Shown here: positions 1-64,000 of the stretch, piece after piece
How positions within the stretch are numbered: the stretch's first letter is position 1
How the letters are laid out: each line of letters starts with the position of its first letter
Assembly (NCBI RefSeq): GCF_031679605.1
Contig: NZ_CP117522.1
Coordinates: 4,774,001 to 4,838,000 of the forward strand
Reading direction: 5' to 3'
Length of the DNA stretch: 64,000 nt
Source: Streptomyces luomodiensis
GTDB taxonomy: Bacteria > Actinomycetota > Actinomycetes > Streptomycetales > Streptomycetaceae
Position numbers and translations under genes: made by a program
The notes under the pieces: model-generated
Told to the model about the DNA's origin: nothing
The model's input: only the letters and a program-made list of their open reading frames with translations
Databases searched by the model: none

Positions 1-416
1 CCTACCGGCTGGAGGACCGGCTCACGGCCCACCCACCGGCCGAGACGATGGCACTGATCTACCGGACCGCCCAGGAAGCGCTGGTGAACGTGCGCAAGCA
101 CGCCCACGCCAAGACGGTCCACGTACAGCTGCTCGGGCTCGACGACGGCTGCCTGGTGCGGATCGTCGACGACGGCGAGGGCTACAACCCGCTCGAGGTG
201 GAGTCCCGCCCCGGCCATCTGGGGCTCTCCCTGATCCAGGAGCGGGCCCAGATCGCGGGCGGCTGGTGCCGGATCGAGAGCGAACCCGGCTCGGGCACCA
301 CCGTGGAGTTCTGGGTGCCGCTCGGCGACTCCCCGGACGCGTCGCTCGGCCCCGGCCCCACGGGCTCCGCCGGGCTCGGGCCCGTCGACTCCCCCGAAGG
401 GGACGCGCAGCCGTGA
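1..416 (+). CDS. Sensor histidine kinase, C-terminal part
   Basis: Partial gene, open from the left edge in frame 3; only the ATPase end is visible. The HATPase_c fold shows an N-box (TAQEALVNVRKHA), a G1 box (DDGEGY), a G2-like segment (GHLGLSLIQERA) and the closing SGTTVEFWVP. This order is typical of NarL-partner (HisKA_3) kinases. A Pro/Gly/Ser-rich tail follows. The stop TGA overlaps the GTG start of the next gene by GTGA, so kinase and regulator are translationally coupled and probably partners. The sensor region lies outside the window, so the signal is unknown. Confidence 0.9.
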   Translation, partial: YRLEDRLTAHPPAETMALIYRTAQEALVNVRKHAHAKTVHVQLLGLDDGCLVRIVDDGEGYNPLEVESRPGHLGLSLIQERAQIAGGWCRIESEPGSGTTVEFWVPLGDSPDASLGPGPTGSAGLGPVDSPEGDAQP

Positions 417-1102
417 CCGCACCTCCCGATCTGACGAAGGTGCTGATCGTCGAGGACCACCGGGTGGTGGCCGAGGGGCTGTGGGCCCTGCTGGCCGAGT
501 ACGCGGACCTGACGGTGGTCGGCTGGGCCGACTCGGTCGCCGAGACCGTGCCCATGGCCAAGGAACTGCAGCCCGATGTGGCGCTGGTCGACTTCCGGCT
601 GCCGGACGGCACCGGGGCCGACGCGGCGGCCGGCATCCGGGCCCATGACCCCTCCGTCGCCATCGTGATCCTCAGCGCCGACGCCAGCGACTCGGCACTG
701 CTGGCCGCGGTGGAGTCGGGCGCCTGCGGCTATCTGCTGAAGTCGGCGGGCGGCGACGAGATCGCGGCCGCCATCCGCTCGGCCGCCGAGGGCGAGACCC
801 TCATCCCGGCCAGCACCCTGATGGAGGTGCTGGCCCGGCACCGCGAGAACGCGCGGTCGACCGCCGAGCAGACCGAGCGCCTGGGCAGCCTGACCCCGCG
901 CGAGCAGGAGATCCTCACGCTGATGAGCCACGGCCTGGACAACCGGGCGGTCGCGGAGCGGCTGAGCATCAGCTACGCCACCGTGCGCACGCATGTGCGC
1001 AGGATCCTGGAGAAGCTGGACGCGCGCTCGCAGCTGGAGGCGGTCGCGAAGGCCACCGACTTCGGCTTCAAGGCCGCGCAGCCGGAGGGGCCGGAGGAGT
1101 GA
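413..1102 (+). CDS. NarL/LuxR-type response regulator
   Basis: A 229-aa two-domain regulator. The receiver has the acidic pair at E14-D15, phospho-acceptor D60 (ALVDFRLP) and the conserved Lys in LLKSAGG. The C-terminal LuxR helix-turn-helix reads LTPREQEILTLMSHG through VRTHVRRILEKL. The GTG at 413 is chosen because it overlaps the kinase stop; longer in-frame extensions would run inside the kinase. It is expected to be phosphorylated by the upstream kinase and to bind DNA as a dimer. Targets cannot be told from the sequence. Confidence 0.92.
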   Translation: MTAPPDLTKVLIVEDHRVVAEGLWALLAEYADLTVVGWADSVAETVPMAKELQPDVALVDFRLPDGTGADAAAGIRAHDPSVAIVILSADASDSALLAAVESGACGYLLKSAGGDEIAAAIRSAAEGETLIPASTLMEVLARHRENARSTAEQTERLGSLTPREQEILTLMSHGLDNRAVAERLSISYATVRTHVRRILEKLDARSQLEAVAKATDFGFKAAQPEGPEE

Positions 1103-1113
1103 CGGGCTGACCG

Positions 1114-1188
1114 GGTGTCGGCCCGTCGTCGGCTGTCGGACGTTGCTTTCGGCCGTCGGCTAATGGCTGTCGGCTGTTGTCGGCAATG
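1114..1188 (+). repeat. Imperfect GTCGGC-type repeats
   Basis: Just after the response regulator stop the DNA repeats degenerate copies of CGGCTGTCGG and GGCCGTCGGC. No gene fits here, and no clean hairpin followed by a T-run was seen. It is one of many such arrays in this window. Confidence 0.6.
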
Positions 1189-1363
1189 GCCTTCCCTCCT
1201 GTGGTAGGGGGCCGTTCGCCGTGCGGGCCCGGTACCGGCTCTCCCCTCCATGGGTCCGGTACGGATGGGGCGGGACCACCGGGACGGGCCCCTGGGGGCC
1301 GAACGGTCCGATAAGTCCCTCCTTGGATGGAATCGTGGACGCACCGGGACGGGTTCCCCTCCC

Positions 1364-2056
1364 ATGCGAGTCCCTGGACGTATCCGATGCCCGCTCAGCC
1401 GCGGGTACACGATCGCCTTCCTGGCGGCCGCCGCGTGTTACGCGGCGGTCCTCGCGGCCGTCGTCACCGGCTCGGGGCTGGTCCGGCTCGACTGGCAGGT
1501 GGCCCTCTTCAAGCCGTACAAGCAGTGGCCGCAGGCCCGGCCGGTGCTGGACGCCTTCGTCATCGCGGGCCAGCGCGGCCCCACCGCCCTGGCCGCCCTG
1601 GTCTGGGCCGGATGGCGCGGCCGGCGGACCGGAAGCCTCCGTCCGCCGCTGGTCCTGGGCACCGCGCTGGTTCTGCTCAACGCGAGCGTCGGCGCCGTCA
1701 AGATCCTCACCGGGCGGCTGAACCCGCAGTACGCCCAGACCCCCGGGTCCGCCGAGCTCCTCCACGGCGGAATGGCCTTCCCCTCCGGTCACACCGCGAA
1801 CGCCGTCGTCGTCTGGGGCGCCGTCGCCTATCTCGCCGGGCACCACCGGCGGACGGGCGCGCTGGTCGCCTGCCTGATGGCCCTCGGCGTCGGTCTGACC
1901 ACCGTCTATCTGGGCACCCACTGGGTCAGTGACGTCCTGGGCGGCTGGGCCGCCGGCGCACTCGTCCTGCTGACCCTTCCGCTTCTCGAACCGCTGATCG
2001 CGACCGTATCCGCGTCCGTCTCCGCCCGTGCGGCGGTCTACTCCATGGGCAGGTGA
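1364..2056 (+). CDS. PAP2-family membrane phosphatase
   Basis: A 230-aa integral membrane protein with about six hydrophobic segments. It has the PAP2 signature: the KILTGRLNP stretch, PSGHTANAV, and YLGTHWVSDVLGG with the catalytic His and Asp. The family removes phosphate from lipid phosphates such as phosphatidic acid or undecaprenyl pyrophosphate; the true substrate is unknown. I chose the ATG at 1364; an in-frame extension to 1250 gives a poor, charged N-terminus. The stop overlaps the next regulator's GTG (GTGA), so it may share a transcript with the two-component genes that follow. Confidence 0.85.
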   Translation: MRVPGRIRCPLSRGYTIAFLAAAACYAAVLAAVVTGSGLVRLDWQVALFKPYKQWPQARPVLDAFVIAGQRGPTALAALVWAGWRGRRTGSLRPPLVLGTALVLLNASVGAVKILTGRLNPQYAQTPGSAELLHGGMAFPSGHTANAVVVWGAVAYLAGHHRRTGALVACLMALGVGLTTVYLGTHWVSDVLGGWAAGALVLLTLPLLEPLIATVSASVSARAAVYSMGR

Positions 2057-2751
2057 ACCAAGTGGCGCTTCGCGTGCTGATCGCAGACGACCATGTGGTG
2101 GTCCGGCAGGGCCTGCGCATGATCCTCGGCCTCGACAACGACATCAAGGTGGTCGGCGAGACGACCAACGGCCGGGAGGCCGTGCGGCTGGCCCGGGAGC
2201 TGTGCCCCGACGTCGTCCTGATGGATCTGCTGATGCCGGTGATGGACGGCGTATCGGCCACGGCGGAGATCCGCCAGGACCTCCCCGAGGTCGAGGTGGT
2301 GGCACTGACCAGCTCCCTCGACGACGCCATGGTCATGGGCGCGGTCCGGGCCGGGGCCATCGGCTTCCTGCTGAAGAACGCCGAGGCCGACGACCTCAGG
2401 AACGCGGTGAAGGCCGCGGCCGCGGGCCAGATCCATGTCTCCCCCGCCGCGATCTCCCGGCTGATGGGCCAGGTCAGGGAGCCGAGCGGCCCGGAACAGC
2501 TCACCGAACGGGAGACCGAGGTGCTGACCATGCTCGCGCGTGGCAAGGCCAACAAGGAGATCGCCCACGATCTGCGGATCGGCCAGCAGACCGTGAAGAC
2601 GTACGTGAGCCACATCCTGACCAAGCTCGGAGTGCACAGCCGGACCCAAGCGGCGGTCTACGCGGTGCAGTCGGGCCTGGTACCGGCGGGTGAGCTCACC
2701 CCTCCGCAAGCACTCGAGACGACGACGAGGGAGCAGTGGTGGTCGGCGTGA
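2053..2751 (+). CDS. NarL/LuxR-type response regulator
   Basis: A 232-aa regulator. The receiver domain begins LRVLIADDH, has phospho-acceptor D58 in VVLMDLLMP and a conserved Lys in FLLKNAEADD. The C-terminal LuxR helix-turn-helix runs from LTERETEVLTMLARG to VKTYVSHILTKLGV. Start GTG 2053 overlaps the PAP2 stop; a second GTG at 2062 is possible. It is followed directly by a double-GAF kinase whose start overlaps this stop, so the two form a cognate pair in the order regulator then kinase. Confidence 0.92.
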   Translation: MNQVALRVLIADDHVVVRQGLRMILGLDNDIKVVGETTNGREAVRLARELCPDVVLMDLLMPVMDGVSATAEIRQDLPEVEVVALTSSLDDAMVMGAVRAGAIGFLLKNAEADDLRNAVKAAAAGQIHVSPAAISRLMGQVREPSGPEQLTERETEVLTMLARGKANKEIAHDLRIGQQTVKTYVSHILTKLGVHSRTQAAVYAVQSGLVPAGELTPPQALETTTREQWWSA

Positions 2752-4610
2752 TCGGTATCGGTACACGGTGGTTCCCGACGACCCGGCGGAAGCGGAGCGC
2801 CACGGCGCTCGCCGAGGTCACCGAACACATCCTGGCGGGTGAGACCGCCGATGCGACCCTCCGGCTGATCGCCCGCCGGGTGCGTGAGCTCCTGGGCGCC
2901 GACATGGCGCGGGTGATGGTGCTGGAGCCGGGCGACGTCCTGACGATACGGGCCACCGACGGCGCCCCGTGGACCGCGCCGAGCGGACCGCTGACGCCCG
3001 GCGGCTCCTCCCCCGCCCGCCAGGCGATCCGCGCCGGACGGCCCACGGTGACCGGCCCGGAACAGCGGCCGCACCGGCACCGGGACCCCCGGCGCGCGGT
3101 CCCGGCCTCGGTCCTGGACGCGCCGCTGCTGGTGCGCGGCCACCCCGTGGGGGTGATCGAGGTGGCGAACCGCGGCGGCGGGCGCCGGCTCACCCATGCC
3201 GATGTGCGCACCGTGGGACGCTTCGGGGCGCCCGCCGGCCATGCCGTCGCCCAGATCCGGCACCGGGAACATCTGCGCCGACTGGCCTCCGCCGCCGCCG
3301 GACCGGGCTCCTCGGGTTCGGCGGATGCCGTGGGCGGCGCGGGCTCTGTGAGTTCTATGAGCTTCATGGGCTCTATGGGCTCCATGGCATCTACGGGATC
3401 TGCGGGCTCAGCGGGTTCAGCGGGCTCTATGAGCTTCATAGGTTCCATGGGCCCCGCGGGCGCGGCGAGGGTTTTCGGTTGCCCCCGTTCCTCCGGCTCC
3501 TCCGTACGGCGGACCCTGGACTCCCTGGCCGCGGGCGCGGTGGCCCGTACCGGCGCCGCGAGCTGCACGGTCTATCTGCTGGAGCCCGGCCCGTCGGCGC
3601 CCCTGCGCCTGGTGGGCGGCGGACACGGCCACACCCCGCCGTCGCGGAAACCCGCGCTGGAGGCGATCGCCGGGGCCGCGCCCGTCATCCACGGCGGCGG
3701 CCGTACGGGCGCGGACGGCGAGGGCCCGGCGCGGGGCGCGGTGGCCGCCTGGCCACTGCTGCGCGAGTCCACCGCGATCGGCGCGATGTGCTGCCACTTC
3801 CCGCCCGGCCGCGACCCCGGCGAGGCGGACCTCACCCTCCTGGAGGTGATCGCGGGGCATGCGTCCTGCGCGGTGGAGAGCGACCGGCAGCGGACGGCCG
3901 CCCTGGAGCGGGCGGTCCGGGAGGAGCGGCAGCGCATCGCGCGCGAGCTGCACGACTCGGTCTCGCAGGCGCTCTACGGCATCGCGCTGGGCGCCCGTAC
4001 CGCCCGTGAGCTGCTGGAACGCGATACCCGGCGGCCCGAGTCGGCGCACCGGGCGGAGCCGATCACCGGGGAGGAGCTGGGGGAACTCGCCGACCTGGCC
4101 GAACTCGCCGAGCCCATCGAGTACATCCGGCGGCTCGCGGACGCCGCGATCGCCGAGACCCGGACGCTGCTGTGCCGGCTGCGGCCCGAATCGCTGGAGA
4201 CCGAGGGCCTGGTGGCCGCGCTCGCCCATCATGTCGAGGCACTCCGGGCCCGGTACGGGATCGCCACCGAGGCGAAGCTCGACGCCGAACCGGAGACCAC
4301 ACCGGAGGCCAAGCACGCCCTGTACCGGATCGCCCAGGAATCGCTGCACAACATCGCCAAGCATTCACAGGCCCGGAACGTACGGCTCCATCTGCTCAAC
4401 GAACCCGGCGCCGTCACCTTGACCGTCGCCGACGACGGCGTGGGCTTCGACTGCAAGGGCTCGTTCCCCGGCCACCTCGGGCTGCTCTCCATGCGGGAAC
4501 GGGCCAGGGAGGTGGGCGGCACGCTGAACGTGGACAGCCGCCCCGGGCAGGGCAGCCGTATCCGGGCCAGGGTCCCGGCCGTACCGGGTACGACCGGGGC
4601 CGGCCGCTGA
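2736..4610 (+). CDS. GAF-GAF sensor histidine kinase
   Basis: About 624 aa with no transmembrane segment, so a soluble sensor. A first GAF-like domain covers roughly residues 20-180 and a second about 255-390. Then comes a HisKA_3 dimerisation helix (ARELHDSVSQAL, phospho-acceptor His406) and a HATPase domain (ALYRIAQESLHNIAKHS, DDGVGFD, GHLGLLSMRERA). Between the GAFs lies an odd Gly/Ser/Met linker encoded by a minisatellite. Start choice is open among GTG 2736, 2739 and 2748: the AGGGAG at 2728-2733 favours 2739, while 2748 gives a GTGA overlap with the regulator stop. Ligands of the GAF domains are unknown. Confidence 0.9.
   Translation: MVVGVIGIGTRWFPTTRRKRSATALAEVTEHILAGETADATLRLIARRVRELLGADMARVMVLEPGDVLTIRATDGAPWTAPSGPLTPGGSSPARQAIRAGRPTVTGPEQRPHRHRDPRRAVPASVLDAPLLVRGHPVGVIEVANRGGGRRLTHADVRTVGRFGAPAGHAVAQIRHREHLRRLASAAAGPGSSGSADAVGGAGSVSSMSFMGSMGSMASTGSAGSAGSAGSMSFIGSMGPAGAARVFGCPRSSGSSVRRTLDSLAAGAVARTGAASCTVYLLEPGPSAPLRLVGGGHGHTPPSRKPALEAIAGAAPVIHGGGRTGADGEGPARGAVAAWPLLRESTAIGAMCCHFPPGRDPGEADLTLLEVIAGHASCAVESDRQRTAALERAVREERQRIARELHDSVSQALYGIALGARTARELLERDTRRPESAHRAEPITGEELGELADLAELAEPIEYIRRLADAAIAETRTLLCRLRPESLETEGLVAALAHHVEALRARYGIATEAKLDAEPETTPEAKHALYRIAQESLHNIAKHSQARNVRLHLLNEPGAVTLTVADDGVGFDCKGSFPGHLGLLSMRERAREVGGTLNVDSRPGQGSRIRARVPAVPGTTGAGR
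3340..3465 (+). repeat. In-frame Gly/Ser/Met minisatellite in the kinase
   Basis: The linker between the two GAF domains is coded by imperfect copies of a GGCTCTATG / GGCTCCATG / GCGGGCTCA type 9-bp unit. It gives runs such as GSMGSMAS and GSAGSAGSAGSM. Base use is visibly less GC-biased than the flanking domains. All units keep frame, so length changes would alter linker length without breaking the gene. Confidence 0.75.
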
Positions 4611-4694
4611 CGACGACATGGCTGACGACACGGCAGACGGCACGACAGACGACGCGACAGACGACGCGACAGACGACACAGCAAACGACATATG
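4608..4694 (+). repeat. 12-bp tandem repeat spanning the kinase stop
   Basis: Beginning at the kinase stop codon, seven units follow in register: TGACGACGACATGGC, TGACGACACGGC, AGACGGCACGAC, two AGACGACGCGAC, AGACGACACAGC and AAACGACATATG. The first two units carry TGA where later ones carry AGA or AAA. No gene lies here; it fills the gap before the polyprenyl synthetase. Confidence 0.85.
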
Positions 4695-4708
4695 AGACAT
4701 TTCTGTCC

Positions 4709-5641
4709 ATGCAGCCGACCGTGCGGGACCGTGCGCTGGCGGACGGCCTCTGGGCCGCCCAAGCGGCGGTGGAAAAGGGCCTGTCGCGGGCCACCGAGAG
4801 CGATGTGCCGTTCATCACCGAGGCCGCGCGGGAGCTGACGCGCACGGCCGGGCTGCGGTTCCGGCCGCTGCTGGTACTGCTGGCGGCGCGGTTCGGCGAC
4901 CCCGGCGCACCGGGCGTGGTGCCCGCCGCCGTCGTCGTCGAACTGACCCATCTGGCCACGCACTACCACGACGGCGTCCGGGACGAGACGGCCGTACGGC
5001 GCGGCGCCCCGCGCCCGGACACCAACTGGGACAGCACGGTGGCGGTGCTCACCGGTGACTTCCTCTTCGCCCGCGCCTCGCACCTCCTGGCCGACCTGGG
5101 GCCACGGGCCGTACGCATCCAGGCCGAGGCGTTCCGGCGGCAGGTCACCGGCCAGATCCTGGCGACGACCGGACCGCGCGACGGCCGCGACCCGATCGAG
5201 CACCATCTGGAGGTGCTGGCGAGCCGGACCGGCTCGCTGACCGCCGTCTCCGGGCAGCTGGGCGCGCTGGCCTCGGGGGCGGACGCGAGCGTCGCGGACG
5301 CCCTCGTGCGGTACGGCGAACGGCTGGGCGTGGCGAGCCACCTCGCCGATGAGCTGGCGGCCCCCACCGGCCGCCGCCCCACCCTGCCCGTCCTCCTGCT
5401 GGCCCGTGCGGACCCGGAGCTGTACGCGCTGCTCACCGGGCCGGCCGAGAGGGCGGGGTACGCGGAGGCGGTGGCGCGGCTGCGCACCCACCCGGTCCTG
5501 GAACGGGCCCGCGAGGAGGCCGTCCGCCAGGCCGACGCGGCCCGCGCGGCGCTGTCCACGCTGCCCGACTGCCCGGCGAGGGCCGCCCTGGAAGCGCTGT
5601 GCGAGACGGTCGCCCCTACGGCACCCAGTAGTTGTGGCTGA
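4709..5641 (+). CDS. Polyprenyl synthetase-like protein, Asp motifs degenerate
   Basis: A 310-aa member of the trans-isoprenyl diphosphate synthase family by overall pattern: LRFRPLLVLLAA, VELTHLATHYHDGVRDETAVRRG, VAVLTGDFLFARA, QVTGQILAT and a late TLPVLLLA. The first Asp-rich motif, normally DDxxD, reads D88-G-V-R-D92, so one Asp is lost. The second region reads SHLADELAAPTGRRPTLPV, so the usual DDxxD and its loop are gone. This argues against a normal chain-elongating enzyme; a regulatory or partner subunit, or a diverged enzyme, is possible. ATG 4709 is chosen because upstream codons lie in the 12-bp repeat. It overlaps the GH8 gene tail-to-tail by 26 bp. Confidence 0.8.
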   Translation: MQPTVRDRALADGLWAAQAAVEKGLSRATESDVPFITEAARELTRTAGLRFRPLLVLLAARFGDPGAPGVVPAAVVVELTHLATHYHDGVRDETAVRRGAPRPDTNWDSTVAVLTGDFLFARASHLLADLGPRAVRIQAEAFRRQVTGQILATTGPRDGRDPIEHHLEVLASRTGSLTAVSGQLGALASGADASVADALVRYGERLGVASHLADELAAPTGRRPTLPVLLLARADPELYALLTGPAERAGYAEAVARLRTHPVLERAREEAVRQADAARAALSTLPDCPARAALEALCETVAPTAPSSCG

Positions 5642-6809
5642 CCACCAGCATCGACTGGAGTCGCACCCCCGCCGCGTAGGCGCGGGCCGGGTCGGGCGGC
5701 GCGCCGCACATCCGCGCCCACAACGCGTCCAGCCAGCCCTGCGCCCCCTCGCCACCCTCCCCCTCGTCCCGCTCGACGATTTCATCCCGCTCGCCCTCCG
5801 CCATCGCAGCGACCGCGAAGGGCGCGGTGAAGGCCGGTGAGCCGGGACCCCCGTAGGCCGTGCCGTCGAGCCGGTATCCGCTCCGGATCCGTGCCGGATC
5901 ACCGCCCGTCGCCGCCCGCGCCCAGCGGCTGAGCCCGCGTGCGGCCGCCCTGGTCCGTACGTCGCCGCTGGTCACCGCGTCGGCGCCGAGCCGCCAGGGA
6001 TCGCGGCAGGCGTTCCAGTGGTAGTCGCCGTCGTGCGGGCTCTCCAGGACCTTCCCCGGCGCGGGCCTCGGATCGCCGGAGGTGGTGTCGACGACGAAGT
6101 CGGGGAGCAGCCCGGTGGCCGGGGCGTGACGGGTGCGCACCGCGCCGACCAGCGTCAGATGCGCGTCCAGCACCTCGTCCCAGCGCGGATCGCCCGTCGC
6201 CGCCCGGAACGCCCTGAAGTGGTCCGGCATCCAGTCCGACGTACGGGAGACCTCGTCGAAGCGACCCGAGGACCAGTCGCCGAGCTTGGTCAGCCGGGTG
6301 CCGCCGTGCACCTCGCACTCCAGGACGGCGTCGATCCGCCGTACCGCGAGCGCCTTGTAGTCGCTGTGGCCGCCGCCCCACTGCCGGTCCGCGAGCAGCA
6401 GCCCGTAGGCGATGTCGAGGTCGCCGTCGGTCGCGGAGTCGTGTCCCCCGACGTCCCGGCCGCCGGCGTCCTGCTGGGCGGCGTGCAGATCGGGGTGGTT
6501 GACGGAGGGGTGGGCCAGGACGTGCCGGAGGATGCCGTCGAAGAGGCCGTGGGCGTCCGGGTCGGCGCCCGCCATCAGCGCGGTGATCACCAGCCCGTAG
6601 CCCTGCGCCTCGGCCACGAAGGGGTGCGCCGCGTCGGGGGTGAACACCGCACACCGGCCCCGGCCGCCGACCTCGTCGCCGGACCGGAGGAAGGACGCCT
6701 TCCACCACCGGTAGTGCTCCAGGACCTGCCGGTCGGCCGCCGCCGGGTCGCCGGAGGGACGGAGCGTGCCGGGGGCGTAGGGGAGGGAGTGCGCCCCGAA
6801 GGGGATCAT
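5616..6809 (-). CDS. Glycoside hydrolase family 8 protein
   Basis: A 397-aa protein with GH8 hallmarks: VAEAQGYG, which carries the expected acid Glu, and ATDGDLDIAY, the family signature with the conserved Asp. GH8 enzymes cleave beta-1,4 links in cellulose, chitosan or xylan. The N-terminus (MIPFGAHSLPYAPG) shows no signal peptide, which is unusual for a glycosidase of polymers. The ATG overlaps the stop of an upstream small membrane protein gene by ATGA, so the two are probably cotranslated. A charged insert (EGERDEIVERDEGEGGEGA) near residue 350 looks like low-complexity expansion. Confidence 0.85.
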   Translation of the reverse strand: MIPFGAHSLPYAPGTLRPSGDPAAADRQVLEHYRWWKASFLRSGDEVGGRGRCAVFTPDAAHPFVAEAQGYGLVITALMAGADPDAHGLFDGILRHVLAHPSVNHPDLHAAQQDAGGRDVGGHDSATDGDLDIAYGLLLADRQWGGGHSDYKALAVRRIDAVLECEVHGGTRLTKLGDWSSGRFDEVSRTSDWMPDHFRAFRAATGDPRWDEVLDAHLTLVGAVRTRHAPATGLLPDFVVDTTSGDPRPAPGKVLESPHDGDYHWNACRDPWRLGADAVTSGDVRTRAAARGLSRWARAATGGDPARIRSGYRLDGTAYGGPGSPAFTAPFAVAAMAEGERDEIVERDEGEGGEGAQGWLDALWARMCGAPPDPARAYAAGVRLQSMLVVSHNYWVP

Positions 6810-6976
6810 CGGATCCGGCGCCGCCGGGATCTCCGCACCAGGCGCACCACCCCCAGGACGATGTCGACCACGAGCACCACCACACCGATGATCAGCAGAT
6901 AGTCCAGCCCGTGCACCACCCATCCGATGAGGCCGAGCACGATGGCCACGATCACCAGGAACAGGAAGAGCGCCAC
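6806..6976 (-). CDS. Small hydrophobic membrane protein
   Basis: A 56-aa protein read directly from the minus strand. It starts MALFLFLVIVAIVLGLIG, has a second hydrophobic stretch (LLIIGVVVLVVDIVLGVV), and ends in a basic tail RRSRRRRIR. Two membrane passes are predicted. GTG 6976 is preferred over GTG 6985 because GAGGAGAG sits about 9 nt upstream of it and touches the other. The stop overlaps the GH8 start (ATGA). Similar tiny hydrophobic proteins are common in Streptomyces; function unknown. Confidence 0.7.
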   Translation of the reverse strand: MALFLFLVIVAIVLGLIGWVVHGLDYLLIIGVVVLVVDIVLGVVRLVRRSRRRRIR

Positions 6977-7011
6977 GGCCGACACCTCTCCTCGAGCGTC
7001 AAGCGTTCTCG

Positions 7012-7029
7012 CGGTCAGCGCGGTCAGCG
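7012..7029 (-). repeat. 9-bp duplication carrying the PRC-barrel stop
   Basis: CGGTCAGCG occurs twice in direct tandem on the plus strand. On the gene strand this gives two in-frame TGA codons three codons apart, the first being the stop of the PRC-barrel gene. Confidence 0.75.
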
Positions 7030-7380
7030 GCGTGCGAGCTGCCGCCCGCCGCCCGCCCCGGCCTGGTAGGTCTTGCCGTAGTGCTGGAAGATCGCCCCCT
7101 CCTGCTCGGCCGGCAGCACATCGTCCATGCCGAGCGAGGGCGCCTTCTTCACCTGCGATCGCGCGTACGAGACCTTCACATAGCCCGGCCCGACAATCGC
7201 GTCGTCCACCGGGACGAACACCAGACGGTGGCGGGTGGGCAGTCCGGTGCGGACGGTGGCCATGGCGGGTTCGTCGGTGGCCGTGGCCACGTAGATCGCC
7301 TCGAGTACCCCGATCTTGCGGCCCTGCTCATCGACGACATCCTGGTCGCGCCACTCACGGATATCCGCTGACTGGATCAT
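7024..7380 (-). CDS. PRC-barrel domain protein
   Basis: A 118-aa soluble protein opening MIQSADIREWRDQDVVDEQG, a pattern seen in PRC-barrel domains (RKIGVLEAIYVATATDEPA, RLVFVPVDDAIVGPGYVKVSY). PRC-barrels in bacteria bind partners such as RNA or membrane-associated proteins; the role here is unknown. An AGAGGG lies about 9 nt before the ATG. The gene is divergent from a small hydrophobic protein, and a GTTT-N14-GGGTTA element upstream resembles a SigB-type stress promoter. It probably belongs to an osmotic or general stress set. Confidence 0.8.
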   Translation of the reverse strand: MIQSADIREWRDQDVVDEQGRKIGVLEAIYVATATDEPAMATVRTGLPTRHRLVFVPVDDAIVGPGYVKVSYARSQVKKAPSLGMDDVLPAEQEGAIFQHYGKTYQAGAGGGRQLARR

Positions 7381-7459
7381 GACGTATCACCCTCTGACCT
7401 CTGCCCCTCCAGCCTGCCTCCGCTCGCCGTGGGACGCCACGCCACCCATCCAGCAGGGG

Positions 7460-7483
7460 TAACCCAGGTGTTCGAACCGAAAC
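7460..7483 (-). promoter_or_regulatory. Possible SigB-type promoter for the PRC-barrel gene
   Basis: On the minus strand GTTT (7483-7480), a 14-nt spacer and GGGTTA (7465-7460) resemble the S. coelicolor SigB consensus GNNT-N14-16-GGGTAC/T, with the fifth -10 base differing. It sits about 80 nt before the PRC-barrel ATG. Confidence 0.4.
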
Positions 7484-7494
7484 GAATTGATCAG

Positions 7495-7519
7495 GTGTGC
7501 CGCTTTCGGGAAGGGGTAC
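7495..7519 (+). promoter_or_regulatory. Probable SigB-type promoter
   Basis: GTGT (7495-7498), 15 nt, then GGGTAC (7514-7519) matches the Streptomyces SigB consensus GNNT-N14-16-GGGTAC. It lies 26 nt before the ATG of the small hydrophobic gene. Confidence 0.6.
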
Positions 7520-7545
7520 CCGCGGCGTCGAGGAGGTTGGTATTC

Positions 7546-7713
7546 ATGGTTCCCCTGCTGGTCGTTCTTCTTCTCGCACTGCTTCTCTTCGGTGCCGGAT
7601 TCGCCCTCAAGGCCCTGTGGTGGATCGCGGTCATCGTGCTGGCCGTCTGGCTGCTCGGTTTCCTCGTCCGGCCGACGGTCAGCGGGCGCCGTGGTCGGTG
7701 GTACCGCTGGTAG
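7546..7713 (+). CDS. Small hydrophobic stress-type protein
   Basis: A 55-aa protein, MVPLLVVLLLALLLFGAG then ALWWIAVIVLAVWLLGFL, with a basic end (SGRRGRWYRW). It is essentially two membrane helices. A strong GAGGAGGT lies 8 nt before ATG 7546; longer in-frame starts lack such a site. The upstream SigB-like promoter and divergent PRC-barrel gene suggest stress induction. Function unknown; it is recognisable as a widespread Streptomyces 'hydrophobic protein'. Confidence 0.8.
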   Translation: MVPLLVVLLLALLLFGAGFALKALWWIAVIVLAVWLLGFLVRPTVSGRRGRWYRW

Positions 7714-7735
7714 CCGCCAGGCAGGACAGACAAGA

Positions 7736-7769
7736 GGGGCCCGGCCGGAGAAATCCCCGGCCGGGCCCC
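7736..7769. terminator. Bidirectional terminator
   Basis: A perfect 13-bp GC stem (GGGGCCCGGCCGG with its complement) and an 8-nt loop, between two convergent genes: the small hydrophobic gene and the sigma factor. Confidence 0.8.
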
Positions 7770-7808
7770 ACGTCTGCCCGGGTCAGCGGAAGCCGTCCGT
7801 CCGCCTTC

Positions 7809-7890
7809 GCGGCAGCCACTCATCGCTTCTTCGCGGCAGCCACTGCTCGCTTCGCGACAGCCACTACTCGCCTCGCGACAGCCACTACTC
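7809..7890 (-). repeat. 21-bp tandem repeat spanning the sigma factor stop
   Basis: On the gene strand, units of the type TGG CTG TCG CGA GGC GAG TAG repeat four times. The sigma gene ends GCC GAG TAG. The next unit again ends GAG TAG, then units end GAG CAG and GAT GAG, and the frame closes at TGA after CGC. The unit is a multiple of three except for one 3-nt insertion, so frame is kept. Confidence 0.9.
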
Positions 7891-8877
7891 GGCGAGCATG
7901 CCGCGCCGCAACCGGCCGAGCGCACGGCTGAGCAGCCGGGAGACATGCATCTGTGAGACGCCGAGTTCGGTGCCGATCTCCGACTGCGTCATCTCCTCGC
8001 CGAACCGCAGCTGCAGAATGCGGCGGTCCCGCTCCCCGAGCTGTTCCACCAGCGGCTTGAGCGCGTGCAGGTTCTCCACGGCCTCCATGGCCGGGTCGAC
8101 GTCGCCGAACCGGTCCGCGTACGTGGTCACGCGGGCGGCCCCGCTCTCCTGGTCGGCGGGCGCGTCCAGCGAGGTGGTGAGGTAGCCGTTGCTGGCCACC
8201 AGCCCGTCGATGACCTCGTCCTCGCTCAGCTTCAGGTGCTCCGCGAGCTCGGCCGTCGTGGGCGACCGGTCCAGCCGCTGGAACAGCTCCTCGTTCGCCT
8301 TGGCCAGGTCGATGCGCAACTCCTGGAGACGGCGAGGGACGTGCACCGCCCAACTGGTGTCACGGAAGAACCGCTTGATCTCGCCGACGATGTACGGCAC
8401 GGCGAAGGTCGTGAACTCCACCTCACGGCTCAGGTCGAACCGGTCGATCGCCTTGATCAGCCCTATGGTGCCGACCTGGACGATGTCCTCCATCTCCACC
8501 GTGCGGTTGTGGAACCGCCGGGCGGCGTACCGGACCAGCGAGAGGTTGAGCTCGATGAGGGTGTTCCGCACGTACTGGTACTCGTGCGTCCCCTCCTCCA
8601 GCTCCGTCAGCCGGTCCAGGAACGTCTTGGTCAGCGCCCGCGCGTCCTTGGGCGCCACCTTCGCCGGTTCGTCCACCGAGGGCAGACCGATCGCTCCGGC
8701 ACTCTCGATTCCTACTGTGTCGTTGTCACTTACCCGAACCCCAAGTGCGTCCTCAGCTTCCGCCCCTGTCAGCTTCGACGTCACCACGGGTGCCGTGTAG
8801 TTCACTGTCGCACTCCCTGTATCGGCTGCATGCTTAGGCTGATTGGGGTCCCGTCTACCCACCTTCCAAACCTCCAT
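7885..8877 (-). CDS. SigB/SigF-family RNA polymerase sigma factor
   Basis: About 330 aa. Region 2 shows LIELNLSLVRYAARR and EMEDIVQVGTIGLIKAIDRFD; the core-binding end is FTTFAVPYIVGEIKRFFRD. Region 3 (LSEDEVIDGLVASNGY) and region 4 helix-turn-helix (MTQSEIGTELGVSQMHVSRLLSRAL) follow. This is the stress and sporulation sigma class controlled by RsbW-like anti-sigma factors. The start is uncertain. ATG 8877 has AAGGAGG only 1 nt upstream, whereas GTG 8862 has GGAGG 8 nt upstream and may be the real start. The C-terminus lies within a tandem repeat. Confidence 0.9.
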   Translation of the reverse strand: MEVWKVGRRDPNQPKHAADTGSATVNYTAPVVTSKLTGAEAEDALGVRVSDNDTVGIESAGAIGLPSVDEPAKVAPKDARALTKTFLDRLTELEEGTHEYQYVRNTLIELNLSLVRYAARRFHNRTVEMEDIVQVGTIGLIKAIDRFDLSREVEFTTFAVPYIVGEIKRFFRDTSWAVHVPRRLQELRIDLAKANEELFQRLDRSPTTAELAEHLKLSEDEVIDGLVASNGYLTTSLDAPADQESGAARVTTYADRFGDVDPAMEAVENLHALKPLVEQLGERDRRILQLRFGEEMTQSEIGTELGVSQMHVSRLLSRALGRLRRGMLAE

Positions 8878-9076
8878 GCCTCCTTGTTTCCGGCCAGCGG
8901 CGGACCGGCGGCGACGAGCGGCCGCATAGGGGAGGGATCGGCAACCGCCATGACGGGGCGTTAGCCAAGCGTTAGCGGTTCGGCAGCGAGCGTTAAAGGA
9001 ACGCCAGCGGCGGCCGACACCATGGATGGTGCGCGAGCAGGAACCATCCGTACCGAACGCCCTGGGGGTCGTCGCC

Positions 9077-9748
9077 ATGTCGCACCGCATTCTCAACCGC
9101 CGCATCCGGAACGCCGGCGTGGCCGCGGTGATCGCCGCAGCATCCGCCGTCGCCCTCACCGCCTGCGGAAGCAACGACTCCTCGTCCGACGCCAAGGGGA
9201 ACTCCTCCTCCACCGTGTCGTCCGCCACGAAGGCGTCGGGGTCGGACGCCTCGATCCACAGCCAGGCGGGCAAGCAGGCGACGACCCTGAGCGGCTCGGA
9301 GGCCGACACCTTGCGGGCGACCGCCGAATGCCAGCCGGGCACGCTGAAGGCGACCCTGGACTCGGCCGGCACCTCCCAGGCGGAGATGAACCACCGGGGT
9401 ACGTTCCTGCGGGTGACCAACACCGGCGACGAGACCTGCGTGATCAGCGGCTACGCCGGGGTGGCGCTGGAGGGCGCCGGACACACCGCCATCAAGACCA
9501 CCGCCCGGCACGGCAACACCTACTTCGCCACCGACCCGGGCGCGCACCCGATCACCCTCGGGCCGGGCAAGAGCGCCTGGGCCGACCTGGTGTGGACCAC
9601 CACCGGCGTCGAGACCGCCCACGCGAAGTACCTCCAGATATCCCCGACGGGCAGCAACTCCCACAGCACCGTCCCCTTCGCCGAGGACCTCGACAACGGC
9701 ACCCTGTCGCTGACCGCCTGGTCCTCCAAGCCCCCCATCAACGCCTGA
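9077..9748 (+). CDS. DUF4232 lipoprotein
   Basis: A 223-aa exported lipoprotein. The basic start MSHRILNRRIRNAG is followed by a hydrophobic stretch and lipobox ALTACGS. Then comes a Ser-rich linker and a DUF4232 domain (ATAECQPGTLKATLDSAG, GTFLRVTNTGDETC, GYAGVALEGAGH). The two Cys in the domain may pair. Function of DUF4232 is unknown; it is common in Streptomyces cell envelopes. ATG 9077 is chosen because it gives a clean signal peptide. Upstream, GGATGGT and ACCATCC (9023-9049) form an inverted repeat that may be an operator. Confidence 0.85.
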   Translation: MSHRILNRRIRNAGVAAVIAAASAVALTACGSNDSSSDAKGNSSSTVSSATKASGSDASIHSQAGKQATTLSGSEADTLRATAECQPGTLKATLDSAGTSQAEMNHRGTFLRVTNTGDETCVISGYAGVALEGAGHTAIKTTARHGNTYFATDPGAHPITLGPGKSAWADLVWTTTGVETAHAKYLQISPTGSNSHSTVPFAEDLDNGTLSLTAWSSKPPINA

Positions 9749-9767
9749 CCAACAGCCGAGCACACGA

Positions 9768-9807
9768 CGAAGCCCCGGTGCGGACAGCGGTCCGCACCGG
9801 GGCTTCG
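9768..9807 (+). terminator. Rho-independent terminator
   Basis: A perfect 17-bp stem (CGAAGCCCCGGTGCGGA) with a 6-nt loop, 20 nt after the DUF4232 stop. It probably ends that transcript. Confidence 0.85.
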
Positions 9808-9886
9808 CCGTACGTCCGCCACAACAGTGCGAAGATCGAGCCCTGATCATTGACCGAGACGTCAACAACGCAGCTCAGGAGCGCCG

Positions 9887-10819
9887 ATGGACCTCAACCT
9901 GCTGCGCGCCCTGGACGCCCTGCTCCAAGAGAACAGCGTGACCCGCGCCGCGGAACGACTCGGCACCTCCCCCGCGGCCGCCAGCCGCACCCTGGCCCGG
10001 CTCCGCCGTGCCGTCGGCGACCCGCTGCTGGTCCGCGCGGGCCAGCAGATGGTCCCGACCCCGCGCGCCCTGGAACTCCGGGAGGAGGTCAGCGCGTTGC
10101 TGCGCGGCTGCGACAACGTGCTGCGGCCCGGAGCCGGTTTCGAGGCCGTGCACCTCCAGCGCACCTTCACCGTGCAGGCCGCCGACCTGCTCCTGGTGGG
10201 ACTGGCCGGAGCCCTGACCGACCGCATCCACACGGAGGCCCCACAGGTGGACGTGGTCTTCCTGCCGGAGGCGGTGGAGGGCGGCCCCGCGCTGCGCCAG
10301 GGCCTGGTCGACGTCGAACTGGGCGTCCTCGGGCATCTGGACCCGGAGATCCGCACCCAACAGCTCACCCGGACCAGGATGGTCGGCATCGCCCGCAGCG
10401 GTCACCCCCTCTTCGACGGGCGCATCGACGCCCGCCGCTTCGCCGCCGCCGCCCACATCGGCATCTCCCGGCACGGCAAACGCCTCGGCCCCATCGACGA
10501 GGCACTCGCGGAACGCGGGCTGCGGCGCCGCGTCGCGGTCGTCGTACCCAGCCACACGAGCGCGATGATGCTCGCCCGCAGCACCGATCTGGTCGCCCTC
10601 ACCCTGGCCGACTGGCTCCCCGACACCACCTCCGCACTGGGCCTGCGTACCTTCCCGATCCCCCTCGACACGGCACACATCGACATCGGAATGGCCTGGC
10701 ACCCCCGCAACTCGGCCGACCCGGCCCACCGCTGGTTCCGCGACCACCTGGCAGCCGCGGTCCTGAACCCACCCGGCAGTACGAAGCCCTCCCCCTCGCC
10801 CCCTCCTCGCGGCGCATGA
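9887..10819 (+). CDS. LysR-family transcriptional regulator
   Basis: A 310-aa protein starting MDLNLLRALDALLQENSVTRAAERLG, the usual LysR helix-turn-helix (SPAAASRTLARLRRAVGDPLLVR). An effector-binding domain runs from about residue 90. The C-terminus ends in a Pro/Ser-rich tail. AGGAG lies 8 nt before the ATG. LysR regulators usually control a divergent neighbour, but the neighbour here is the DUF4232 gene in the same direction behind a terminator, so the target is unclear. The 190 bp after it hold no gene I can support. Confidence 0.88.
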   Translation: MDLNLLRALDALLQENSVTRAAERLGTSPAAASRTLARLRRAVGDPLLVRAGQQMVPTPRALELREEVSALLRGCDNVLRPGAGFEAVHLQRTFTVQAADLLLVGLAGALTDRIHTEAPQVDVVFLPEAVEGGPALRQGLVDVELGVLGHLDPEIRTQQLTRTRMVGIARSGHPLFDGRIDARRFAAAAHIGISRHGKRLGPIDEALAERGLRRRVAVVVPSHTSAMMLARSTDLVALTLADWLPDTTSALGLRTFPIPLDTAHIDIGMAWHPRNSADPAHRWFRDHLAAAVLNPPGSTKPSPSPPPRGA

Positions 10820-11012
10820 GAGACACCGACTCACGTCGACGACGCCTCGGCCAGGAGCAGGGCGCGTTCGCCGGAGCCTTTGCAGCCCCCGTCCGGCTCA
10901 ACATGGGGATCGTGGACGTCTTCGCGCACCGGCAGCCGAGCCCCGGCTCCCGGCGATCCGGTGCAGTCGCCGCAGTCAGGAGCGGCGACTTTCCAGCCTG
11001 ACCAACGTGAAA

Positions 11013-11047
11013 GAACCCCAGCTCGGACACTGTCCGGGCTGGGGTTC
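11013..11047. terminator. Terminator between LysR gene and tRNA-Thr
   Basis: GAACCCCAGC with TCGGACA pairs with TGTCCGGGCTGGGGTTC across a very short loop. It lies 3' of the minus-strand tRNA and can also serve the LysR transcript. Confidence 0.7.
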
Positions 11048-11052
11048 CGTGG

Positions 11053-11126
11053 AGCCGCCTAAGGGAATCGAACCCTTGACCTACGCATTACGAGTGCGTC
11101 GCTCTGGCCGACTGAGCTAAGGCGGC
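11053..11126 (-). tRNA. tRNA-Thr (anticodon CGT)
   Basis: The minus strand folds as a cloverleaf. Acceptor arms GCCGCCT and AGGCGGC pair, the anticodon loop is CTCGTAA (CGT), and the T arm contains GGTTCGATTCC. The discriminator is T, and CCA is encoded just after it (to 11050). Confidence 0.95.
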
Positions 11127-11221
11127 ATGCTGCGGAGCCAGATTGGCAGCAGCAGCGTCGCCAAGTCTACACAGTTTCGAGGGGTGCTCCGTACGGGGCC
11201 CGGTGGGGCCCGGTGGGCTGG

Positions 11222-12766
11222 TCAGCGGCAGCGGGTGTGGGGGGCGGGTGGGCGGCCGGTGAGGAGGTAGGTGTTGATCGCTCGGTCGACGCAGCCGCTG
11301 CCGCGGCCGTAGGCCGTATGGCCGTCGCCGTCGTAGGTGAGGAGGGTGGCGGAGGAGAGCTGGGCGGCCAGGGAGCGGGCCCAGCGGTAGGGGGTGGCGG
11401 GGTCGCGGGTGGTGCCGACGACGACGATGGGGGCGGCGCCCTTCGCGTGCAGGGGGTGCGGGGTGCCGGTCGGGCGGACGGGCCAGTAGGCGCAGTTCAG
11501 GGCGGCATAGGCGAGGGCCTCACCGAAGACGGGGGACGCCTTCTCGAAGGCGGGGAGGGACTTCCTGACCTCGGCGGGGGTGCGGAAGGCGGGTGGGAGG
11601 TCGAGGCAGTTGACGGCGGGGTTGGCGTACATGAGGTTGGCGTACGAGCCGTCGGTGTCGCGCTCGTAGTAGAGGTCGGCGAGGCCGAGCAGACCGCCGC
11701 CGTGGCCGCGCATCGCGGAGCGGAGGGCGGTGCGCAGCTGCGGCCAGGCGGTCTCGTCGTACATGGCGGAGATCACGCCCATGGTGGCGAGGGACTCGCC
11801 CAGGGCGCGGGACTCGCCGGTGCGGACCGGATGGGAGTCGAGGCGGGCGAAGAAGGCGCCGAGCCGGTCGCGGGCGGCGGCCACGGAGCGGGTGCCGAGG
11901 GGACAGCCGGTGCGGCGTACGCAGTCCTTGGCGAAGGCGGTGAAGGCGGTCTCGAAACCGGCGGTCTGGTCGCGGTTCATGCGCCGGGAGGACAGCGCCG
12001 GGTCGAGCGCGCCGTCGAGGACGAGACGGCCGACGCGGTGGGGGTAGAGGTCGGCGTAGGTCGCGCCGAGGAAGGTGCCGTAGGAGGCGCCGACGTAGTG
12101 GAGCTTCCGGTCGCCCAGCGCGGCGCGCAGCACGTCCATGTCGCGGGCCGCCTCGACCGTCGAGACATGGCCGAGGACCCGGCCGGAGCGGTCCGCGCAG
12201 CCTCGGGCGAACTTCTTGTAGGCGGCGACGAGGCGATCGGTCTCGCCGGGGGCGTCGGGCGTCTGGTCGGTCTGGGTGAAGGCGTCCATCTGCTTGTCGC
12301 TCAGACAGGTGACGGGCTCGCTGCCGGCCACGCCGCGCGGGTCCATCGCCACCATGTCGTAGCGGGCGCGCACCCGGGCCGGGTAGCCCACGGCCGCGAA
12401 GCTCTGTAGATAGCCGATCGCGGAGCCGCCGGGGCCGCCGGGGTTCACCAGGAGCGAACCGATGCGGCGGCCGGGGCCGGTCGCCTTCTCGCGGGAGACC
12501 GCGAGCTTCAGGTCCCGGCCGGTGCCGGGTCTGGCGTAGTCGAGCGGAGCCTTGAGCGTGGCGCATTCGAACTCCGCGCCGCCGCAGGGGCGCCAGCTCA
12601 GCGTCTGCTCGTAGTACGGCCTGAGGGCCGCGGGGACGGCCCGCTTCGACATGGACGCGGCGCGCGGCGAGGAGGCGCCGGCCGAGCAACCGGAGGACAG
12701 CAGGGCGGCGGCCGCGAGGGCGGCGCCGAGCGTCCGGAGCGGGCGGCTGCTGTGTCGGGTGTCCAT
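11222..12766 (-). CDS. Secreted alpha/beta-hydrolase, tripeptidyl aminopeptidase-like
   Basis: A 514-aa lipoprotein. The signal region after MDTRHSSRPLRTLGAAL ends in lipobox LLSSGCSAG. The alpha/beta-hydrolase core has the oxyanion segment NPGGPGGSA, nucleophile Ser in GASYGTFLG and a C-terminal catalytic His in GDGHTAYG. The C-terminal part fits the TAP-like domain of Streptomyces mycelial tripeptidyl aminopeptidases (SlpD/E type). It likely trims peptides outside the cell. ATG 12766 is chosen for the signal peptide. Conserved Cys pairs near the C-terminus may form disulfides. Confidence 0.85.
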   Translation of the reverse strand: MDTRHSSRPLRTLGAALAAAALLSSGCSAGASSPRAASMSKRAVPAALRPYYEQTLSWRPCGGAEFECATLKAPLDYARPGTGRDLKLAVSREKATGPGRRIGSLLVNPGGPGGSAIGYLQSFAAVGYPARVRARYDMVAMDPRGVAGSEPVTCLSDKQMDAFTQTDQTPDAPGETDRLVAAYKKFARGCADRSGRVLGHVSTVEAARDMDVLRAALGDRKLHYVGASYGTFLGATYADLYPHRVGRLVLDGALDPALSSRRMNRDQTAGFETAFTAFAKDCVRRTGCPLGTRSVAAARDRLGAFFARLDSHPVRTGESRALGESLATMGVISAMYDETAWPQLRTALRSAMRGHGGGLLGLADLYYERDTDGSYANLMYANPAVNCLDLPPAFRTPAEVRKSLPAFEKASPVFGEALAYAALNCAYWPVRPTGTPHPLHAKGAAPIVVVGTTRDPATPYRWARSLAAQLSSATLLTYDGDGHTAYGRGSGCVDRAINTYLLTGRPPAPHTRCR

Positions 12767-12821
12767 GGGCTGATCCCTCGGTTCGCGGTCGAGTCGCGGG
12801 ACCACCCCGGCCGGATCACTC

Positions 12822-12905
12822 GCCTTGATCACCGAATCACTTGGATCACTGCTGGATCACTCGGACCGATGGATCGTTCGGATCGCTCGGATCACTCGGA
12901 TCGCC
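12822..12905. repeat. GGATCACTCG-type minisatellite
   Basis: About nine imperfect copies of GGATCACTCG (also GGATCGCTCG and GGATCGTTCG) fill the region upstream of the hydrolase gene. The gap to holB (12,767-13,013) holds no other feature I can support. Confidence 0.8.
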
Positions 12906-13013
12906 GGAGATACGACCGGTTCGCCCCCTTACGGAGGGTATCCACCCGGACACACTCCATGCGTCCGGAAACGAACCCGTATGGGTGAGATTCGGTCCGC
13001 CCACACGGGTGAC

Positions 13014-14267
13014 TCAGCCGGCCCGCAGCGCCATGGTCATCGCCTCGACCGCCAGCAGCGGCGCCACATTGCTGTCCAGCGCCTGACGACAGGCCGTGAT
13101 CGCCTCTATCCGGCGCAGCGTCCGCTCGGCCTTCGAGCCCGACGCGATCCGCTCCAGCGCGTCCCGTACGTCGGTGTTGGCGAGCGCGACCTGGGAACCG
13201 AGCTGGAGGGCCAGCACATCCCGGTAGAAGCCGGTCAGCTCGGTGAGCGCGAGGTCGAGGCTGTCGCGCTGGGTGCGGGTGGCACGGCGCTTCTGCCGGT
13301 CCTGGAGCTCCTTCATGGCCCCGGCCGTGCCGCGCGGCAGCCGCCCGCCCGTGCCGGCGGCGGCGCCCAGGGCGGCGCGCAGCTCCTCGGTCTCCTTGGC
13401 GTCGACCTCCTCCGCCAGCTGCTTGGCGTCCTCGGCCGCCGCGTCGATCAGCTCCTGCGCCGCCTTGAGGCAGCCGCCCACGTCGTCGACGCGCAGCGGG
13501 AGCTTCAGGACGGCGGCGCGCCGGGCACGGGCCCGCTCATCGGTGGCCAGCCGGCGGGCGCGGCCGATATGGCCCTGTGTGGCGCGGGCGGCGGAGGCGG
13601 CGAGCTCGGGGTCGATGCCGTCGCGCCGGACGAGGACGTCGGCGACGGCGTCCACCGAAGGCGTGCTGAGGGTGAGGAGGCGGCAACGGGAGCGGATCGT
13701 GGGCAGCACATCCTCCAGCGAGGGCGCACACAGCAGCCATACGGTGCGCGGCGCCGGCTCCTCGACGGCCTTGAGGAGGACATTGCCCGCGCCCTCGGTA
13801 AGGCGGTCGGCGTCCTCCATGACGATCACCTGCCACCGGCCGCCGGCGGGCGACAGCTGGGCGCGGCGGACCAGGTCACGGGTCTCCTTGACGCCGATGG
13901 AGAGCATGTCCGTCCGGACCACCTCGACATCGGCGTGGGTGCCGACGAGGGCGGTGTGGCAGCCGTCGCAGAAGCCGCAGCCGGGGGCGCCACCGAGCGC
14001 CCGGTCCGGGCTGACGCACTGGAGCGCGGCGGCGAAGGCGCGGGCGGCGGTGGCCCGGCCGGAGCCGGGCGGGCCGGTGAACAGCCAGGCGTGGGTCATC
14101 CTGGACGACGACGCCGAAGACGCCGACGCCGACGCCGCCATGGGCTCCCCGGCGGAGGCGTCGGCCGCCTCACTGGCCGCCGTGACCAGGGCATCCGCAT
14201 CCCGCGCGGCAGCCGTCAGCTGGGCCGCTACTCGGTCCTGCCCGACCAGGTCGTCCCACACCGCCAT
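13014..14267 (-). CDS. holB: DNA polymerase III subunit delta-prime
   Basis: A 417-aa clamp-loader subunit. AAA+ features are MAVWDDLVGQDRV, a P-loop-like GPPGSGRAT in which Arg replaces the Walker Lys (normal for delta-prime), zinc-site Cys in CGFCDGC, and VIVMEDADRLTEGAGNVLLKAVEEP. The arginine-finger region reads TIRSRCR. It helps load the sliding clamp during replication. Between residues 30 and 56 there is an Ala/Ser/Asp-rich insert (AGEPMAASASASSASSS) from a GACGCC-type repeat. Next downstream is the terminal of an intergenic gap; upstream is the tmk fusion, as in other Streptomyces. Confidence 0.93.
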   Translation of the reverse strand: MAVWDDLVGQDRVAAQLTAAARDADALVTAASEAADASAGEPMAASASASSASSSRMTHAWLFTGPPGSGRATAARAFAAALQCVSPDRALGGAPGCGFCDGCHTALVGTHADVEVVRTDMLSIGVKETRDLVRRAQLSPAGGRWQVIVMEDADRLTEGAGNVLLKAVEEPAPRTVWLLCAPSLEDVLPTIRSRCRLLTLSTPSVDAVADVLVRRDGIDPELAASAARATQGHIGRARRLATDERARARRAAVLKLPLRVDDVGGCLKAAQELIDAAAEDAKQLAEEVDAKETEELRAALGAAAGTGGRLPRGTAGAMKELQDRQKRRATRTQRDSLDLALTELTGFYRDVLALQLGSQVALANTDVRDALERIASGSKAERTLRRIEAITACRQALDSNVAPLLAVEAMTMALRAG

Positions 14268-14830
14268 GGCTGCCTCCGCCGTCCGTGCTTACGGCATCCC
14301 ATTGTGGTCCACCCCACCGACAGCCCGGCGCACCCCTCGGCAACGACGCCCAGCCGGCCGTCAGCGCACCACCGTCACCACGCGCCCTCAGCGGTACCGG
14401 CCGTCGGCGGTACGGCCGTGTCAGCGACCTGCCGTCGGCAGTACGGGCCGTCAGCCCCCTACCGCAGCGCGCTGACGCCAGCGGTACAGGCTCGGCGGCA
14501 CCCGCCGTCAGCGGCCCATAACCAACGGCATAAACCCGCAGGACGGGCCGTCGGCCACCTGCCGCCAGCACGCCACCGCCAGCGGTACAGGCGACGCCAG
14601 CGACCTACCGCCGACGCCACCGCCAGCAGCACAGGCCGTCGGCGGCACCCGCCGTCAGCGACCTAGCGACACAAACCGCAGCACAGACCGTCAGCCACCT
14701 ACTGCCAGCACGCCGCCACCAGCGGTACCAGCCGTCGGCAGTACAGGCCGTCAGACAGCTACCGTCAGCACCGCCGCCAGCGGTACAGGCTCGGCGGCAG
14801 AGCCAATCAGCGGTACCGGCCGTCCTCGTC
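14268..14830 (-). repeat. Long degenerate repeat array at the tmk 3' end
   Basis: About 540 bp without a gene between tmk and holB. On the gene strand it is built of drifting copies of GACGGCCTGTACCGCTGG and CGGCGGTGCTGGCAGTAG. The first copy is the end of tmk itself (GAC GGC CGG TAC CGC TGA). A 20-bp core (GCCAGCGGTACAGGCTCGGC on the plus strand) recurs near 14,478 and 14,776. Confidence 0.85.
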
Positions 14831-17800
14831 GTCGCGCGGGCCGAGCAGCTCGTCGGCCAGCGACGGGAGGTCGTCCAGCGGGGTCTCCTCCGCCCACTCG
14901 GGGCGGCGGCGCCGACGACGCGGCGGTTCCGCCCCGCCCTGCGCCTGGCCCTGGCCGTACCCCTGGTCCTGGCCGTACCCCTGGTCCTGGCCCTGGCCGT
15001 AGTGCGGCATCTCGCGCGTGCGCTCGTTGTCCCCGCCGTATGCCTGTCCCTGGCCCTGGTCCGGCCGGAACAGCCACGGCGGGACCCGGTCCGCCGGGTC
15101 GGCGGACCGCTCGTCCCGTACGGGCGGCAGCACGGCCGTCTCGTCGGCCGCGTTCGTGGGCGGCTCGACGGGCGGCTTGGGGAGCACGGCCGTCTCCTCG
15201 GCGTCCGAGCCGTCCGAGCCGCCCCGGTGCTCCTCCGGGCGGTCCTGGGGCCGTACGGACGGCAGTACGGCCGTCTCGTCCGCCTCCGGGCCGTTCTGGG
15301 GAGGCACGGGCGGCATGGGCGGCAGCACCGCGGTCTCGTCCGCGTCCGGCCCGACGGCGGGACGGCCCGCCTCGCGACCGCCGGAGGCGTTCTCGCCGCC
15401 GCGCCCCACCCGCGGGTCGAACCGCGGCGACTGGACCGTCTCCGTCGTGTCCGGGTCCTCGGCGGCGGGCCCCGCCGCGCCCCGGGTGCCGCCGGTGTCC
15501 TGGGGGCCGTCCGCGTCCCGGGAGCCGCCGGTGTCCTGGGGCGGCGGGGCCGGGAGCTCGGTCTCCACGGTCGGCGCGTCGGCTCCGGAGGCCCCGGAGG
15601 ACGCCGCTTCCGCCGCCAGCCGCGCCTGCTCGGCCCGCAGGAGCGCCTCCTCGGCCTTGCGCTGCTCTTCCTGGCGCCGCGCCTCGGCCTCGGCCCGCCG
15701 CAGCGCCTCCGCCTCCGCCTGGAGGCGGCGCCGCTCCTCCTCGGCGGCGCGGGCGCGGTCCTCGGCCTCGATGCGCTTGCGCTCCTCCTCGGCCCTGCGG
15801 CGCGCGTCCTCGGCCCGCTGACGGGCCGCCTCCGCCTGCCGCTCGGCCTCGCGCCGGCGGGCCTCCTCCTCTTCGCGGCGCTTGCGCTCCTCCTCCTCGG
15901 CGCGCGCCTTGGCGAGCGCCGCCTGGCGCTCAGCCTCCAGCCGCTCCTCCTCCGCCTTACGGGCGGCCTCTTCCTCGGCCCGGCGGCGGGCCTCCTCCTC
16001 GGCGGCCTTACGGGCCTCCTCCTGGGCCTTCACCTCTGCCTCGGACAGCGGCAGCATCCGGTCCAGACGGTGGCGCACCGCGGAGGTGACCGCCTCCGGC
16101 AGCTGTCCGGCGTCGACGACGAGGTAGCGGGCCGGGTCGGCGGCGGCCAGGGCCAGGAATCCGGCCCGTACCCGCTGGTGGAACTCGGCGGGCTCGGACT
16201 CGAGCCGGTCCGGGGCCTCGGTGAAGCGCTCGCGCGCGGTCTCCGGCGAGATGTCCAGCAGCACCGTCAGGTGCGGCACCAGGCCGTTCGTCGCCCAGCG
16301 CGAGATACGGGCGATCTCGGTCGCGGCGAGGTCGCGCCCCGCGCCCTGGTAGGCGACGGACGAGTCGATGTAGCGGTCGGAGATGACGACCGCGCCGCGC
16401 TCCAGCGCCGGGCGGACCACGGAGTCGACGTGCTCGGCGCGGTCCGCCGCGTACAGCAGCGCCTCGGCACGGTGCGAGATCCCGGCGGAGGAGACGTCGA
16501 GCAGGATCGAGCGGAGCCGCTTGCCGATCGCGGTCGCGCCGGGTTCACGGGTCACCACCACCTCGTGCCCCTTGGCCCTGATCCACTCGGCCAGCGCCTC
16601 CACCTGCGTGGACTTGCCCGCGCCATCGCCGCCCTCGACGGCGATGAAGAAGCCGGTGGCGGCCGGGGCCTCCGCCGCGCCCCCGCCGAGCAGCGCCTCG
16701 CGCAGATCGCGGCGCAGCGGCACTCCCTGCCGGTCGTCGGTCCGGCCGAGGACCAGTGCGGCGACCGGCAGCAGCAACGCGCCCACCAGCATCAGGGTGA
16801 AGGCCGCGCCGCCGTGGGCGAACACGAAATCGCCGCTGCCGAGCCGGTGCGGTCCGATGACGGCGGCGAGCAGCGGCGCGACGACCGCGCCGAGCCCGAC
16901 GCCGACGCGCACGACGGCCTGAAGATGCTCGGTCATCCGGGGCCGGCGGGCCTCCTCGGACTCCTGGTCCAGGAGGGCGTGGCCGGTGTTGGCGGCGATA
17001 CCCGCCGACACACCCGCGACCAGGGCGATCAGCACGACGGTCGTGGTGTCGTGCACCAGGCCCACCGTGAGCAGCGCGAGCCCGGTCAGCGCGACCGACA
17101 GCGCCAGCAGCCTGCGCCGGGAGAGCCCCGGGAGGACCTTCGGGGCCCAGCGGATGCCGAGGGCCGGACCGCCGGTGAGGACGAGGACGAGCAGGGCGAA
17201 GCCGACCGGCCCGCCGCCGAGGTCCATGGCCTGAAGCGGGGCGACGCCCACGGCCGCGGCGATCGCGCCCGCCACCCCGGCGCAGGCGAGCACCAGCAGC
17301 CCGACGGCGCCGGTGCGGCCCTTGTCGGCACCGGTGCCGGAGGCGGTGCGGGGCCGGCGCAGTCCCTCCAGGGGGGAGCGCGTGCGGCTGGTCTGCGCGC
17401 CGGGCAGTTCCAGGAAGACGAGGATCGAGATCGACGCGGCGAAGAGCCCGGCGCCGACGTACGAGCCGAGGGCGACCTGGTGGTCGTGGAACCACTCCAC
17501 GCCGGTGCCCAGCAGCCTGCCGACCAGGGTGACGACGAGCAGCCCGGCGGCGGCGATCGGCAGCGTCAGGAAGTTCGTACGGAGCGAGAGCCGGCGCAGC
17601 GCGTCGAGGTGATCGGGCAGCGGGCGCACCGCGGCGCCCTCGGCGGGCGGCGCCGGGAGCAGCGAGGGGGCCGCGCCGTCCTTGGCGACGGTCCAGAAGC
17701 GCTCGGTGACGCCGACGACGAAGGTGGTGATGAGCAGCCAGGCGACGGCGTCGGCGGGGGTCCAGTCGATCCACAGCGGCGCGACGAGGAGCAGCGCCAA

Positions 17801-18175
17801 CCGCAGACCGTCCGCGCCGACCATGGTCCAGCGGCGGTCCAGCGGACCGGTGGGGCCGATGAGCGCGGCGAGCGGCCCGAGGAGGACCGCGCCGAAGAGC
17901 ACGGTCGCGAAGAGCCGTACGCCCAGCACGACCGCGACGGCGAAGGCCGCGCCGCGATAGCCGCCGCCGAAGGAGCCGGCGGCCACGGACGCCTGAAGCG
18001 TCAGCACCACCAGCACCAGCACGGCGAGCGCGTCCCCGGCGCCGCCGACGAGCTGGGCGCTCCACAGCCGTCGCAGGGGCGGATAGCGCAGCAGGGCTCG
18101 TACGGCCCGCTCGCGGGAGTCCGCGGCAAGGGCGCCGGAAGTGGGTGTCACGTCCGTTGGCTGCTCTCGCGTCAT
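14807..18175 (-). CDS. tmk: dTMP kinase fused to MFS-like membrane domain
   Basis: A 1122-aa fusion. Residues 1-505 form an MFS-like membrane region with about 12 hydrophobic segments. Residues about 510-720 are thymidylate kinase: P-loop EGGDGAGKST, TREPGAT, DRYIDSSVAYQGAGRDL. Residues about 710-855 are a Glu/Arg/Ala coiled coil. The tail carries four spaced ETAVLP motifs (about 945-1045), then GQGQ/GYGQ repeats and RRRRRR. It makes dTDP for DNA synthesis and may do so at the membrane. The MFS-tmk fusion is known in Streptomyces; the transport role of the N-terminal domain is unproven. It starts at ATG 18175, downstream of topA in the same direction. Confidence 0.92.
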   Translation of the reverse strand: MTREQPTDVTPTSGALAADSRERAVRALLRYPPLRRLWSAQLVGGAGDALAVLVLVVLTLQASVAAGSFGGGYRGAAFAVAVVLGVRLFATVLFGAVLLGPLAALIGPTGPLDRRWTMVGADGLRLALLLVAPLWIDWTPADAVAWLLITTFVVGVTERFWTVAKDGAAPSLLPAPPAEGAAVRPLPDHLDALRRLSLRTNFLTLPIAAAGLLVVTLVGRLLGTGVEWFHDHQVALGSYVGAGLFAASISILVFLELPGAQTSRTRSPLEGLRRPRTASGTGADKGRTGAVGLLVLACAGVAGAIAAAVGVAPLQAMDLGGGPVGFALLVLVLTGGPALGIRWAPKVLPGLSRRRLLALSVALTGLALLTVGLVHDTTTVVLIALVAGVSAGIAANTGHALLDQESEEARRPRMTEHLQAVVRVGVGLGAVVAPLLAAVIGPHRLGSGDFVFAHGGAAFTLMLVGALLLPVAALVLGRTDDRQGVPLRRDLREALLGGGAAEAPAATGFFIAVEGGDGAGKSTQVEALAEWIRAKGHEVVVTREPGATAIGKRLRSILLDVSSAGISHRAEALLYAADRAEHVDSVVRPALERGAVVISDRYIDSSVAYQGAGRDLAATEIARISRWATNGLVPHLTVLLDISPETARERFTEAPDRLESEPAEFHQRVRAGFLALAAADPARYLVVDAGQLPEAVTSAVRHRLDRMLPLSEAEVKAQEEARKAAEEEARRRAEEEAARKAEEERLEAERQAALAKARAEEEERKRREEEEARRREAERQAEAARQRAEDARRRAEEERKRIEAEDRARAAEEERRRLQAEAEALRRAEAEARRQEEQRKAEEALLRAEQARLAAEAASSGASGADAPTVETELPAPPPQDTGGSRDADGPQDTGGTRGAAGPAAEDPDTTETVQSPRFDPRVGRGGENASGGREAGRPAVGPDADETAVLPPMPPVPPQNGPEADETAVLPSVRPQDRPEEHRGGSDGSDAEETAVLPKPPVEPPTNAADETAVLPPVRDERSADPADRVPPWLFRPDQGQGQAYGGDNERTREMPHYGQGQDQGYGQDQGYGQGQAQGGAEPPRRRRRRPEWAEETPLDDLPSLADELLGPRDDEDGRYR

Positions 18176-18201
18176 CCCGCCAGCCTATCCGGATGACATG
18201 A

Positions 18202-18245
18202 ATCCACGGCCCCCCGGCCGAACAAACGGGCGGTGAGCCGTGGAT
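18202..18245 (-). terminator. Hairpin between topA and tmk
   Basis: ATCCACGGC (18202-18210) pairs with GCCGTGGAT (18237-18245) around a GC-rich loop. It lies after topA and before tmk, so it may separate their transcripts. Confidence 0.5.
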
Positions 18246-18289
18246 GGCGCGGGCCTCACCCCGCCCCGGCCGCGCCGTCCTCTTCGGCG

Positions 18290-18428
18290 TCTCCGCCGCC
18301 TTCCGGCTCGACGTCGGCCGCCTTCCCGCTCGGCGTCCGCCGCCTTCCCGCTCGGCGTCCGCCCGCCTTCCGGCTCGACGTCGGCCGCCTCCCGCTCGGC
18401 GCCCGCCCGCCTTCCTACTCGGCGTTCG
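18290..18428 (-). repeat. 22-23-bp tandem repeat spanning the topA stop
   Basis: Six or seven units of GCCGCCTTCCCGCTCGGCGT type (plus strand). The unit nearest topA reads GCCCGCCTTCCTACTCGGCG and contains the topA stop (CTA on plus, TAG on the gene). Two units in the middle are identical; others alternate GGCGTCC with GACGTCG. Confidence 0.9.
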
Positions 18429-21267
18429 CCGACGACTTCTTGGCCGCCGTCGTCTTCTTGGCGGCGGTCTTCGCGGTCGTCTTCTTGGCGGCCGTCTTCG
18501 TGGCGGTCGTCTTCTTCGCCGCGGTCTTCTTGGCGGCGGTCTTCTTCGCCGCCGTCTTCTTGGCCGCGGTCTTCTTCGCCGCCGCCTTCTTGGCGGTCTT
18601 CTTCGCCGGGCCCTTGGCGCGCTTCTCGGCGAGCAGCTCATAGCCGCGCTCGGGCGTGATGGTCTCCACATCGTCGTCGCGGCGCAGTGTGGCGTTGGTC
18701 TCGCCGTCCGTGACGTACGGGCCGAAGCGGCCGTCCTTCACCACCACGGGCCGCTCGCTGACCGGGTCGGTGCCCAGCTCCTTCAGCGGCGGCTTGGCCG
18801 CGGCCCGGCCACGCTGCTTGGGCTGGGCGTAGATCGCCAGCGCCTGCTCGAGCGTGATGGTGAAGATCTGCTCCTCGCTCTCGAGCGACCGCGAGTCCGT
18901 GCCCTTCTTCAGGTACGGGCCGTAGCGGCCGTTCTGCGCGGTGATCTCGACGCCCTCGGGGTCGGTGCCGACCACGCGCGGCAGCGACATCAGCTTGAGC
19001 GCGTCCGCCAGGGTCACCGTGTCCAGGGACATCGACTTGAGCAGGGACGCGGTGCGCGGCTTGATGGCGTTCTTACCGCTCTTCGGGGTGTCCTCGGGGA
19101 GCACCTCGGTGACGTACGGACCGTAACGGCCGTCCTTGGCGACGATCATGCGGCCGGTCTCGGGGTCGGCGCCCAGCTCGAACTCGCCGCTCGGCTTGGC
19201 GAGCAGCTCCTCCGCGTACTCCACGGTCAGCTCGTCCGGCGGCAGGTCGTCGGGGACGTCGGCACGGCGGCCGGTGCCGCCCTCGACCTCCGCGGGGCGC
19301 TCGACGTACGGGCCGTAGCGGCCGACGCGCAGCACGATGCCGTCGCCCACGGGGAAGGACGAGATCTCCCGGGCGTCGATCGCGCCCAGGTCGGTGACCA
19401 GCTCCTTGAGGCCGCCGAGGTGGTCGCCGTCGCCGTTCCCGGCCTCGGCGGCACCGCCCGGCGTGCCTTCGCCGAAGTAGAAGCGCTTGAGCCACGGCAC
19501 GGCCTCGGCCTCGCCGCGCGCGATGCGGTCGAGGTCGTCCTCCATCTTGGCGGTGAAGTCGTAGTCGACCAGCCGGCCGAAGTGCTTCTCCAGCAGGTTG
19601 ACCACGGCGAAGCTCAGGAAGGAGGGCACGAGCGCGGTGCCCTTCTTGAAGACGTAACCGCGGTCGAGGATGGTGCCCAGGATCGTGGCGTAGGTCGAGG
19701 GGCGGCCGATCTCGCGCTCTTCGAGCTCCTTGACCAGCGACGCCTCGGTGTAGCGGGCCGGGGGCTTGGTCGCGTGGCCGTCGGCGGTGATCTCCTCGGC
19801 GGTGAGCCGGTCGCCCTCGGCGACCTGCGGCAGCCGGCGCTCACGGTCGTCCAGCTCGGCGTTCGGGTCGTCGGCGCCCTCCACATATGCCTTCAGGAAG
19901 CCGTGGAAGGTGATCGTCTTACCGGAGGCGGAGAACTCGGCGTCCCGGCCGTCGCTCGCCTGTCCGCCGATCTTGACGGTGACCGAGTTGCCGATCGCGT
20001 CCTTCATCTGGGAGGCGACGGTCCGCTTCCAGATCAGCTCATAGAGCCGGAACTGGTCGCCCGTGAGGCCGGTCTCGGCCGGGGTGCGGAAACGGTCTCC
20101 CGACGGGCGGATGGCCTCGTGCGCCTCCTGGGCGTTCTTGACCTTGCCCGCGTAGGTGCGCGGCTTGTCGGGCAGGTAGTCGGCGCCGTACAGCTGGGTG
20201 ACCTGCGCACGGGCCGCCGTCACCGCCGTGTCCGACAGGACGGTGGAGTCCGTACGCATATAGGTGATGTAGCCGTTCTCGTACAGCTTCTGCGCGACCT
20301 GCATGGTGGCCTTGGCACCGAAGCCCAGCTTCCGGCTGGCCTCCTGCTGAAGGGTCGTCGTGCGGAACGGCGCGTACGGCGAGCGGCGGTACGGCTTGGA
20401 CTCGACCGAACGCACCGTGAAGGCGGTGTCGGCGAGGGCGGTGGCCAGGGAGCGGGCGCCCGCCTCGTCCAGGTGCAGGACGCTGACGCCGTCCTTGAGC
20501 TGCCCGAGCGAGGTGAAATCGCGCCCCTGGGCGACCCGGATTCCGTCGACGGCCGTAAGGCGGGCACCGAAGGTGCCGGGGTCGCTGACGTCACCGGCCC
20601 GGCCGGTGGCAAAGGTGCCGGTGAGGTCCCAGTACTCGGCGGACCGGAAGGCCCTGCGCTCACGCTCGCGCTCGACGACAAGACGGGTGGCGACCGACTG
20701 CACCCGGCCCGCGGACAGGCCGCGCATGACCTTCTTCCACAGGACCGGCGACACCTCGTAGCCGTAGAGGCGGTCGAGGATGCGGCGGGTCTCCTGGGCG
20801 TCGACCAGGCGCTGGTTCAGCTCGCGCGGATTGGCCACGGCGGCCCGGATGGCGTCCTTGGTGATCTCGTGGAAGACCATGCGGCGGACCGGGACCTTGG
20901 GCTTGAGGACCTCCTGGAGGTGCCAGGCGATGGCCTCGCCCTCGCGGTCCTCATCGGTGGCCAGGAAGAGTTCGTCGGAGTCGGCGAGCAGCTCCTTGAG
21001 CTTCCTGACCTGGCTCTTCTTATCTGCGTTGACCACATAGACGGGCTGGAAGTCGTGCTCGACGTCCACACCGAGGCGCCGGACCTCACCGGTGTACTTG
21101 TCGGGAACCTCGGCCGCACCGTTCGGCAGGTCCCGGATGTGCCCGACGCTGGCCTCGACCACGTATCCCGGGCCGAGGTAGCCCTTGATCGTCTTCGCCT
21201 TGGCAGGCGACTCGACGATGACGAGTCGGCGGCCGCCCTGTGCGGTCTCGCTGGTGGTCGGGGACAA
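18415..21267 (-). CDS. topA: DNA topoisomerase I
   Basis: A 950-aa type IA topoisomerase. The TOPRIM domain has RLVIVESPAKAKTI and the acidic TDEDREGEAIAW; the 5Y-CAP region has ENGYITYMRTDS with the catalytic Tyr in YMRTDS. Several C-terminal repeats carry YGPY motifs (NGRYGPYLKKG, DGRFGPYVTDG). The last 65 residues are a Lys/Ala tail of KKTAAKKTAAKK type, typical of Streptomyces and thought to aid processive relaxation. The start is TTG at 21267, matching the conserved MSPTT..GGRRLVIVES N-terminus; GGAGAG lies about 10 nt upstream. Essential for removing negative supercoils. Confidence 0.96.
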   Translation of the reverse strand: MSPTTSETAQGGRRLVIVESPAKAKTIKGYLGPGYVVEASVGHIRDLPNGAAEVPDKYTGEVRRLGVDVEHDFQPVYVVNADKKSQVRKLKELLADSDELFLATDEDREGEAIAWHLQEVLKPKVPVRRMVFHEITKDAIRAAVANPRELNQRLVDAQETRRILDRLYGYEVSPVLWKKVMRGLSAGRVQSVATRLVVERERERRAFRSAEYWDLTGTFATGRAGDVSDPGTFGARLTAVDGIRVAQGRDFTSLGQLKDGVSVLHLDEAGARSLATALADTAFTVRSVESKPYRRSPYAPFRTTTLQQEASRKLGFGAKATMQVAQKLYENGYITYMRTDSTVLSDTAVTAARAQVTQLYGADYLPDKPRTYAGKVKNAQEAHEAIRPSGDRFRTPAETGLTGDQFRLYELIWKRTVASQMKDAIGNSVTVKIGGQASDGRDAEFSASGKTITFHGFLKAYVEGADDPNAELDDRERRLPQVAEGDRLTAEEITADGHATKPPARYTEASLVKELEEREIGRPSTYATILGTILDRGYVFKKGTALVPSFLSFAVVNLLEKHFGRLVDYDFTAKMEDDLDRIARGEAEAVPWLKRFYFGEGTPGGAAEAGNGDGDHLGGLKELVTDLGAIDAREISSFPVGDGIVLRVGRYGPYVERPAEVEGGTGRRADVPDDLPPDELTVEYAEELLAKPSGEFELGADPETGRMIVAKDGRYGPYVTEVLPEDTPKSGKNAIKPRTASLLKSMSLDTVTLADALKLMSLPRVVGTDPEGVEITAQNGRYGPYLKKGTDSRSLESEEQIFTITLEQALAIYAQPKQRGRAAAKPPLKELGTDPVSERPVVVKDGRFGPYVTDGETNATLRRDDDVETITPERGYELLAEKRAKGPAKKTAKKAAAKKTAAKKTAAKKTAAKKTAAKKTTATKTAAKKTTAKTAAKKTTAAKKSSANAE

Positions 21268-21478
21268 CTTGGCTCTTCTCTCCGGTCGACTCTCGGTGAA
21301 CGGGCAGTGCCGCGCGGGTAACGCTTACACGGCCTCCCTCTACGGTGACGCTGCGGAGTGTGACGGTACATCCCGCCCCCGTGTCAAACGGAAAAAGCCC
21401 GCAACGCCACTCGAACGGTAACCCGACAACCGACCTGTCTGCCGCCCGGACCGGCACAAGGCAGTGCGGAAGGCCCTG

Positions 21479-21676
21479 TCAGGCGTAACCCAGGCACCAG
21501 ATCCCGCCGCCGAGCGCGGCGGCGCCGAAGAGCAGGGAGAGCGTCGCGGAAGCGACGGGATTCACACCGTGTACGACCGGCGCACGCAGCCTCAGGCGCG
21601 CCGCCGCCCACAGCAGCAGCGCGGCGCCGAACAGCACGAATGCCGTTCCGGCGAAGATCGCAGGTCCGCTCTCCAT
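21479..21676 (-). CDS. Small two-helix membrane protein
   Basis: A 65-aa protein. MESGPAIFAGTAFVLFGAALLLWAAA is one hydrophobic helix, and ATLSLLFGAAALGGGIWCL a second. No known domain. It sits between topA and the methyltransferase gene, all on the minus strand. Function unknown. The 295 bp upstream, to 21,971, contain no gene I can support. Confidence 0.65.
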   Translation of the reverse strand: MESGPAIFAGTAFVLFGAALLLWAAARLRLRAPVVHGVNPVASATLSLLFGAAALGGGIWCLGYA

Positions 21677-21971
21677 GACGGGAGCGTGGCACGCGTGGGA
21701 GGCGTGGGCGCGAACCCGGAGTGAACAGCGTGCGACGGCCCGTCCGGCCCCGCTGGCACGCCGCCCCTACGCCCGTCCGGGACGGCCCCCGCGTATCCGC
21801 CGGGCCCGGCCCGTCCGCACCGTTCCGCCCCGTCCCGGGCGGCTCTTCGCACACCTCCGGCGGCAGCTTCCTGCCATATGGGGGCGCGGGGCGCGAGGAT
21901 GTACCACCCGGCGCACGCCCTCACGCGCGCCCCCGGCGTGCTTCATGCCCTGGCACGCACGTTCTGGCGCG

Positions 21972-23543
21972 TTATATGCCGTCCTCGCCGAATATGCCGT
22001 CGTCGCCGACCGGCCGCAGAAAGCCCTGCTCGACCAGGAGCCGGATGGACTGCGGTGTGCGGTCGCGCAGCACCACCGGGTCCTCCCCGAGCAGCTGGGC
22101 GATGGCGTCCAGGATCCGGCCCGCGCTCAGTGTGCCGTCGCACACACCCGCGAAACCCGCCCCGACCGTGTCCACCTTCGTGGCGCGCCGCATCCCCCGG
22201 TGCTGCCTGAGCACCACATGCTCCGGATCCTCGGCTCCGGGCGGGCCCACCTGCTCCTGGACGACCTCGTCCGCCAGCTGGAAGCGGGCGGTCAGCAGCG
22301 CCGCGTCGTCATGCGTCCGCAGGAAGTCCTGCCGGCCAAAGTGGGCCATGACCTCGCTCCCCAGCGGCTGCTCGACCGGATGGGGCCACTCCTCCACGGT
22401 CACCGAGGGCCGGTCGGCGCCGGACTTGCGCAGGGTGATCCAGCCGAAACCGACGGCCTTGGTCCTCCGCGCCTCGAACTCGTCCAGCCAGGCGTCGTAG
22501 CGCGCCGCGTACGTCTCGCGGCCGGCCAGGTGCTCACCCGCGTCGCGCAGCCACAGCTCGGTGTACTGGGTGATGTCCTGCACCTCGCGCTGCACGATCC
22601 AGGCGTCACAGCCGGCCGGGACCCAGGAGGCCAGCCGCTCGCGCCAGTCCTCCCCCTCGATGTGCTGCCAGTTGGCGAGCAGCTGGCACCAGCCGCCGTC
22701 GGCCAGATGCCCGGCGGACCGCTGGACGAGGGTGCGGCACAGATCGTCCCCGGACATCCCGCCCTCCCGGTAGACCAGCTCGCTGCCCTCCGGGGCGCGC
22801 GGGGAGATCACAAAGGGCGGGTTGGAGACGATCAGGTCGTACGTCTCGTCCCGGACCGGCTCGAACAGCGACCCCTCGCGCAGATCGGGCTCCGGCGCCC
22901 CGGACAGGGCGAGGGTCAGCCGGGCGATGGCCAGGGCGCGGGGATTGCGGTCCGTGGCGGTGACGCGGTTGGCGTGACGGCCCGCGTGCAGCGCCTGGAT
23001 ACCGGAGCCGGTGCCCAGGTCGAGGACCCGGTCCACGCGCGCGGGGACGGTGAGACCGGCGAGCGTGGTGGACGCCCCGCCCACCCCGAGGACGAGCCGG
23101 GAGCGGTCCGCACGCCCCCGCGCGCCGCCGATCCCTCCCGCACCGCCGACCGCGCAACCCAGGTCGGAGACGATCCACCAGTCCTGGCCCTCGGGACCGC
23201 CGTACGGCCGCACATCGACGGTCGCGCGCACCTCGTCGCCGTCGCGCACCAGCCAGCCGTCCGCGAGACAGTCCTCGACCGGCAGGGCCGCGGCCGCCCG
23301 CCCGTGGGCCACGGGGTGCTGCAGCAGAAACAGCCGCACCAAGGTCTCCAGCGGGCTCTCGCCCCGGGTGGCGCGCCGCGCCGGGACGGTCTCCCCGCGC
23401 GCCAGGGCCGCATAGGCGGACGGACCGAGCTGATCGAGCAGACCATCGGCGGTGAAGGCGGCGGCAGACAGCGCCTCGCGAAGGCGGGCGGTGCGCTCGG
23501 GGTCGGCGGTGGGGAGGCGGAACGGGAGCTGGTGCGTACTCAC
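21972..23543 (-). CDS. Class I SAM-dependent methyltransferase
   Basis: A 523-aa protein. The N-terminal region (to about 150) is a helical domain seen in actinobacterial homologues. The methyltransferase fold follows with VLDLGTGSGIQALHA (SAM site) and VSNPPFVIS, the NPPF motif of N-methyltransferases acting on amide or exocyclic amine groups, as in HemK/RsmC types. The target may be a ribosomal or RNA component but is not known. The GTG at 23543 (MSTHQLPFRLP) gives the conserved start. The last codons (GACGGCATAT duplicated 15 nt apart) suggest a small terminal duplication. Confidence 0.85.
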   Translation of the reverse strand: MSTHQLPFRLPTADPERTARLREALSAAAFTADGLLDQLGPSAYAALARGETVPARRATRGESPLETLVRLFLLQHPVAHGRAAAALPVEDCLADGWLVRDGDEVRATVDVRPYGGPEGQDWWIVSDLGCAVGGAGGIGGARGRADRSRLVLGVGGASTTLAGLTVPARVDRVLDLGTGSGIQALHAGRHANRVTATDRNPRALAIARLTLALSGAPEPDLREGSLFEPVRDETYDLIVSNPPFVISPRAPEGSELVYREGGMSGDDLCRTLVQRSAGHLADGGWCQLLANWQHIEGEDWRERLASWVPAGCDAWIVQREVQDITQYTELWLRDAGEHLAGRETYAARYDAWLDEFEARRTKAVGFGWITLRKSGADRPSVTVEEWPHPVEQPLGSEVMAHFGRQDFLRTHDDAALLTARFQLADEVVQEQVGPPGAEDPEHVVLRQHRGMRRATKVDTVGAGFAGVCDGTLSAGRILDAIAQLLGEDPVVLRDRTPQSIRLLVEQGFLRPVGDDGIFGEDGI

Positions 23544-23704
23544 GCCCCCATTGTCGGGGCAACCACCGACAGCGGGCGACGGCAGTCGGCATCGGGACGA
23601 CATCGCCAGCGCCGCCCGGGGTGACGGGACGACAAGGGGGGCGTGCGACGGGGGCGTTGGCCCCTGGGAGCGGGCCCTGTACGTGGCCCTTGTGAGTGGC
23701 CCGT

Positions 23705-23856
23705 GGGAAGCGGGATCCCGGGCGGGTCCGCGAGGACCGCGCGGAGCCGCCCAGGACAGCGCGGAGCCGTCCAGGACCGCGCGGAGCCGCCCAGGACCGC
23801 GCAGTGCCCCTTAGGGCTCCGCCGTGCCCCTTAGGACTCCGCGGGACCCTTAGGAC
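23705..23856 (-). repeat. 20-bp tandem repeat spanning the lipoprotein stop
   Basis: On the gene strand seven units of about 20 bp follow: CAGTCCTAAGGGTCCCGCG, GAGTCCTAAGGGGCACGGCG, GAGCCCTAAGGGGCACTGCG, then CGGTCCTGGGCGGCTCCGCG types. The first unit contains the lipoprotein stop TCC TAA, and two more also carry CCTAA. The array fills most of the 306-bp gap to the methyltransferase gene. Confidence 0.9.
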
Positions 23857-24422
23857 TGCGTAGTGGCGCCGGCGCTCGTCTTCGGCTTCTGGCAGCCGGG
23901 CTGCTTGGCCATGGCCGAGCCGACCTTTCCTTCCTGTAGCTTCCGCAGGGCCTGGTCACCCGACTTGCTGAGCTTGTCGAGATCATCGGCGATGTCCTTG
24001 AGCCCCTGGGCGAACTTGGACTTGTCCGAGGTGTCCAGCTTGTCGACGGCCGTCCTCAGCTTCGTGTACGCCACGGAGGTGGCGTTGAGCTCCTTGACCG
24101 CCTGCTTGTGGGTCTCCTCGCCCTTGTCCACGGGCGGAGCGCCCGCGCTGTTCACGGCCTTGGCGAGCGCGCCGTAGGACTCGGAGATCTCCTGGAACGC
24201 CGCGGAGTCGGTCTGCTGAAGCTTCTTGGAGTCCTGCTCGTCGGCGGCACCCTGGATGGCGGTATTGGCGCCCTGAATCTTCTTCAGCTGCGGCTGCACC
24301 TCGTCACAGACCGACTTGGCCCAGTCGTTGACCTTCTTGTCCTCATCGCCGCCCCCGCAGCCGGTCAGCGCCAGTACGAGTGCCGCACCGCCGGACAGTG
24401 CAGCCACAAGCTTCTTGTTCAC
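23850..24422 (-). CDS. Lipoprotein of unknown function
   Basis: A 190-aa exported protein: MNKKLVAALSGGAALVLAL then lipobox LTGCGGG. The mature part is Lys/Asp/Gln-rich and largely helical (VNDWAKSVCDEVQPQLKK, KFAQGLKDIADDLDKLSKSG), with Cys in VCDEV and PGCQ that may pair. GTG 24422 is chosen because GGAAGGG lies about 9 nt upstream and it gives a standard signal peptide. It sits downstream of hppA beyond a terminator. A small secreted helical lipoprotein; no function inferred. Confidence 0.8.
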   Translation of the reverse strand: MNKKLVAALSGGAALVLALTGCGGGDEDKKVNDWAKSVCDEVQPQLKKIQGANTAIQGAADEQDSKKLQQTDSAAFQEISESYGALAKAVNSAGAPPVDKGEETHKQAVKELNATSVAYTKLRTAVDKLDTSDKSKFAQGLKDIADDLDKLSKSGDQALRKLQEGKVGSAMAKQPGCQKPKTSAGATTQS

Positions 24423-24580
24423 CGGATTGGTCCCTTCCATGGCTCTCGGCCCCGGAACATACACGTCCATCCGGCAAGGCCCGCCGAGCAAGCATCCCGT
24501 ACGCCCTCTTTTGGCAGCATTTGCACCGCACTCATTGTGGACATGGCCTCATCGAGCGGACCGGACGCGGGAACAGGGAC

Positions 24581-24618
24581 GCGGGCGGGCGATGTGCCGT
24601 GGCACACCGCCCGCCCGC
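24581..24618 (-). terminator. hppA terminator
   Basis: GCGGGCGGGCGATGTGCC pairs with GGCACACCGCCCGCCCGC around a 2-nt centre with one mismatch. It lies about 40 nt after the hppA stop. Confidence 0.75.
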
Positions 24619-24658
24619 ATGTCGCGGGGGCTTTCCCGGCCCCGTGCCCCTCCCGGGG

Positions 24659-27106
24659 CTAGGACACCACCGCCGCGTCGGCTGACTTCGCCACGCGCTC
24701 GGAGTTGTCTTCGTCACCTACGGCGATGCCACGCCGCTTGGAGAGGTAGACCGAGGCCACGATGATCACGGCTGCGATCGCCGCGATGACCGCGCGCAGC
24801 CCCGGGCTCGCGTGGTCCCCGTAGGAGAACTTCACCACCGCGGGGGCGATCAGCAGCGCCACCAGGTTCATCACCTTCAGCAGCGGATTGATCGCGGGGC
24901 CGGCGGTGTCCTTGAACGGATCGCCGACCGTATCGCCGATCACCGTCGCGGCATGCGCCTCGCTCCCCTTGCCGCCGTGGTGACCGTCCTCGACCAGCTT
25001 CTTGGCGTTGTCCCAGGCGCCGCCGGAGTTGGCGAGGAAGACAGCCATCAGGGTGCCGGTGCCGATCGCACCCGCCAGGAACGCGCCGAGCGCGCCGACC
25101 CCGAAGGTGAAGCCGACGGCGATCGGCGCCATCACGGCGAGCAGCCCCGGCGTGGCCAGCTCGCGCAGCGCGTCCTTGGTGCAGATGTCGACGACCCGGC
25201 CGTACTCGGGCTTCTCGCTGTAGTTCATGATCCCGGGCTTCTCGCGGAACTGCCGCCGCACCTCGAAGACCACCGCGCCGGCCGACCGCGACACCGCGTT
25301 GATCGCCAACCCGGAGAAGAGGAAGACGACAGCGGCGCCGAGGACGAGTCCCACCAGGTTGTTGGGCTGCGAGATGTCCAGGCTCAGGTTCATCTCCCCG
25401 GCCACGGAGGTGTGCACCTTGTCCACGGCCTCGGCGATGGCGTCGCGGTACGAGCCGAAGAGCGCTGCCGCGGCGAGCACCGCCGTCGCGATGGCGATGC
25501 CCTTGGTGATCGCCTTGGTGGTGTTGCCGACCGCGTCGAGGTCGGTGAGCACCTGCGCGCCCGCGCCCTCGACATCGCCGGACATCTCGGCGATGCCCTG
25601 GGCGTTGTCGGAGACCGGACCGAAGGTGTCCATGGCGACGATCACGCCGACCGTGGTGAGCAGACCAGTGCCGGCGAGCGCGACGGCGAACAGCGCCAAC
25701 ATGATCGAACTACCGCCGAGCAGGAAGGCGCCGTAGACGCTGAGCCCGATCAGCGCCGCCGAGTAGACGGCGGACTCCAGACCGATCGAGATACCGGAAA
25801 GCACCACCGTGGCCGGGCCGGTCAGCGAGGTCTTGCCGATGTCCCGCACCGGGCGCCGGGTGGTCTCGGTGAAGTAGCCCGTGAGCTGCTGGATCAGCGC
25901 GGCCAGCACGATGCCGACAGCCACGGCCACGAGCGCGAGCACACGCGGGTCACCGCTGTGGCCGAGGATCTCGCGGTTGGTGACGCCGTCGAGATCGGCG
26001 TAGCTGGACGGCAGATAGACGAAGACCGCGACCGCCACCAGCGCCATCGAGATCAGGGCGGAGATGAAGAAGCCGCGGTTGATGGCGGTCATTCCGCTGC
26101 GGTCGGAACGGCGCGGGGCCACGGCGAAGATCCCGATCATGGCGGTGACCACGCCGATGGCCGGGACGAGCAGCGGAAAGGCGAGCCCCGAGTCGCCGAA
26201 GGCCGCCTTGCCGAGGATCAGCGCGGCCACCAGGGTGACGGCGTACGACTCGAAGAGGTCCGCGGCCATGCCCGCGCAGTCGCCGACGTTGTCGCCGACG
26301 TTGTCCGCGATGGTGGCGGCATTGCGCGGATCGTCCTCGGGGATGCCCTTCTCGACCTTGCCGACGAGGTCGGCGCCGACGTCCGCGGCCTTGGTGAAGA
26401 TGCCACCGCCGACCCTCATGAACATCGCGATCAGCGCGGCGCCGAGCCCGAAGCCCTCCAGCACCTTGGGCGCGTCGGCGGCGTAGACCAGCACCACACA
26501 GGAGGCACCCAGCAGGCCGAGGCCCACCGTGAACATGCCCACCACACCACCGGTACGAAAAGCGATCTTCATCGCCTTGTGCGAGACGGCCGTGAGATCC
26601 GCACCCGGCGCGCCCGGCTTACCGGGCGTGGAAGATGCCGAATCGCCATTGACGGGTGTGGTGGGGGTTTCGGGGGTGGCCTCCCGGGCGGCGGCGGCGA
26701 CCCGCACATTGCTGCGCACGGCGAGCCACATCCCGATATAGCCGGTGGCCGCCGAGAATCCCGCACCGATCAGAAAGAACGCCGAACGCCCGATGCGCTG
26801 CGGCCAGTCGTCCGCGGGCAACAGCATGAGCAGGAAGAACACCACCACGGCGAATCCGCCGAGGGTACGCAGCTGCCGGGCCAGATAGGCATTGGCGCCT
26901 TCCTGAACGGCCTCGGCGATCTTCTTCATACTGTCCGTGCCCTCGCCGGCCGCGAGGACTTGTCGTACCAGCACCACCGCGACCGCCAGTGCCGCGATCG
27001 CGACGGCGGCGATCACCAGCACGATCACACGGTTGTCGTCGGTCAGCTCTGCGGCGGCCAGGGTTGGGGTGAGGTCCAGCTGATGAGGGGTGAGAGGCCC
27101 CGCCAT
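24659..27106 (-). CDS. hppA: Membrane-bound proton-translocating pyrophosphatase
   Basis: An 815-aa membrane protein with about 16 helices. The catalytic loop is present: DVGADLVGKVEKGIPEDDPR followed by NAATIADNVGDNVGDCAGM. The site VGNTTKAITKG has Lys where K+-dependent enzymes have Ala (GNTTAAIGKG), so this is the K+-independent, H+-pumping type. It couples PPi hydrolysis to proton export. A Pro/Ser/Thr insert between helices near residues 145-165 (TPETPTTPVNGDSASSTPG) looks like repeat-derived linker. ATG 27106. It follows bldG and rsbW-like genes, as in S. coelicolor. Confidence 0.95.
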   Translation of the reverse strand: MAGPLTPHQLDLTPTLAAAELTDDNRVIVLVIAAVAIAALAVAVVLVRQVLAAGEGTDSMKKIAEAVQEGANAYLARQLRTLGGFAVVVFFLLMLLPADDWPQRIGRSAFFLIGAGFSAATGYIGMWLAVRSNVRVAAAAREATPETPTTPVNGDSASSTPGKPGAPGADLTAVSHKAMKIAFRTGGVVGMFTVGLGLLGASCVVLVYAADAPKVLEGFGLGAALIAMFMRVGGGIFTKAADVGADLVGKVEKGIPEDDPRNAATIADNVGDNVGDCAGMAADLFESYAVTLVAALILGKAAFGDSGLAFPLLVPAIGVVTAMIGIFAVAPRRSDRSGMTAINRGFFISALISMALVAVAVFVYLPSSYADLDGVTNREILGHSGDPRVLALVAVAVGIVLAALIQQLTGYFTETTRRPVRDIGKTSLTGPATVVLSGISIGLESAVYSAALIGLSVYGAFLLGGSSIMLALFAVALAGTGLLTTVGVIVAMDTFGPVSDNAQGIAEMSGDVEGAGAQVLTDLDAVGNTTKAITKGIAIATAVLAAAALFGSYRDAIAEAVDKVHTSVAGEMNLSLDISQPNNLVGLVLGAAVVFLFSGLAINAVSRSAGAVVFEVRRQFREKPGIMNYSEKPEYGRVVDICTKDALRELATPGLLAVMAPIAVGFTFGVGALGAFLAGAIGTGTLMAVFLANSGGAWDNAKKLVEDGHHGGKGSEAHAATVIGDTVGDPFKDTAGPAINPLLKVMNLVALLIAPAVVKFSYGDHASPGLRAVIAAIAAVIIVASVYLSKRRGIAVGDEDNSERVAKSADAAVVS

Positions 27107-27727
27107 TCGTCCTCCTTGACGTTTGGCACATGGGCGCGCAGCAGTTCTGCGACCGCAGAAGAGCCGCCACGCTCAGGCGTCCTGAGCTCGAGATGTGGAC
27201 GGATTGTAGGGAGCGTCACACGATCAAAACAGGGCACCGGAATGGGAATTCGCCCGCACCAGCGAAGATCAATAGGTTTGGCGGTATGAATTCCTTCGGA
27301 AGAAGGAAGGTCGACAATTAACTGACGGATGTAAAATGATCTACATAAATGATCTCACGCCGCTCTAAGAAAGCGCTGCTCAAAGGATACGCGCGAGATC
27401 GAAAATGCGCGCGCCGAGAGGCCCGCTGTGGCCATAGGGCCGAGCGGAGCACGGGCACGCCGACGCCCCGGACCGGCGATCATGAAACGGCCGATCCGGT
27501 GGTACAGCGGATCAGTAAGGCACGGCCCGGAGCGGGGCCCAAGGCCCTCCGGCGGGGCAAGGCCCCGAAAGGCCCCGATCGGAGAGGGCAAGCACATCAG
27601 GGCCCCGGCCAGGACACGAGATCTGGCCGGAAGAGACGCTGAAGAAACCAGGAGAAGAAACCAGGACAGGACAGGGCCCTGCCCCAACGAGGTCAGGTCA
27701 GCACACCCGGAACCGGCCAGGACACCG
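27107..27727. other. Gene-poor region upstream of hppA
   Basis: About 620 bp with no convincing coding sequence. The part at 27,240-27,400 is clearly AT-richer than the window, with a stretch AATTAACTGACGGATGTAAA at 27,316-27,335, and probably holds the hppA promoter. The rest is repeat-like purine-rich DNA of AGGACAC and CCGGAAG type. Open frames on the plus strand lack GC-rich third positions. Confidence 0.6.
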
Positions 27728-27885
27728 GAACCCGGCCGGAAGGGCCAGTACAGAGATCTGCCCAATGGGCCAGGAAACCGGGACCCGGCGTGAAGGGCCA
27801 GGACAGGCATCTGCCCAATGGGCCAGGACACGGGCTCGGCCACGACAGCCGGACCCGGCAGATCGGCCTAGCAGATCGGCCTAGG
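27728..27885 (-). repeat. 54-bp duplication and 14-bp repeat at the rsbW-like 3' end
   Basis: A unit of about 53 bp (containing AGATCTGCCCAATGGGCCAG or its AGGCATCTG variant) occurs twice, 27,728-27,781 and 27,782-27,833. Nearer the gene, CTAGGCCGATCTGC on the gene strand occurs twice in tandem; the first copy contains the stop codon TAG. Confidence 0.85.
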
Positions 27886-28309
27886 ACACCAGGGGCTGGG
27901 AAGCGGTCGGCCAGCTCATCCGGATCAACCCACCGGTCGCGCTGGTCGTCACCTCGACATCGTCGACGAGCCCGCTGATGACGGCGAGTCCCATCTCGTC
28001 CTCGCCCTCGGCCTCGTCCTCCACCTCCGGGTGGGAGCCGGGCGCCAGGGCCGCCGAGGTCGGGGATTCGTCACCCACCTCGATGGAGAACTTCTTCTCC
28101 TCCTCGGTCAGCATCACCCGCACCGGTGCCTCCACCCCATTGCTCAGGTGGAGCCCGACCGCACGCGTGCATGCCTCGCCGACCGCGAGCCGCACCTCGT
28201 CGAGCACGGCCTCATCCACCCCCGCCCGGCGCGCCACGGCCGCCGCGACAAGACGGGCGGTCCTGACGTGCTCGGGCAGCGCGCTGAAGCGGAGTTCGAC
28301 GGTGGCCAT
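27881..28309 (-). CDS. RsbW-like anti-sigma factor / serine kinase (BldG partner)
   Basis: A 142-aa GHKL-type ATPase. MATVELRFSALPEHVRTAR is typical of RsbW-like proteins; the N-box is RLAVGEACTRAVGLH, and the G1 region GDESP and GLAVISGLVDDVEV follow. It is expected to bind a sigma factor and to phosphorylate an anti-anti-sigma protein. Directly upstream is bldG, whose S. coelicolor counterpart is co-transcribed with and binds this protein. An acidic insert (EVEDEAEGEDE) sits before the second nucleotide motif. The gene end lies in a 14-bp duplication. Confidence 0.9.
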   Translation of the reverse strand: MATVELRFSALPEHVRTARLVAAAVARRAGVDEAVLDEVRLAVGEACTRAVGLHLSNGVEAPVRVMLTEEEKKFSIEVGDESPTSAALAPGSHPEVEDEAEGEDEMGLAVISGLVDDVEVTTSATGGLIRMSWPTASQPLVS

Positions 28310-28402
28310 GCCATCCCCCTCGGGCGTATGGGCGTGCGTATGGGGAGGGCCGGGCGTGCACCGCCCGGAACCCCCTATCTGTGTCTTCCTTCGGCGATCT
28401 TG

Positions 28403-28744
28403 TCAGTCGGTCGCCGCGACAGCGTCCTCGACCGAGGTGTGAATCGGGAACACCTTGGTCAGGCCGGTGATGCGGAAGATCTTCAGAATGCGCTCCTGGT
28501 TGCAGACCAGGCGCAGCGAGCCCTCGTGGGCCCGCACTCGCTTGAGCCCGCCGACGAGCACGCCGAGTCCGGTGGAGTCGAGAAAGTCGACGCCCTCCAT
28601 GTCGACGACCAGGTGGTAGTTGCCGTCGTTGACAAGCTCGACCAGCTGCTCACGCAGCTTGGGCGCGGTGTATACATCAATCTCGCCACCGACCTCGACG
28701 ACCGTGCGGTCGTCGACGGTCCGGGTCGACAGGGACAGGTCCAC
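28403..28744 (-). CDS. bldG: Anti-anti-sigma factor BldG
   Basis: A 113-aa STAS protein, the same length as S. coelicolor BldG and near-identical as I remember it ([30 protein letters not shown]). The phospho-acceptor is Ser57 in DFLDSTGLG. Unphosphorylated BldG sequesters an anti-sigma factor; it is required for aerial growth and antibiotic production. GTG 28744 has GGAGG just upstream, and upstream codons lack family similarity. It is followed by its anti-sigma partner after 93 bp and is divergent from the helicase gene. Confidence 0.95.
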
Positions 28745-28798
28745 GGATCCTCCAGCACCTTGCATCGAGCGGTCGCCCCCCATGGATCGGCAGCCGCG

Positions 28799-31255
28799 AT
28801 GGCATTCAATCACTTACCAGCAGGCGTGCACGACGCCTTGAGCCCATTGTCCGTCAGACCAGTGACACACTCGGTGTCGATGGCCCACAACCAAATCCCG
28901 CGGCAGACGGGCATACACCCCTCACCCCGGGCCGTCCTCGGGCGGCTGAGCACCGGGGCGGGCCGGGGCACACGCATCACTCATACGGAGCACTTGCCCC
29001 CGCGTCCCGGAACCCATGCCCACTGGCCCTCGGCGATCCGTCCGGAGGTGATCGACGCCATTCGCGCGTCCGGTATCGAGCGCCCTTGGACCCACCAGGC
29101 GCGCACGGCCGAACACGCGCTGCGCGGGGAATCCGTGGTCGTGGCCACCGGAACCGCCTCCGGCAAGTCCCTCGCCTATCTGGCCCCCGTCCTCAGCACC
29201 CTGCTGGACGGCTCGGAGGCGCCCAGCGGACGGGGAACGACCGCCCTGTACCTCTCCCCCACCAAGGCGCTGGCCGCCGACCAGCGCCGCGCGGTGGCCG
29301 GCCTCGCCGCCCCGCTGGGCACCGGTGTCCGGGCGGCGGTCTACGACGGCGACACGCCCGTCGAGGAGCGCGAGTGGGTCCGCCAGTACGCGAACTATGT
29401 GCTCACCAACCCCGACATGCTGCACCGGGGCATCCTGCCCGGCCACCCCAGGTGGTCCTCCTTCCTGCGCGCGCTGCGCTATGTCGTGATCGACGAATGC
29501 CACACCTACCGGGGTGTCTTCGGCTCCCATGTGGCCCAGGTGCTGCGCAGACTGCGCCGCGTCTGCGCCCGTTACGGCTCCTCGCCGGTGTTCCTGCTCG
29601 CCTCGGCCACCGCCTCCGATCCGGCGGTCGCCGCGAGCCGACTGACCGGCGTGCCCGTCGTGGAGATCACCGAGGACAGCTCGCCCCGCGGCGAGGTCGT
29701 GTTCGCCCTCTGGGAACCGCCCCTGACCGAGCTCCACGGCGAGCAGGGCGCCCCCGTGCGCCGCACGGCCACGGCCGAATCCGCGGACCTGCTCACCGAC
29801 CTGGCCGTCCAGGGGATCCGTACGGTCACCTTCGTACGCTCCCGGCGGGGCGCGGAGCTCATCGCGCTCATCGCCCAGGAGCGGCTCGCGGAGGTGGACC
29901 GCTCGCTGCCGGGCCGGATCGCCGCCTATCGCGGCGGTTACCTGCCCGAGGAGCGCCGCGCCCTGGAGCGGGCCCTGCACTCCGGTGAGCTGCTGGGGCT
30001 CGCCGCGACCACCGCCCTGGAGCTGGGGATGGACATCGCCGGGCTGGACGCCGTGGTGGTGGCGGGTTACCCCGGCACCCGCGCCTCCCTGTGGCAGCAG
30101 GCGGGGCGAGCCGGGCGCACCGGCGAAGGGGCCCTCGCGATCCTGGTGGCCCGGGACGACCCGCTGGACACCTATCTCGTCCACCACCCGGACGCCCTCT
30201 TCCGGCAGCCGGTGGAGTCCACCGTCCTGGACCCGGACAACCCCTATGTCCTCGCGCCGCATCTGTGCGCGGCCGCGGCCGAGCTTCCGCTCACCGAACC
30301 GGACCTGGAACTCTTCGGCCCCGCCACCGAGGAGCTGATGCCGCAGCTGGAGCAGCGTAAGCTGCTGCGGCGCCGGGCGACCGCCTGGCACTGGACCCGC
30401 CGTGAGCGCGCCGCCGACCTCACCGACATCCGCGGGGCGGGCGGCAGCCCGGTCCAGGTCGTGGAGGCGGCGACCGGGCGGCTGCTGGGCACCGTGGACG
30501 CCGCGGCGGCCCACACCACCGTGCACGAGGGCGCCGTCCATCTCCACCAGGGCCGGAGCTATCTCGTCAAACAGCTCGACCTCGACGACTCGGTCGCCCT
30601 GGTGGAGGAGGCCAGTCCGCCCTACTCGACCACGGCCCGCGACACCACGGCGATCTCCATCCTGGAGACCGCCACCGAGATCCCCTGGGGGGATGCGCGA
30701 CTGTGCTTCGGTTCGGTCGAGGTCACCAACCAGGTCGTCTCCTTCCTGCGCCGCAAGCTGATCACCGGTGAGGTCCTCGGCGAGTCCAAACTCGACCTTC
30801 CGCCGCGCACCCTGCGCACCAGGGCCGTGTGGTGGACGGTGACCGATGACCAGCTGGAGGAGGCCCGGGTGCACCCCCAGGCCCTCGGTGGCGCCCTGCA
30901 CGCCGCCGAGCACGCCTCGATCGGCATCCTGCCGCTGTTCGCCACCTGTGACCGCTGGGACATCGGCGGGGTGTCCGTCCCGCTGCACCCCGACACGCTG
31001 CTGCCGACGGTCTTCGTGTACGACGGGCATCCGGGCGGCGCGGGCTTCGCCGAGCGCGCCTTCCACACGGCCGCCCGCTGGCTGGCGGCCACCCGCGAGG
31101 CGATCGCCGCCTGCGAGTGCGAGGCGGGCTGTCCGTCCTGCATCCAGTCGCCCAAATGCGGCAACGGCAACGACCCGCTGGACAAGAAGGCCGCCGTCCG
31201 CCTGCTGACGACCCTTCTCGCCGGGGCCTCGGAGCAGCCGCCGGCCGCCGAGTGA
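28799..31255 (+). CDS. DEAD/DEAH-box helicase with C-terminal Zn-binding DUF1998
   Basis: An 818-aa SF2 helicase of the YprA/MrfA-Hrq1 type. Motif I is ATGTASGKS, motif [11 protein letters not shown], motif III SATAS, motif [12 protein letters not shown]. The C-terminal zinc-binding cluster is [10 protein letters not shown] then CGNGN, with four Cys. MrfA-type helicases act in repair of mitomycin-type DNA lesions in Bacillus; that role is inferred here. ATG 28799 ([14 protein letters not shown]) matches the conserved start. The 3' end is antisense to the open frame of a TadG-like gene, and its stop lies in a 28-bp duplicated segment. Confidence 0.92.
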
Positions 31256-31341
31256 CCGCTCCCCGCCGTCCGGCCCCGACGCCACCAGCCGCCGCGCCCC
31301 GGGCGGGTCCTCCGACCGCTCCCCGCCGTCCGGCCCCGACG
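31254..31341 (+). repeat. 28-bp direct duplication at the helicase stop
   Basis: The 28 bp from 31,254 to 31,281 (beginning GACCGCTCCCCGCCGTCCGG, its GA being the end of the TGA stop) recur exactly at 31,314-31,341, 60 bp later. The spacing is a multiple of three for the opposite-strand frame. Confidence 0.9.
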
Positions 31342-31693
31342 GCCGTGCGGTGACGGGAGTGCCCACGGGGCCCGCCCGCGCCCGGACCCGGAGGGCGAAC
31401 GGGCCGGTGCGCACCTCCGCCGTGAGATCCGCGATCTCACCGCTCAGAGTGCACCGCACCACGCGCGCCCCCTGGGCGGAGGCCACCCGCCGGGCGAGAC
31501 CGCAAGCCGTACGAGCCCCCTCCAGGCCGTGGTCCGCCGCCGCGAGCGCCGCCAGATCGGCGGCTCCGCCCGCCCGATGGCGGGCCACCATGGCCTGCCC
31601 GGCCGCCAGCACGGCCGCGAAAACCGCGCACAGGGCCGTCGCGGCCAGTGCGGTCCATACGGTCGCCGACCCCCGGTCGCCCGCCCTTCTCAC
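31254..31693 (-). CDS. TadG-like (Rv3654c-type) protein, no stop codon at usual end
   Basis: GTG 31693 overlaps the TadE stop (GTGA). The protein starts MRRAGDRGSATVWTALAATA with one membrane helix, then QAMVARHRAGGAADLAALAAAD, as in Rv3654c-family Tad proteins of about 110-150 aa. Unusually, no stop follows: the frame continues through two SGPDGGERS copies and then antisense to the helicase down to 28,922 (923 codons in all). I list only the part up to the helicase end. Either a very long protein is made, or the stop was lost when the 28-bp segment duplicated, leaving a decaying gene. Confidence 0.55.
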
Positions 31694-32148
31694 GGGGCCG
31701 CATCCCGTGCCGCGCCGCCCGCCCCCACCGCGTCCTCGGCGAGCGCGGCCGCCTCGCCGCGCAGACTCACCGCCAGCGGACCGGGACCCGCCGCATGGGT
31801 CCGGACCCGCACCCGCACCAGGTCTCCCTCGCGCCACAGTTCGACCCGCGCTCCCTGAGGCGCGGCCGAGCGGGCGGCCGCCATCGCGTCCGCCCTCGGC
31901 TCCGAACGCGCCGCCGCCCTCGCCCCGGCCCGAGCCGCGTCCACGCACTGAAGCTGCGCGGACGCGGCCATCAGCCCCCAGATCAACATCAGGGCGAACA
32001 GCGCCAGCACCGGTAGCGCGACAGCCGCCTCCGCCGTGACGAAACCGCCGTCCCGTCCCGCGCCCCGAGCCCTCGGGAGGCCCCGCGCACCGCCCCTGGC
32101 TCGCGGGTGCGCCCGCGCCGCCGTCACCGGCACCTCAGAACTGCGCAT
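31690..32148 (-). CDS. TadE-family pilus protein
   Basis: About 152 aa. After a basic leader comes GGFVTAEAAVALPVLALFAL: a G|FVTAEA site, with Glu at +5, of the TadE pseudopilin type, then a membrane helix. The rest is an Arg-rich outside domain. ATG 32148 overlaps the pilin gene end by 14 bp; GTG 32133 is an alternative. It probably acts in assembly of a Tad-type pilus with the genes upstream. No prepilin peptidase is visible in the window. Confidence 0.8.
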   Translation of the reverse strand: MRSSEVPVTAARAHPRARGGARGLPRARGAGRDGGFVTAEAAVALPVLALFALMLIWGLMAASAQLQCVDAARAGARAAARSEPRADAMAAARSAAPQGARVELWREGDLVRVRVRTHAAGPGPLAVSLRGEAAALAEDAVGAGGAARDAAP

Positions 32149-32332
32149 CGAGCGCCCGTCCGATGACCGACTGCAGCGCACCGCTGACCGTCCCGCTGGT
32201 CACCACCTTGTAGAGCACCGCGGCGAAACCACACGCCGCGATCGTTCCCATCGCGTACTCGGCGGTGGCCATGCCCGCCTCGGCCCTCGCACGCGCCGCC
32301 GCGTACCGCCGTACCCACCACTGCTTCACCAT
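32135..32332 (-). CDS. DUF4244 protein, likely Flp-type prepilin
   Basis: A 65-aa protein. The basic leader MVKQWWVRRYAAARARAEAG is followed by MATAEYAMGTIAACGFAAVL. The sequence around the G fits the Flp prepilin peptidase site G|xxxxEY exactly (G|MATAEY). A single helix and a short tail follow, as in Flp pilins. This supports it as the major pilin of the operon, although it is usually annotated only as DUF4244. The upstream intergenic 223 bp hold a 16-bp minisatellite. Function not tested. Confidence 0.82.
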   Translation of the reverse strand: MVKQWWVRRYAAARARAEAGMATAEYAMGTIAACGFAAVLYKVVTSGTVSGALQSVIGRALDAQF

Positions 32333-32384
32333 GACGGCCCCCCTTGGCCTGTTCGCTGTCCTGCCCGCGGCGTCACTGACCACG

Positions 32385-32448
32385 GTGCTGTCGTTCTGTG
32401 GTGCTGTCGTTCTGTGGTGCTGTCGTTCTGTGGTGCTGTCGCCGTGCC
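32385..32448 (-). repeat. 16-bp tandem repeat inside the Tad operon
   Basis: GTGCTGTCGTTCTGTG occurs three times exactly, followed by GTGCTGTCGCCGTGCC and weaker copies to about 32,530. It lies between the tadC-like gene and the pilin gene, the only wide gap in the operon. Confidence 0.9.
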
Positions 32449-32555
32449 GGTGTCGTTTCGTCGTGCTGTTGCCGTGCCGCTGTCGTTCGTGCCGCCACCG
32501 GCTGTCGTTGCCGGTGACGTTTCGTGTCGCTGTCATCGCGTTGTCTCACCGGTGC

Positions 32556-33374
32556 TCAGGGGCCGTCGCCCGCCAGGCCGCGGGCCAGCCCGATCAACAC
32601 CGGGGCCAGGCCGACCAGCAGGAACGCGGGGAGGAAGCAGCCCCCGAGCGGGGCGTTGACCAACACGCCGGTCCTGTCGGCCCGTCTCATCGCCTCCCGC
32701 CCCTGCTCGGCCCGGCATTCGGCCGCCAGCCGGGACACCTGCTCCACTGCCGGAGCGCCCGTTGTCCCGGCGCGCTCCAGGGCTCGCGCCAACCCATGCG
32801 CTCCGGGCAGAGCGCCGATGCGCCCCCAAGCGTGGGCCGGTTCGCCTCCCAACCGCAGCTCCGCAGCGGTCTGGGCAAGCCGCTCGCCGACCGGGCCGCC
32901 GAGCGAGCCGCCCACCGCCTCCGCCGCCTTCCGCGGACCGGCTCCGGCCGCCAGGCAAGCGGTCAGCAGATCCGCTGCCAGCGGGATCTGGCGCGCGGCG
33001 AGATGCTCGAGGCGCCGGTCCCGGCCGGACCGCCCGGCCGTTGCCCGACGGTGCCGCTGCCACCGCCACAGGCCCCAGGCCGCGGCGAAGCCCAGCACCC
33101 ACCCCGGCGGCCCTCCGACGAGGACGACCGCGACCGGCAGAGCGCCACCCGCCGCGGCCCAGGCCGGCAGGGCGCCCGCACCGGCGTCCGCCCGCCACCG
33201 CCTCCACGGCCGGGCCCGCCTCGGCCGACCGTGCTCCGCACCCGGAAGCAGCGCCGCCAGCCGCCGTCGGGCGGTACGCGCCCGACGGGCCTCGACCATC
33301 GCCGACGCCGTGCACAGGGCCGCCGTCAGGAAGGCCAGCGCGATCCCCAGGCTGTGGACAACCTCACCGCTCAT
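32556..33374 (-). CDS. Type II secretion F domain protein (TadC-like)
   Basis: A 272-aa integral membrane protein. A hydrophobic start is followed by a long basic stretch, and a T2SF domain covers about residues 115-265 (LAADLLTACLAAGAGPRKAAEAVGG, then a hydrophobic C-terminus FLPAFLLVGLAPVLIGLARG). It is part of the inner-membrane platform of the Tad machine. Its start overlaps the TadB-like gene by 11 bp. Confidence 0.85.
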   Translation of the reverse strand: MSGEVVHSLGIALAFLTAALCTASAMVEARRARTARRRLAALLPGAEHGRPRRARPWRRWRADAGAGALPAWAAAGGALPVAVVLVGGPPGWVLGFAAAWGLWRWQRHRRATAGRSGRDRRLEHLAARQIPLAADLLTACLAAGAGPRKAAEAVGGSLGGPVGERLAQTAAELRLGGEPAHAWGRIGALPGAHGLARALERAGTTGAPAVEQVSRLAAECRAEQGREAMRRADRTGVLVNAPLGGCFLPAFLLVGLAPVLIGLARGLAGDGP

Positions 33375-34290
33375 CGGCCACCGGCCGCCCCGGCTCGCGC
33401 GCCGCCCGCACCATCCGACCGGTCCAGACCAGACCCGCCCACTCCAGCAGGCCGCCCACCAGCAGACAGCTCAGCCCGGCAGGGGTGTGCAGCAGCTCGT
33501 GCAGCGGATCGGCCCCCAATAGACCGCCCAGCACCAGCCCGACGACGGGCAGCACGGCCAGCGCGACGGCGGTGGCCCTGGCCCCCGCGAGCTTGGCGTC
33601 CAGGCTCTCCCGTTGGTCCCGCTCCGCGCGCAGGGCCGCCGCCACCCGGTCGAGGCCCGCCGCCAGCCCCGCCCCCTCGTCGACCGCCACCTGCCAGCAG
33701 GCAGCGACCCCGGTCAACCCCTCGGCACCCGGCAGCCGGGCCGCTCTCCGCAGCGCGTCCGGTACGTCCCCGCCGAACCGCGCGGCGGCCGTCACCAGCC
33801 CCCAGCGGTCCCGCAAGTGCCCCGGGTCCACGGCCAGCAGCGCCTCGCCGGGATGCCGCCCGGCCCGCAGCTCGCCCGCCACGGTGGCACAGAGCTCGAT
33901 CACCCCGGCGGCGCGCCGCACACGGTCCCGCTCTCGCCGCCGGGCCCGCAGCCACCGGCCGACGGCCGGAGTGGCCAGCACCGCGCCGAGCAGCGGCAGA
34001 ACCGAACCGCCCAGCAGCGCGATCACGCATCCGGCCGGCAGACACAGCAGCTCACGCCCCATCCGGCCGCCGTACCCGACCCGCCAGCGCTCGCGCAGCC
34101 ACGCGGCCGTCTCGGAGAGCCTCCGCACCGGGTCGGGGCCGGCGGGCTCGACGGGTCCGCCGCCCGCGAGCAGCAGCCTGGCCCGGCGCAGCTGCCGGTC
34201 CCGCCCGGCGAGGAGCCATACGGCCGCTCCCACGCACAGCACCGCGGCACCCAGCGTCAGCGCCCCCGGGTCCGATCCCGTGCCCGTCAT
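33364..34290 (-). CDS. Type II secretion F domain protein (TadB-like)
   Basis: A 308-aa platform protein. It has an N-terminal helix, a second hydrophobic region near residue 85, a T2SF domain (AGVIELCATVAGELRAGRHPGEALL) and a C-terminal helix pair (ALAVLPVVGLVLGGLLG, AGLSCLLVGGLLEWAGLVWTG). ATG 34290 overlaps the tadA stop (ATGA), so translation is coupled. It pairs with the TadC-like protein. Confidence 0.86.
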   Translation of the reverse strand: MTGTGSDPGALTLGAAVLCVGAAVWLLAGRDRQLRRARLLLAGGGPVEPAGPDPVRRLSETAAWLRERWRVGYGGRMGRELLCLPAGCVIALLGGSVLPLLGAVLATPAVGRWLRARRRERDRVRRAAGVIELCATVAGELRAGRHPGEALLAVDPGHLRDRWGLVTAAARFGGDVPDALRRAARLPGAEGLTGVAACWQVAVDEGAGLAAGLDRVAAALRAERDQRESLDAKLAGARATAVALAVLPVVGLVLGGLLGADPLHELLHTPAGLSCLLVGGLLEWAGLVWTGRMVRAAREPGRPVADER

Positions 34291-35453
34291 GCCGCGCCTC
34301 CGCCCCGCGTGCACAGCCGCTGGAGCCGCTGCCAGCCCGCCGCCCGCTCGAAGCGCTCCGGGCCCCATACGGCCGCGGGAACGGTCGTGACATAGCCCGC
34401 CCGGTCCCGGTCCAGCACATGCAGCTCGGCGATCCTGCGCCGCCCGCCACGGTCCCGCACCAGATGGACCACGACTGACAGCGCCGCCGCCAACTGGCTG
34501 TGCAGCGCGGCCCGGTCCAGCCCCGCGGTCGAACCGAGCGCCTCCAAGCGCGCGGGTACATCCGCCGCCGTATTGGCGTGGACCGTGCCGCAGCCGCCCT
34601 CATGGCCAGTGTTCAAGGCCCCCAGGAGGTCCGTGACCTCGGCGCCTCTCACCTCCCCGACCACCAGCCGGTCGGGGCGCATCCGCAGCGCCTGCCGCAC
34701 CAGATCCCGCAGGGTGACCTGGCCTGTGCCCTCCTGGTTGGCGGGGCGCGTCTCCAGCCGGACCACATGGGGATGGTCGGGCCGCAGCTCGGCCGAGTCC
34801 TCGGCGAGGACGATCCGCTCCTCCGGACCGACCAGCCCCAGGAGAGTGCTGAGCAACGTCGTCTTACCCGATCCCGTACCGCCGCTGACCAGGTAGGAAA
34901 GCCGGGCGTCCAGCATGGCCCGCAGCAGCTGCGCGCCGCCCGGCGGCACGGTCCCGGCCGCTTCCAGCTCCGCGAGGGAGAACGCCCGGGGGCGCACCAC
35001 CCGCAGCGACAGACAGGTCGAGCCGACCGCGACCGGAGGGAGCACCGCATGCAGCCGTGTCCCATCCGGCAGGCGGGCGTCCACCCACGGCCGGGCGTCA
35101 TCCAGCCTCCGCCCGGCCACCGCGGCGAGCCGCTGCGCGAGCCTGCGCAGGGCGGCCGCGTCGGCGAAGGTGACGGCCGTGCGCTCCAGCCCCGAACCGC
35201 GGTCCACCCACACCTCATCGGGGGCGGTGACCAGGACGTCCGTGACATCGGGCGCGGCCAGCAGCGGCTCCAGCGGCCCGGTGCCGACCAGCTCCGAGCG
35301 CAGCGCCTCGACAACCCCGAGCACCTCGGTGTCGCCGAGCAGCCGCCCCTCCTCGCGCAGGGCCGCCGCCACCCGTGCGGGCGTGGGCTCGGCACCGCTC
35401 CCGGCCAGCCGCAGCCGCACCGCGTCCAGCAGCTCCGGCGATACGGCGCTCAT
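34287..35453 (-). CDS. TadA-like pilus assembly ATPase
   Basis: A 388-aa secretion ATPase of the TadA/CpaF branch. Walker A is GGTGSGKTT, Walker B region MRPDRLVVGEVRGAEV, and the His box is GHEGGCGTVHAN. An N-terminal domain has RLPDGTRLHAVLPP. It powers pilin polymerisation. ATG 35453 overlaps the tadZ stop (ATGA). The C-terminus is enriched in Arg/Gly (RLCTRGGGAA). Confidence 0.92.
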   Translation of the reverse strand: MSAVSPELLDAVRLRLAGSGAEPTPARVAAALREEGRLLGDTEVLGVVEALRSELVGTGPLEPLLAAPDVTDVLVTAPDEVWVDRGSGLERTAVTFADAAALRRLAQRLAAVAGRRLDDARPWVDARLPDGTRLHAVLPPVAVGSTCLSLRVVRPRAFSLAELEAAGTVPPGGAQLLRAMLDARLSYLVSGGTGSGKTTLLSTLLGLVGPEERIVLAEDSAELRPDHPHVVRLETRPANQEGTGQVTLRDLVRQALRMRPDRLVVGEVRGAEVTDLLGALNTGHEGGCGTVHANTAADVPARLEALGSTAGLDRAALHSQLAAALSVVVHLVRDRGGRRRIAELHVLDRDRAGYVTTVPAAVWGPERFERAAGWQRLQRLCTRGGGAA

Positions 35454-36559
35454 GCGGTGACACCCCCCTCGTCGGCGAGAGCACGCACCCAGAACTCGGC
35501 ACAGAACCGGCCGAGCGGTCCGCGGGGGCTGCCGCCCGGGGGCTCCCCGCCCTCGAACGCCTCCGGCAGTCCGGGCTCCGGTGGCAGCTGCCCGGCCAGC
35601 GGCAGCCCGAGCAGCCCCGCGATCTCCTCGTCGCCGAGCTCCGGTCCACACGGGCCTCGCACCACCGCGCGCAGATCCCGCAGCACCATGCCCACCGTGG
35701 ACGCCACCCGGTGGGCGGCCGCGACCGCTCGCAGCTCCGCCGGGACGACCAGCAGCCCGAGGTCGATCTGGGCCAGGGCCTCGGCCGCCGCGTCGTCGAC
35801 GCGGCGCGGCAGATCCACCACCACGACCCCGCCGCGCCGTCTGGCCGCGGCCAGCACCGCCCGCATCGCGGACGGCGGGATGACGACCGAATCGCCGCGG
35901 TCCCAGCTGAGCACCCGCAGCGAGTGCAGCTCGGGCAGCGATTCCTCCAGGGCGCTGCCGGCGACCCGCCCCCGCGACTCGGCGAAGGCGGGCCATCTCA
36001 GCCCTTGCGCGCCCTCGCCACCGAGCAGCACATCGAGCCCGCCGCCCAGCGGGTCGCCGTCGATCAGCATGGTGCGGCGGCCCGATCGGGCCGCGGTGAC
36101 CGCCAGGGCGCAGGCGAGAGTGGAGGCGCCCGCGCCACCGCGGCCGCCGATGACCCCGATGGTCAGGGCCTGCCGGCCCACGCCCTCGGCGACATCGGCG
36201 ATCCGGTCCACCAGCCACATCTCGGCATCGGGCAGGAACGCCACATTGTCCGCACCGAGCGCCACCGCCCGCTGCCAGATGCCGTGGTCGTCCAGATCGC
36301 GTCCGATGAGCAGCACCCCTTGTCTGCGGGCTCGGTCGCACAGATGGGCGGCCGCGTCGTCGCCGACCAGAATCAGCGGTGCGGCCTCCCAGCTGCCCCG
36401 GCGGGTGAGTGCGCCATGTGCCACTTCCGGTTCCGCTCCGGCCGCCGCGCACAGCCGCAGCAGATCGTCGAGAAGTTCCTCGTCCTCGGTGACGATGAGC
36501 GGTCTGCCCCGCTGTCCTTCGGCCGCCGAAGGGCGTTCCGGTGTGATGGATGCAGTCAC
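35450..36559 (-). CDS. TadZ/CpaE-like ATPase (septum-site protein Ssd type)
   Basis: A 369-aa protein with an atypical receiver-like N-terminal domain and a ParA/MinD-type ATPase domain starting about residue 130: VIGGRGGAGASTLACALA, a P-loop with Ala and Ser in place of Lys-Thr (GGAGAST), then LIDGDPLGGGLDVLLGGE. Proteins of this family localise Tad pili; the M. tuberculosis relative Ssd affects septum placement. GTG 36559 has GGGAGGGG upstream. It is first in the pilus operon, with the promoter probably in the AT-rich 36,600-36,720 stretch. Confidence 0.85.
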   Translation of the reverse strand: MTASITPERPSAAEGQRGRPLIVTEDEELLDDLLRLCAAAGAEPEVAHGALTRRGSWEAAPLILVGDDAAAHLCDRARRQGVLLIGRDLDDHGIWQRAVALGADNVAFLPDAEMWLVDRIADVAEGVGRQALTIGVIGGRGGAGASTLACALAVTAARSGRRTMLIDGDPLGGGLDVLLGGEGAQGLRWPAFAESRGRVAGSALEESLPELHSLRVLSWDRGDSVVIPPSAMRAVLAAARRRGGVVVVDLPRRVDDAAAEALAQIDLGLLVVPAELRAVAAAHRVASTVGMVLRDLRAVVRGPCGPELGDEEIAGLLGLPLAGQLPPEPGLPEAFEGGEPPGGSPRGPLGRFCAEFWVRALADEGGVTA

Positions 36560-36812
36560 GGTCCCCTCCCATATCCGTTACGCGCTCTCACTCCCGCGAA
36601 CGGCGAGTGCGAGCATCGCGGAGAATCACCATGCTGCGATCCAGAAAATCTTGGGGATCTTGGTCCAAAACTGTGGACAACTCATCAGTTGTGAATATCC
36701 CAGTCACCTAAACCGGTGACTTCCGGAGAGCAGCCTAGCGATTACGTACGGTTACCGCTCAAGCTATGGAGAGACAGGGCCGCACGGGCCCGAGGGAGGG
36801 GAGCAAGATCTC

Positions 36813-36941
36813 ATGAGAACGCCGAAAAAGCGTCCGGACATGCGACGACCCCCGCCGGGGGGGAGAGCGGGGGTCGTCCCCACGGCCGACTCGGGGGGGG
36901 AGGAGTCGGGCCGGGTTAGCACGGTCGCGAACGATCCGTGA
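36813..36941 (+). CDS. Possible 42-aa peptide with internal hairpin
   Basis: ATG 36813 follows GGGAGGGGAGC and opens a 42-codon frame (MRTPKKRPDMRRPPPGG, ending VSTVANDP). The same DNA contains a perfect 11-bp hairpin, ACGACCCCCGC with its complement (36,845-36,877), so the region may instead be a leader or terminator. The gap from 36,560 to 37,012 otherwise shows only an AT-richer promoter-like part near 36,640-36,720. Low confidence. Confidence 0.25.
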   Translation: MRTPKKRPDMRRPPPGGRAGVVPTADSGGEESGRVSTVANDP

Positions 36942-37012
36942 CTTCCATGGTGTACCCGAGAGCCTTCTCAGGCAAACCCACGCGCCTGAGCTTACGCCGA
37001 ATGGTGGGTCCT

Positions 37013-37849
37013 ATGCTCGGCGTCGTGGAAAACCACTCCTTGCCTCGGACAGCCGCCTTCTTTGACCTGGACAAGACGGTCATTGCGAAGTCGAGCACTC
37101 TCACCTTCAGCAAGTCCTTCTACCAGGGTGGGCTGATCAACCGTCGAGCCGTACTGCGTACTGCCTATGCGCAGTTTGTCTTCCTGGCCGGCGGCGCCGA
37201 TCACGAGCAGATGGAGCGGATGCGCGAGTACCTCTCCGCGCTTTGCCGAGGATGGAATGTTCAGCAGGTCAAGGAGATCGTCGCGGAGACCCTGCACGAC
37301 CTCATCGACCCCATCATCTACGACGAGGCCGCCTCGCTCATCGAGGAACATCACACCGCAGGCCGCGATGTGGTGATCGTCAGCACCTCGGGGGCGGAGG
37401 TGGTCGAGCCGGTCGGCGAGCTTCTGGGCGCGGACCGCGTGGTGGCCACCCGTATGGTCGTCGAGGACGGAGTGTTCACCGGAGAGGTGGAGTACTACGC
37501 CTATGGCCCGACCAAGGCGGAGGCGATCGCCGAACTGGCCGAGTCGGAGGGCTACGACTTGTCGCGCTGTTACGCCTACAGCGATTCGGTGACCGACCTT
37601 CCCATGCTGGAGGCGGTCGGCCACCCTCACGCGGTCAACCCGGACCGTGCGCTGCGGCGTGAGGCGGCGGCGCGCGGCTGGCCGGTGCTCTCCTTCAACC
37701 GCCCGGTCCGGCTCAAGCAGCGCAGACCCTCGCTCTCCATGCCGCCGCGCCCAGTGCTCGCCATGGCGGCGGCCGTCGGCGCGGCCGCCGCCACCGCCGG
37801 TCTGGTGTGGTACACCACTCGGCGCCGCACCCCTTATGCCCGCATTTAG
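37013..37849 (+). CDS. HAD-IB family phosphatase
   Basis: A 278-aa protein: AAFFDLDKTVIAKSS is HAD motif I (DxDxT); VVIVSTSGAEV is motif II; YAYSDSVTDLPMLEAVG is motif IV. A single C-terminal membrane helix (AVGAAAATAGLVWYTT) suggests membrane anchoring. Such proteins remove phosphate from phosphoserine- or lipid-like substrates; the Streptomyces homologue was described as associated with morphological differentiation. ATG 37013 (MLGVVENHSLPRT) is preferred; upstream in-frame starts at 37001 and 36938 give no family similarity. Confidence 0.88.
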   Translation: MLGVVENHSLPRTAAFFDLDKTVIAKSSTLTFSKSFYQGGLINRRAVLRTAYAQFVFLAGGADHEQMERMREYLSALCRGWNVQQVKEIVAETLHDLIDPIIYDEAASLIEEHHTAGRDVVIVSTSGAEVVEPVGELLGADRVVATRMVVEDGVFTGEVEYYAYGPTKAEAIAELAESEGYDLSRCYAYSDSVTDLPMLEAVGHPHAVNPDRALRREAAARGWPVLSFNRPVRLKQRRPSLSMPPRPVLAMAAAVGAAAATAGLVWYTTRRRTPYARI

Positions 37850-37861
37850 GGGCAATACCAA

Positions 37862-38080
37862 AGATCTGCGGCGAGGGGTTCCGCTTGGCCCGTCGCAGGA
37901 GTACAAAGGAATCGACGGCCCGCGAGACCAGGGGTATCCGGGAGGAAACCCCCAGACGCCAAGGCCCCACGGACCGAAGCACGGATGCTGAGCACCCACG
38001 CGACGTCGACCCGTCGATTACGGGCCAGCCGCACCAGGTGACGGGCGGAGTTCCCGACCTGATGGGCGAATGAGAATGCA
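37862..38080. ncRNA. Structured intergenic region, possible 6S-like RNA
   Basis: About 300 bp without a gene between the HAD and Fic-like genes. It can form an elongated hairpin: GGCGAGGGGTTCC pairs with GGAAACCCCCAGACGCC by its GGCG, GGGG and TTCC parts, enclosing GGCCCGTCG with CGACGGCC. A second hairpin is CACCAGGT with ACCTGATG. In S. coelicolor the 6S-like RNA is reported between SCO3558 and SCO3559, which I take to be this pair of genes; that is recollection. The strand is not resolved. Confidence 0.35.
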
Positions 38081-38106
38081 CGCATGGTAACCCGGCGGAT
38101 GTGCCA

Positions 38107-38133
38107 GCGGCGGTACCCACGTGGTACCGCCGC
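38107..38133. terminator. Convergent terminator
   Basis: GCGGCGGTACC pairs perfectly with GGTACCGCCGC around CACGT. It lies just after the Fic-like gene and also downstream of the HAD gene and RNA candidate. Confidence 0.7.
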
Positions 38134-38147
38134 AACTCTGTCCGGCG

Positions 38148-38975
38148 TCAGGCCGCCCCACGCTGCAGGGCCTCGCAGACCGCCGTGGACTCACGCACCC
38201 CGAGCTCAACCGCCCGTCCGCAGTGCCCGATCCACGCCGCCATCCCCTCCGGCGTCCCGGACGCATAACCCTCCAGCGCCGCCATGTACGGCGCGACGCC
38301 CAGCTCTGCGTACCCCACCTCGGCCGGGCAGATCGACTTCGGGTCAAGACCGCTGTCGACCAGCACGATGCGCTCGGCCGCACGCGCCACCAGGCCGTTA
38401 CGGGAGACAAAGGGCCGCAGGGCGAGCAGTTCACCGTGCACCACCGCCGCCGTCACCAGCGCCGGTGCCTGGCTGCCCGCGAGCAGCAGCCGGGCCAGTC
38501 CATCGAGCCGCCCCGCCACCTCATCCGCGTCCGGCAGCGGCAGAGTCGACCCGATCAGCGGTTCGTCCACCGGTTCACCCGACTGCCGGGGGCGCCCGAT
38601 CCGCTCGTTCTCCTCCGCCCCACCCGCCGCGACCAGATGCAGCCGGGCCAGCACCCGCAGCGGCGACTGACGCCAGATGCTCAGCAGCTGCCCCGCCTCG
38701 GCGGTCAGCCGCAACGCCGCACCCACCGTGCGCGGCTCGCCCTCGGCTCCGAAGTCGGTGCGACGGCGCACCTCTTCCAGCGCCCAGTCCGCACCGGCCA
38801 GCGCGGCGGAGCCACGCGCCCCGCGCAACGCCGCCTCGGAGGTGACCTCATTGCTGCGGCGGCGCATCACCCGGTGTCCATAGACCCGGTCCACCGCGGT
38901 CCGTACGGCGTCCACGGACTCGGTCACACCGGGCAGGGCGGCCAGGGCGGCGAGCGGATCAGCTGACGTACTCAT
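38148..38975 (-). CDS. Fic-domain-like protein with degenerate motif
   Basis: A 275-aa helical protein. Weak Fic features are present: VVHGELLALRPFVSRNGLVARAA aligns with HPFxxGNGRxxR, but the catalytic His is Arg (RPF), and GNGR is changed to RNGL. AMP transfer is therefore unlikely by the usual mechanism. Regions before it (RRRSNEVTSEAALRGARGSA) match actinobacterial Fic-family proteins of unknown role. ATG 38975 is chosen; an upstream ATG at 39032 adds a poorly supported leader. Confidence 0.7.
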   Translation of the reverse strand: MSTSADPLAALAALPGVTESVDAVRTAVDRVYGHRVMRRRSNEVTSEAALRGARGSAALAGADWALEEVRRRTDFGAEGEPRTVGAALRLTAEAGQLLSIWRQSPLRVLARLHLVAAGGAEENERIGRPRQSGEPVDEPLIGSTLPLPDADEVAGRLDGLARLLLAGSQAPALVTAAVVHGELLALRPFVSRNGLVARAAERIVLVDSGLDPKSICPAEVGYAELGVAPYMAALEGYASGTPEGMAAWIGHCGRAVELGVRESTAVCEALQRGAA

Positions 38976-39077
38976 GGGTACGACACTACGCACACCGCTC
39001 CGGACGCCCCTCGTTGGAGTGGTGTTCTTCACGTAAATCCCTCATCGTCCGGAATCACTCACCTACGCTAGGTGAAC

Positions 39078-40082
39078 ATGAAGATCGCTTTCGTAGGCAA
39101 GGGTGGAAGCGGAAAGACCACGCTGTCGTCGCTGTTCATCCGCCATCTCGCCGCCACCCACGCCCCCGTCGTCGCTGTCGACGCCGATATCAATCAGCAC
39201 CTGGGTGCGGCGCTCGGCCTCGACGAGGCGGAGGCCGCCGCCCTGCCGGCCATGGGCGCCCATCTCCCCCTGATCAAGGACTACTTGCGCGGTACGAACC
39301 CCCGGATCACCTCCGCCGAGACCATGATCAAGACAACCCCGCCGGGTGAGGGGTCGCGGCTGCTGCGGATCGACGAGGACAACCCCGTCTACCAGGCGTG
39401 CGCCCGGACCCTGTCGCTCGACGACGGTGCGGTGCGGCTGATGGCGACCGGCCCCTTCACCGAATCCGACCTCGGCGTCGCCTGCTACCACTCCAAGGTC
39501 GGTGCGATCGAGCTGTGCCTGAACCATCTCGTCGACGGACGCGGCGAGTTCATCGTCGTCGACATGACGGCGGGCAGCGACTCCTTCGCCTCCGGCCTCT
39601 TCACCCGCTTCGACATGACGTTCCTGGTGGCCGAGCCCACGCGCAAGGGCGTCTCCGTCTACCGCCAGTACAAGGAGTACGCCCGCGACTTCGATGTGGC
39701 GCTCCGGGTGGTGGGCAACAAGGTGCAGGGCCCGGACGACCTGGACTTCCTCCGGGCGGAGGTGGGCGATGACCTCCTGGTCGCCTTCGGCCACTCCGAC
39801 TGGGTCCGGGCGATGGAGAAGGGCCGTGCGCCCCGGTTCGAGGAGCTGGAGGAGGCGAACCGCGACGCGCTGCGCGTGCTACAGGACGCGGTGGACGCCT
39901 CGTACCAGCGGCGTGACTGGCAGCGGTACACCCGCCAGATGGTGCACTTCCATCTCAAGAACGCGCAGAGCTGGGGAAACGCGAAGACGGGTGCCGATCT
40001 GGCCGCCCAGGTCGACCCCGCCTTCGCATTGGGGGAGTTCGCGCCGGAGCAGGGCTCGGCGGCTACTCCCGCTCCCGCTTAG
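39078..40082 (+). CDS. CooC/ParA-like P-loop ATPase
   Basis: A 334-aa soluble ATPase. MKIAFVGKGGSGKTT is a deviant Walker A, VVAVDADINQHLG follows, and VVDMTAGSDSFASG is the Walker B region. It resembles the CooC nickel-insertion group and ArsA-like proteins, but the metal or partner is unknown. ATG 39078 is preferred over GTG 39072. TACGCT lies 8 nt upstream and AGGTGA just before, so the message may be short-leadered. An Ala/Pro tail closes the protein. Confidence 0.82.
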   Translation: MKIAFVGKGGSGKTTLSSLFIRHLAATHAPVVAVDADINQHLGAALGLDEAEAAALPAMGAHLPLIKDYLRGTNPRITSAETMIKTTPPGEGSRLLRIDEDNPVYQACARTLSLDDGAVRLMATGPFTESDLGVACYHSKVGAIELCLNHLVDGRGEFIVVDMTAGSDSFASGLFTRFDMTFLVAEPTRKGVSVYRQYKEYARDFDVALRVVGNKVQGPDDLDFLRAEVGDDLLVAFGHSDWVRAMEKGRAPRFEELEEANRDALRVLQDAVDASYQRRDWQRYTRQMVHFHLKNAQSWGNAKTGADLAAQVDPAFALGEFAPEQGSAATPAPA

Positions 40083-40087
40083 TCGTA

Positions 40088-40625
40088 TGCGTGTGCTCGG
40101 GCGTCCGCCCGTGCGCCGGTTCACGGTCGGACGTCCGGCACTCGGCGGCCAGATAGTGCCGCCAGCCGCCCGGCGGCCGCATCCCGACATCCAGCGCACG
40201 CAGCTTCTCCAGCACGAGGGGGTTCTGCGCGTCCAGCCAGTCGGCCACCTGCTTGAAGGAGACGACGCGGCTTGCCCTTCTTGTTGCGCGCCCTGTTGGC
40301 CAGGAAGTTGTAGTCCATGGAGAGCGTCTCGAACGGGCGGCGTTGTACCGGAATCCGCTGCAACGGGGAGTCCCAGATGCCGTGGGTCTTGCGGGGCCGG
40401 ACCTGAAGCTCGCCGGGCGAACTCGCGCGCGGAAGTGGGAGAACAGCTTGTGTTCGTCCTGGCCGGCGCCGTCCCAGGAGATGACGACGAACTGCGGTGG
40501 CCTCTCCCCCGGTTCCAGCGGTTCGGTCCCCGACCCGCGGTGCCACCTGGCCCATGGGCCTGGGTGGAGTCTCCCGAGCAACCGACCGCTGCGGACAGCG
40601 CCATGGAGAAGACAGAGGATGACAA
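40088..40625 (-). pseudogene. Decayed polysaccharide-deacetylase-like lipoprotein
   Basis: Fragments of one protein lie in order in different frames: a lipobox-like ALSAAVGCSGDS start, then FVVISWDGAGQDEHKLFSHF, then GIWDSPLQRIPVQRRPFETL with SMDYNFLANRARNKKGK, then VVSFKQVADWLDAQNPLVLE with KLRALDVG. They match pieces of an actinobacterial deacetylase-like lipoprotein family in the right order. At least three frameshifts and two internal deletions separate them, so no function remains. Confidence 0.75.
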
Positions 40626-40640
40626 GGCGTTTTAAATGAC

Positions 40641-40662
40641 TATTCCCCCCATAGGGGGAATA
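40641..40662. promoter_or_regulatory. Palindrome resembling a metal-sensor operator
   Basis: TATTCCCCC, then CATA, then GGGGGAATA is a perfect inverted repeat in an AT-rich island. The C-run/G-run with AT flanks resembles CsoR/RcnR-family operators. It lies 145 nt before the carbonic anhydrase gene and next to the pseudogene. No CsoR gene is seen here. Confidence 0.5.
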
Positions 40663-40806
40663 CCGGTCTGCTCTCCCCCAAAAGACTTCCCATCGACTTT
40701 ACTCAACATTACGATTCATTTACCAATGTTTGGGGTTCAGTACCGCAGTACGCCGTGACCACGGACACGCCCTTGTCCGCGACCGTGAAGCCCGGAGGGG
40801 ACGGGA

Positions 40807-42033
40807 ATGTTGAAGCTCTTGGACCGAATTCAGAGGGTCTCCCGCCGCACAGCTCTCTCCGTCTCGATCGCCCTCTTCCTCCTCGCCGCTCCTCTCTCGC
40901 TGGGCATCGCACTGGCCTCCGGCGCCCCGCTCCTGGCCGGGCTCCTGGCCGGACTCACGGCCGGACTCATGACCGCCGCCGCGCCCGCCGTGGCCGCCCG
41001 CCTCACGGCGCTCCGCCACCCCTCGGGCTCCGGGCGGGCGGCGGCCGATGGACGGTCGGGGCGGCCGACTGGTGGACGGTCGGGGCGGTCGGCGGCGGAG
41101 GCGGGCGGCGCCCTGGCCTGCCGGCCATGGACACCGTGGCGTGACCACCACTGCACCCGTCCCCTCCCGGCGGCCACGGGAGCCGGCGGACACGTAGGCG
41201 GTCAGCTGCTCGGCGGGGTGCGCGCGTTCCAGCGCCATACGGCACCGCTGGTCCGCGATGAGCTGGCCCGGCTGGCACGAGAGGGGCAGCGGCCCAGTCA
41301 GCTGTTCCTCACCTGCGCCGACTCCCGCCTGGTGACCAGCATGATCACCTCCAGCGGCCCCGGTGATCTGTTCACCGTGCGCAATGTCGGCAATCTGGTG
41401 CCGCCGGGTGCCGACGGCTCCTGCGACTCGGTGGGTGCGGCGATCGAGTACGCGGTGGAGGTGCTGCGGGTCAGCAGCATCACGGTGTGCGGGCACTCCG
41501 GATGCGGCGCGATGCAGGCGCTGCTCGACTCATCGGCCCCGGCCAGGACGCCACCCCAGCCGATGGCGTCCGGTGTCGGGGGCCGGACGCCGCTGACGCG
41601 CTGGCTGCGCCACGGCAGACCGGCGCTGGCGCGGATGGAGGGGATCGGCCGGCTGGGGCGAGGGGAGGTCGCCCTGTCGAGCCGGCCGGTGGCCGACGAG
41701 CTGGAGCGACTGGCCCTGGTCAATGTGCGGCAGCAGCTCGACCACCTGATGGAGCACGCCTGTGTGGCACGGCGGGCGGCGGAGGGCGGGCTGGCGCTAC
41801 AGGGGATGTATTTCCATGTGGCGGAGGCCCAGGCGTATGTCCTGGATACGGGTTCGGGGAGATTTCTGCCCGTCCGCCCGGACCATGGCACGCCGACGAC
41901 CGCCTGCTGTGCCGCAACGGTCCCCGCCCGGCCTGGGAGCGGCCGTTCCAGCGCCGGCCGTTCCAGCGTCGCGGAGCGAGGAAGCGGGCCCAGCCACGGG
42001 GCCCTGGAGCTGGGGCGGTCATGCAGACGATGA
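40807..42033 (+). CDS. Beta-carbonic anhydrase with remnant SulP N-terminus
   Basis: A 408-aa protein. Residues about 15-65 (ALSVSIALFLLAAPLSLGIALA) look like the first SulP transporter helices. The remaining SulP region is missing and replaced by a GRSGRPTGGRSGRSAAEAGG linker from a DNA repeat. The beta-carbonic anhydrase domain follows: FLTCADSRLVTS and VCGHSGCGAM give Cys, His and Cys zinc ligands. Streptomyces have full SulP-carbonic anhydrase fusions about twice this length, so this appears internally deleted. CO2 hydration may remain. ATG 40807 has GGAGGGG upstream. The tail after DHGTPTTACC is unlike the family. Confidence 0.75.
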   Translation: MLKLLDRIQRVSRRTALSVSIALFLLAAPLSLGIALASGAPLLAGLLAGLTAGLMTAAAPAVAARLTALRHPSGSGRAAADGRSGRPTGGRSGRSAAEAGGALACRPWTPWRDHHCTRPLPAATGAGGHVGGQLLGGVRAFQRHTAPLVRDELARLAREGQRPSQLFLTCADSRLVTSMITSSGPGDLFTVRNVGNLVPPGADGSCDSVGAAIEYAVEVLRVSSITVCGHSGCGAMQALLDSSAPARTPPQPMASGVGGRTPLTRWLRHGRPALARMEGIGRLGRGEVALSSRPVADELERLALVNVRQQLDHLMEHACVARRAAEGGLALQGMYFHVAEAQAYVLDTGSGRFLPVRPDHGTPTTACCAATVPARPGSGRSSAGRSSVAERGSGPSHGALELGRSCRR

Positions 42034-42055
42034 CAGGTCTAAACCAATTTTCGGC

Positions 42056-42070
42056 TGACAACCCTTGTCA
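42056..42070. promoter_or_regulatory. Inverted repeat upstream of acsA
   Basis: TGACAA-CCC-TTGTCA is a perfect 6-3-6 inverted repeat, 66 nt before the acsA GTG, in a lower-GC stretch. Probable operator of an unidentified dimeric regulator. Confidence 0.6.
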
Positions 42071-42136
42071 GGGTGTGCCGTGGGCTGATGAGCTATGGCC
42101 TGGGACACAACGGACACCCTGGGAATGGGAGATGTC

Positions 42137-44098
<1,962 letters not shown>

Positions 44099-44125
44099 TC
44101 ACCCCGCCGTAGGCCCGCCCGCCAC

Positions 44126-44184
44126 GGGGCGACACCGGTGGGCAACGGCCGACACCGGTCGACACCGGTCGAGACGGTCGGCAC
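44126..44184 (+). repeat. ACACCGGTCG-type repeats
   Basis: After the acsA stop, GACACCGGTGGGCAACGGCC is followed by two CGACACCGGT copies and CGAGACGGTCGG, a short degenerate array before the acsA terminator. Confidence 0.6.
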
Positions 44185-44201
44185 AGGGCACGCCACATGA
44201 T

Positions 44202-44234
44202 CGAGGGGCGCTCCGCCTGGCGGGGCGCCCCTCG
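44202..44234 (+). terminator. acsA terminator
   Basis: CGAGGGGCG pairs with CGCCCCTCG, extended by CTCCG with CGGGG, followed by TTCTCGTTC. It lies about 100 nt after the acsA stop. Confidence 0.75.
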
Positions 44235-44367
44235 TTCTCGTTCATCACGGCTGGTGCGGGTGGCTGTCGCGGAAAAGTTACGACAAGATGAGGGGTGGAG
44301 CGCCGGGAAGTCTGGTCGGCATACGTCACCCGTATGTCCGCACCACCGACCCCCAGGAGGCCCGCCC

Positions 44368-45759
44368 GTGGCCGCGCCCACCAGCCGCAAGTTCCTCGGA
44401 CGCCAGTCGCTGCCCGAGCGGACGTTCGTCACCGACGCACTGCGCACCGAGACGGTCGGCGGTGTGATCCTGCTGGTGGCCGCCGTCGTGGCGCTGATCC
44501 TCGCCAACACCCCGCTGAGCGGCGTCTACGGCGACATCAGGGACTTCTCGTTCGGCCCCCAGGCGCTGCATCTGCGTCTCTCGGTCGCCTCCTGGGCCAC
44601 CGACGGTCTGCTCACGATCTTCTTCTTCGTCGCCGGTATCGAGCTCAAGCGCGAGTTGGTCTCGGGCGAGCTGCGGGACCCCAAGGCGGCGGCGCTGCCC
44701 GTGATCGCCGCCGTCTGCGGCATGGCCGCGCCCGCGCTCGTCTATGTCATCGTCAACGCGAGCGGTGGCGGCAGCCTCAAGGGCTGGGCCGTGCCGACCG
44801 CCACCGATATCGCCTTCGCGCTCGCCGTCCTCGCCGTGATCGGCACCGCGCTGCCCGCCGCCCTGCGCGCCTTCCTGCTCACTCTCGCGGTCGTCGACGA
44901 CCTCGGCGCCATCCTGATCATCGCGATCTTCTTCACCCAGCACATCAACTTCGTCGCCCTGGGCCTCTCCTTCGCCGGCCTCCTCCTGTTCTGGCTGCTA
45001 CACCACAAGGGCGTCCGGACGGCCTGGGTCCATCTGCCACTCGCGGTCGTGATCTGGGCGCTGATGCACGCCAGCGGTGTGCATGCCACGATTTCCGGCG
45101 TCGCGATGGGCCTGATACTGCGCTGCACCGTCCGGGAGGGCGAGGAGCGCTCCCCCGCCGAGCGCATCGAGCACCGGATGCGCCCTGTGTCGGCGGGCCT
45201 GGCGGTGCCGCTGTTCGCCCTGTTCGCGGCCGGTGTGCCGCTCTCCGGCGACGCCGTCGCGGATGTCTTCACCCGCCCCGAGACGCTCGGCGTCGCCCTC
45301 GGCCTCGTCGTGGGCAAGGCCGTCGGCGTCTTCGGCGGCTCCTGGTGCGCCGCCCGCTTCACCCGTGCCGAGCTGAACGAGGAGCTGGCCTGGGCCGATG
45401 TCTTCGCCGTGGCCACCCTCGCCGGAATCGGCTTCACCGTCTCCCTCCTCATCGGCGAACTCGCCTTCCCCGGCGACCCCACGCTCGCCGAGGAAGTCAA
45501 GGCGGCGGTGCTCATCGGCTCGTTGTGCGCCGCCCTGTTCGCCGGAGTCCTCCTCAAGCTGCGCAACACCACGTACCAGCGGCTGTGTCAGGAGGAGGAA
45601 CGGGACGAGGACATGGACGGTATCCCGGACGTCTACGAGCAGGACAGCCCCGAATACCACCTGCGGATGGCCGCCATTCACGAGGCAAAGGCCGCCGAGC
45701 ACCGGCGGCTTGCCGAAGTGGCCGCCGCGGCCGACTCCGGCGACGATGGTCCGGCATGA
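44368..45759 (+). CDS. nhaA: Na+/H+ antiporter NhaA
   Basis: A 463-aa membrane antiporter with about 12 helices. The ion-binding pair is in FLLTLAVVDDLGAILIIAIF (adjacent Asp), and VPTATDIAFALAVLAVIG is the second unwound-helix signature. FFFVAGIELKREL is conserved in NhaA. The C-terminal extension (DEDMDGIPDVYEQDSPEYH) is acidic and typical of actinobacterial members. GTG 44368 has AGGAGG 7 nt upstream. It exports Na+ in exchange for protons. Confidence 0.93.
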   Translation: MAAPTSRKFLGRQSLPERTFVTDALRTETVGGVILLVAAVVALILANTPLSGVYGDIRDFSFGPQALHLRLSVASWATDGLLTIFFFVAGIELKRELVSGELRDPKAAALPVIAAVCGMAAPALVYVIVNASGGGSLKGWAVPTATDIAFALAVLAVIGTALPAALRAFLLTLAVVDDLGAILIIAIFFTQHINFVALGLSFAGLLLFWLLHHKGVRTAWVHLPLAVVIWALMHASGVHATISGVAMGLILRCTVREGEERSPAERIEHRMRPVSAGLAVPLFALFAAGVPLSGDAVADVFTRPETLGVALGLVVGKAVGVFGGSWCAARFTRAELNEELAWADVFAVATLAGIGFTVSLLIGELAFPGDPTLAEEVKAAVLIGSLCAALFAGVLLKLRNTTYQRLCQEEERDEDMDGIPDVYEQDSPEYHLRMAAIHEAKAAEHRRLAEVAAAADSGDDGPA

Positions 45760-45797
45760 TCTGAGAGGCTTGACGCCCGGAGAAATGTGCAGAAGAC

Positions 45798-45833
45798 GTA
45801 GCAAGCACAGACGGCGTACCAAGCACAGACCGC
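45798..45833 (+). repeat. 18-bp tandem duplication before the holin-like gene
   Basis: GTAGCAAGCACAGACGGC is followed immediately by GTACCAAGCACAGACCGC, two mismatches. It lies in the 96-bp gap between nhaA and the holin-like gene. Confidence 0.8.
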
Positions 45834-45855
45834 ACAAGAGCAGAGGGAGATGGCG

Positions 45856-46317
45856 ATGAGCGCAGCCGACGACGGCGGCAACCGCAGCCTCGGCCAGCTG
45901 GTGGCGACGGCGACCACCGAGCTGTCGGCGCTGGTGCACGACGAGATCGCGCTGGCCAAGGCCGAGCTCCGGGTGGGAGCCAAGAAGGCCGCGGTCGGCA
46001 GCGGCGCCGGTATGGCGGCCGGGGTGCTGCTGCTCTTCTCGCTGCCGGTGCTGAGCTTCGCCCTCGCCTACGGCATGCGCTCCTGGACCGGACTCGGCCT
46101 CGCCTGGTGCTTTCTGATCGTGGGCGGTATCTACTGGCTGTTCGCCGGGATTCTGGGCATGGTGGCGCTGCTGAAGTTCAAGAGGGTCAAGGCGCCCAAG
46201 CGGTCGATCGCCTCGTCCAAGGAGACGGCCGCCGTACTGGGCAGCGTCAAGCCGCATCCGCGTGCCGCGAGCAATGGCGGACGCCCCGCGCGGGATGTGA
46301 CACGCTCGTCGGCATGA
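45856..46317 (+). CDS. Phage-holin-family (DUF1469-type) membrane protein
   Basis: About 153 aa. An N-terminal amphipathic stretch (SLGQLVATATTELSALVHDEIALAKAEL) precedes two membrane helices (MAAGVLLLFSLPVLSFALAYG, and LAWCFLIVGGIYWLFAGILG) and a basic tail. This family is named after holins but is chromosomal and of unknown function. ATG 45856 is chosen because GGGAG lies 7 nt upstream, while the ATG at 45850 touches it. The stop overlaps the next ATG (ATGA). Confidence 0.82.
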   Translation: MSAADDGGNRSLGQLVATATTELSALVHDEIALAKAELRVGAKKAAVGSGAGMAAGVLLLFSLPVLSFALAYGMRSWTGLGLAWCFLIVGGIYWLFAGILGMVALLKFKRVKAPKRSIASSKETAAVLGSVKPHPRAASNGGRPARDVTRSSA

Positions 46318-47240
46318 CCGTCCCTGATACCGCCGCGTCGGTCGTACGGCTCGACGGCCCCTGGACCCACCGGGATGTCGCGGCCAACGGCGCGCGCTTC
46401 CACATCGCCGAGCTGGGTGACGGCCCGCTGGTACTGCTGCTGCACGGCTTTCCGCAGTTCTGGTGGACCTGGCGGCACCAGCTGCCCGCGCTCGCCGACG
46501 CCGGTTACCGGGCGGTCGCGATGGATCTGCGCGGAGTGGGCGGCAGCGACCGTACGCCCCGCGGTTACGACCCGGCCAACCTCGCCCTCGACATCACCGG
46601 CGTGATCCGTTCGCTGGGTGAGCCGGACGCCGCGCTTGTCGGCCATGACCTGGGCGGATATCTGGCGTGGACGGCCGCCGTGATGCGGCCGAAGCTGGTA
46701 CGGCGGCTGGCGGTGGCCTCGATGCCGCACCCCCGCCGCTGGCGCTCGGCGATGCTGGCGGACGTCAAGCAGAGCGCGGCCAGCTCGCATGTGTGGGGCT
46801 TCCAGCGGCCCTGGCTGCCCGAGCGCCAGCTGGTCGCGGACGACGCGGCGGCCGTGGGGCGGCTGATCCGGGACTGGTCCGGGCCGCGGCTGCCCGAGGA
46901 CGAGGCGGTGGAGATCTACCGGCGGGCGATGCGCATCCCCTCGACCGCGCACTGTTCGATCGAGCCGTACCGCTGGATGGTGCGGTCACTGGCACGGCCG
47001 GATGGTTTCCAGTTCAACCGGCGGATGAAGCGGCCGGTGCGGGTGCCGACCCTGCATCTGCACGGGTCACTCGACCCGGTGATGCGCACCCGCAGCGCGG
47101 CGGGTTCCGGGGAGTATGTCGAGGCTCCCTACCGCTGGCGGCTCTTCGACGGGCTCGGTCACTTCCCGCACGAGGAGGACCCGATGGCCTTCACCGCCGA
47201 GCTGATCAACTGGCTGAAGGACCCCGAGCCCGACCGCTGA
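46314..47240 (+). CDS. Alpha/beta-hydrolase, epoxide-hydrolase-like (EphE type)
   Basis: A 308-aa hydrolase: LLLHGFPQFWWTWRHQL (oxyanion HGFP), LVGHDLGGYLAW with Asp as nucleophile, as in epoxide hydrolases, and a C-terminal DGLGHFPHEEDP with His. A cap region with Trp and Tyr residues follows the nucleophile. The Asp nucleophile supports epoxide or haloalkane chemistry rather than ester hydrolysis. Rv3670 (EphE) holds the corresponding position in M. tuberculosis, next to MarP. ATG overlaps the previous stop. Confidence 0.86.
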   Translation: MTVPDTAASVVRLDGPWTHRDVAANGARFHIAELGDGPLVLLLHGFPQFWWTWRHQLPALADAGYRAVAMDLRGVGGSDRTPRGYDPANLALDITGVIRSLGEPDAALVGHDLGGYLAWTAAVMRPKLVRRLAVASMPHPRRWRSAMLADVKQSAASSHVWGFQRPWLPERQLVADDAAAVGRLIRDWSGPRLPEDEAVEIYRRAMRIPSTAHCSIEPYRWMVRSLARPDGFQFNRRMKRPVRVPTLHLHGSLDPVMRTRSAAGSGEYVEAPYRWRLFDGLGHFPHEEDPMAFTAELINWLKDPEPDR

Positions 47241-47427
47241 GCGTCATCAGCCGTAGGCATGCCGTACACGTGCTGTCCGCATACCGTCCGCATGCAGTCC
47301 GCATTCCGACGACCCCGCCACGGGTGGCCGAACATCAGTTTTTCGAACAGCCAAATGCCTGGAGCATAGGCCAATTGCCGCAGCCAGCGGCGATTACGGA
47401 CCTTGGGTCACGGGCAGACACGGGGGT

Positions 47428-47631
47428 ATGGGCTGGACGCACGACTACCGTGACGCACCTGACGGCCGCGGCCCCGAGGCCGCCGCTACCGCCAATGCCG
47501 CGCTGAGCGTTTCCGAGCGGGGCGGCTCCGGGCCTACCCAAGGCCATGACCCGAACATCGGGATTCCCCGCATCATCCGCCGCCGGGCCCGGTGGGTCTC
47601 GGCGCGACTGCGCCATCCACGCAGCCGCTAG
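47428..47631 (+). CDS. Possible 67-aa hypothetical protein
   Basis: ATG 47428 after ACACGGGGGT opens a 67-codon frame ending in an Arg-rich tail (IIRRRARWVSARLRHPRSR). Third positions are mostly G or C (roughly four in five), which supports coding, but there is no known domain. It lies in a 440-bp gap between EphE-like and MarP-like genes, whose earlier part (47,241-47,427) shows AT-richer DNA with no gene. Confidence 0.4.
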   Translation: MGWTHDYRDAPDGRGPEAAATANAALSVSERGGSGPTQGHDPNIGIPRIIRRRARWVSARLRHPRSR

Positions 47632-47682
47632 CAGTACCTCGGGCGCGGCCCGGGGCGCCGGCGGCACACCGGAACCCCTGGG

Positions 47683-48882
47683 TCACAGGGCACACCCCTG
47701 GCTGTCCACCGGCTGGTCCGCCGTACGCCCCTTCTCGACGTCCTGGCGCACTTCGTCCGCCGTCAGCGCGTACCCGGTGTCCTCGTCGTCGAGGGACTTG
47801 GCGAAGACCACGCCGTACACCCGCCCCTGCGGGGTGAGCAGCGGACCGCCGGAGTTGCCCTGCCGCACCGTCGCGTACAGCGAGTACACATCGCGGTGCA
47901 CGGTGGAGCGGCGGTAGATGTCGGGGCCATTGGCCTGGATACGGCCGCGGATCCGGGCGGCGCGCACATCGAAGGCGCCGTTCTCCGGGAAGCCGGCGAC
48001 GATCGCGTCGTCACCGGTGTGTGCGTCGTCCTGGGCGAACCGGAGCGCCGGGGCGTGCAACGAGGGCACATCGAGGACCGCGATATCGCGCTTCCAGTCG
48101 TAGAGCACGACCTTGGCGTCGTAGAGCCGGCCCTCGCCACCTATCTGTACGGTCGGCTCGCTGACGCCGCCGACGACATGGGCGTTGGTCATGACCCGGT
48201 TCGGCGCGAACACGAAGCCGCTGCCCTCGAGGACCTTGCCGCAGCTGGGGGCGGTGCCGACGACCTTCACGATGCTCTGCTGGGCGCGTGTGGCCACCGG
48301 GGACCGGGCGAGCGCGGGGTCGGGCTGTGGCACCGAGGTGATCGGCTCATTGGCGAAGGGCGAGAAGACCTGCGGGAAGCCGTTCTGCGCGAGCACCGAC
48401 GAGAAGTCGGTGAACCAGGTGTTCGCCTCGTCCGGAATGACGCGGGAGACCCCGGTCAGCACCTTGGAGGTACGGACCTCCCGGCCCAGGGTGGGCAGCG
48501 AGGTCTGGGCCACGAGGGAGCCGATCAGCCAGGCGACCAGCAGCATCGCCAGGACGTTCACCAGCGCGCCGCCGGTCGCGTCCAGGGCGCGCGCCGGTGA
48601 CCAGGTGATGTGCCGCCGCAGCTTGTTCCCCAGGTGGGTGGTGGCGGCCTGGCCGACCGAGGCGCACACGATCACCAGGACGATCGCCACCACGGCACCG
48701 AAGGTGCCGGGGGATGTCTTGTCGGTGGTGCCGTCCCAGATGAGCGGCAGCAGATAGACCGCGATCAGACCACCCCCGATGAACCCCGTCACCGACAGCA
48801 CGCCGACGACGAAGCCCTGGCGGTAGCCGACGACCGCGAACCATACGGCGGCGAGCAGCAGCAGGATGTCCAGCACATTCAC
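47683..48882 (-). CDS. MarP-family membrane serine protease
   Basis: A 399-aa protein. The N-terminus is a CvpA-like domain with four membrane helices (LDILLLLAAVWFAVVGYRQG and after). A trypsin-like protease domain starts near residue 200 with catalytic His in MTNAHVVGG, Asp in RDIAVLDV and Ser in GNSGGPLL. Cys residues in APSCGK and SQGC may form a disulfide. The M. tuberculosis relative MarP (Rv3671c) is needed for acid resistance; the role here is inferred. GTG 48882. It is convergent with the small hypothetical gene and downstream of a NUDIX gene. Confidence 0.92.
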   Translation of the reverse strand: MNVLDILLLLAAVWFAVVGYRQGFVVGVLSVTGFIGGGLIAVYLLPLIWDGTTDKTSPGTFGAVVAIVLVIVCASVGQAATTHLGNKLRRHITWSPARALDATGGALVNVLAMLLVAWLIGSLVAQTSLPTLGREVRTSKVLTGVSRVIPDEANTWFTDFSSVLAQNGFPQVFSPFANEPITSVPQPDPALARSPVATRAQQSIVKVVGTAPSCGKVLEGSGFVFAPNRVMTNAHVVGGVSEPTVQIGGEGRLYDAKVVLYDWKRDIAVLDVPSLHAPALRFAQDDAHTGDDAIVAGFPENGAFDVRAARIRGRIQANGPDIYRRSTVHRDVYSLYATVRQGNSGGPLLTPQGRVYGVVFAKSLDDEDTGYALTADEVRQDVEKGRTADQPVDSQGCAL

Positions 48883-48894
48883 CGCAACACCGTC

Positions 48895-49581
48895 TCACGC
48901 GCGCCAGTCGAGTGGGACGTGCCTGGCGCGGTCCCAGGGCCGCTCCCAGCCCGCGAAATGCAGCAGGCGATCGATCACTCCGGCGGTAAAACCCCAGACC
49001 AGAGCGCCTCCGACCAGGAAGGCGGGACCCCGGTGACCACTGGGGTGGACGGTCGTGGCCCGGTTCGCCGGATCCGTGAGATCCGCCACGGGAACGGTGA
49101 AGACCCGGGCCGTCTCGGCCGGGTCCACCGGCCCGACCGGACTGGGCCGGCGCCACCAGCCCAGCACCGGGGTGACGACGAAACCGCTCACCGGGATGTA
49201 GAGCCGCGGCAGCACCGCGAAGACCTGGACCCCCGAGGGGTCGAGCCCCGTCTCCTCCTCGGCCTCGCGCAGCGCCGCACGCAGCGGGCCCTCCCCGTCC
49301 GGATCCCCGTCCTCCGGGTCGAGGGCCCCGCCGGGGAAGGAGGGCTGGCCGGCGTGCGAGCGCAGCGAGCCGGAGCGCTCCATGAGCAGCAGCTCGGGGC
49401 CGGCCGGGCCCTCTCCGAAGAGCACCAGCACGGCGGAGGGGCGGCCGCCGCCCTGCGGGGGCGGCAGGAACCGGCTCAGCTGGCGCGGTTCGATCGTCTC
49501 GGCCACCCGCACCACCGGCCGCAGCCACTCGGGCAGCCCATGGGCGCTGATCTCCACGCCCCCGCCGTACGTGCTCGTCAC
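48895..49581 (-). CDS. NUDIX hydrolase, CoA pyrophosphatase-like
   Basis: A 228-aa protein. The NUDIX box is [20 protein letters not shown] with [10 protein letters not shown], and [10 protein letters not shown] matches the CoA-diphosphatase-type signature nearby. A long insertion in the box, Asp/Gly/Pro-rich, is typical of the CoA pyrophosphatase branch. GTG 49581 overlaps the nth stop (GTGA). It likely cleans up oxidised or unwanted nucleoside diphosphate derivatives. Confidence 0.86.
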
Positions 49582-50492
49582 TCGGCGGCTCCCAGGGGGG
49601 CGGCGGGACGGCCGGGGTAGTCGGACGGCGGACGCAGGCGCTGGCCCGGCTGGCCGCCCATCTCGTACTTCAGCAGCTTCTTCGCCTTGTCCGGGTCGGT
49701 CTCTCCCTCCCCGTACGCCGGGCAGAGCGGGGCGATCGGGCAGGCGCCGCACGCGGGCTTGCGGGCGTGGCAGACGCGACGGCCGTGGAAGATGATGCGG
49801 TGCGAGAGCATCGTCCACTCGCTCTTGGGGAAGAGCGCGGCGATCTCCGCCTCGACCTTCTCGGGGTCCTCCTGGGCGGTCCACTTCCAGCGCCGCACCA
49901 GCCGCCCGAAGTGGGTGTCCACGGTCAGGCCCGGCACCCCGAAGGCGTTGCCGAGCACCACATTGGCCGTCTTACGGCCGACACCGGGGAGGGTGACCAG
50001 GTCCTCCAGACGGCCCGGGACCTCGCCGCCGAAGCGGTCACGGAGGGCGGCGGACAGGCCCAGCAGCGATTTGGCCTTGGCGCGGAAGAAGCCCGTGGGC
50101 CGGATCAGCTGCTCCAGTGCCTCCGGGTCGGCGGCCGCCATGTCCTCGGGCGTCGGATAGGCGGCGAAGAGCGCGGGAGTGGTCTGGTTGACCCGCAGAT
50201 CGGTGGTCTGGGCGGACAGGACCGTGGCCACCAGCAGCTGGAAGGAGTTCTCGAAGTCCAGCTCGGGATGGGCGTACGGATACACCTCGGCGAGCTCGCG
50301 GTTGATGCGCCGGGCGCGGCGGACGAGGGCGAGCCGGGACTCCGGTCGGGCGCCTTGCGAACTCTTGACCGATTTATGCGGTTTCGCCACTTCTGTCGAT
50401 TCGGCGGATCCTTGTTCGCCCACAGCGGAATCACGCGATGCGGTCACCCGTCCGGCCCCCTTGCCCTGTGCTCTCACCGGCGTATTGGACAC
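49578..50492 (-). CDS. nth: Endonuclease III
   Basis: A 304-aa DNA glycosylase/AP lyase. The HhH and catalytic Lys lie in [18 protein letters not shown], the catalytic Asp in [11 protein letters not shown], and a 4Fe-4S cluster is bound by C-x6-C-x2-C-x5-C in [17 protein letters not shown]. It removes oxidised pyrimidines. The N-terminal 55 residues ([20 protein letters not shown]) are Ser/Lys-rich and absent from most bacterial Nth. GTG 50492 is the longest start; internal GTGs are possible. It overlaps the NUDIX gene and is divergent from crp. Confidence 0.93.
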
Positions 50493-50671
50493 CCGGCCAG
50501 CCTAAGCCCAGCCACTGACATCCGCCCCGGCCGCCGCGAAGAGGCCCCCAATCGGACCCCTGCCGCACAGCCCGGCAGGCCAGTGCGTCAAACTTGTGAT
50601 TGATCGCACTGTTTTACCGTCCGGCATCATGGGGACGTCGGTCCCCTGTGCATGTCGACAAGGAGAGACTC

Positions 50672-51346
50672 GTGGACGACGTTCTGCGGCGCGCCCCGCT
50701 CTTCGCGGCGCTCGATGACGAGCAGGCCGCTGAGCTGCGCGCCTCCATGGGAGAGGTCACCCTCGCGCGAGGTGACGCGCTCTTCCACGAAGGGGACCCC
50801 GGCGATCGCCTGTACGTGGTCACCGAGGGCAAGGTGAAGCTCCACCGCACCTCTCCCGACGGCCGCGAGAACATGCTGGCCGTGCTCGGTCCCGGCGAGC
50901 TGATCGGCGAGCTGTCGCTGTTCGACCCCGGCCCGCGCACCGCCACCGCCACCGCCCTCACCGAGGTCAAGCTCCTCGGCCTCGGCCACGGCGACCTCCA
51001 GCCGTGGCTGAACGCCCGGCCCGAGGTCGCCTCCGCGCTGCTGCGCGCGGTCGCCCGGCGCCTGCGCAAGACCAACGACCAGATGTCCGACCTGGTCTTC
51101 TCCGACGTCCCCGGCCGGGTCGCCAGGGCCCTGCTGGACCTGTCGCGCCGCTTCGGCGTGCAGTCGGAGGAGGGCATCCACGTCGTCCACGACCTGACCC
51201 AGGAGGAGCTGGCCCAGCTGGTCGGCGCCTCCCGCGAGACCGTCAACAAGGCGCTCGCCGACTTCGCGGGCCGCGGCTGGCTGCGGCTGGAGGCGCGCGC
51301 GGTGATCCTGCTGGATGTCGAGCGGCTGGCCAAGCGCTCCCGCTGA
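50672..51346 (+). CDS. crp: Crp/Fnr-type regulator (cAMP receptor protein)
   Basis: A 224-aa regulator, the same length as S. coelicolor Crp and close to it as I remember it (MDDVLRRAPLFAALDDEQ). The cyclic-nucleotide domain has GELIGELSLFDPGPRTATATA with the phosphate-binding RTAT; the C-terminal helix-turn-helix is DLTQEELAQLVGASRETVNKAL. GTG 50672 has AAGGAGAG 4 nt upstream. In Streptomyces Crp acts in germination and in antibiotic gene control. It is divergent from nth; a strong terminator follows. Confidence 0.95.
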   Translation: MDDVLRRAPLFAALDDEQAAELRASMGEVTLARGDALFHEGDPGDRLYVVTEGKVKLHRTSPDGRENMLAVLGPGELIGELSLFDPGPRTATATALTEVKLLGLGHGDLQPWLNARPEVASALLRAVARRLRKTNDQMSDLVFSDVPGRVARALLDLSRRFGVQSEEGIHVVHDLTQEELAQLVGASRETVNKALADFAGRGWLRLEARAVILLDVERLAKRSR

Positions 51347-51380
51347 CGCCGGACGGAGACGCCCGCGGAAACGGATCGTG

Positions 51381-51410
51381 AGGGCCCTGCCGGAATCCCG
51401 GCGGGGCCCT
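51381..51410 (+). terminator. crp terminator
   Basis: AGGGCCC-T-GCCGG pairs with CCGGC-G-GGGCCCT around AATC. It lies 35 nt after the crp stop. Confidence 0.85.
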
Positions 51411-51512
51411 TACGGCGCTCCGGAACGGCGCTCCCGAACGATGTCCCGGCACGGCGCTCCGGGAACGGCGCTCCGGAACAATGCCCCGGCACGGCGCTCC
51501 GGAACGGCGTAG
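51411..51512. repeat. GGAGCGCCGT-type minisatellite
   Basis: Between crp and the MBL gene, GGCGCTCCGGAACGGCGCTC-type blocks alternate with ATGTCCCGGCA and ATGCCCCGGCA blocks. A two-step unit of about 39-40 bp is repeated. No gene. Confidence 0.85.
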
Positions 51513-51517
51513 CGGCC

Positions 51518-52348
51518 TCAGATCAGCCCGTGCTCGCGCAGATACTCCAGCTGGGCCCGGACCGACAGCTCCGCCGCCGGCCACAGCGACCGGTCCACGT
51601 CCGCGTACACATGCGCCACGACCTCCGAGGGCGTCCGGTAGCCGTTCTCGACCGCCGTCTCCACCTGGGCGAGCCGGTTGGCGCGGTGCGCGAGGTAGTA
51701 CTCCACCACGCCCTGGGCGTCGTTCAGCACCGGTCCGTGGCCCGGCAGGACCGTGTTCACCCCGTCGTCCACGGTCAGCGACCGCAGCCGCCGCAGCGAG
51801 TCCAGATAGTCGCCGAGCCGCCCGTCGGGATGCGCGACGACGGTGGTGCCCCGCCCGAGCACCGTGTCGCCCGTAAGGACCGCGCCATCGGCCGGAAGGT
51901 GGAAGGACAGCGAGTCGGCGGTGTGGCCGGGCGTGGGCACCACCCGCAGCTCCAGGCCGCCGGTGGATATGACGTCCCCCAGCTCCAGCCCCTCGTCCCC
52001 CAGCCGCAGCGCCGGGTCCAGCGCCCTTACGGACGTCCGCGTCAGCTCGGCGAAGCGCGCCGCGCCCTCCGCGTGGTCCGGATGGCCATGGGTGAGCAGC
52101 GTCAGCGCGACCCGCTTGCCCGCCCGCTCGGCCGTCGCGATGACCTCCTTGAGGTGCGCGTCGTCGAGCGGCCCGGGGTCGATGACGACGGCGAGGTCGG
52201 AGTCGGGCTCGGCGACGATCCAGGTGTTGGTACCGTCCAGCGTCATGGGGGAGGCGTTCGGCGCCAGGACGCAGACGGCCCGGTCGGTGGCCGGGCCGCC
52301 GATGGCGCCCCCGCGCGGCTGACCGGGCAGAGCGGATGCGTACGTCAT
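51518..52348 (-). CDS. MBL-fold metallohydrolase
   Basis: A 276-aa protein with the metallo-beta-lactamase core TLLTHGHPDHAEG (HxHxDH), LTGDTVLG, and LPGHGPVL. A C-terminal winged-helix-like part is present (GYRTPSEVVAHVYADVD), as in LACTB2-type enzymes. ATG 52348 overlaps the NUDIX stop (ATGA). Rv3677c holds the corresponding position in M. tuberculosis. Function is unproven; nuclease or hydrolase activity is possible. Confidence 0.88.
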   Translation of the reverse strand: MTYASALPGQPRGGAIGGPATDRAVCVLAPNASPMTLDGTNTWIVAEPDSDLAVVIDPGPLDDAHLKEVIATAERAGKRVALTLLTHGHPDHAEGAARFAELTRTSVRALDPALRLGDEGLELGDVISTGGLELRVVPTPGHTADSLSFHLPADGAVLTGDTVLGRGTTVVAHPDGRLGDYLDSLRRLRSLTVDDGVNTVLPGHGPVLNDAQGVVEYYLAHRANRLAQVETAVENGYRTPSEVVAHVYADVDRSLWPAAELSVRAQLEYLREHGLI

Positions 52349-53391
52349 GCGGAAGATCCCCCCGTGGCGCGCGGAATGTGCCTGGTGAACTCATCATGAC
52401 CCGGCCAGCTCAGCACCAGCTCCCCGTTCTCCACCCGCGCCTGGGCCAGGATCGGCTTCAGGTCCCGGTCCGCGGCCGCGGCCAGCGCCTCGGCGACCGA
52501 GCCGTGGGCCGCGAGCTGGCGCAGCGTCGCGATCGTGGGCGGCATCATCAGCAGCTCGCCCCGGTCGTAGCCGTCGGCCGCGTCGATCGGACGGATCCAG
52601 ACGGTCCGGTCCGCCTCCGTGGAGGCGTTACGGGTGCGCTGCCCCCGCGGCAGCGCAGCCACGAAGAACCAGGTGTCGTAGCGGCGCGGTTCGAACTCCG
52701 GGGTGATCCAGCGCGCCCAGCAGCCCAGCAGATCCGAGCGGAGCACGAGCCCCCGGCGGTCCAGGAACTCCGCGAAGGACAGATCCCGGGCGACCAGCGC
52801 CGCGCGGTCCGCCTCCCAGTCGTCCCCCGTCGTGTCCGCGACCACGGTGTGCGGTGTCGGGCCCGCCAGCAGGATCCCCGCCTCCTCGAAGGTCTCGCGG
52901 ACCGCCGCGCACACGATGGCCTGCGCCTGCGTCGGCTCGTCGGGGTCCAGGCCCAGCCGCCGCGCCCACTGCGCCCGCGAGGGTCCGGCCCAGGTGACCA
53001 TGCGCTCGTCGCGCGGGTCCACGGAGCCGCCCGGATAGGCGTACGCGCCTCCGGCGAAGGCCATGGAGGCGCGTCTGCGCAGCATGTAGACGGCGAGCCC
53101 GCCGGGCCCGCCCGCCGCGTCCCGTACGCCCTCCGCGGGCGCCTCAGGGCCGTGCGCGGCCCTTGCGGGCCCCGGCGCCGCCGCGAGCTTCTCCGCCGCG
53201 TGCTCCCCGTCGCCGTCCTGCCGGCCCTGCGGGTCCTGCGAGTCCTGCCGGTCCTGTTCAGGTTGTCCGTCCCGCAGCAGCAGCACGGTGGCGGCCCGGC
53301 GCGGTGTCACCGGTGTGAGCTCACCGGCCGACAGGAGGCGGATCCGCTCGGGCCATTCGGGCGGGTACCACTGGCCGTTCGTAGTGGACAT
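52345..53391 (-). CDS. NUDIX hydrolase with low-complexity insert
   Basis: A 348-aa protein with a NUDIX box split by extra sequence: AYPGGSVDPRD, then CAAVRETFEEAGI (RExxEEAG). The insert at residues 43-90 (QPEQDRQDSQDPQGRQDGD) is a Gln/Asp run coded by CAGGAC/CAGGACTCG-type repeats. It is the longer actinobacterial NUDIX type. Starts MSTTNGQWYPPEW. Operon with the MBL gene by ATGA overlap and with the RidA/DUF4177 genes nearby. Confidence 0.85.
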   Translation of the reverse strand: MSTTNGQWYPPEWPERIRLLSAGELTPVTPRRAATVLLLRDGQPEQDRQDSQDPQGRQDGDGEHAAEKLAAAPGPARAAHGPEAPAEGVRDAAGGPGGLAVYMLRRRASMAFAGGAYAYPGGSVDPRDERMVTWAGPSRAQWARRLGLDPDEPTQAQAIVCAAVRETFEEAGILLAGPTPHTVVADTTGDDWEADRAALVARDLSFAEFLDRRGLVLRSDLLGCWARWITPEFEPRRYDTWFFVAALPRGQRTRNASTEADRTVWIRPIDAADGYDRGELLMMPPTIATLRQLAAHGSVAEALAAAADRDLKPILAQARVENGELVLSWPGHDEFTRHIPRATGGSSA

Positions 53392-53499
53392 GGCCGGATG
53401 CTATGCGCTCACGGGCTGATGTTCGAGTGGCTCCGACGGCGCCACGCCGGGGGCGGTCCGGGCACGGCGGTCCGGGCACGGCCGTCGCACCGGCCCGCC

Positions 53500-53645
53500 C
53501 CTCCCCGCGCCGACCTACGCATCCCCGCGCCGGCCCACGCACCCGCGCGCCGACCCGCGCATCCCCGCGCCGGCCGGCCCGCCCCCGGCTCCGCTCGCTG
53601 GTCCGCGACCTCGACCTGGATCTAGTCCGCGACCTCGACCTGGAT
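53500..53645 (-). repeat. Repeat array spanning the RidA stop
   Basis: A 24-bp unit (ATCCAGGTCGAGGTCGCGGA, then C-T/C-AG on the gene strand) occurs twice in tandem at 53,598-53,645. The first copy ends in the RidA stop TAG, the second in CAG. Farther away (about 53,505-53,580) a second array repeats CGCGCCGACC with GCATCCCCGCGCCGG. Confidence 0.9.
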
Positions 53646-54092
53646 CTCGACCTCGACCGGGGCGTCCAGCGGCAGCACCGCCACGCCCACCGCGCTGCGC
53701 GCGTGCACGCCCGCGTCGCCCAGGACCTCGCCGAGCAGCTCGCTCGCGCCATTGACGACGCCCGGCTGGCCGGTGAAGTCCGGCGCCGAGGCGACGAAGC
53801 CGACGACCTTCACCACCCGCACGATGCGGTCGAGGTCACCGACGACCGACTGCACGGCGGCCAGCGCGTTCAGCGCACAGGTGCGCGCCAGCTCCTTGGC
53901 CTCCTCCGGGGTCACCTCCGCGCCGACCTTGCCGGTCACGCCCAGCTTCCCCTCGACCAGCGGCAGCTGGCCCGAGGTGTAGACGTACGGGCCGGTGCGG
54001 ACCGCGGGCACGTACGCGGCGAGGGGCGCCGCGACCTCGGGCAGCGTCAGACCGAGCCCGGCGAGCCTGCCCTCGACCGCGCCGCTGCCCAT
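53622..54092 (-). CDS. RidA-family protein
   Basis: A 156-aa protein: TLPEVAAPLAAYVPAVRTG, VYTSGQLPLVEGKLGVTGKV, and TCALNALAAVQSVVG are RidA family blocks; VLPLDAPVEVEIQVEVA closes it. The Arg of the active-site region normally near position 105 is not obvious, so enamine deaminase activity is uncertain. ATG 54092 follows DUF4177 with a TGATG overlap. Its last codons and stop are duplicated downstream. Confidence 0.85.
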   Translation of the reverse strand: MGSGAVEGRLAGLGLTLPEVAAPLAAYVPAVRTGPYVYTSGQLPLVEGKLGVTGKVGAEVTPEEAKELARTCALNALAAVQSVVGDLDRIVRVVKVVGFVASAPDFTGQPGVVNGASELLGEVLGDAGVHARSAVGVAVLPLDAPVEVEIQVEVAD

Positions 54093-54250
54093 CAGCTCTT
54101 CTCCCGCTTCAGGTAGGCCACCAGCTGCTCCGGGTTGTTCGGCCCGGGAACGACCTGGACCAGCTCCCAGCCGTCCTCGCCCCAGGTGTCCAGAATCTGC
54201 TTCGTGGCGTGTACGAGCAGCGGTACGGTCGCGTATTCCCACTTGGTCAT
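54092..54250 (-). CDS. DUF4177 small protein
   Basis: A 52-aa protein read from the minus strand: MTKWEYATVPLLVHATKQIL, then DTWGEDGWELVQVVPGPNN and PEQLVAYLKREKS. The WGEDGWELVQV pattern is the DUF4177 core. The stop shares bases with the RidA start (TGATG), so they are coupled. Function unknown. It is divergent from the ArsA-like gene. Confidence 0.85.
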   Translation of the reverse strand: MTKWEYATVPLLVHATKQILDTWGEDGWELVQVVPGPNNPEQLVAYLKREKS

Positions 54251-54308
54251 GGGCCGACTGTAATGCCTCTCCGCCGGGCCCTGGTGCGTAGCCCGAGGGG
54301 CGACTGGT

Positions 54309-54314
54309 TAGGCT
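54309..54314 (+). promoter_or_regulatory. TAGGCT -10 element for a leaderless GTG
   Basis: TAGGCT ends 7 nt before GTG 54322, and no Shine-Dalgarno is present. This is the layout of a leaderless transcript. No good -35 was seen. Confidence 0.55.
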
Positions 54315-54321
54315 CCCCACT

Positions 54322-55299
54322 GTGAGCAGGCTCCATGTCGTCAGTGGCAAGGGCGGAACCGGCAAGACCACGGTCGCCGCCGCACTCGCGCTGGCCCTCG
54401 CGACCGGTGGCAGGCGAACCCTGCTGGTCGAAGTCGAGGGCCGTCAGGGCATCGCGCAGCTCTTCGAGACCGAGCCGCTGCCCTACGAGGAGCGGAAGAT
54501 CGCCACCGCGCCGGGCGGCGGGGAGGTGCACGCCCTGGCGATCGACCCGGAGTTCGCACTCCTGGACTACCTCCATATGTTCTACAAGCTGGGCTCAGCC
54601 GGACGCGCACTCAAGAAGCTCGGCGCGATCGATTTCGCGACCACCATCGCCCCGGGGCTGCGGGACGTCCTGCTGACCGGCAAGGCGTGCGAGGCGGTGC
54701 GCCGTAAGGGCAAGGACGGCCGCTTCGTCTACGACTCGGTGGTCATGGACGCGCCGCCCACCGGCCGCATCACCCGCTTCCTGAACGTCAACCACGAGGT
54801 GGCGGGGCTGGCCCGGACCGGCCCGATACACAATCAGGCACAAGCCGTGATGCGCGTCCTGAAGTCGCCCCAGACGGCGGTCCACATGGTGACCCTGCTG
54901 GAGGAGATGCCGGTCCAGGAGACCGCGGACGGCATCGCGGAGCTGCGCGCCGACGGCCTTCCGACGGGCGGGGTCATCATCAACATGGTGCGGCCCGCGA
55001 TCCTCGACCAGGAGGCCGTCGAGGCCGTCGCCAACGGGCAGCGTACGGCCGTCGCCAAGGCGCTCTCCCAGGCCGGCCTGGGCGGCGCCCGCCGCGGCGG
55101 CCTGGCCGAACAGCTGGTCGACCCGCTGCTGGAGCAGGCGCGCGAGCACGCCGAACGGGTGGAGCTGGAGCGGGCGCAGCGCGCCGAGCTGACCGGTCTG
55201 GGACTGCCGCTGCACGAGTTGGAACTGCTCACGGACGGCGTCGACCTGGCCGGGCTGTACCGGCTCGCGGCGGATCTGCGCAAGCAGTGGCCGACGTGA
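54322..55299 (+). CDS. ArsA/GET3-family ATPase (first of pair)
   Basis: A 325-aa ATPase: MSRLHVVSGKGGTGKTTVAA is a P-loop with the extra signature Lys, and VVMDAPPTGRITRFLNV is the A-loop-like motif. It corresponds to Rv3679 (BagA), whose pair forms a complex near the membrane in mycobacteria; the role in Streptomyces is unknown. A TAGGCT -10 only 7 nt upstream suggests leaderless translation from GTG. A second family member follows after 64 bp. Confidence 0.88.
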   Translation: MSRLHVVSGKGGTGKTTVAAALALALATGGRRTLLVEVEGRQGIAQLFETEPLPYEERKIATAPGGGEVHALAIDPEFALLDYLHMFYKLGSAGRALKKLGAIDFATTIAPGLRDVLLTGKACEAVRRKGKDGRFVYDSVVMDAPPTGRITRFLNVNHEVAGLARTGPIHNQAQAVMRVLKSPQTAVHMVTLLEEMPVQETADGIAELRADGLPTGGVIINMVRPAILDQEAVEAVANGQRTAVAKALSQAGLGGARRGGLAEQLVDPLLEQAREHAERVELERAQRAELTGLGLPLHELELLTDGVDLAGLYRLAADLRKQWPT

Positions 55300-55363
55300 G
55301 CGGCGTCCGCCGTAAGGGCGCCACGGGCAACGAGTCGTACGCGAGTCGTACGCGGGAGGCGGC

Positions 55364-56728
55364 ATGAGCATGGACGTGGCACCCCGGCTGGACACCGACG
55401 CCCTGCTGGACGATCCGCAGACCCGCATCGTGGTGTGCTGCGGCTCCGGCGGCGTCGGCAAGACCACCACCGCCGCGGCCCTGGGCGTACGGGCCGCCGA
55501 GCGCGGCCGTAAGGTCGTCGTCCTCACCATCGACCCGGCCCGCCGGCTCGCCCAGTCCATGGGCATCGACGCGCTCGACAACATCCCGCGCCGGGTGGAC
55601 GGCGTCGGCGACGGCAAGGGCGGCGAACTGCACGCCATGATGCTCGACATGAAGCGGACGTTCGACGAGTTCGTCGAGGCGCACGCCGACCCCGAGCGCG
55701 CTCGGGCGATCCTCGCGAACCCCTTCTACCAGTCGCTCTCGGCCGGTTTCGCGGGCACGCAGGAGTACATGGCCATGGAGAAGCTCGGCCAGCTGCGGGC
55801 CCGCGACGAATGGGACCTGATCATCGTCGACACCCCGCCCAGCCGGTCGGCGCTGGACTTCCTGGACGCGCCGAAACGCCTCGGCTCCTTCCTGGACGGG
55901 AAGTTCATCAAGGTCCTGATGGCCCCGGCGAAGGTCGGCGGCAAAGCCGGAATGAAGTTCCTGAACGTGGGCGTGTCGATGATGACGGGCACGGTCAGCA
56001 AGGTGCTCGGCGGGCAGTTGTTGCGCGACGTACAGACTTTCGCTGCCGCGATGGACACCATGTTCGGCGGGTTCCGCACCCGCGCGGAGGCCACCTACCG
56101 GCTGCTTCAGGCCCCCGGTACCGCCTTCCTGGTGGTGGCCGCGCCCGAGCGGGACGCCCTGCGGGAGGCCGCGTACTTCGTCGAACGGCTGGCCGCGGAC
56201 CAGATGCCACTGGCCGGGCTGGTGCTGAACCGGGTGCACGGCAGCGGGGCCGAACAGCTGTCGGCGGAACGCGCGTTGGCCGCCGCGGAGACCTTGTCGC
56301 TGGCCGACTGCCCCGAGGATCCGGACGACACATCCGTGGACGGTGCGCCCGCGAACACCGCAGAGGGAAGCGTTCCGGCCAAGAACGGCACCGGGTCAGA
56401 AAATCTTGCCGACGGCGGATTCGTCGATCCCCACTCAGGGAATGCTCAAGCGCGGAACCCCTCAGCAGCGGACCCCGACGTCTCCCCCACGTCGGCGGAC
56501 TCGTCGGCGGAGCGGCTCGCCGCGGGACTGCTTCGCTTGCACGCGGAGCGTATGCAGGTGCTCGGACGCGAGCAGCGCACACACGACCGCTTCACGGCGC
56601 TCCACCCCGAGGTTCCGGTGGCCCAAGTGGCCGCACTCCCTGGCGACGTACACGACTTGGCAGGACTCCGGGCGATCGGCGAACGCCTCGCGGTCCCGCT
56701 GGAACGGACCAAGCGCGCGGCGGGCTGA
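55364..56728 (+). CDS. ArsA/GET3-family ATPase (second of pair)
   Basis: A 454-aa ATPase: VVCCGSGGVGKTTTAAALG is the P-loop, LTIDPARRLAQS follows, and VDTPPSRSALDFLDAP is the switch region. Corresponds to Rv3680 (BagB). Residues about 325-385 (VDGAPANTAEGSVPAKNG through DPDVSPTSADSS) are a low-complexity insert with lower GC than flanking code. ATG 55364. Together with the preceding gene it probably forms a heteromeric ATPase. Confidence 0.9.
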   Translation: MSMDVAPRLDTDALLDDPQTRIVVCCGSGGVGKTTTAAALGVRAAERGRKVVVLTIDPARRLAQSMGIDALDNIPRRVDGVGDGKGGELHAMMLDMKRTFDEFVEAHADPERARAILANPFYQSLSAGFAGTQEYMAMEKLGQLRARDEWDLIIVDTPPSRSALDFLDAPKRLGSFLDGKFIKVLMAPAKVGGKAGMKFLNVGVSMMTGTVSKVLGGQLLRDVQTFAAAMDTMFGGFRTRAEATYRLLQAPGTAFLVVAAPERDALREAAYFVERLAADQMPLAGLVLNRVHGSGAEQLSAERALAAAETLSLADCPEDPDDTSVDGAPANTAEGSVPAKNGTGSENLADGGFVDPHSGNAQARNPSAADPDVSPTSADSSAERLAAGLLRLHAERMQVLGREQRTHDRFTALHPEVPVAQVAALPGDVHDLAGLRAIGERLAVPLERTKRAAG

Positions 56729-56820
56729 GCCGGTGCCCGCCCAGCGGTCGGAACGGTCATACGGTCACCGGTAGCGGACCCATCCCCGGCCCGCGCCGAC
56801 CCGTTGGGCCGCGCGACCGG

Positions 56821-56852
56821 CAGGCCATGTGTCCCACAGGCCATGTGGCCCA
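56821..56852. repeat. 16-bp tandem duplication
   Basis: CAGGCCATGTGTCCCA is followed by CAGGCCATGTGGCCCA, one mismatch, in the 359-bp gap between the ArsA pair and wblA. Further on, GATCGACTG-like and GACCACGAG-like repeats occur (57,000-57,080). No gene. Confidence 0.8.
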
Positions 56853-57087
56853 GGCCCCATCGCCGACCGCAGCCTTGGCCGCGACCCGCGCCCGTGCTCG
56901 GAGGCGTGCGCGTACCCGTACTCGCCCCGACGAGGCGTGCCGCACTCGCACCCCCGGCTCGTGCCGTTGCCGAGAGGCGGGTGAGGTGATGGTGAGGCAT
57001 GCCGTCTCGTCGGCAGGCCATCTCGTGGTCAGGCCGTCAGTCGATCGCCACTCGATCCCCAGTCGATCGCCGAGACCGCCGTCCGGC

Positions 57088-57423
57088 CTATCCGACCGCG
57101 GCGAAGCGCTCGTAGTCCTCGTCGTCGAAGGGCAGAATGCCCGCGCTGCGCTCGTACTCGGTGCGCGCGGTCTCCAGGAGCCTGCGCCAGGAGGTCACCG
57201 TCGGCCGGCGGCGCAGCAGTGCTCGCCGCTCGCGCTCGGTCATCCCTCCCCACACACCGAACTCCACGCGGTTGTCCAAGGCATCCGCAAGGCACTCGGT
57301 GCGCACCGGACATCCAGTGCAGACCGCTTTGGCCCTGTTCTGTGCCGCGCCCTGGACGAACAGTTCATCTGGATCAGTAGTGCGGCAGGCGGCCTGCGCA
57401 CTCCAGTCGGTTACCCAGCCCAT
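57088..57423 (-). CDS. wblA: WhiB-like regulator WblA
   Basis: A 111-aa iron-sulfur protein with C13, C35, C38 and C44 as cluster ligands and GVWGGMTERERRALLRR as the Wbl turn and DNA-contact region. The start MGWVTDWSAQAACRTTD and the body are near-identical to Streptomyces WblA as I remember it. WblA represses antibiotic genes and is needed for sporulation. ATG 57423 is chosen; an upstream ATG adds an unrelated leader. The mycobacterial counterpart is WhiB4 (Rv3681c), also beside the ArsA pair and a PBP gene. Confidence 0.95.
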   Translation of the reverse strand: MGWVTDWSAQAACRTTDPDELFVQGAAQNRAKAVCTGCPVRTECLADALDNRVEFGVWGGMTERERRALLRRRPTVTSWRRLLETARTEYERSAGILPFDDEDYERFAAVG

Positions 57424-57795
57424 GCTGGCGCCGTCCTCTCCCGAATCGGAGCTCCCCCACGGCGACAAACGGCATATTCACCGTCGCCAGTTGAGGACGT
57501 TACGGAAGCGAGACAAGGCGCAACACCCCCTGCAGGCCCAATCTTGGATGGTCCGAACGGACTATGGGTACGCGGCAGATCACCCAACGGAGTGAGCTGG
57601 CGACATTTGAGATTACTAGTGCAAATCCGGGCAGTTCACCCGACGGACAACGGGCAGCTCATGACAGGGGCGGCAATCCGGACAGCTCTCATCACTCACT
57701 CGAGTGATGATGGGGGTGTGGCTCAGCCACACAGCTGTGGCTGGCGTGAAACAGCTTATGCGAACACCCGGTCCCCTGTCCGGCGATTCGAGACG
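57424..57795. other. wblA / PBP divergent regulatory region
   Basis: 372 bp without a gene. It includes an AT-richer part (57,440-57,640) that suits a long wblA leader and promoter. It also holds a perfect palindrome TCACTCGAGTGA (57,696-57,707), nested in a wider inverted arrangement TCATCACTC..GAGTGATGA (57,689-57,710), probably an operator. Confidence 0.55.
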
Positions 57796-57801
57796 TAGGC
57801 T
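57796..57801 (+). promoter_or_regulatory. TAGGCT -10 element for a leaderless ATG
   Basis: TAGGCT ends 7 nt before ATG 57809, the same spacing as at the ArsA-like gene, and no Shine-Dalgarno is seen between. Confidence 0.5.
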
Positions 57802-57808
57802 GCCTCCT

Positions 57809-60070
57809 ATGGGAAACACGCGCTCGAGCGGCGGTCTGTCCACCGCTCAACAGGCCGCCAAGTTCCTCGGCGTCAGCGCGCTGGCCGGTGCCGTGATGGC
57901 CGGGCTCGCGCTTCCCGCCGTCGGGGCGCTCGGCCTCGCGGCCAAGGGAACGGTGGAGGAGTTCGACGGAATTCCGGCCAATCTCAAGACACCGCCGCTC
58001 AGCCAGCGGACGACGATCCTGGACGCCAAGGGCGGAGAGATCGCGAAGGTCTACTCCCGCGACCGGACGATCGTGAAGCTGAAGGACGTCTCCCCCTATA
58101 TGCGGCAGGCGATCGTCGCGATCGAGGACGCCCGCTTCTACCAGCACGGGGCGGTCGACCTCAAGGGCGTGCTGCGCGCGGTGAACACCAACGCGCAGGA
58201 GGGCGGGGTCTCCCAGGGTGCCTCCACGTTGACCCAGCAGTATGTGAAGAACGTGTTCGTCGAGGAGGCGGGCAACGACAAGGAGAAGGTCGCCCAGGCC
58301 ACCCGGCAGTCCATCGGCCGCAAGATCAAGGAACTGAAGTACGCGATCAAGGTCGAGAAGGAACTGGGCAAGAAGCGGATCCTCGAGAACTACCTGAACA
58401 TCACCTTCTTCGGTCAGCAGGCATACGGCATCGAGGCGGCCTCGCAGCGCTACTTCAGCAAGTCCGCCAAGGACCTGAACCTGGAGCAGTCGGCGATGCT
58501 GGCCGGTCTCGTCCAGTCGCCCAGCCGCTACGACCCGATCAACGCCCCGGAGACCGCCAAGGAACGCCGCAACACTGTGCTGCGGCGCATGGCCGAGGTG
58601 AAGGACATCACTCCGGCACAGGCCGCCGCGGCCCAGAAGAAGCCGCTCGGCCTCAAGGTCAGCATGCCCAGGAGCGGCTGCATCACGGCCGTCCAGGGCG
58701 CCGGGTTCTTCTGTGACTACGTCCGCGAGATCCTGCTCAACGACCCGACCTTCGGCAAGACGGCGGAGGCGCGCGCCAAGCGCTGGAACCAGGGCGGCCT
58801 GACGATCCGTACGACGCTGGACCCGCAGGCCCAGGAGTCGGTCCAGAAGTCGATCAAGTCGCATGTCTACCAGTCCGACTCGGTGGCCACCGCGGTGACG
58901 CTCGTCGAGCCGGGCACCGGCAAGGTGCTGGGGATGGGCCAGTCCCGGCCGTACGGCTTCGGCGAGAACGAGACCCAGATCAACCTCTCCGCGGACAAGG
59001 CCATGGGCGGCTCGAACTACGGCTTCCAGGTCGGTTCCACGTTCAAGCCGATCACCGCCGCGGCCGCCATCGAGCAGGGCAAGAAGCCGTACCAGCGCTA
59101 CTCCTCGCCGTACAAGATGAAGTATCCGAGCCCGGTCACCACCTGCAAGGGCACCTGGCGCAACGACGAGGGCGCGACCGTCGAGAACGAGAACGAGAGC
59201 GAGGTCGGCCCGTACGCGATGAAGGAGGCGACCGCCAAGTCGGTCAACACCTACTTCGTCCAGCTGATCAGCGACATCGGGGTCTGCCCGGTGACGCAGA
59301 TGGCCGACAGGATGGGCGTGGAGCGCGCCGACGGCGAAGAGCACAACCAGGTGCCCTCCCTCACTCTCGGCTCCGAGGGCTTCTCGCCGCTGACGATGGC
59401 CAACGCCTACGCGACCTTCGCCAACCGCGGCGTCTACTGCTCCCCGGTCTTCATCGAGTCGATCACCGGCCCGAACGGCAAGGCGCTGAAGGTCCCGCAG
59501 TCGAAGTGTTCCCGCGCGATGTCGGAGAAGACCGCGGACACCATCAACACGCTGCTGCGCGGGGTGGTCGAGGACGGCACCGGCAAGCAGGCCGGCCTCA
59601 AGAACCGCCCGAGCGCCGGTAAGACCGGTACCACGGACGAGCGGCGGGCCGCGTGGTTCGTCGGCTACACCCCGAACCTGGCCGGTGCGGTGTGGGTCGG
59701 CGGTCCGGGCGCCAAGGGCGTCACGATGGAGAACATCAGCATCGGCGGCGTCTTCCACGACAAGGTCTACGGCGCGGACACCCCCGGCCCGATCTGGAAG
59801 GACGCGATGAGCGGCGCGCTGGAGGGCAAGCCGGCGCCGAACTTCGAGTCCGTCTCGATCAAGGACCCGAACCAGCACAAGTCCGATGACGACAAGAAGC
59901 GGAACGACCGCAAGCCGAGCAACGACGGCGGCGACAAGGGCGACAACGGCGACAAGGGCGGCCAGGAGAACCCGTGGCCGGACATCTCCCTGCCCTCGGA
60001 CCTGATCGGCGGCGGCAACGGGAATGGCGGGAACGGCAACGGAAACGGCGGCCGGCACTGGCCGCGGTAG
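57809..60070 (+). CDS. Class A penicillin-binding protein (PonA2-like)
   Basis: A 753-aa bifunctional cell-wall synthase. A membrane helix near residues 20-40 anchors it. The glycosyltransferase domain has EDARFYQHGAVDLKGVLRA and QGASTLTQQYVKN; the transpeptidase has SxxK in GSTFKPIT, SVN in AKSVNTYF, and KTGTT. The C-terminus is Asp/Lys/Gly-rich (DGGDKGDNGDKGG) then GGNGNGGNGNGNGG, disordered. ATG 57809 follows a leaderless-type TAGGCT. Rv3682 (PonA2) holds the same place in M. tuberculosis. It builds peptidoglycan. Confidence 0.93.
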   Translation: MGNTRSSGGLSTAQQAAKFLGVSALAGAVMAGLALPAVGALGLAAKGTVEEFDGIPANLKTPPLSQRTTILDAKGGEIAKVYSRDRTIVKLKDVSPYMRQAIVAIEDARFYQHGAVDLKGVLRAVNTNAQEGGVSQGASTLTQQYVKNVFVEEAGNDKEKVAQATRQSIGRKIKELKYAIKVEKELGKKRILENYLNITFFGQQAYGIEAASQRYFSKSAKDLNLEQSAMLAGLVQSPSRYDPINAPETAKERRNTVLRRMAEVKDITPAQAAAAQKKPLGLKVSMPRSGCITAVQGAGFFCDYVREILLNDPTFGKTAEARAKRWNQGGLTIRTTLDPQAQESVQKSIKSHVYQSDSVATAVTLVEPGTGKVLGMGQSRPYGFGENETQINLSADKAMGGSNYGFQVGSTFKPITAAAAIEQGKKPYQRYSSPYKMKYPSPVTTCKGTWRNDEGATVENENESEVGPYAMKEATAKSVNTYFVQLISDIGVCPVTQMADRMGVERADGEEHNQVPSLTLGSEGFSPLTMANAYATFANRGVYCSPVFIESITGPNGKALKVPQSKCSRAMSEKTADTINTLLRGVVEDGTGKQAGLKNRPSAGKTGTTDERRAAWFVGYTPNLAGAVWVGGPGAKGVTMENISIGGVFHDKVYGADTPGPIWKDAMSGALEGKPAPNFESVSIKDPNQHKSDDDKKRNDRKPSNDGGDKGDNGDKGGQENPWPDISLPSDLIGGGNGNGGNGNGNGGRHWPR

Positions 60071-60092
60071 CGGTGACCGTGACTGAGCGCTG

Positions 60093-60124
60093 AAGGGGGC
60101 CGGACAGAGATGTCCGGCCCCCTT
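60093..60124 (+). terminator. PBP terminator
   Basis: A perfect 14-bp stem, AAGGGGGCCGGACA with its complement, around GAGA, followed by CTTGG. It lies 22 nt after the PBP stop. Confidence 0.9.
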
Positions 60125-60127
60125 CTT

Positions 60128-60235
60128 GGCTATGTGCGCCCTACGGTTACGCCATGCGATCTTACGGTTACGCCGAGCGTCTTACGGCTTGGCCGTGCGG
60201 CCTTACGGCTTAGCCATGCGGCGCCTTACGGCCGC
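60128..60235 (-). repeat. About 21-bp tandem repeat, five units
   Basis: On the minus strand, units starting CGTAAGGCGCCGCATGGCTA, CGTAAGGCCGCACGGCCA, CGTAAGACGCTCGGCG, CGTAAGATCGCATGGCG and CGTAGGGCGCACATAGCC lie head to tail. They sit between two convergent genes, PBP and yqeY, 75 nt beyond the yqeY stop. Confidence 0.85.
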
Positions 60236-60310
60236 GCGGCGAACACGAACATACGGATACGGACAGCGCGCGAACGGTAACGTCACGCGACGGCTGTCCG
60301 GTCGCGCGAG

Positions 60311-60781
60311 CTACCCGCCTGCGAGCTGCCGCTTCACCGCGGCGGCGACCCGGCCGCCCTCCGCCCGCCCGGCGATCTTCGGGTTCACGATCTTCATCAC
60401 GGCGCCCATGGCCCGCGGACCCTCGGCACCGCCCGCCGCGGCTTCCTGCACCGCCTCGGCCACCAGGGCGTTCAGCTCGTCGTCCGTCAGCGGCTTCGGC
60501 AGATACTCGGCGAGCACCTCGCCCTCCGCCCGCTCCCGCTCGGCCTGCTCCGCGCGGCCACCCTTCTCGAACGCCTCGGCCGCCTCACGGCGCTTCTTGG
60601 CCTCCCGCGCGACGATCTTCTCCACCTCGGCGTCGGACAGCTCACGGGCGCTCTCGCCCGAGACCTCTTCCTTCGTGATCGCGGTGATGGTGAGCCGGAG
60701 AGTCGAGGAGCGCAGCTCGTCGCGCGCCTTGATCGCCGCGGTGAGGTCGTCCTGGAGCCTGGACTTGAGCTTGGTGGTCAT
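60311..60781 (-). CDS. GatB/YqeY-domain protein
   Basis: A 156-aa soluble protein: MTTKLKSRLQDDLTAAIKAR, STLRLTITAITKEEV, and GPRAMGAVMKIVNPKIAGRAEGG match the YqeY family, related to a tRNA amidotransferase domain. A Glu/Arg-rich helical middle is present (AKKRREAAEAFEKGGRAEQA). Role unknown. The family is widespread. ATG 60781. Confidence 0.9.
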   Translation of the reverse strand: MTTKLKSRLQDDLTAAIKARDELRSSTLRLTITAITKEEVSGESARELSDAEVEKIVAREAKKRREAAEAFEKGGRAEQAERERAEGEVLAEYLPKPLTDDELNALVAEAVQEAAAGGAEGPRAMGAVMKIVNPKIAGRAEGGRVAAAVKRQLAGG

Positions 60782-60849
60782 GGCGTCGAGTCTGCCAGCA
60801 CTGGCCGGGAATCACCCGAAGATTTCTCCCCCTGCCGCGTTCTGCGACC

Positions 60850-61788
60850 ATGGATGGCATGCGCGCGCGATACGGAGTACCCCTGGGAATCACGGCGGTC
60901 GGCGCAGCCGGCCTCGCCTACGCCGTCGGCTTCGAAGTCCGGTCCTTCAGGCTCCGGCGGATCACCGTCCCGGTGCTCCCGCACGGGATGCGCCCCCTGC
61001 GCGTCCTCCAGGTCTCCGACATCCACATGGTGAGCGGGCAGCGCAAGAAGCAGCGCTGGCTCCAGTCCCTCGCCGGGCTGCGCCCCGACTTCGTGGTGAA
61101 CACCGGGGACAACCTGTCGGACCCCGAGGGCGTGCCGGAGGTCCTGGACGCGCTGGGCCCGCTGATGGAGTTCCCCGGCGCGTACGTCTTCGGCTCGAAC
61201 GACTACTACGGACCGAAGCTGCGTAATCCCGCCCGCTATTTGCTGGAGAAGGCCAGCGGCCGGCATGGGCTGAACGGCAACCCCCCGGCCGTCGGCGCCA
61301 TCCACAACCCGTGGACGGAACTCCGCGACGCCTTCGACGCGGCCGGCTGGGTCGGACTGTCGAACACCCGCGGCCGGCTGAAGCTGGACGACATCGAGAT
61401 CGCCCTCACCGGCCTCGACGACCCCCATATCAAGCGGGACCGCTACGCCGAGGTGGCCGGCGGCCCCGAGTCGGACGCCGACCTCTCCCTCGCCGTGGTC
61501 CACGCCCCGTATCTGCGGGTTCTCGACGCCTTCACCGCCGACCGCTACCCCTTGATCCTCGCCGGCCACACCCACGGCGGTCAGCTGTGCATCCCCTTCT
61601 ACGGCGCCCTGGTCACCAACTGCGACCTCGACACCCGCCGGGTCAAGGGCCTCTCCCAGCACCACGCCGGCGGCCACACCTCCTACCTCCACGTCTCCGC
61701 GGGCTGCGGCACCAACCGCTACACCCCGGTCCGCTTCGCCTGCCCCCCGGAAGCCACCCTGCTCACCCTGACCCCCCAGACCCTCTGA
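60850..61788 (+). CDS. Metallophosphoesterase
   Basis: About 312 aa with an N-terminal membrane helix (GITAVGAAGLAYAVGF). Calcineurin-like motifs are VSDIHM, NTGDNLSD, GSNDYYG and GHTHGGQL, giving a two-metal centre. It corresponds to Rv3683. The substrate may be a phospholipid or nucleotide. Two ATGs are possible, 60850 and 60859. It is divergent from yqeY by 68 bp. Confidence 0.9.
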   Translation: MDGMRARYGVPLGITAVGAAGLAYAVGFEVRSFRLRRITVPVLPHGMRPLRVLQVSDIHMVSGQRKKQRWLQSLAGLRPDFVVNTGDNLSDPEGVPEVLDALGPLMEFPGAYVFGSNDYYGPKLRNPARYLLEKASGRHGLNGNPPAVGAIHNPWTELRDAFDAAGWVGLSNTRGRLKLDDIEIALTGLDDPHIKRDRYAEVAGGPESDADLSLAVVHAPYLRVLDAFTADRYPLILAGHTHGGQLCIPFYGALVTNCDLDTRRVKGLSQHHAGGHTSYLHVSAGCGTNRYTPVRFACPPEATLLTLTPQTL

Positions 61789-61851
61789 CCCCACCCCCAC
61801 CCAGCCGGACCGCCCGAAACGCCCCGACCTGCGAGCCCTCGGAAACCGGAT

Positions 61852-61880
61852 TTCGTCTCTGGCCGCAGGTCCGCTAAAGT
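61852..61880 (+). promoter_or_regulatory. Promoter of tRNA-Pro
   Basis: A -35-like TTCGTC (61,852-61,857), 17-nt spacer and -10 TAAAGT (61,875-61,880) lie 14 nt before the mature tRNA-Pro 5' end. Confidence 0.6.
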
Positions 61881-61894
61881 AGAGCTCGTTGCTT

Positions 61895-61968
61895 CGGGGT
61901 GTAGCGCAGCTTGGCAGCGCGCTTCGTTCGGGACGAAGAGGTCGTGGGTTCAAATCCCGCCACCCCGA
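61895..61968 (+). tRNA. tRNA-Pro (anticodon CGG)
   Basis: Acceptor CGGGGTG pairs with CACCCCG. The anticodon stem CTTCG/CGAAG encloses TTCGGGA (anticodon CGG), and the T arm contains GGTTCAAATCC. Discriminator A; CCA is not encoded. It precedes a perfect palindromic terminator. Confidence 0.95.
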
Positions 61969-61981
61969 CTGAAGGAACAGG

Positions 61982-62015
61982 CCGGAGGCCCCTCTCGTAC
62001 GAGAGGGGCCTCCGG
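61982..62015 (+). terminator. tRNA-Pro terminator
   Basis: A fully self-complementary 34-bp palindrome centred on CGTACG, with CCGGAGGCCCCTCT as its left end. It lies 13 nt after the tRNA. Confidence 0.85.
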
Positions 62016-62613
62016 TGCGTTGGGGTGACGTGTGACACATCCCCGCCGCCGATCCGGCGGTGTGACCCCGTCGTCATTGTGGCCACCGGTGCCGCCGCAC
62101 CGTCTCGTCCTCGGTTTCGCCTCGCTGATCTTTCTCCGGGGGCGTGCTTCCGGTCGGCTGTCCGTGGTGCATGACGGGCTCCCCTGCGGATTTCCCCATG
62201 ATCGTGCCGGGGCGCGCCCGTGCGGCGTTAGGCATCGCTCCGCCCCGGGCGGGTCGCGGCCCTTGCGGTGAGCTCCAGCAGCAGTGCCTGAAGCATCGAC
62301 GAGCGGTCGAAAGACGATGGGCCGGCGCATATGAGCTGAAGGGCGATCCGGAAGAGCCATCGGCGTATCAACTGACTGGTGCGCGCTTCCCCGTTCACTG
62401 CGTCCCCACCCCCGGTTGCGTGCCTGGCGCGCCATCACGTCCAAGTGGCGCGCCTACCATTGGAGGGCGTGGTGCCGGGATGGGCACAGGTGCGCCGCGG
62501 CGGACCGTGGGTACTCCGGGGGCCCGAAGCGGGCGCACTTCGGGTAAAGGCTTAGTAAAGCAGCCATCGACTCCTAGCATGAGTTCCACCGGAGGAACTC
62601 GATCGGGGGCGTC
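62016..62613. other. Long gene-free leader before the NsdA-like gene
   Basis: About 600 bp with no coding frame I can support. It holds two GGCGCGCC octamers exactly 21 bp apart (62,426-62,433 and 62,447-62,454). Near 62,545-62,580 an AT-richer promoter-like part contains GGTAAAGGCTTAGTAAAG and TAGCAT. No Shine-Dalgarno-strong small gene was seen. As a tRNA-adjacent region it might be an insertion point, but no second copy of the tRNA end was found. Confidence 0.5.
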
Positions 62614-63993
62614 ATGAGCAATCGCCGAGAGCCCAATCACCAGCTCGAGGCCTTACTCGCCGAAGCGCGGTTCTCGCGCAAGGGGCTGGCCCGGCGGGTG
62701 AGTGAACTCGCGGCCACGCAGGGGCTCAGCGTGCTCTGTGACCACACGTCCGTCGCTCGCTGGCTGTCCGGTTCGGTTCCCAGAGATCCGACCCCGACGC
62801 TTCTCGCCCAGGTGTTCTCGCACCACATCGGACGCACGGTGACACCTCGCGACCTCGGCATGGAAATGGCATCCGAGGACCAGACGATCGGCCTCCGCTA
62901 TCCCAGAACCCTGGGATGCGCCGTAGAAACGGTCACCCGCTTGTGGAGGTATGACGTGGAACGCCGCGGGTTTCTCACGGACTCGGTCTTCGCTGCCGGA
63001 GCCGTATCGGTCGCCAGCCGCGACTGGCTCATCGGCAGCCCGCGCGAAGACCTCAGTCAGCACAGCAGGTCCACTCGGGTGACGATGGCGGACGTGCGCG
63101 AAGTACGCGCGCTGGGCGATGAATTCGAGCGGCTCAGCCATGAGTTCGGGTCACAGCGGATCCGCCGGCACATGGTGAACTACCTGCGCTACGACGTCGG
63201 GCCGCTGCTGAAGAAATCCCGTACGGACACGGTGGGCCGGGCGCTGTTGCAGACCGCCGCGGAGTTCACCGCCTCGGCGGGCTATATGGCCATCGACTGC
63301 AATCAGCTGAATCTCGCCGAGCGCTACTACATCCAGGCTCTCGCCCTGGCCAGCGCCGCCGATTCACGGCATTACGGAGCGCAGGTGATGGCCACGCACA
63401 TGGGCCATCTCGCGCTCTACGCCGAGCATCCGGCCGAGGCGGTGCAGCTGGCCGAGGCGGCTCGGGCCGGGGGCCGGCAGAACGGCGAGCCCCTCGGCAT
63501 CGCGGTGTCCTGGGTGGTCGAAGCGCGCGGCCACGCCCGGATGGGCGACGCCCGAGCCTGCGGCCGGGCGCTGTCGGAGGCGGAACGGCACTTCGGCCGG
63601 TCGGGCCCGGCCCATGATTCACCGCCGTATCTGCGGTATTTCAAGGAGGCATATCTGGCGGATGCCTTCGCGCACTGCTTCAGGGATCTCAACCAGCCGA
63701 AGAAGGCCAGTGAGTACGCGATGGCCGCATTGCGCGATCTGCCCGCGACACATATGCGCCGACGGGCCATCAACACCGGGATTCTCGCGCATGCCAATCT
63801 GTCGAAGGACGAACCGGAGGAGGCCGCGCGGCACGGTCTCGAGGCGGTGCGGCTGACACGTCAGCTGCATTCCCCGCGGGCCTTTCGCCGGATCGCCCGG
63901 CTGCGCAAGCGTTTCGATCCGTACCGGCAGGCACCGGGCGTCGCCGCGTTCCTGGAGCAGGCCGACGGTCTTGTCGCGGACGCTGCTGTATGA
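62614..63993 (+). CDS. NsdA-like TPR-containing transcriptional regulator
   Basis: A 459-aa protein starting MSNRREPNHQLEALLAEARF with a helix-turn-helix-like part (LARRVSELAATQGLSVLCDH, then VARWLSGSVPRDPTP), and TPR-like helices later (LNLAERYYIQALALASAAD, MGHLALYAEHPAEAVQLAEA). This is the Streptomyces NsdA/regulator family; NsdA proteins negatively affect sporulation and antibiotics. The particular member is not identified. ATG 62614 has GGGGGC nearby. The stop is just inside the window. Confidence 0.82.
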   Translation: MSNRREPNHQLEALLAEARFSRKGLARRVSELAATQGLSVLCDHTSVARWLSGSVPRDPTPTLLAQVFSHHIGRTVTPRDLGMEMASEDQTIGLRYPRTLGCAVETVTRLWRYDVERRGFLTDSVFAAGAVSVASRDWLIGSPREDLSQHSRSTRVTMADVREVRALGDEFERLSHEFGSQRIRRHMVNYLRYDVGPLLKKSRTDTVGRALLQTAAEFTASAGYMAIDCNQLNLAERYYIQALALASAADSRHYGAQVMATHMGHLALYAEHPAEAVQLAEAARAGGRQNGEPLGIAVSWVVEARGHARMGDARACGRALSEAERHFGRSGPAHDSPPYLRYFKEAYLADAFAHCFRDLNQPKKASEYAMAALRDLPATHMRRRAINTGILAHANLSKDEPEEAARHGLEAVRLTRQLHSPRAFRRIARLRKRFDPYRQAPGVAAFLEQADGLVADAAV

Positions 63994-64000
63994 GCGGGGC

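Follow-up and report, generated by a model that had tools for sequence, protein, structure and literature searches.

In a 64,000-nucleotide stretch of the Streptomyces luomodiensis chromosome (hereafter, the window), short tandem repeats lie at many gene ends, and at some of them the repeat includes the stop codon. This raises the question of whether such repeats form a class of their own, a stop-spanning 3'-end minisatellite, as the initial annotation had proposed for nine genes. We find that the arrays are real, but that those spanning a stop are no separate class.

Sample and definitions

Arrays were counted in 1.258 Mb of the 10.04 Mb genome, containing 940 called genes, and were defined for this census by a TRF score of at least 50 and a period of at least 7. 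Genes were called with our own codon-based script, independently of public annotation; terminator hairpins were predicted with a simple stem rule. The genomes used for comparison were G376, a second genome of the same species, and G400, G181 and G013. Homologous spacers were compared as slots, namely the 295 gene pairs of a 458-kb block in which both genes measure at least 300 bp and the spacer at most 1500 bp; their boundaries were taken from own-genome gene calls only, and 240 of them were found in G376 and 174 in G400. Substitutions were counted after removal of the very long and the very unequal slots.

Tandem arrays in the window

Among the 50 genes called in the window, seven stops and no start are overlapped by an array of score at least 50 (Table 1). 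Five of the nine gene ends initially listed are among them (SigF 7885, topA 18415, 23850, RsbW-like 27881 and RidA 53622), but the other four are not. The 9-bp repeat over the PRC-barrel stop at 7024 is weak, the 12-bp kinase array starts just past the TGA, no array of score 36 or more touches the tmk stop, and the helicase end at 31253 carries a spaced 28-bp direct repeat, which by eye starts within the stop at its two final bases, and no tandem array. Two stop-touching arrays had escaped the list, at the stops 21972 (by one base) and 63991 (63976-64075).

The nine arrays described as lacking a stop fared better. Those near 12822, 27728, 32385, 44126, 51411, 56821 and 60128 all reach a score of 50, whereas the one near 1114 scores only 37, and that placed near 45798 lies at 45870-45936, within a called gene (45856-46317). 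Most window arrays are imperfect according to TRF, and by eye the stop triplet recurs in several units. Only two tRNAs attain the gathering score in an Rfam search of the window, the arrays having no match to a curated RNA family.

Table 1. Arrays and hairpins in the window, with their state in G376 and G400.
Position	Strand	Feature	Evidence	Other genomes
4612..4690	+	12-bp array directly 3' of stop (4608-4610) of GAF/histidine kinase gene	TRF score 88; Pfam	G376: weaker array, equal spacer length; G400: 34-bp spacer
7010..7029	-	9-bp unit, about 2 copies (2.2), over stop of PRC-barrel gene; weak	TRF score 40; Pfam PRC	
7736..7769		terminator-like hairpin past SigF 3' array	by eye from sequence	
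7805..7891	-	21/24-bp array, about 4 copies, over stop (7885) of SigF-like gene	TRF score 105; sigma-70 domains	G376: spacer 45 nt shorter
12827..12902	-	9/17-bp array in spacer between gene ending 12766 and gene starting 13014	TRF score 64	
14391..14452	-	degenerate 16-bp array in spacer after tmk-like gene, short of its stop (14807)	TRF score 59; Thymidylate_kin	G376: larger array, 149-bp period
18284..18431	-	22/67-bp array over topA stop (18415), continuing as in-frame coding repeats to 18626	TRF score 227; Topoisom_bac and HC2-like tail	
21974..22009	-	in-frame 18-bp duplication at coding end of gene 21972-23543, one base into stop	TRF score 65	
23728..23857	-	adjoining 20-bp arrays over stop (23850) of gene without Pfam match	TRF scores 126 and 81	G376: one shorter array; G400: none of score at least 50
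27707..27831	-	53-bp array in spacer after RsbW-like gene	TRF score 185	
27858..27884	-	13-bp duplication over stop (27881) of RsbW-like gene	TRF score 54; HATPase_c_2	G376: no such array of score at least 50
32384..32488		16/30-bp array in spacer 32273-32555 between short called genes	TRF score 130	
44130..44184	+	10-bp array between stop at 44098 and downstream hairpin	TRF score 61; hairpin by eye	
51381..51410		terminator-like hairpin between convergent genes	conserved in G376 and G400	G400: hairpin retained, no array of score at least 50 kept
51412..51509	-	13/40-bp array between minus-gene stop (51518) and shared hairpin	TRF score 166; alignment	
53486..53575	-	20-bp array in spacer after RidA-like gene	TRF score 110; alignment	G376: array below detection, spacer 60 nt shorter
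53601..53658	-	24-bp duplication with RidA-like stop (53622) inside	TRF score 95; Pfam YjgF/L-PSP	G376: present; G400: differs at that point
56821..56852		16-bp two-copy repeat in spacer	TRF score 57	
60093..60127		conserved terminator-like hairpin	stem retained in own genome, G376, G400	
60138..60232		21-bp array, convergent genes, past hairpin 60093-60127	TRF score 81	G376: under threshold; G400: other arrays
63976..64000	+	17-bp array over stop (63991) of last gene, extending beyond window end (63976-64075)	TRF score 117 on extended sequence	G376: similar array

Stop-overlapping arrays as the margin of a 3'-flank layer

The 1.258-Mb sample holds 571 arrays, which as head-to-tail repeats fall under VNTRs or minisatellites (units of about 9-100 bp). 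Stop codons are overlapped by 78 of them and start codons by 16, where random placement predicts about 32 stop overlaps; with the window removed, the remaining 536 arrays and 890 genes still give 71 and 16. The count against starts and random positions thus yields the stop excess that had been anticipated, and 3' ends are indeed enriched. Array density jumps from about 2% in coding sequence to 12.5% in the first 30 nt past the stop, is greater still 20-60 nt downstream than at the stop itself, and declines over about 200 nt. There is, however, no excess specific to the stop codon: 61 of 213 3'-spacer arrays cross the gene end, against 68.3 expected from uniform placement within 3' spacers, and we reject a distinct stop-spanning class. 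With crossing at its uniform expectation and density high downstream, stop overlap represents the edge of a minisatellite layer in the 3' flank.

The layer depends on gene orientation. In spacers of at least 60 bp, arrays occupy 26.5% of convergent (CI 19-35%), 10.1% of tandem and 4.6% of divergent sequence; dinucleotide shuffling leaves 0.5%, 0.2% and 0.02%, respectively, against 25.5%, 9.6% and 4.3% in the real spacers. It is also bounded by predicted terminators, the arrays avoiding the hairpin itself (6.6% within hairpins and 23.5% outside them, 53 convergent spacers). In 127 tandem spacers, arrays make up 19.2% of the 12,085 bp before the hairpin and 5.4% of the 18,953 bp after it (bootstrap of the difference 0.077-0.200), the latter being the level of divergent spacers.

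Units are private to each locus

The initial observation that units differ from gene to gene holds across the sample: 262 of 276 mostly non-coding arrays have no detected DNA similarity to another, and the largest cluster has four members. Among the 287 arrays touching non-coding sequence, 236 have periods of 9-30 bp and 262 are at most 150 bp long. The period is a multiple of three in 256 of the 284 arrays that lie fully in coding sequence, against 136 of these 287 and only 27 of 79 stop-overlapping arrays, meaning that most repeated stops fall outside the reading frame. In stop-overlapping arrays, the median reach is 10 nt on the gene side and 51 nt downstream.

Junctions carry more microhomology than chance provides. 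In perfect spacer duplications, the partial copy averages 4.86 nt against 0.84 expected (79 of 90 cases, those below unit length), although decayed longer arrays could be a partial source of this excess and the seven cases at stops average only 1.43 nt. One-to-two-copy duplications between our genome and G376 show a mean microhomology of 2.79, against 1.03 at random positions, in only 14 cases, a set too small to carry much weight.

Turnover between genomes

Where both strains carry an array, slot length differs between our genome and G376 in 18/19 convergent and 39/51 tandem slots; where neither does, in 5/13 and 13/84. These counts include any indel in the slot, and alignment resolved only seven clear expansions of an array. 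The arrays therefore vary in length between strains of one species, as VNTRs do.

Outside arrays, substitutions against G376 reach 0.0267 in convergent spacers and 0.0264 in the 3' half of tandem spacers, close to fourfold sites (0.0237), and fall to 0.0137 in the tandem 5' half, 0.0113-0.0126 in divergent spacers and 0.0090 in 90 nt of flanking genes. Indels of at least 6 nt follow the same order (7.2, 4.3, 1.4, about 0.5 and 0.48 per kb), and array density tracks this loosening of constraint. A copy of the neighbouring sequence can be recognised in only 13/51 of the convergent and 13/47 of the tandem 3'-half indels when G376 is the comparison, and in hardly any when it is G400; between our genome and G376, a further 120 indels, of 6-120 nt, do not register as exact copies.

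Other species and families

Of the 52 Streptomyces loci in which topA was called, 13 carry an array no more than 150 nt from the topA stop, and the sole mutual similarity among these 13 arrays is one 14-nt match. Over nine genes, slot array frequency among species ranges from 2% to 34%. Stop overlaps in G400, G181 and G013 (21, 8 and 7) are above the random mean, within random-trial maxima of 25, 12 and 10. We also used small sets, all around topA, from other genera (5 loci) and from what we take, by genus name, to be other actinobacterial families (18 loci). In the latter, with topA left out, arrays make up 1.3% of genes and 3.5-4.8% of sequence after stops; a 3' rise is thus present outside the family at a lower level, and restriction to Streptomyces is rejected.

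Origin and maintenance of the arrays

We consider it probable that these are locus-private 3'-flank minisatellites arising by microhomology-guided duplication and then filtered by selection. Short tandem duplications, with units mostly of 9-30 bp, would arise by microhomology-guided misalignment or end-joining and then change in copy number. Selection would clear most of them from coding sequence, leaving chiefly in-frame ones, as well as from promoter-side spacers and terminator hairpins, and arrays would build up between stop and terminator, where evolution runs near the neutral rate. A duplication spanning the closing codons, the stop and a little sequence beyond would retain the first stop and leave the protein the same, such that array edges could cross the stop with roughly the freedom they would have in its absence. 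Of the causes initially suggested, slippage or end-joining is thus favoured for the origin, given microhomology above chance, but the terminator hairpin itself is avoided, and tests for selection on array structure gave nothing. Several observations sit uneasily with this reading: few indels are recognised as adjacent copies, the 57 named topA loci show neither a stop excess (33 overlaps, 33.2 at random) nor convergent enrichment (2.6%), and convergent and tandem spacers are equal in G181 (8.8% and 8.6% array). Furthermore, the available part of a mutation-accumulation study in S. ambofaciens reports only 1-4 bp indels, repeated sequences being left out there (PMC11109965).

The main competitor, less likely but a serious possibility, is that the transcribed, untranslated 3' UTR is itself a mutational hotspot for tandem duplication: after ribosome exit at the stop, nascent RNA together with polymerase pausing ahead of the terminator would leave DNA single-stranded or in R-loops, and its replication would generate duplications. 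The sharp rise of density at the stop and its fall past the hairpin fit this model, as do the convergent spacers, which are entered from both sides and are densest in our genome, and the middle of long divergent spacers, where 5-6% array persists even at least 250 nt from genes. However, substitutions also drop past the hairpin (0.0368 to 0.0195, 31 spacers against G376), with equal indels per substitution (14/73 before, 12/61 after). Nor does array share depend on replication direction (10.15% co-directional, 10.17% head-on), which leads us to reject head-on conflict, or show a trend over quartiles of a codon-usage proxy of expression (0.130, 0.254, 0.251, 0.146; 108 core genes each), and arrays are not rich in G on the transcript strand (GC skew -0.077). 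Filtering has difficulties of its own. Convergent spacers exceed tandem 3' halves in indels at equal substitution rates, and with G400 as the comparison the ratio of indels to substitutions before the hairpin is about double that after it (45/117 versus 48/237). Against G400 3'-flank substitutions (0.111-0.116) also stay below fourfold sites (0.139), and hence the flank is not fully neutral. In the parts of the chromosome arms that were sampled, regions usually viewed as less constrained, arrays are fewer (tandem spacers 2.8%, core 11.7%). The data establish the location of the arrays, their turnover, the frame rule, the microhomology excess and how close 3'-flank divergence comes to that of fourfold sites; from these we infer the mutational mechanism, and that the pattern reflects filtering more than differences in how often mutations arise locally.

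That arrays are selected for, as multi-hairpin terminators, mRNA-stabilising 3' structures or backup stop codons, would agree with their position between stop and terminator and with stop triplets repeated in several units, but appears improbable: the RNA of arrays shows no more structure than that of array-free 3' flanks (mean fold z -0.79, n = 69, and -0.72, n = 150), which rejects a structured 3' element or terminator, hairpins are avoided, the surrounding sequence evolves near the neutral rate, units differ between species, and most repeated stops lie out of frame. Dispersed repeat families, of which MIRU and REP elements are examples, share the intergenic location and copy-number variation, yet insertion of such a family at gene ends is scarcely credible, and for most of the sampled arrays the 262 singletons refute a single dispersed element. 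Tandem repeats in general are prone to misassembly, but assembly error is very unlikely because many of the same slots carry arrays in G376 and other species, too, have arrays downstream of genes; most arrays touching non-coding sequence, at 150 bp or less, also lie inside ordinary read lengths, and chance, to judge from the shuffled spacers, is an equally implausible source.

Relation to known repeats and significance

Bacterial VNTRs and minisatellites are usually encountered as scattered typing loci. The arrays described here resemble them in their units of about 9-60 bp that differ between strains, but differ in occupying roughly a quarter of the sequence of convergent spacers in our sample. 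Mycobacterial interspersed repetitive units are likewise actinobacterial, intergenic and tandem, and overlap adjacent stop and start codons; they belong to one dispersed sequence family, whereas almost all loci in our sample have a unit of their own. The tandem repeats of Borg archaeal elements, as far as the available part of their description goes, are perfect, A-enriched and carried on extrachromosomal elements; our arrays share with them a unit length divisible by three in genes and free outside, and flanking partial repeats, but are often imperfect, GC-rich (76% G+C in tandem spacers), part of a bacterial chromosome and clustered in the interval from stop to terminator (PMC9879509). A survey across all life, in the part available, finds that bacterial STRs favour sites downstream of transcription ends, with a weak effect; it concerns short-unit repeats, while here units are longer and the effect several-fold (PMC12699852).

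The odd-looking repeats that contain stop codons are therefore the visible edge of a fast-changing 3'-flank minisatellite layer, large enough in this genome to affect spacer length, strain typing, assembly and gene-end annotation. Should the interval from stop to terminator prove to be a duplication hotspot, switched on at ribosome loss and off at the terminator, which we regard as a minority prospect, Streptomyces gene 3' ends would bear a minisatellite layer that keeps renewing itself and takes its sequence from the final codons of the gene. The arrays offer natural, countable loci at which to ask whether untranslated transcription promotes duplication or whether selection alone places the repeats.

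Tandem arrays at gene ends

From nine gene ends, the initial annotation had proposed a class of minisatellites spanning stop codons, and an excess at stops was confirmed in 1.258 Mb of the 10.04-Mb, single-contig genome (five blocks, 940 genes called by a codon-usage script). Among 571 arrays (merged TRF rows, score at least 50, period at least 7), 78 overlapped a stop and 16 a start; 200 random placements averaged 32.6 and 33.1 and never passed 47 and 48, respectively. The stop count exceeded every random trial at score thresholds from 36 to 100; at 150 it was 11, not above all trials (random mean 8.4, maximum 16). With the window excluded, 536 arrays and 890 genes gave 71 stop and 16 start overlaps.

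Within the window, positions 4774001-4838000 of G000:C1, TRF returned 152 rows at score at least 30. Five of the nine gene ends said to carry a repeat over the stop do have an array of score at least 50 across it; the remaining four are a weak 20-bp case, an array beginning just past the stop, a spaced direct repeat, and an end whose stop lies outside any array here. Eight of the assigned gene names (kinase, PRC-barrel, sigma factor, thymidylate kinase, topoisomerase, RsbW-like ATPase, helicase, RidA-like) are consistent with Pfam; the ninth gene, the 'lipoprotein', has no match (Table). Units do differ from gene to gene, 262 of 276 in the sample being private to their locus.

Coordinates of individual features (window positions unless stated)
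Feature	Position	Observation
Stop-overlapping array	21972	Found by TRF, beyond the nine named ends
Stop-overlapping array	63991	Found by TRF, beyond the nine named ends
'Lipoprotein' gene end	23850	No Pfam match
topA C-terminal tail	18428-18626	In-frame repeats; HC2-like Pfam match; resembling DNA at 18 further genome places (similarity search of region)
Spacer	14268-14806	Far larger array in G376 (period 149 bp, score 538)
Gene	11222-12766	3' flank with array in 1/46 loci of other Streptomyces
Gene	24659-27106	3' flank with array in 4/48 loci of other Streptomyces
tRNA-Pro gene, anticodon CGG	61895-61969	Site of 19.4-kb stretch in G376
Segment of about 13 kb	G000:C1 ~4859400-4872500 (outside window)	Absent from G376 by alignment

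Placement in the 3' flank

A distinct stop-spanning class was not borne out. Spacers bounded by at least one stop were touched by 213 arrays, of which 61 crossed the gene end, versus 68.3 expected under uniform placement (37.8 if intrusion is capped at 20 nt), indicating that the stop codon is ignored, not sought, by arrays. Array coverage is 1-3% of bases along gene ends and 4.9% over the final 20 nt before the stop; past the stop it is 11% for the first 20 nt, 14% at 20-60 nt and about 5% by 200 nt, with 2-6% upstream of starts. Array content was 26.1% in convergent spacers (n = 142), 9.9% in tandem (n = 440) and 4.6% in divergent ones (n = 164; convergent versus divergent, Mann-Whitney p = 1.2e-13), and 0.5%, 0.2% and 0.02%, respectively, in dinucleotide shuffles of the same spacers.

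Of 284 fully coding arrays, 256 have a period that is a multiple of three, as do 62 of 63 perfect coding duplications and only 27 of 79 stop-overlapping arrays; the median reach of the stop-overlapping arrays is 10 nt inside the gene and 51 nt past its end. Any unit length would be tolerated there because, in a duplication across a stop, the first stop would keep its place.

Selection or mutational hotspot

The distribution could reflect selection filtering of duplications or a local hotspot for duplication in transcribed, untranslated sequence. Compared with G376, a second genome of the species (97.5% identity in aligned blocks longer than 2 kb), substitution rates outside arrays were 0.0267 for convergent spacers and, for tandem ones, 0.0264 in the 3' half and 0.0137 in the 5' half, with 0.0113-0.0126 for divergent spacers; fourfold sites, at 0.0237, lay slightly below the two highest values. 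Against the 90% identical genome G400, the convergent, tandem 3'-half and fourfold values were 0.116, 0.111 and 0.139. Indels followed the same spacer order, more steeply.

In 127 tandem spacers with a predicted hairpin (own genome, G400 and the further comparison genomes G181 and G013), arrays made up 19.2% from stop to hairpin, 9.5% within it and 5.4% of the interval beyond, measured up to 80 nt short of the following start codon; 247 tandem spacers without a hairpin had 14.3%. Across 31 hairpin spacers compared with G376, substitutions likewise became rarer past the hairpin (0.0368 before, 0.0195 after), while the ratio of indels to substitutions stayed the same (14/73 and 12/61). From the rate comparisons as a whole we infer that selection filtering accounts for most of the array pattern. 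A hotspot appears unlikely, although convergent spacers hint at one in having more indels than tandem 3' halves despite an equal substitution rate; indels per substitution differed about twofold in 22 hairpin spacers compared with G400 (45/117 before, 48/237 after). No effect on arrays was seen for replication direction or a codon-based expression proxy, and RNA structure showed nothing distinctive for them. Tandem-spacer array density was about fourfold lower in sampled chromosome arms (blocks 0.8-1.0 and 9.0-9.2 Mb) than in the core (blocks between 3.0 and 6.8 Mb; 2.8% versus 11.7%).

Origin and turnover of the duplications

In 79 of 90 perfect spacer duplications (own genome, G400, G181 and G013; partial copy shorter than the unit), the partial third copy averaged 4.86 nt versus 0.84 expected, which points to microhomology-guided duplication. 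The mean was 4.45 nt in coding duplications (58 of 63 cases) and only 1.43 nt in seven over stops; 19 of the 79 had no partial copy. According to a review, short indels escape correction by the actinobacterial mismatch-repair enzyme NucS (PMC8228993), so that slipped intermediates could stay unrepaired; NucS loss in S. ambofaciens is reported as not much altering the indel rate (PMC11109965).

Among convergent and tandem spacers of at least 60 bp with an array in either genome, 59 of 82 had arrays in both ours and G376. Spacer length differed in 18/19 convergent and 39/51 tandem pairs with arrays in both, and in 5/13 and 13/84 with arrays in neither. In spacers aligned with G400, genes and hairpins are kept and arrays are missing or different; of 97 spacers, 33 had arrays in both genomes, 28 in neither and 36 in just one, so that occupancy was weakly correlated (odds ratio 3.0, p = 0.014). 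An array lies no more than 150 nt from the topA stop in 13 of 52 loci with a called topA, out of 57 from named Streptomyces (units 12-53 bp); three of the 13 overlap the stop, and a single 14-nt match, shared by two of the 13, is the sole similarity in the whole set. Two genes are seldom followed by arrays in other Streptomyces (Table), against frequencies of 14-34% for seven neighbours, and the 3' ends of these two are possibly constrained.

The 19.4-kb stretch of G376, of lower G+C (63%), lies at the 3' half of the tRNA-Pro gene; the end away from the gene carries a direct repeat (about 43 bp, one mismatch), an arrangement expected of an integrated island, and our genome lacks the stretch.

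Published parallels and generality

Borg elements, through their tandem repeats, offer the closest published parallel found (PMC9879509). In a survey across the tree of life, bacterial short tandem repeats showed a weak preference for sites downstream of transcription ends (PMC12699852), and the available text of a prokaryote satellite survey gives 38 satellites in S. coelicolor, with no description of 3'-flank placement (PMC6749651). The small variable segments described in one study of bacterial genomes include numerous intergenic loci (PMC2884548); a word search of the text available for Streptomyces, convergent genes and stop codons returned nothing. Titles and abstract openings of open-licence papers found by targeted searches yielded no matching description of Streptomyces spacer or post-gene tandem repeats.

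In G376, G400, G181 and G013, arrays occupy 9.5-18% of the 100 nt past stops and 1.3-2.8% of coding sequence. Convergent spacers reach 16.2% in G013, 17.9% in G400 and 20.8% in G376; this enrichment is lacking in G181 (8.8%, equal to tandem), and convergent spacers have 2.6% in the named Streptomyces topA loci and 8.7% versus 2.0-2.5% in other families. Each 100 kb of 3' flank holds 35-88 perfect duplications across Streptomyces sets, 18 (1 event) in other Streptomycetaceae, where the 5' flank has 47 (3 events), and, for other families, 16 (3 events). With topA left out, arrays rise from 3.6-4.1% in gene ends to 8.6-10.1% past stops in the 57 named Streptomyces loci (624 genes), from 2.6-3.1% to 5.8-8.6% in five loci of other Streptomycetaceae, and from 0.8-1.3% to 3.5-4.8% in 18 of other families. 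The array profile around stops is thus common to other actinobacterial families, and its level in Streptomyces is two to three times higher.
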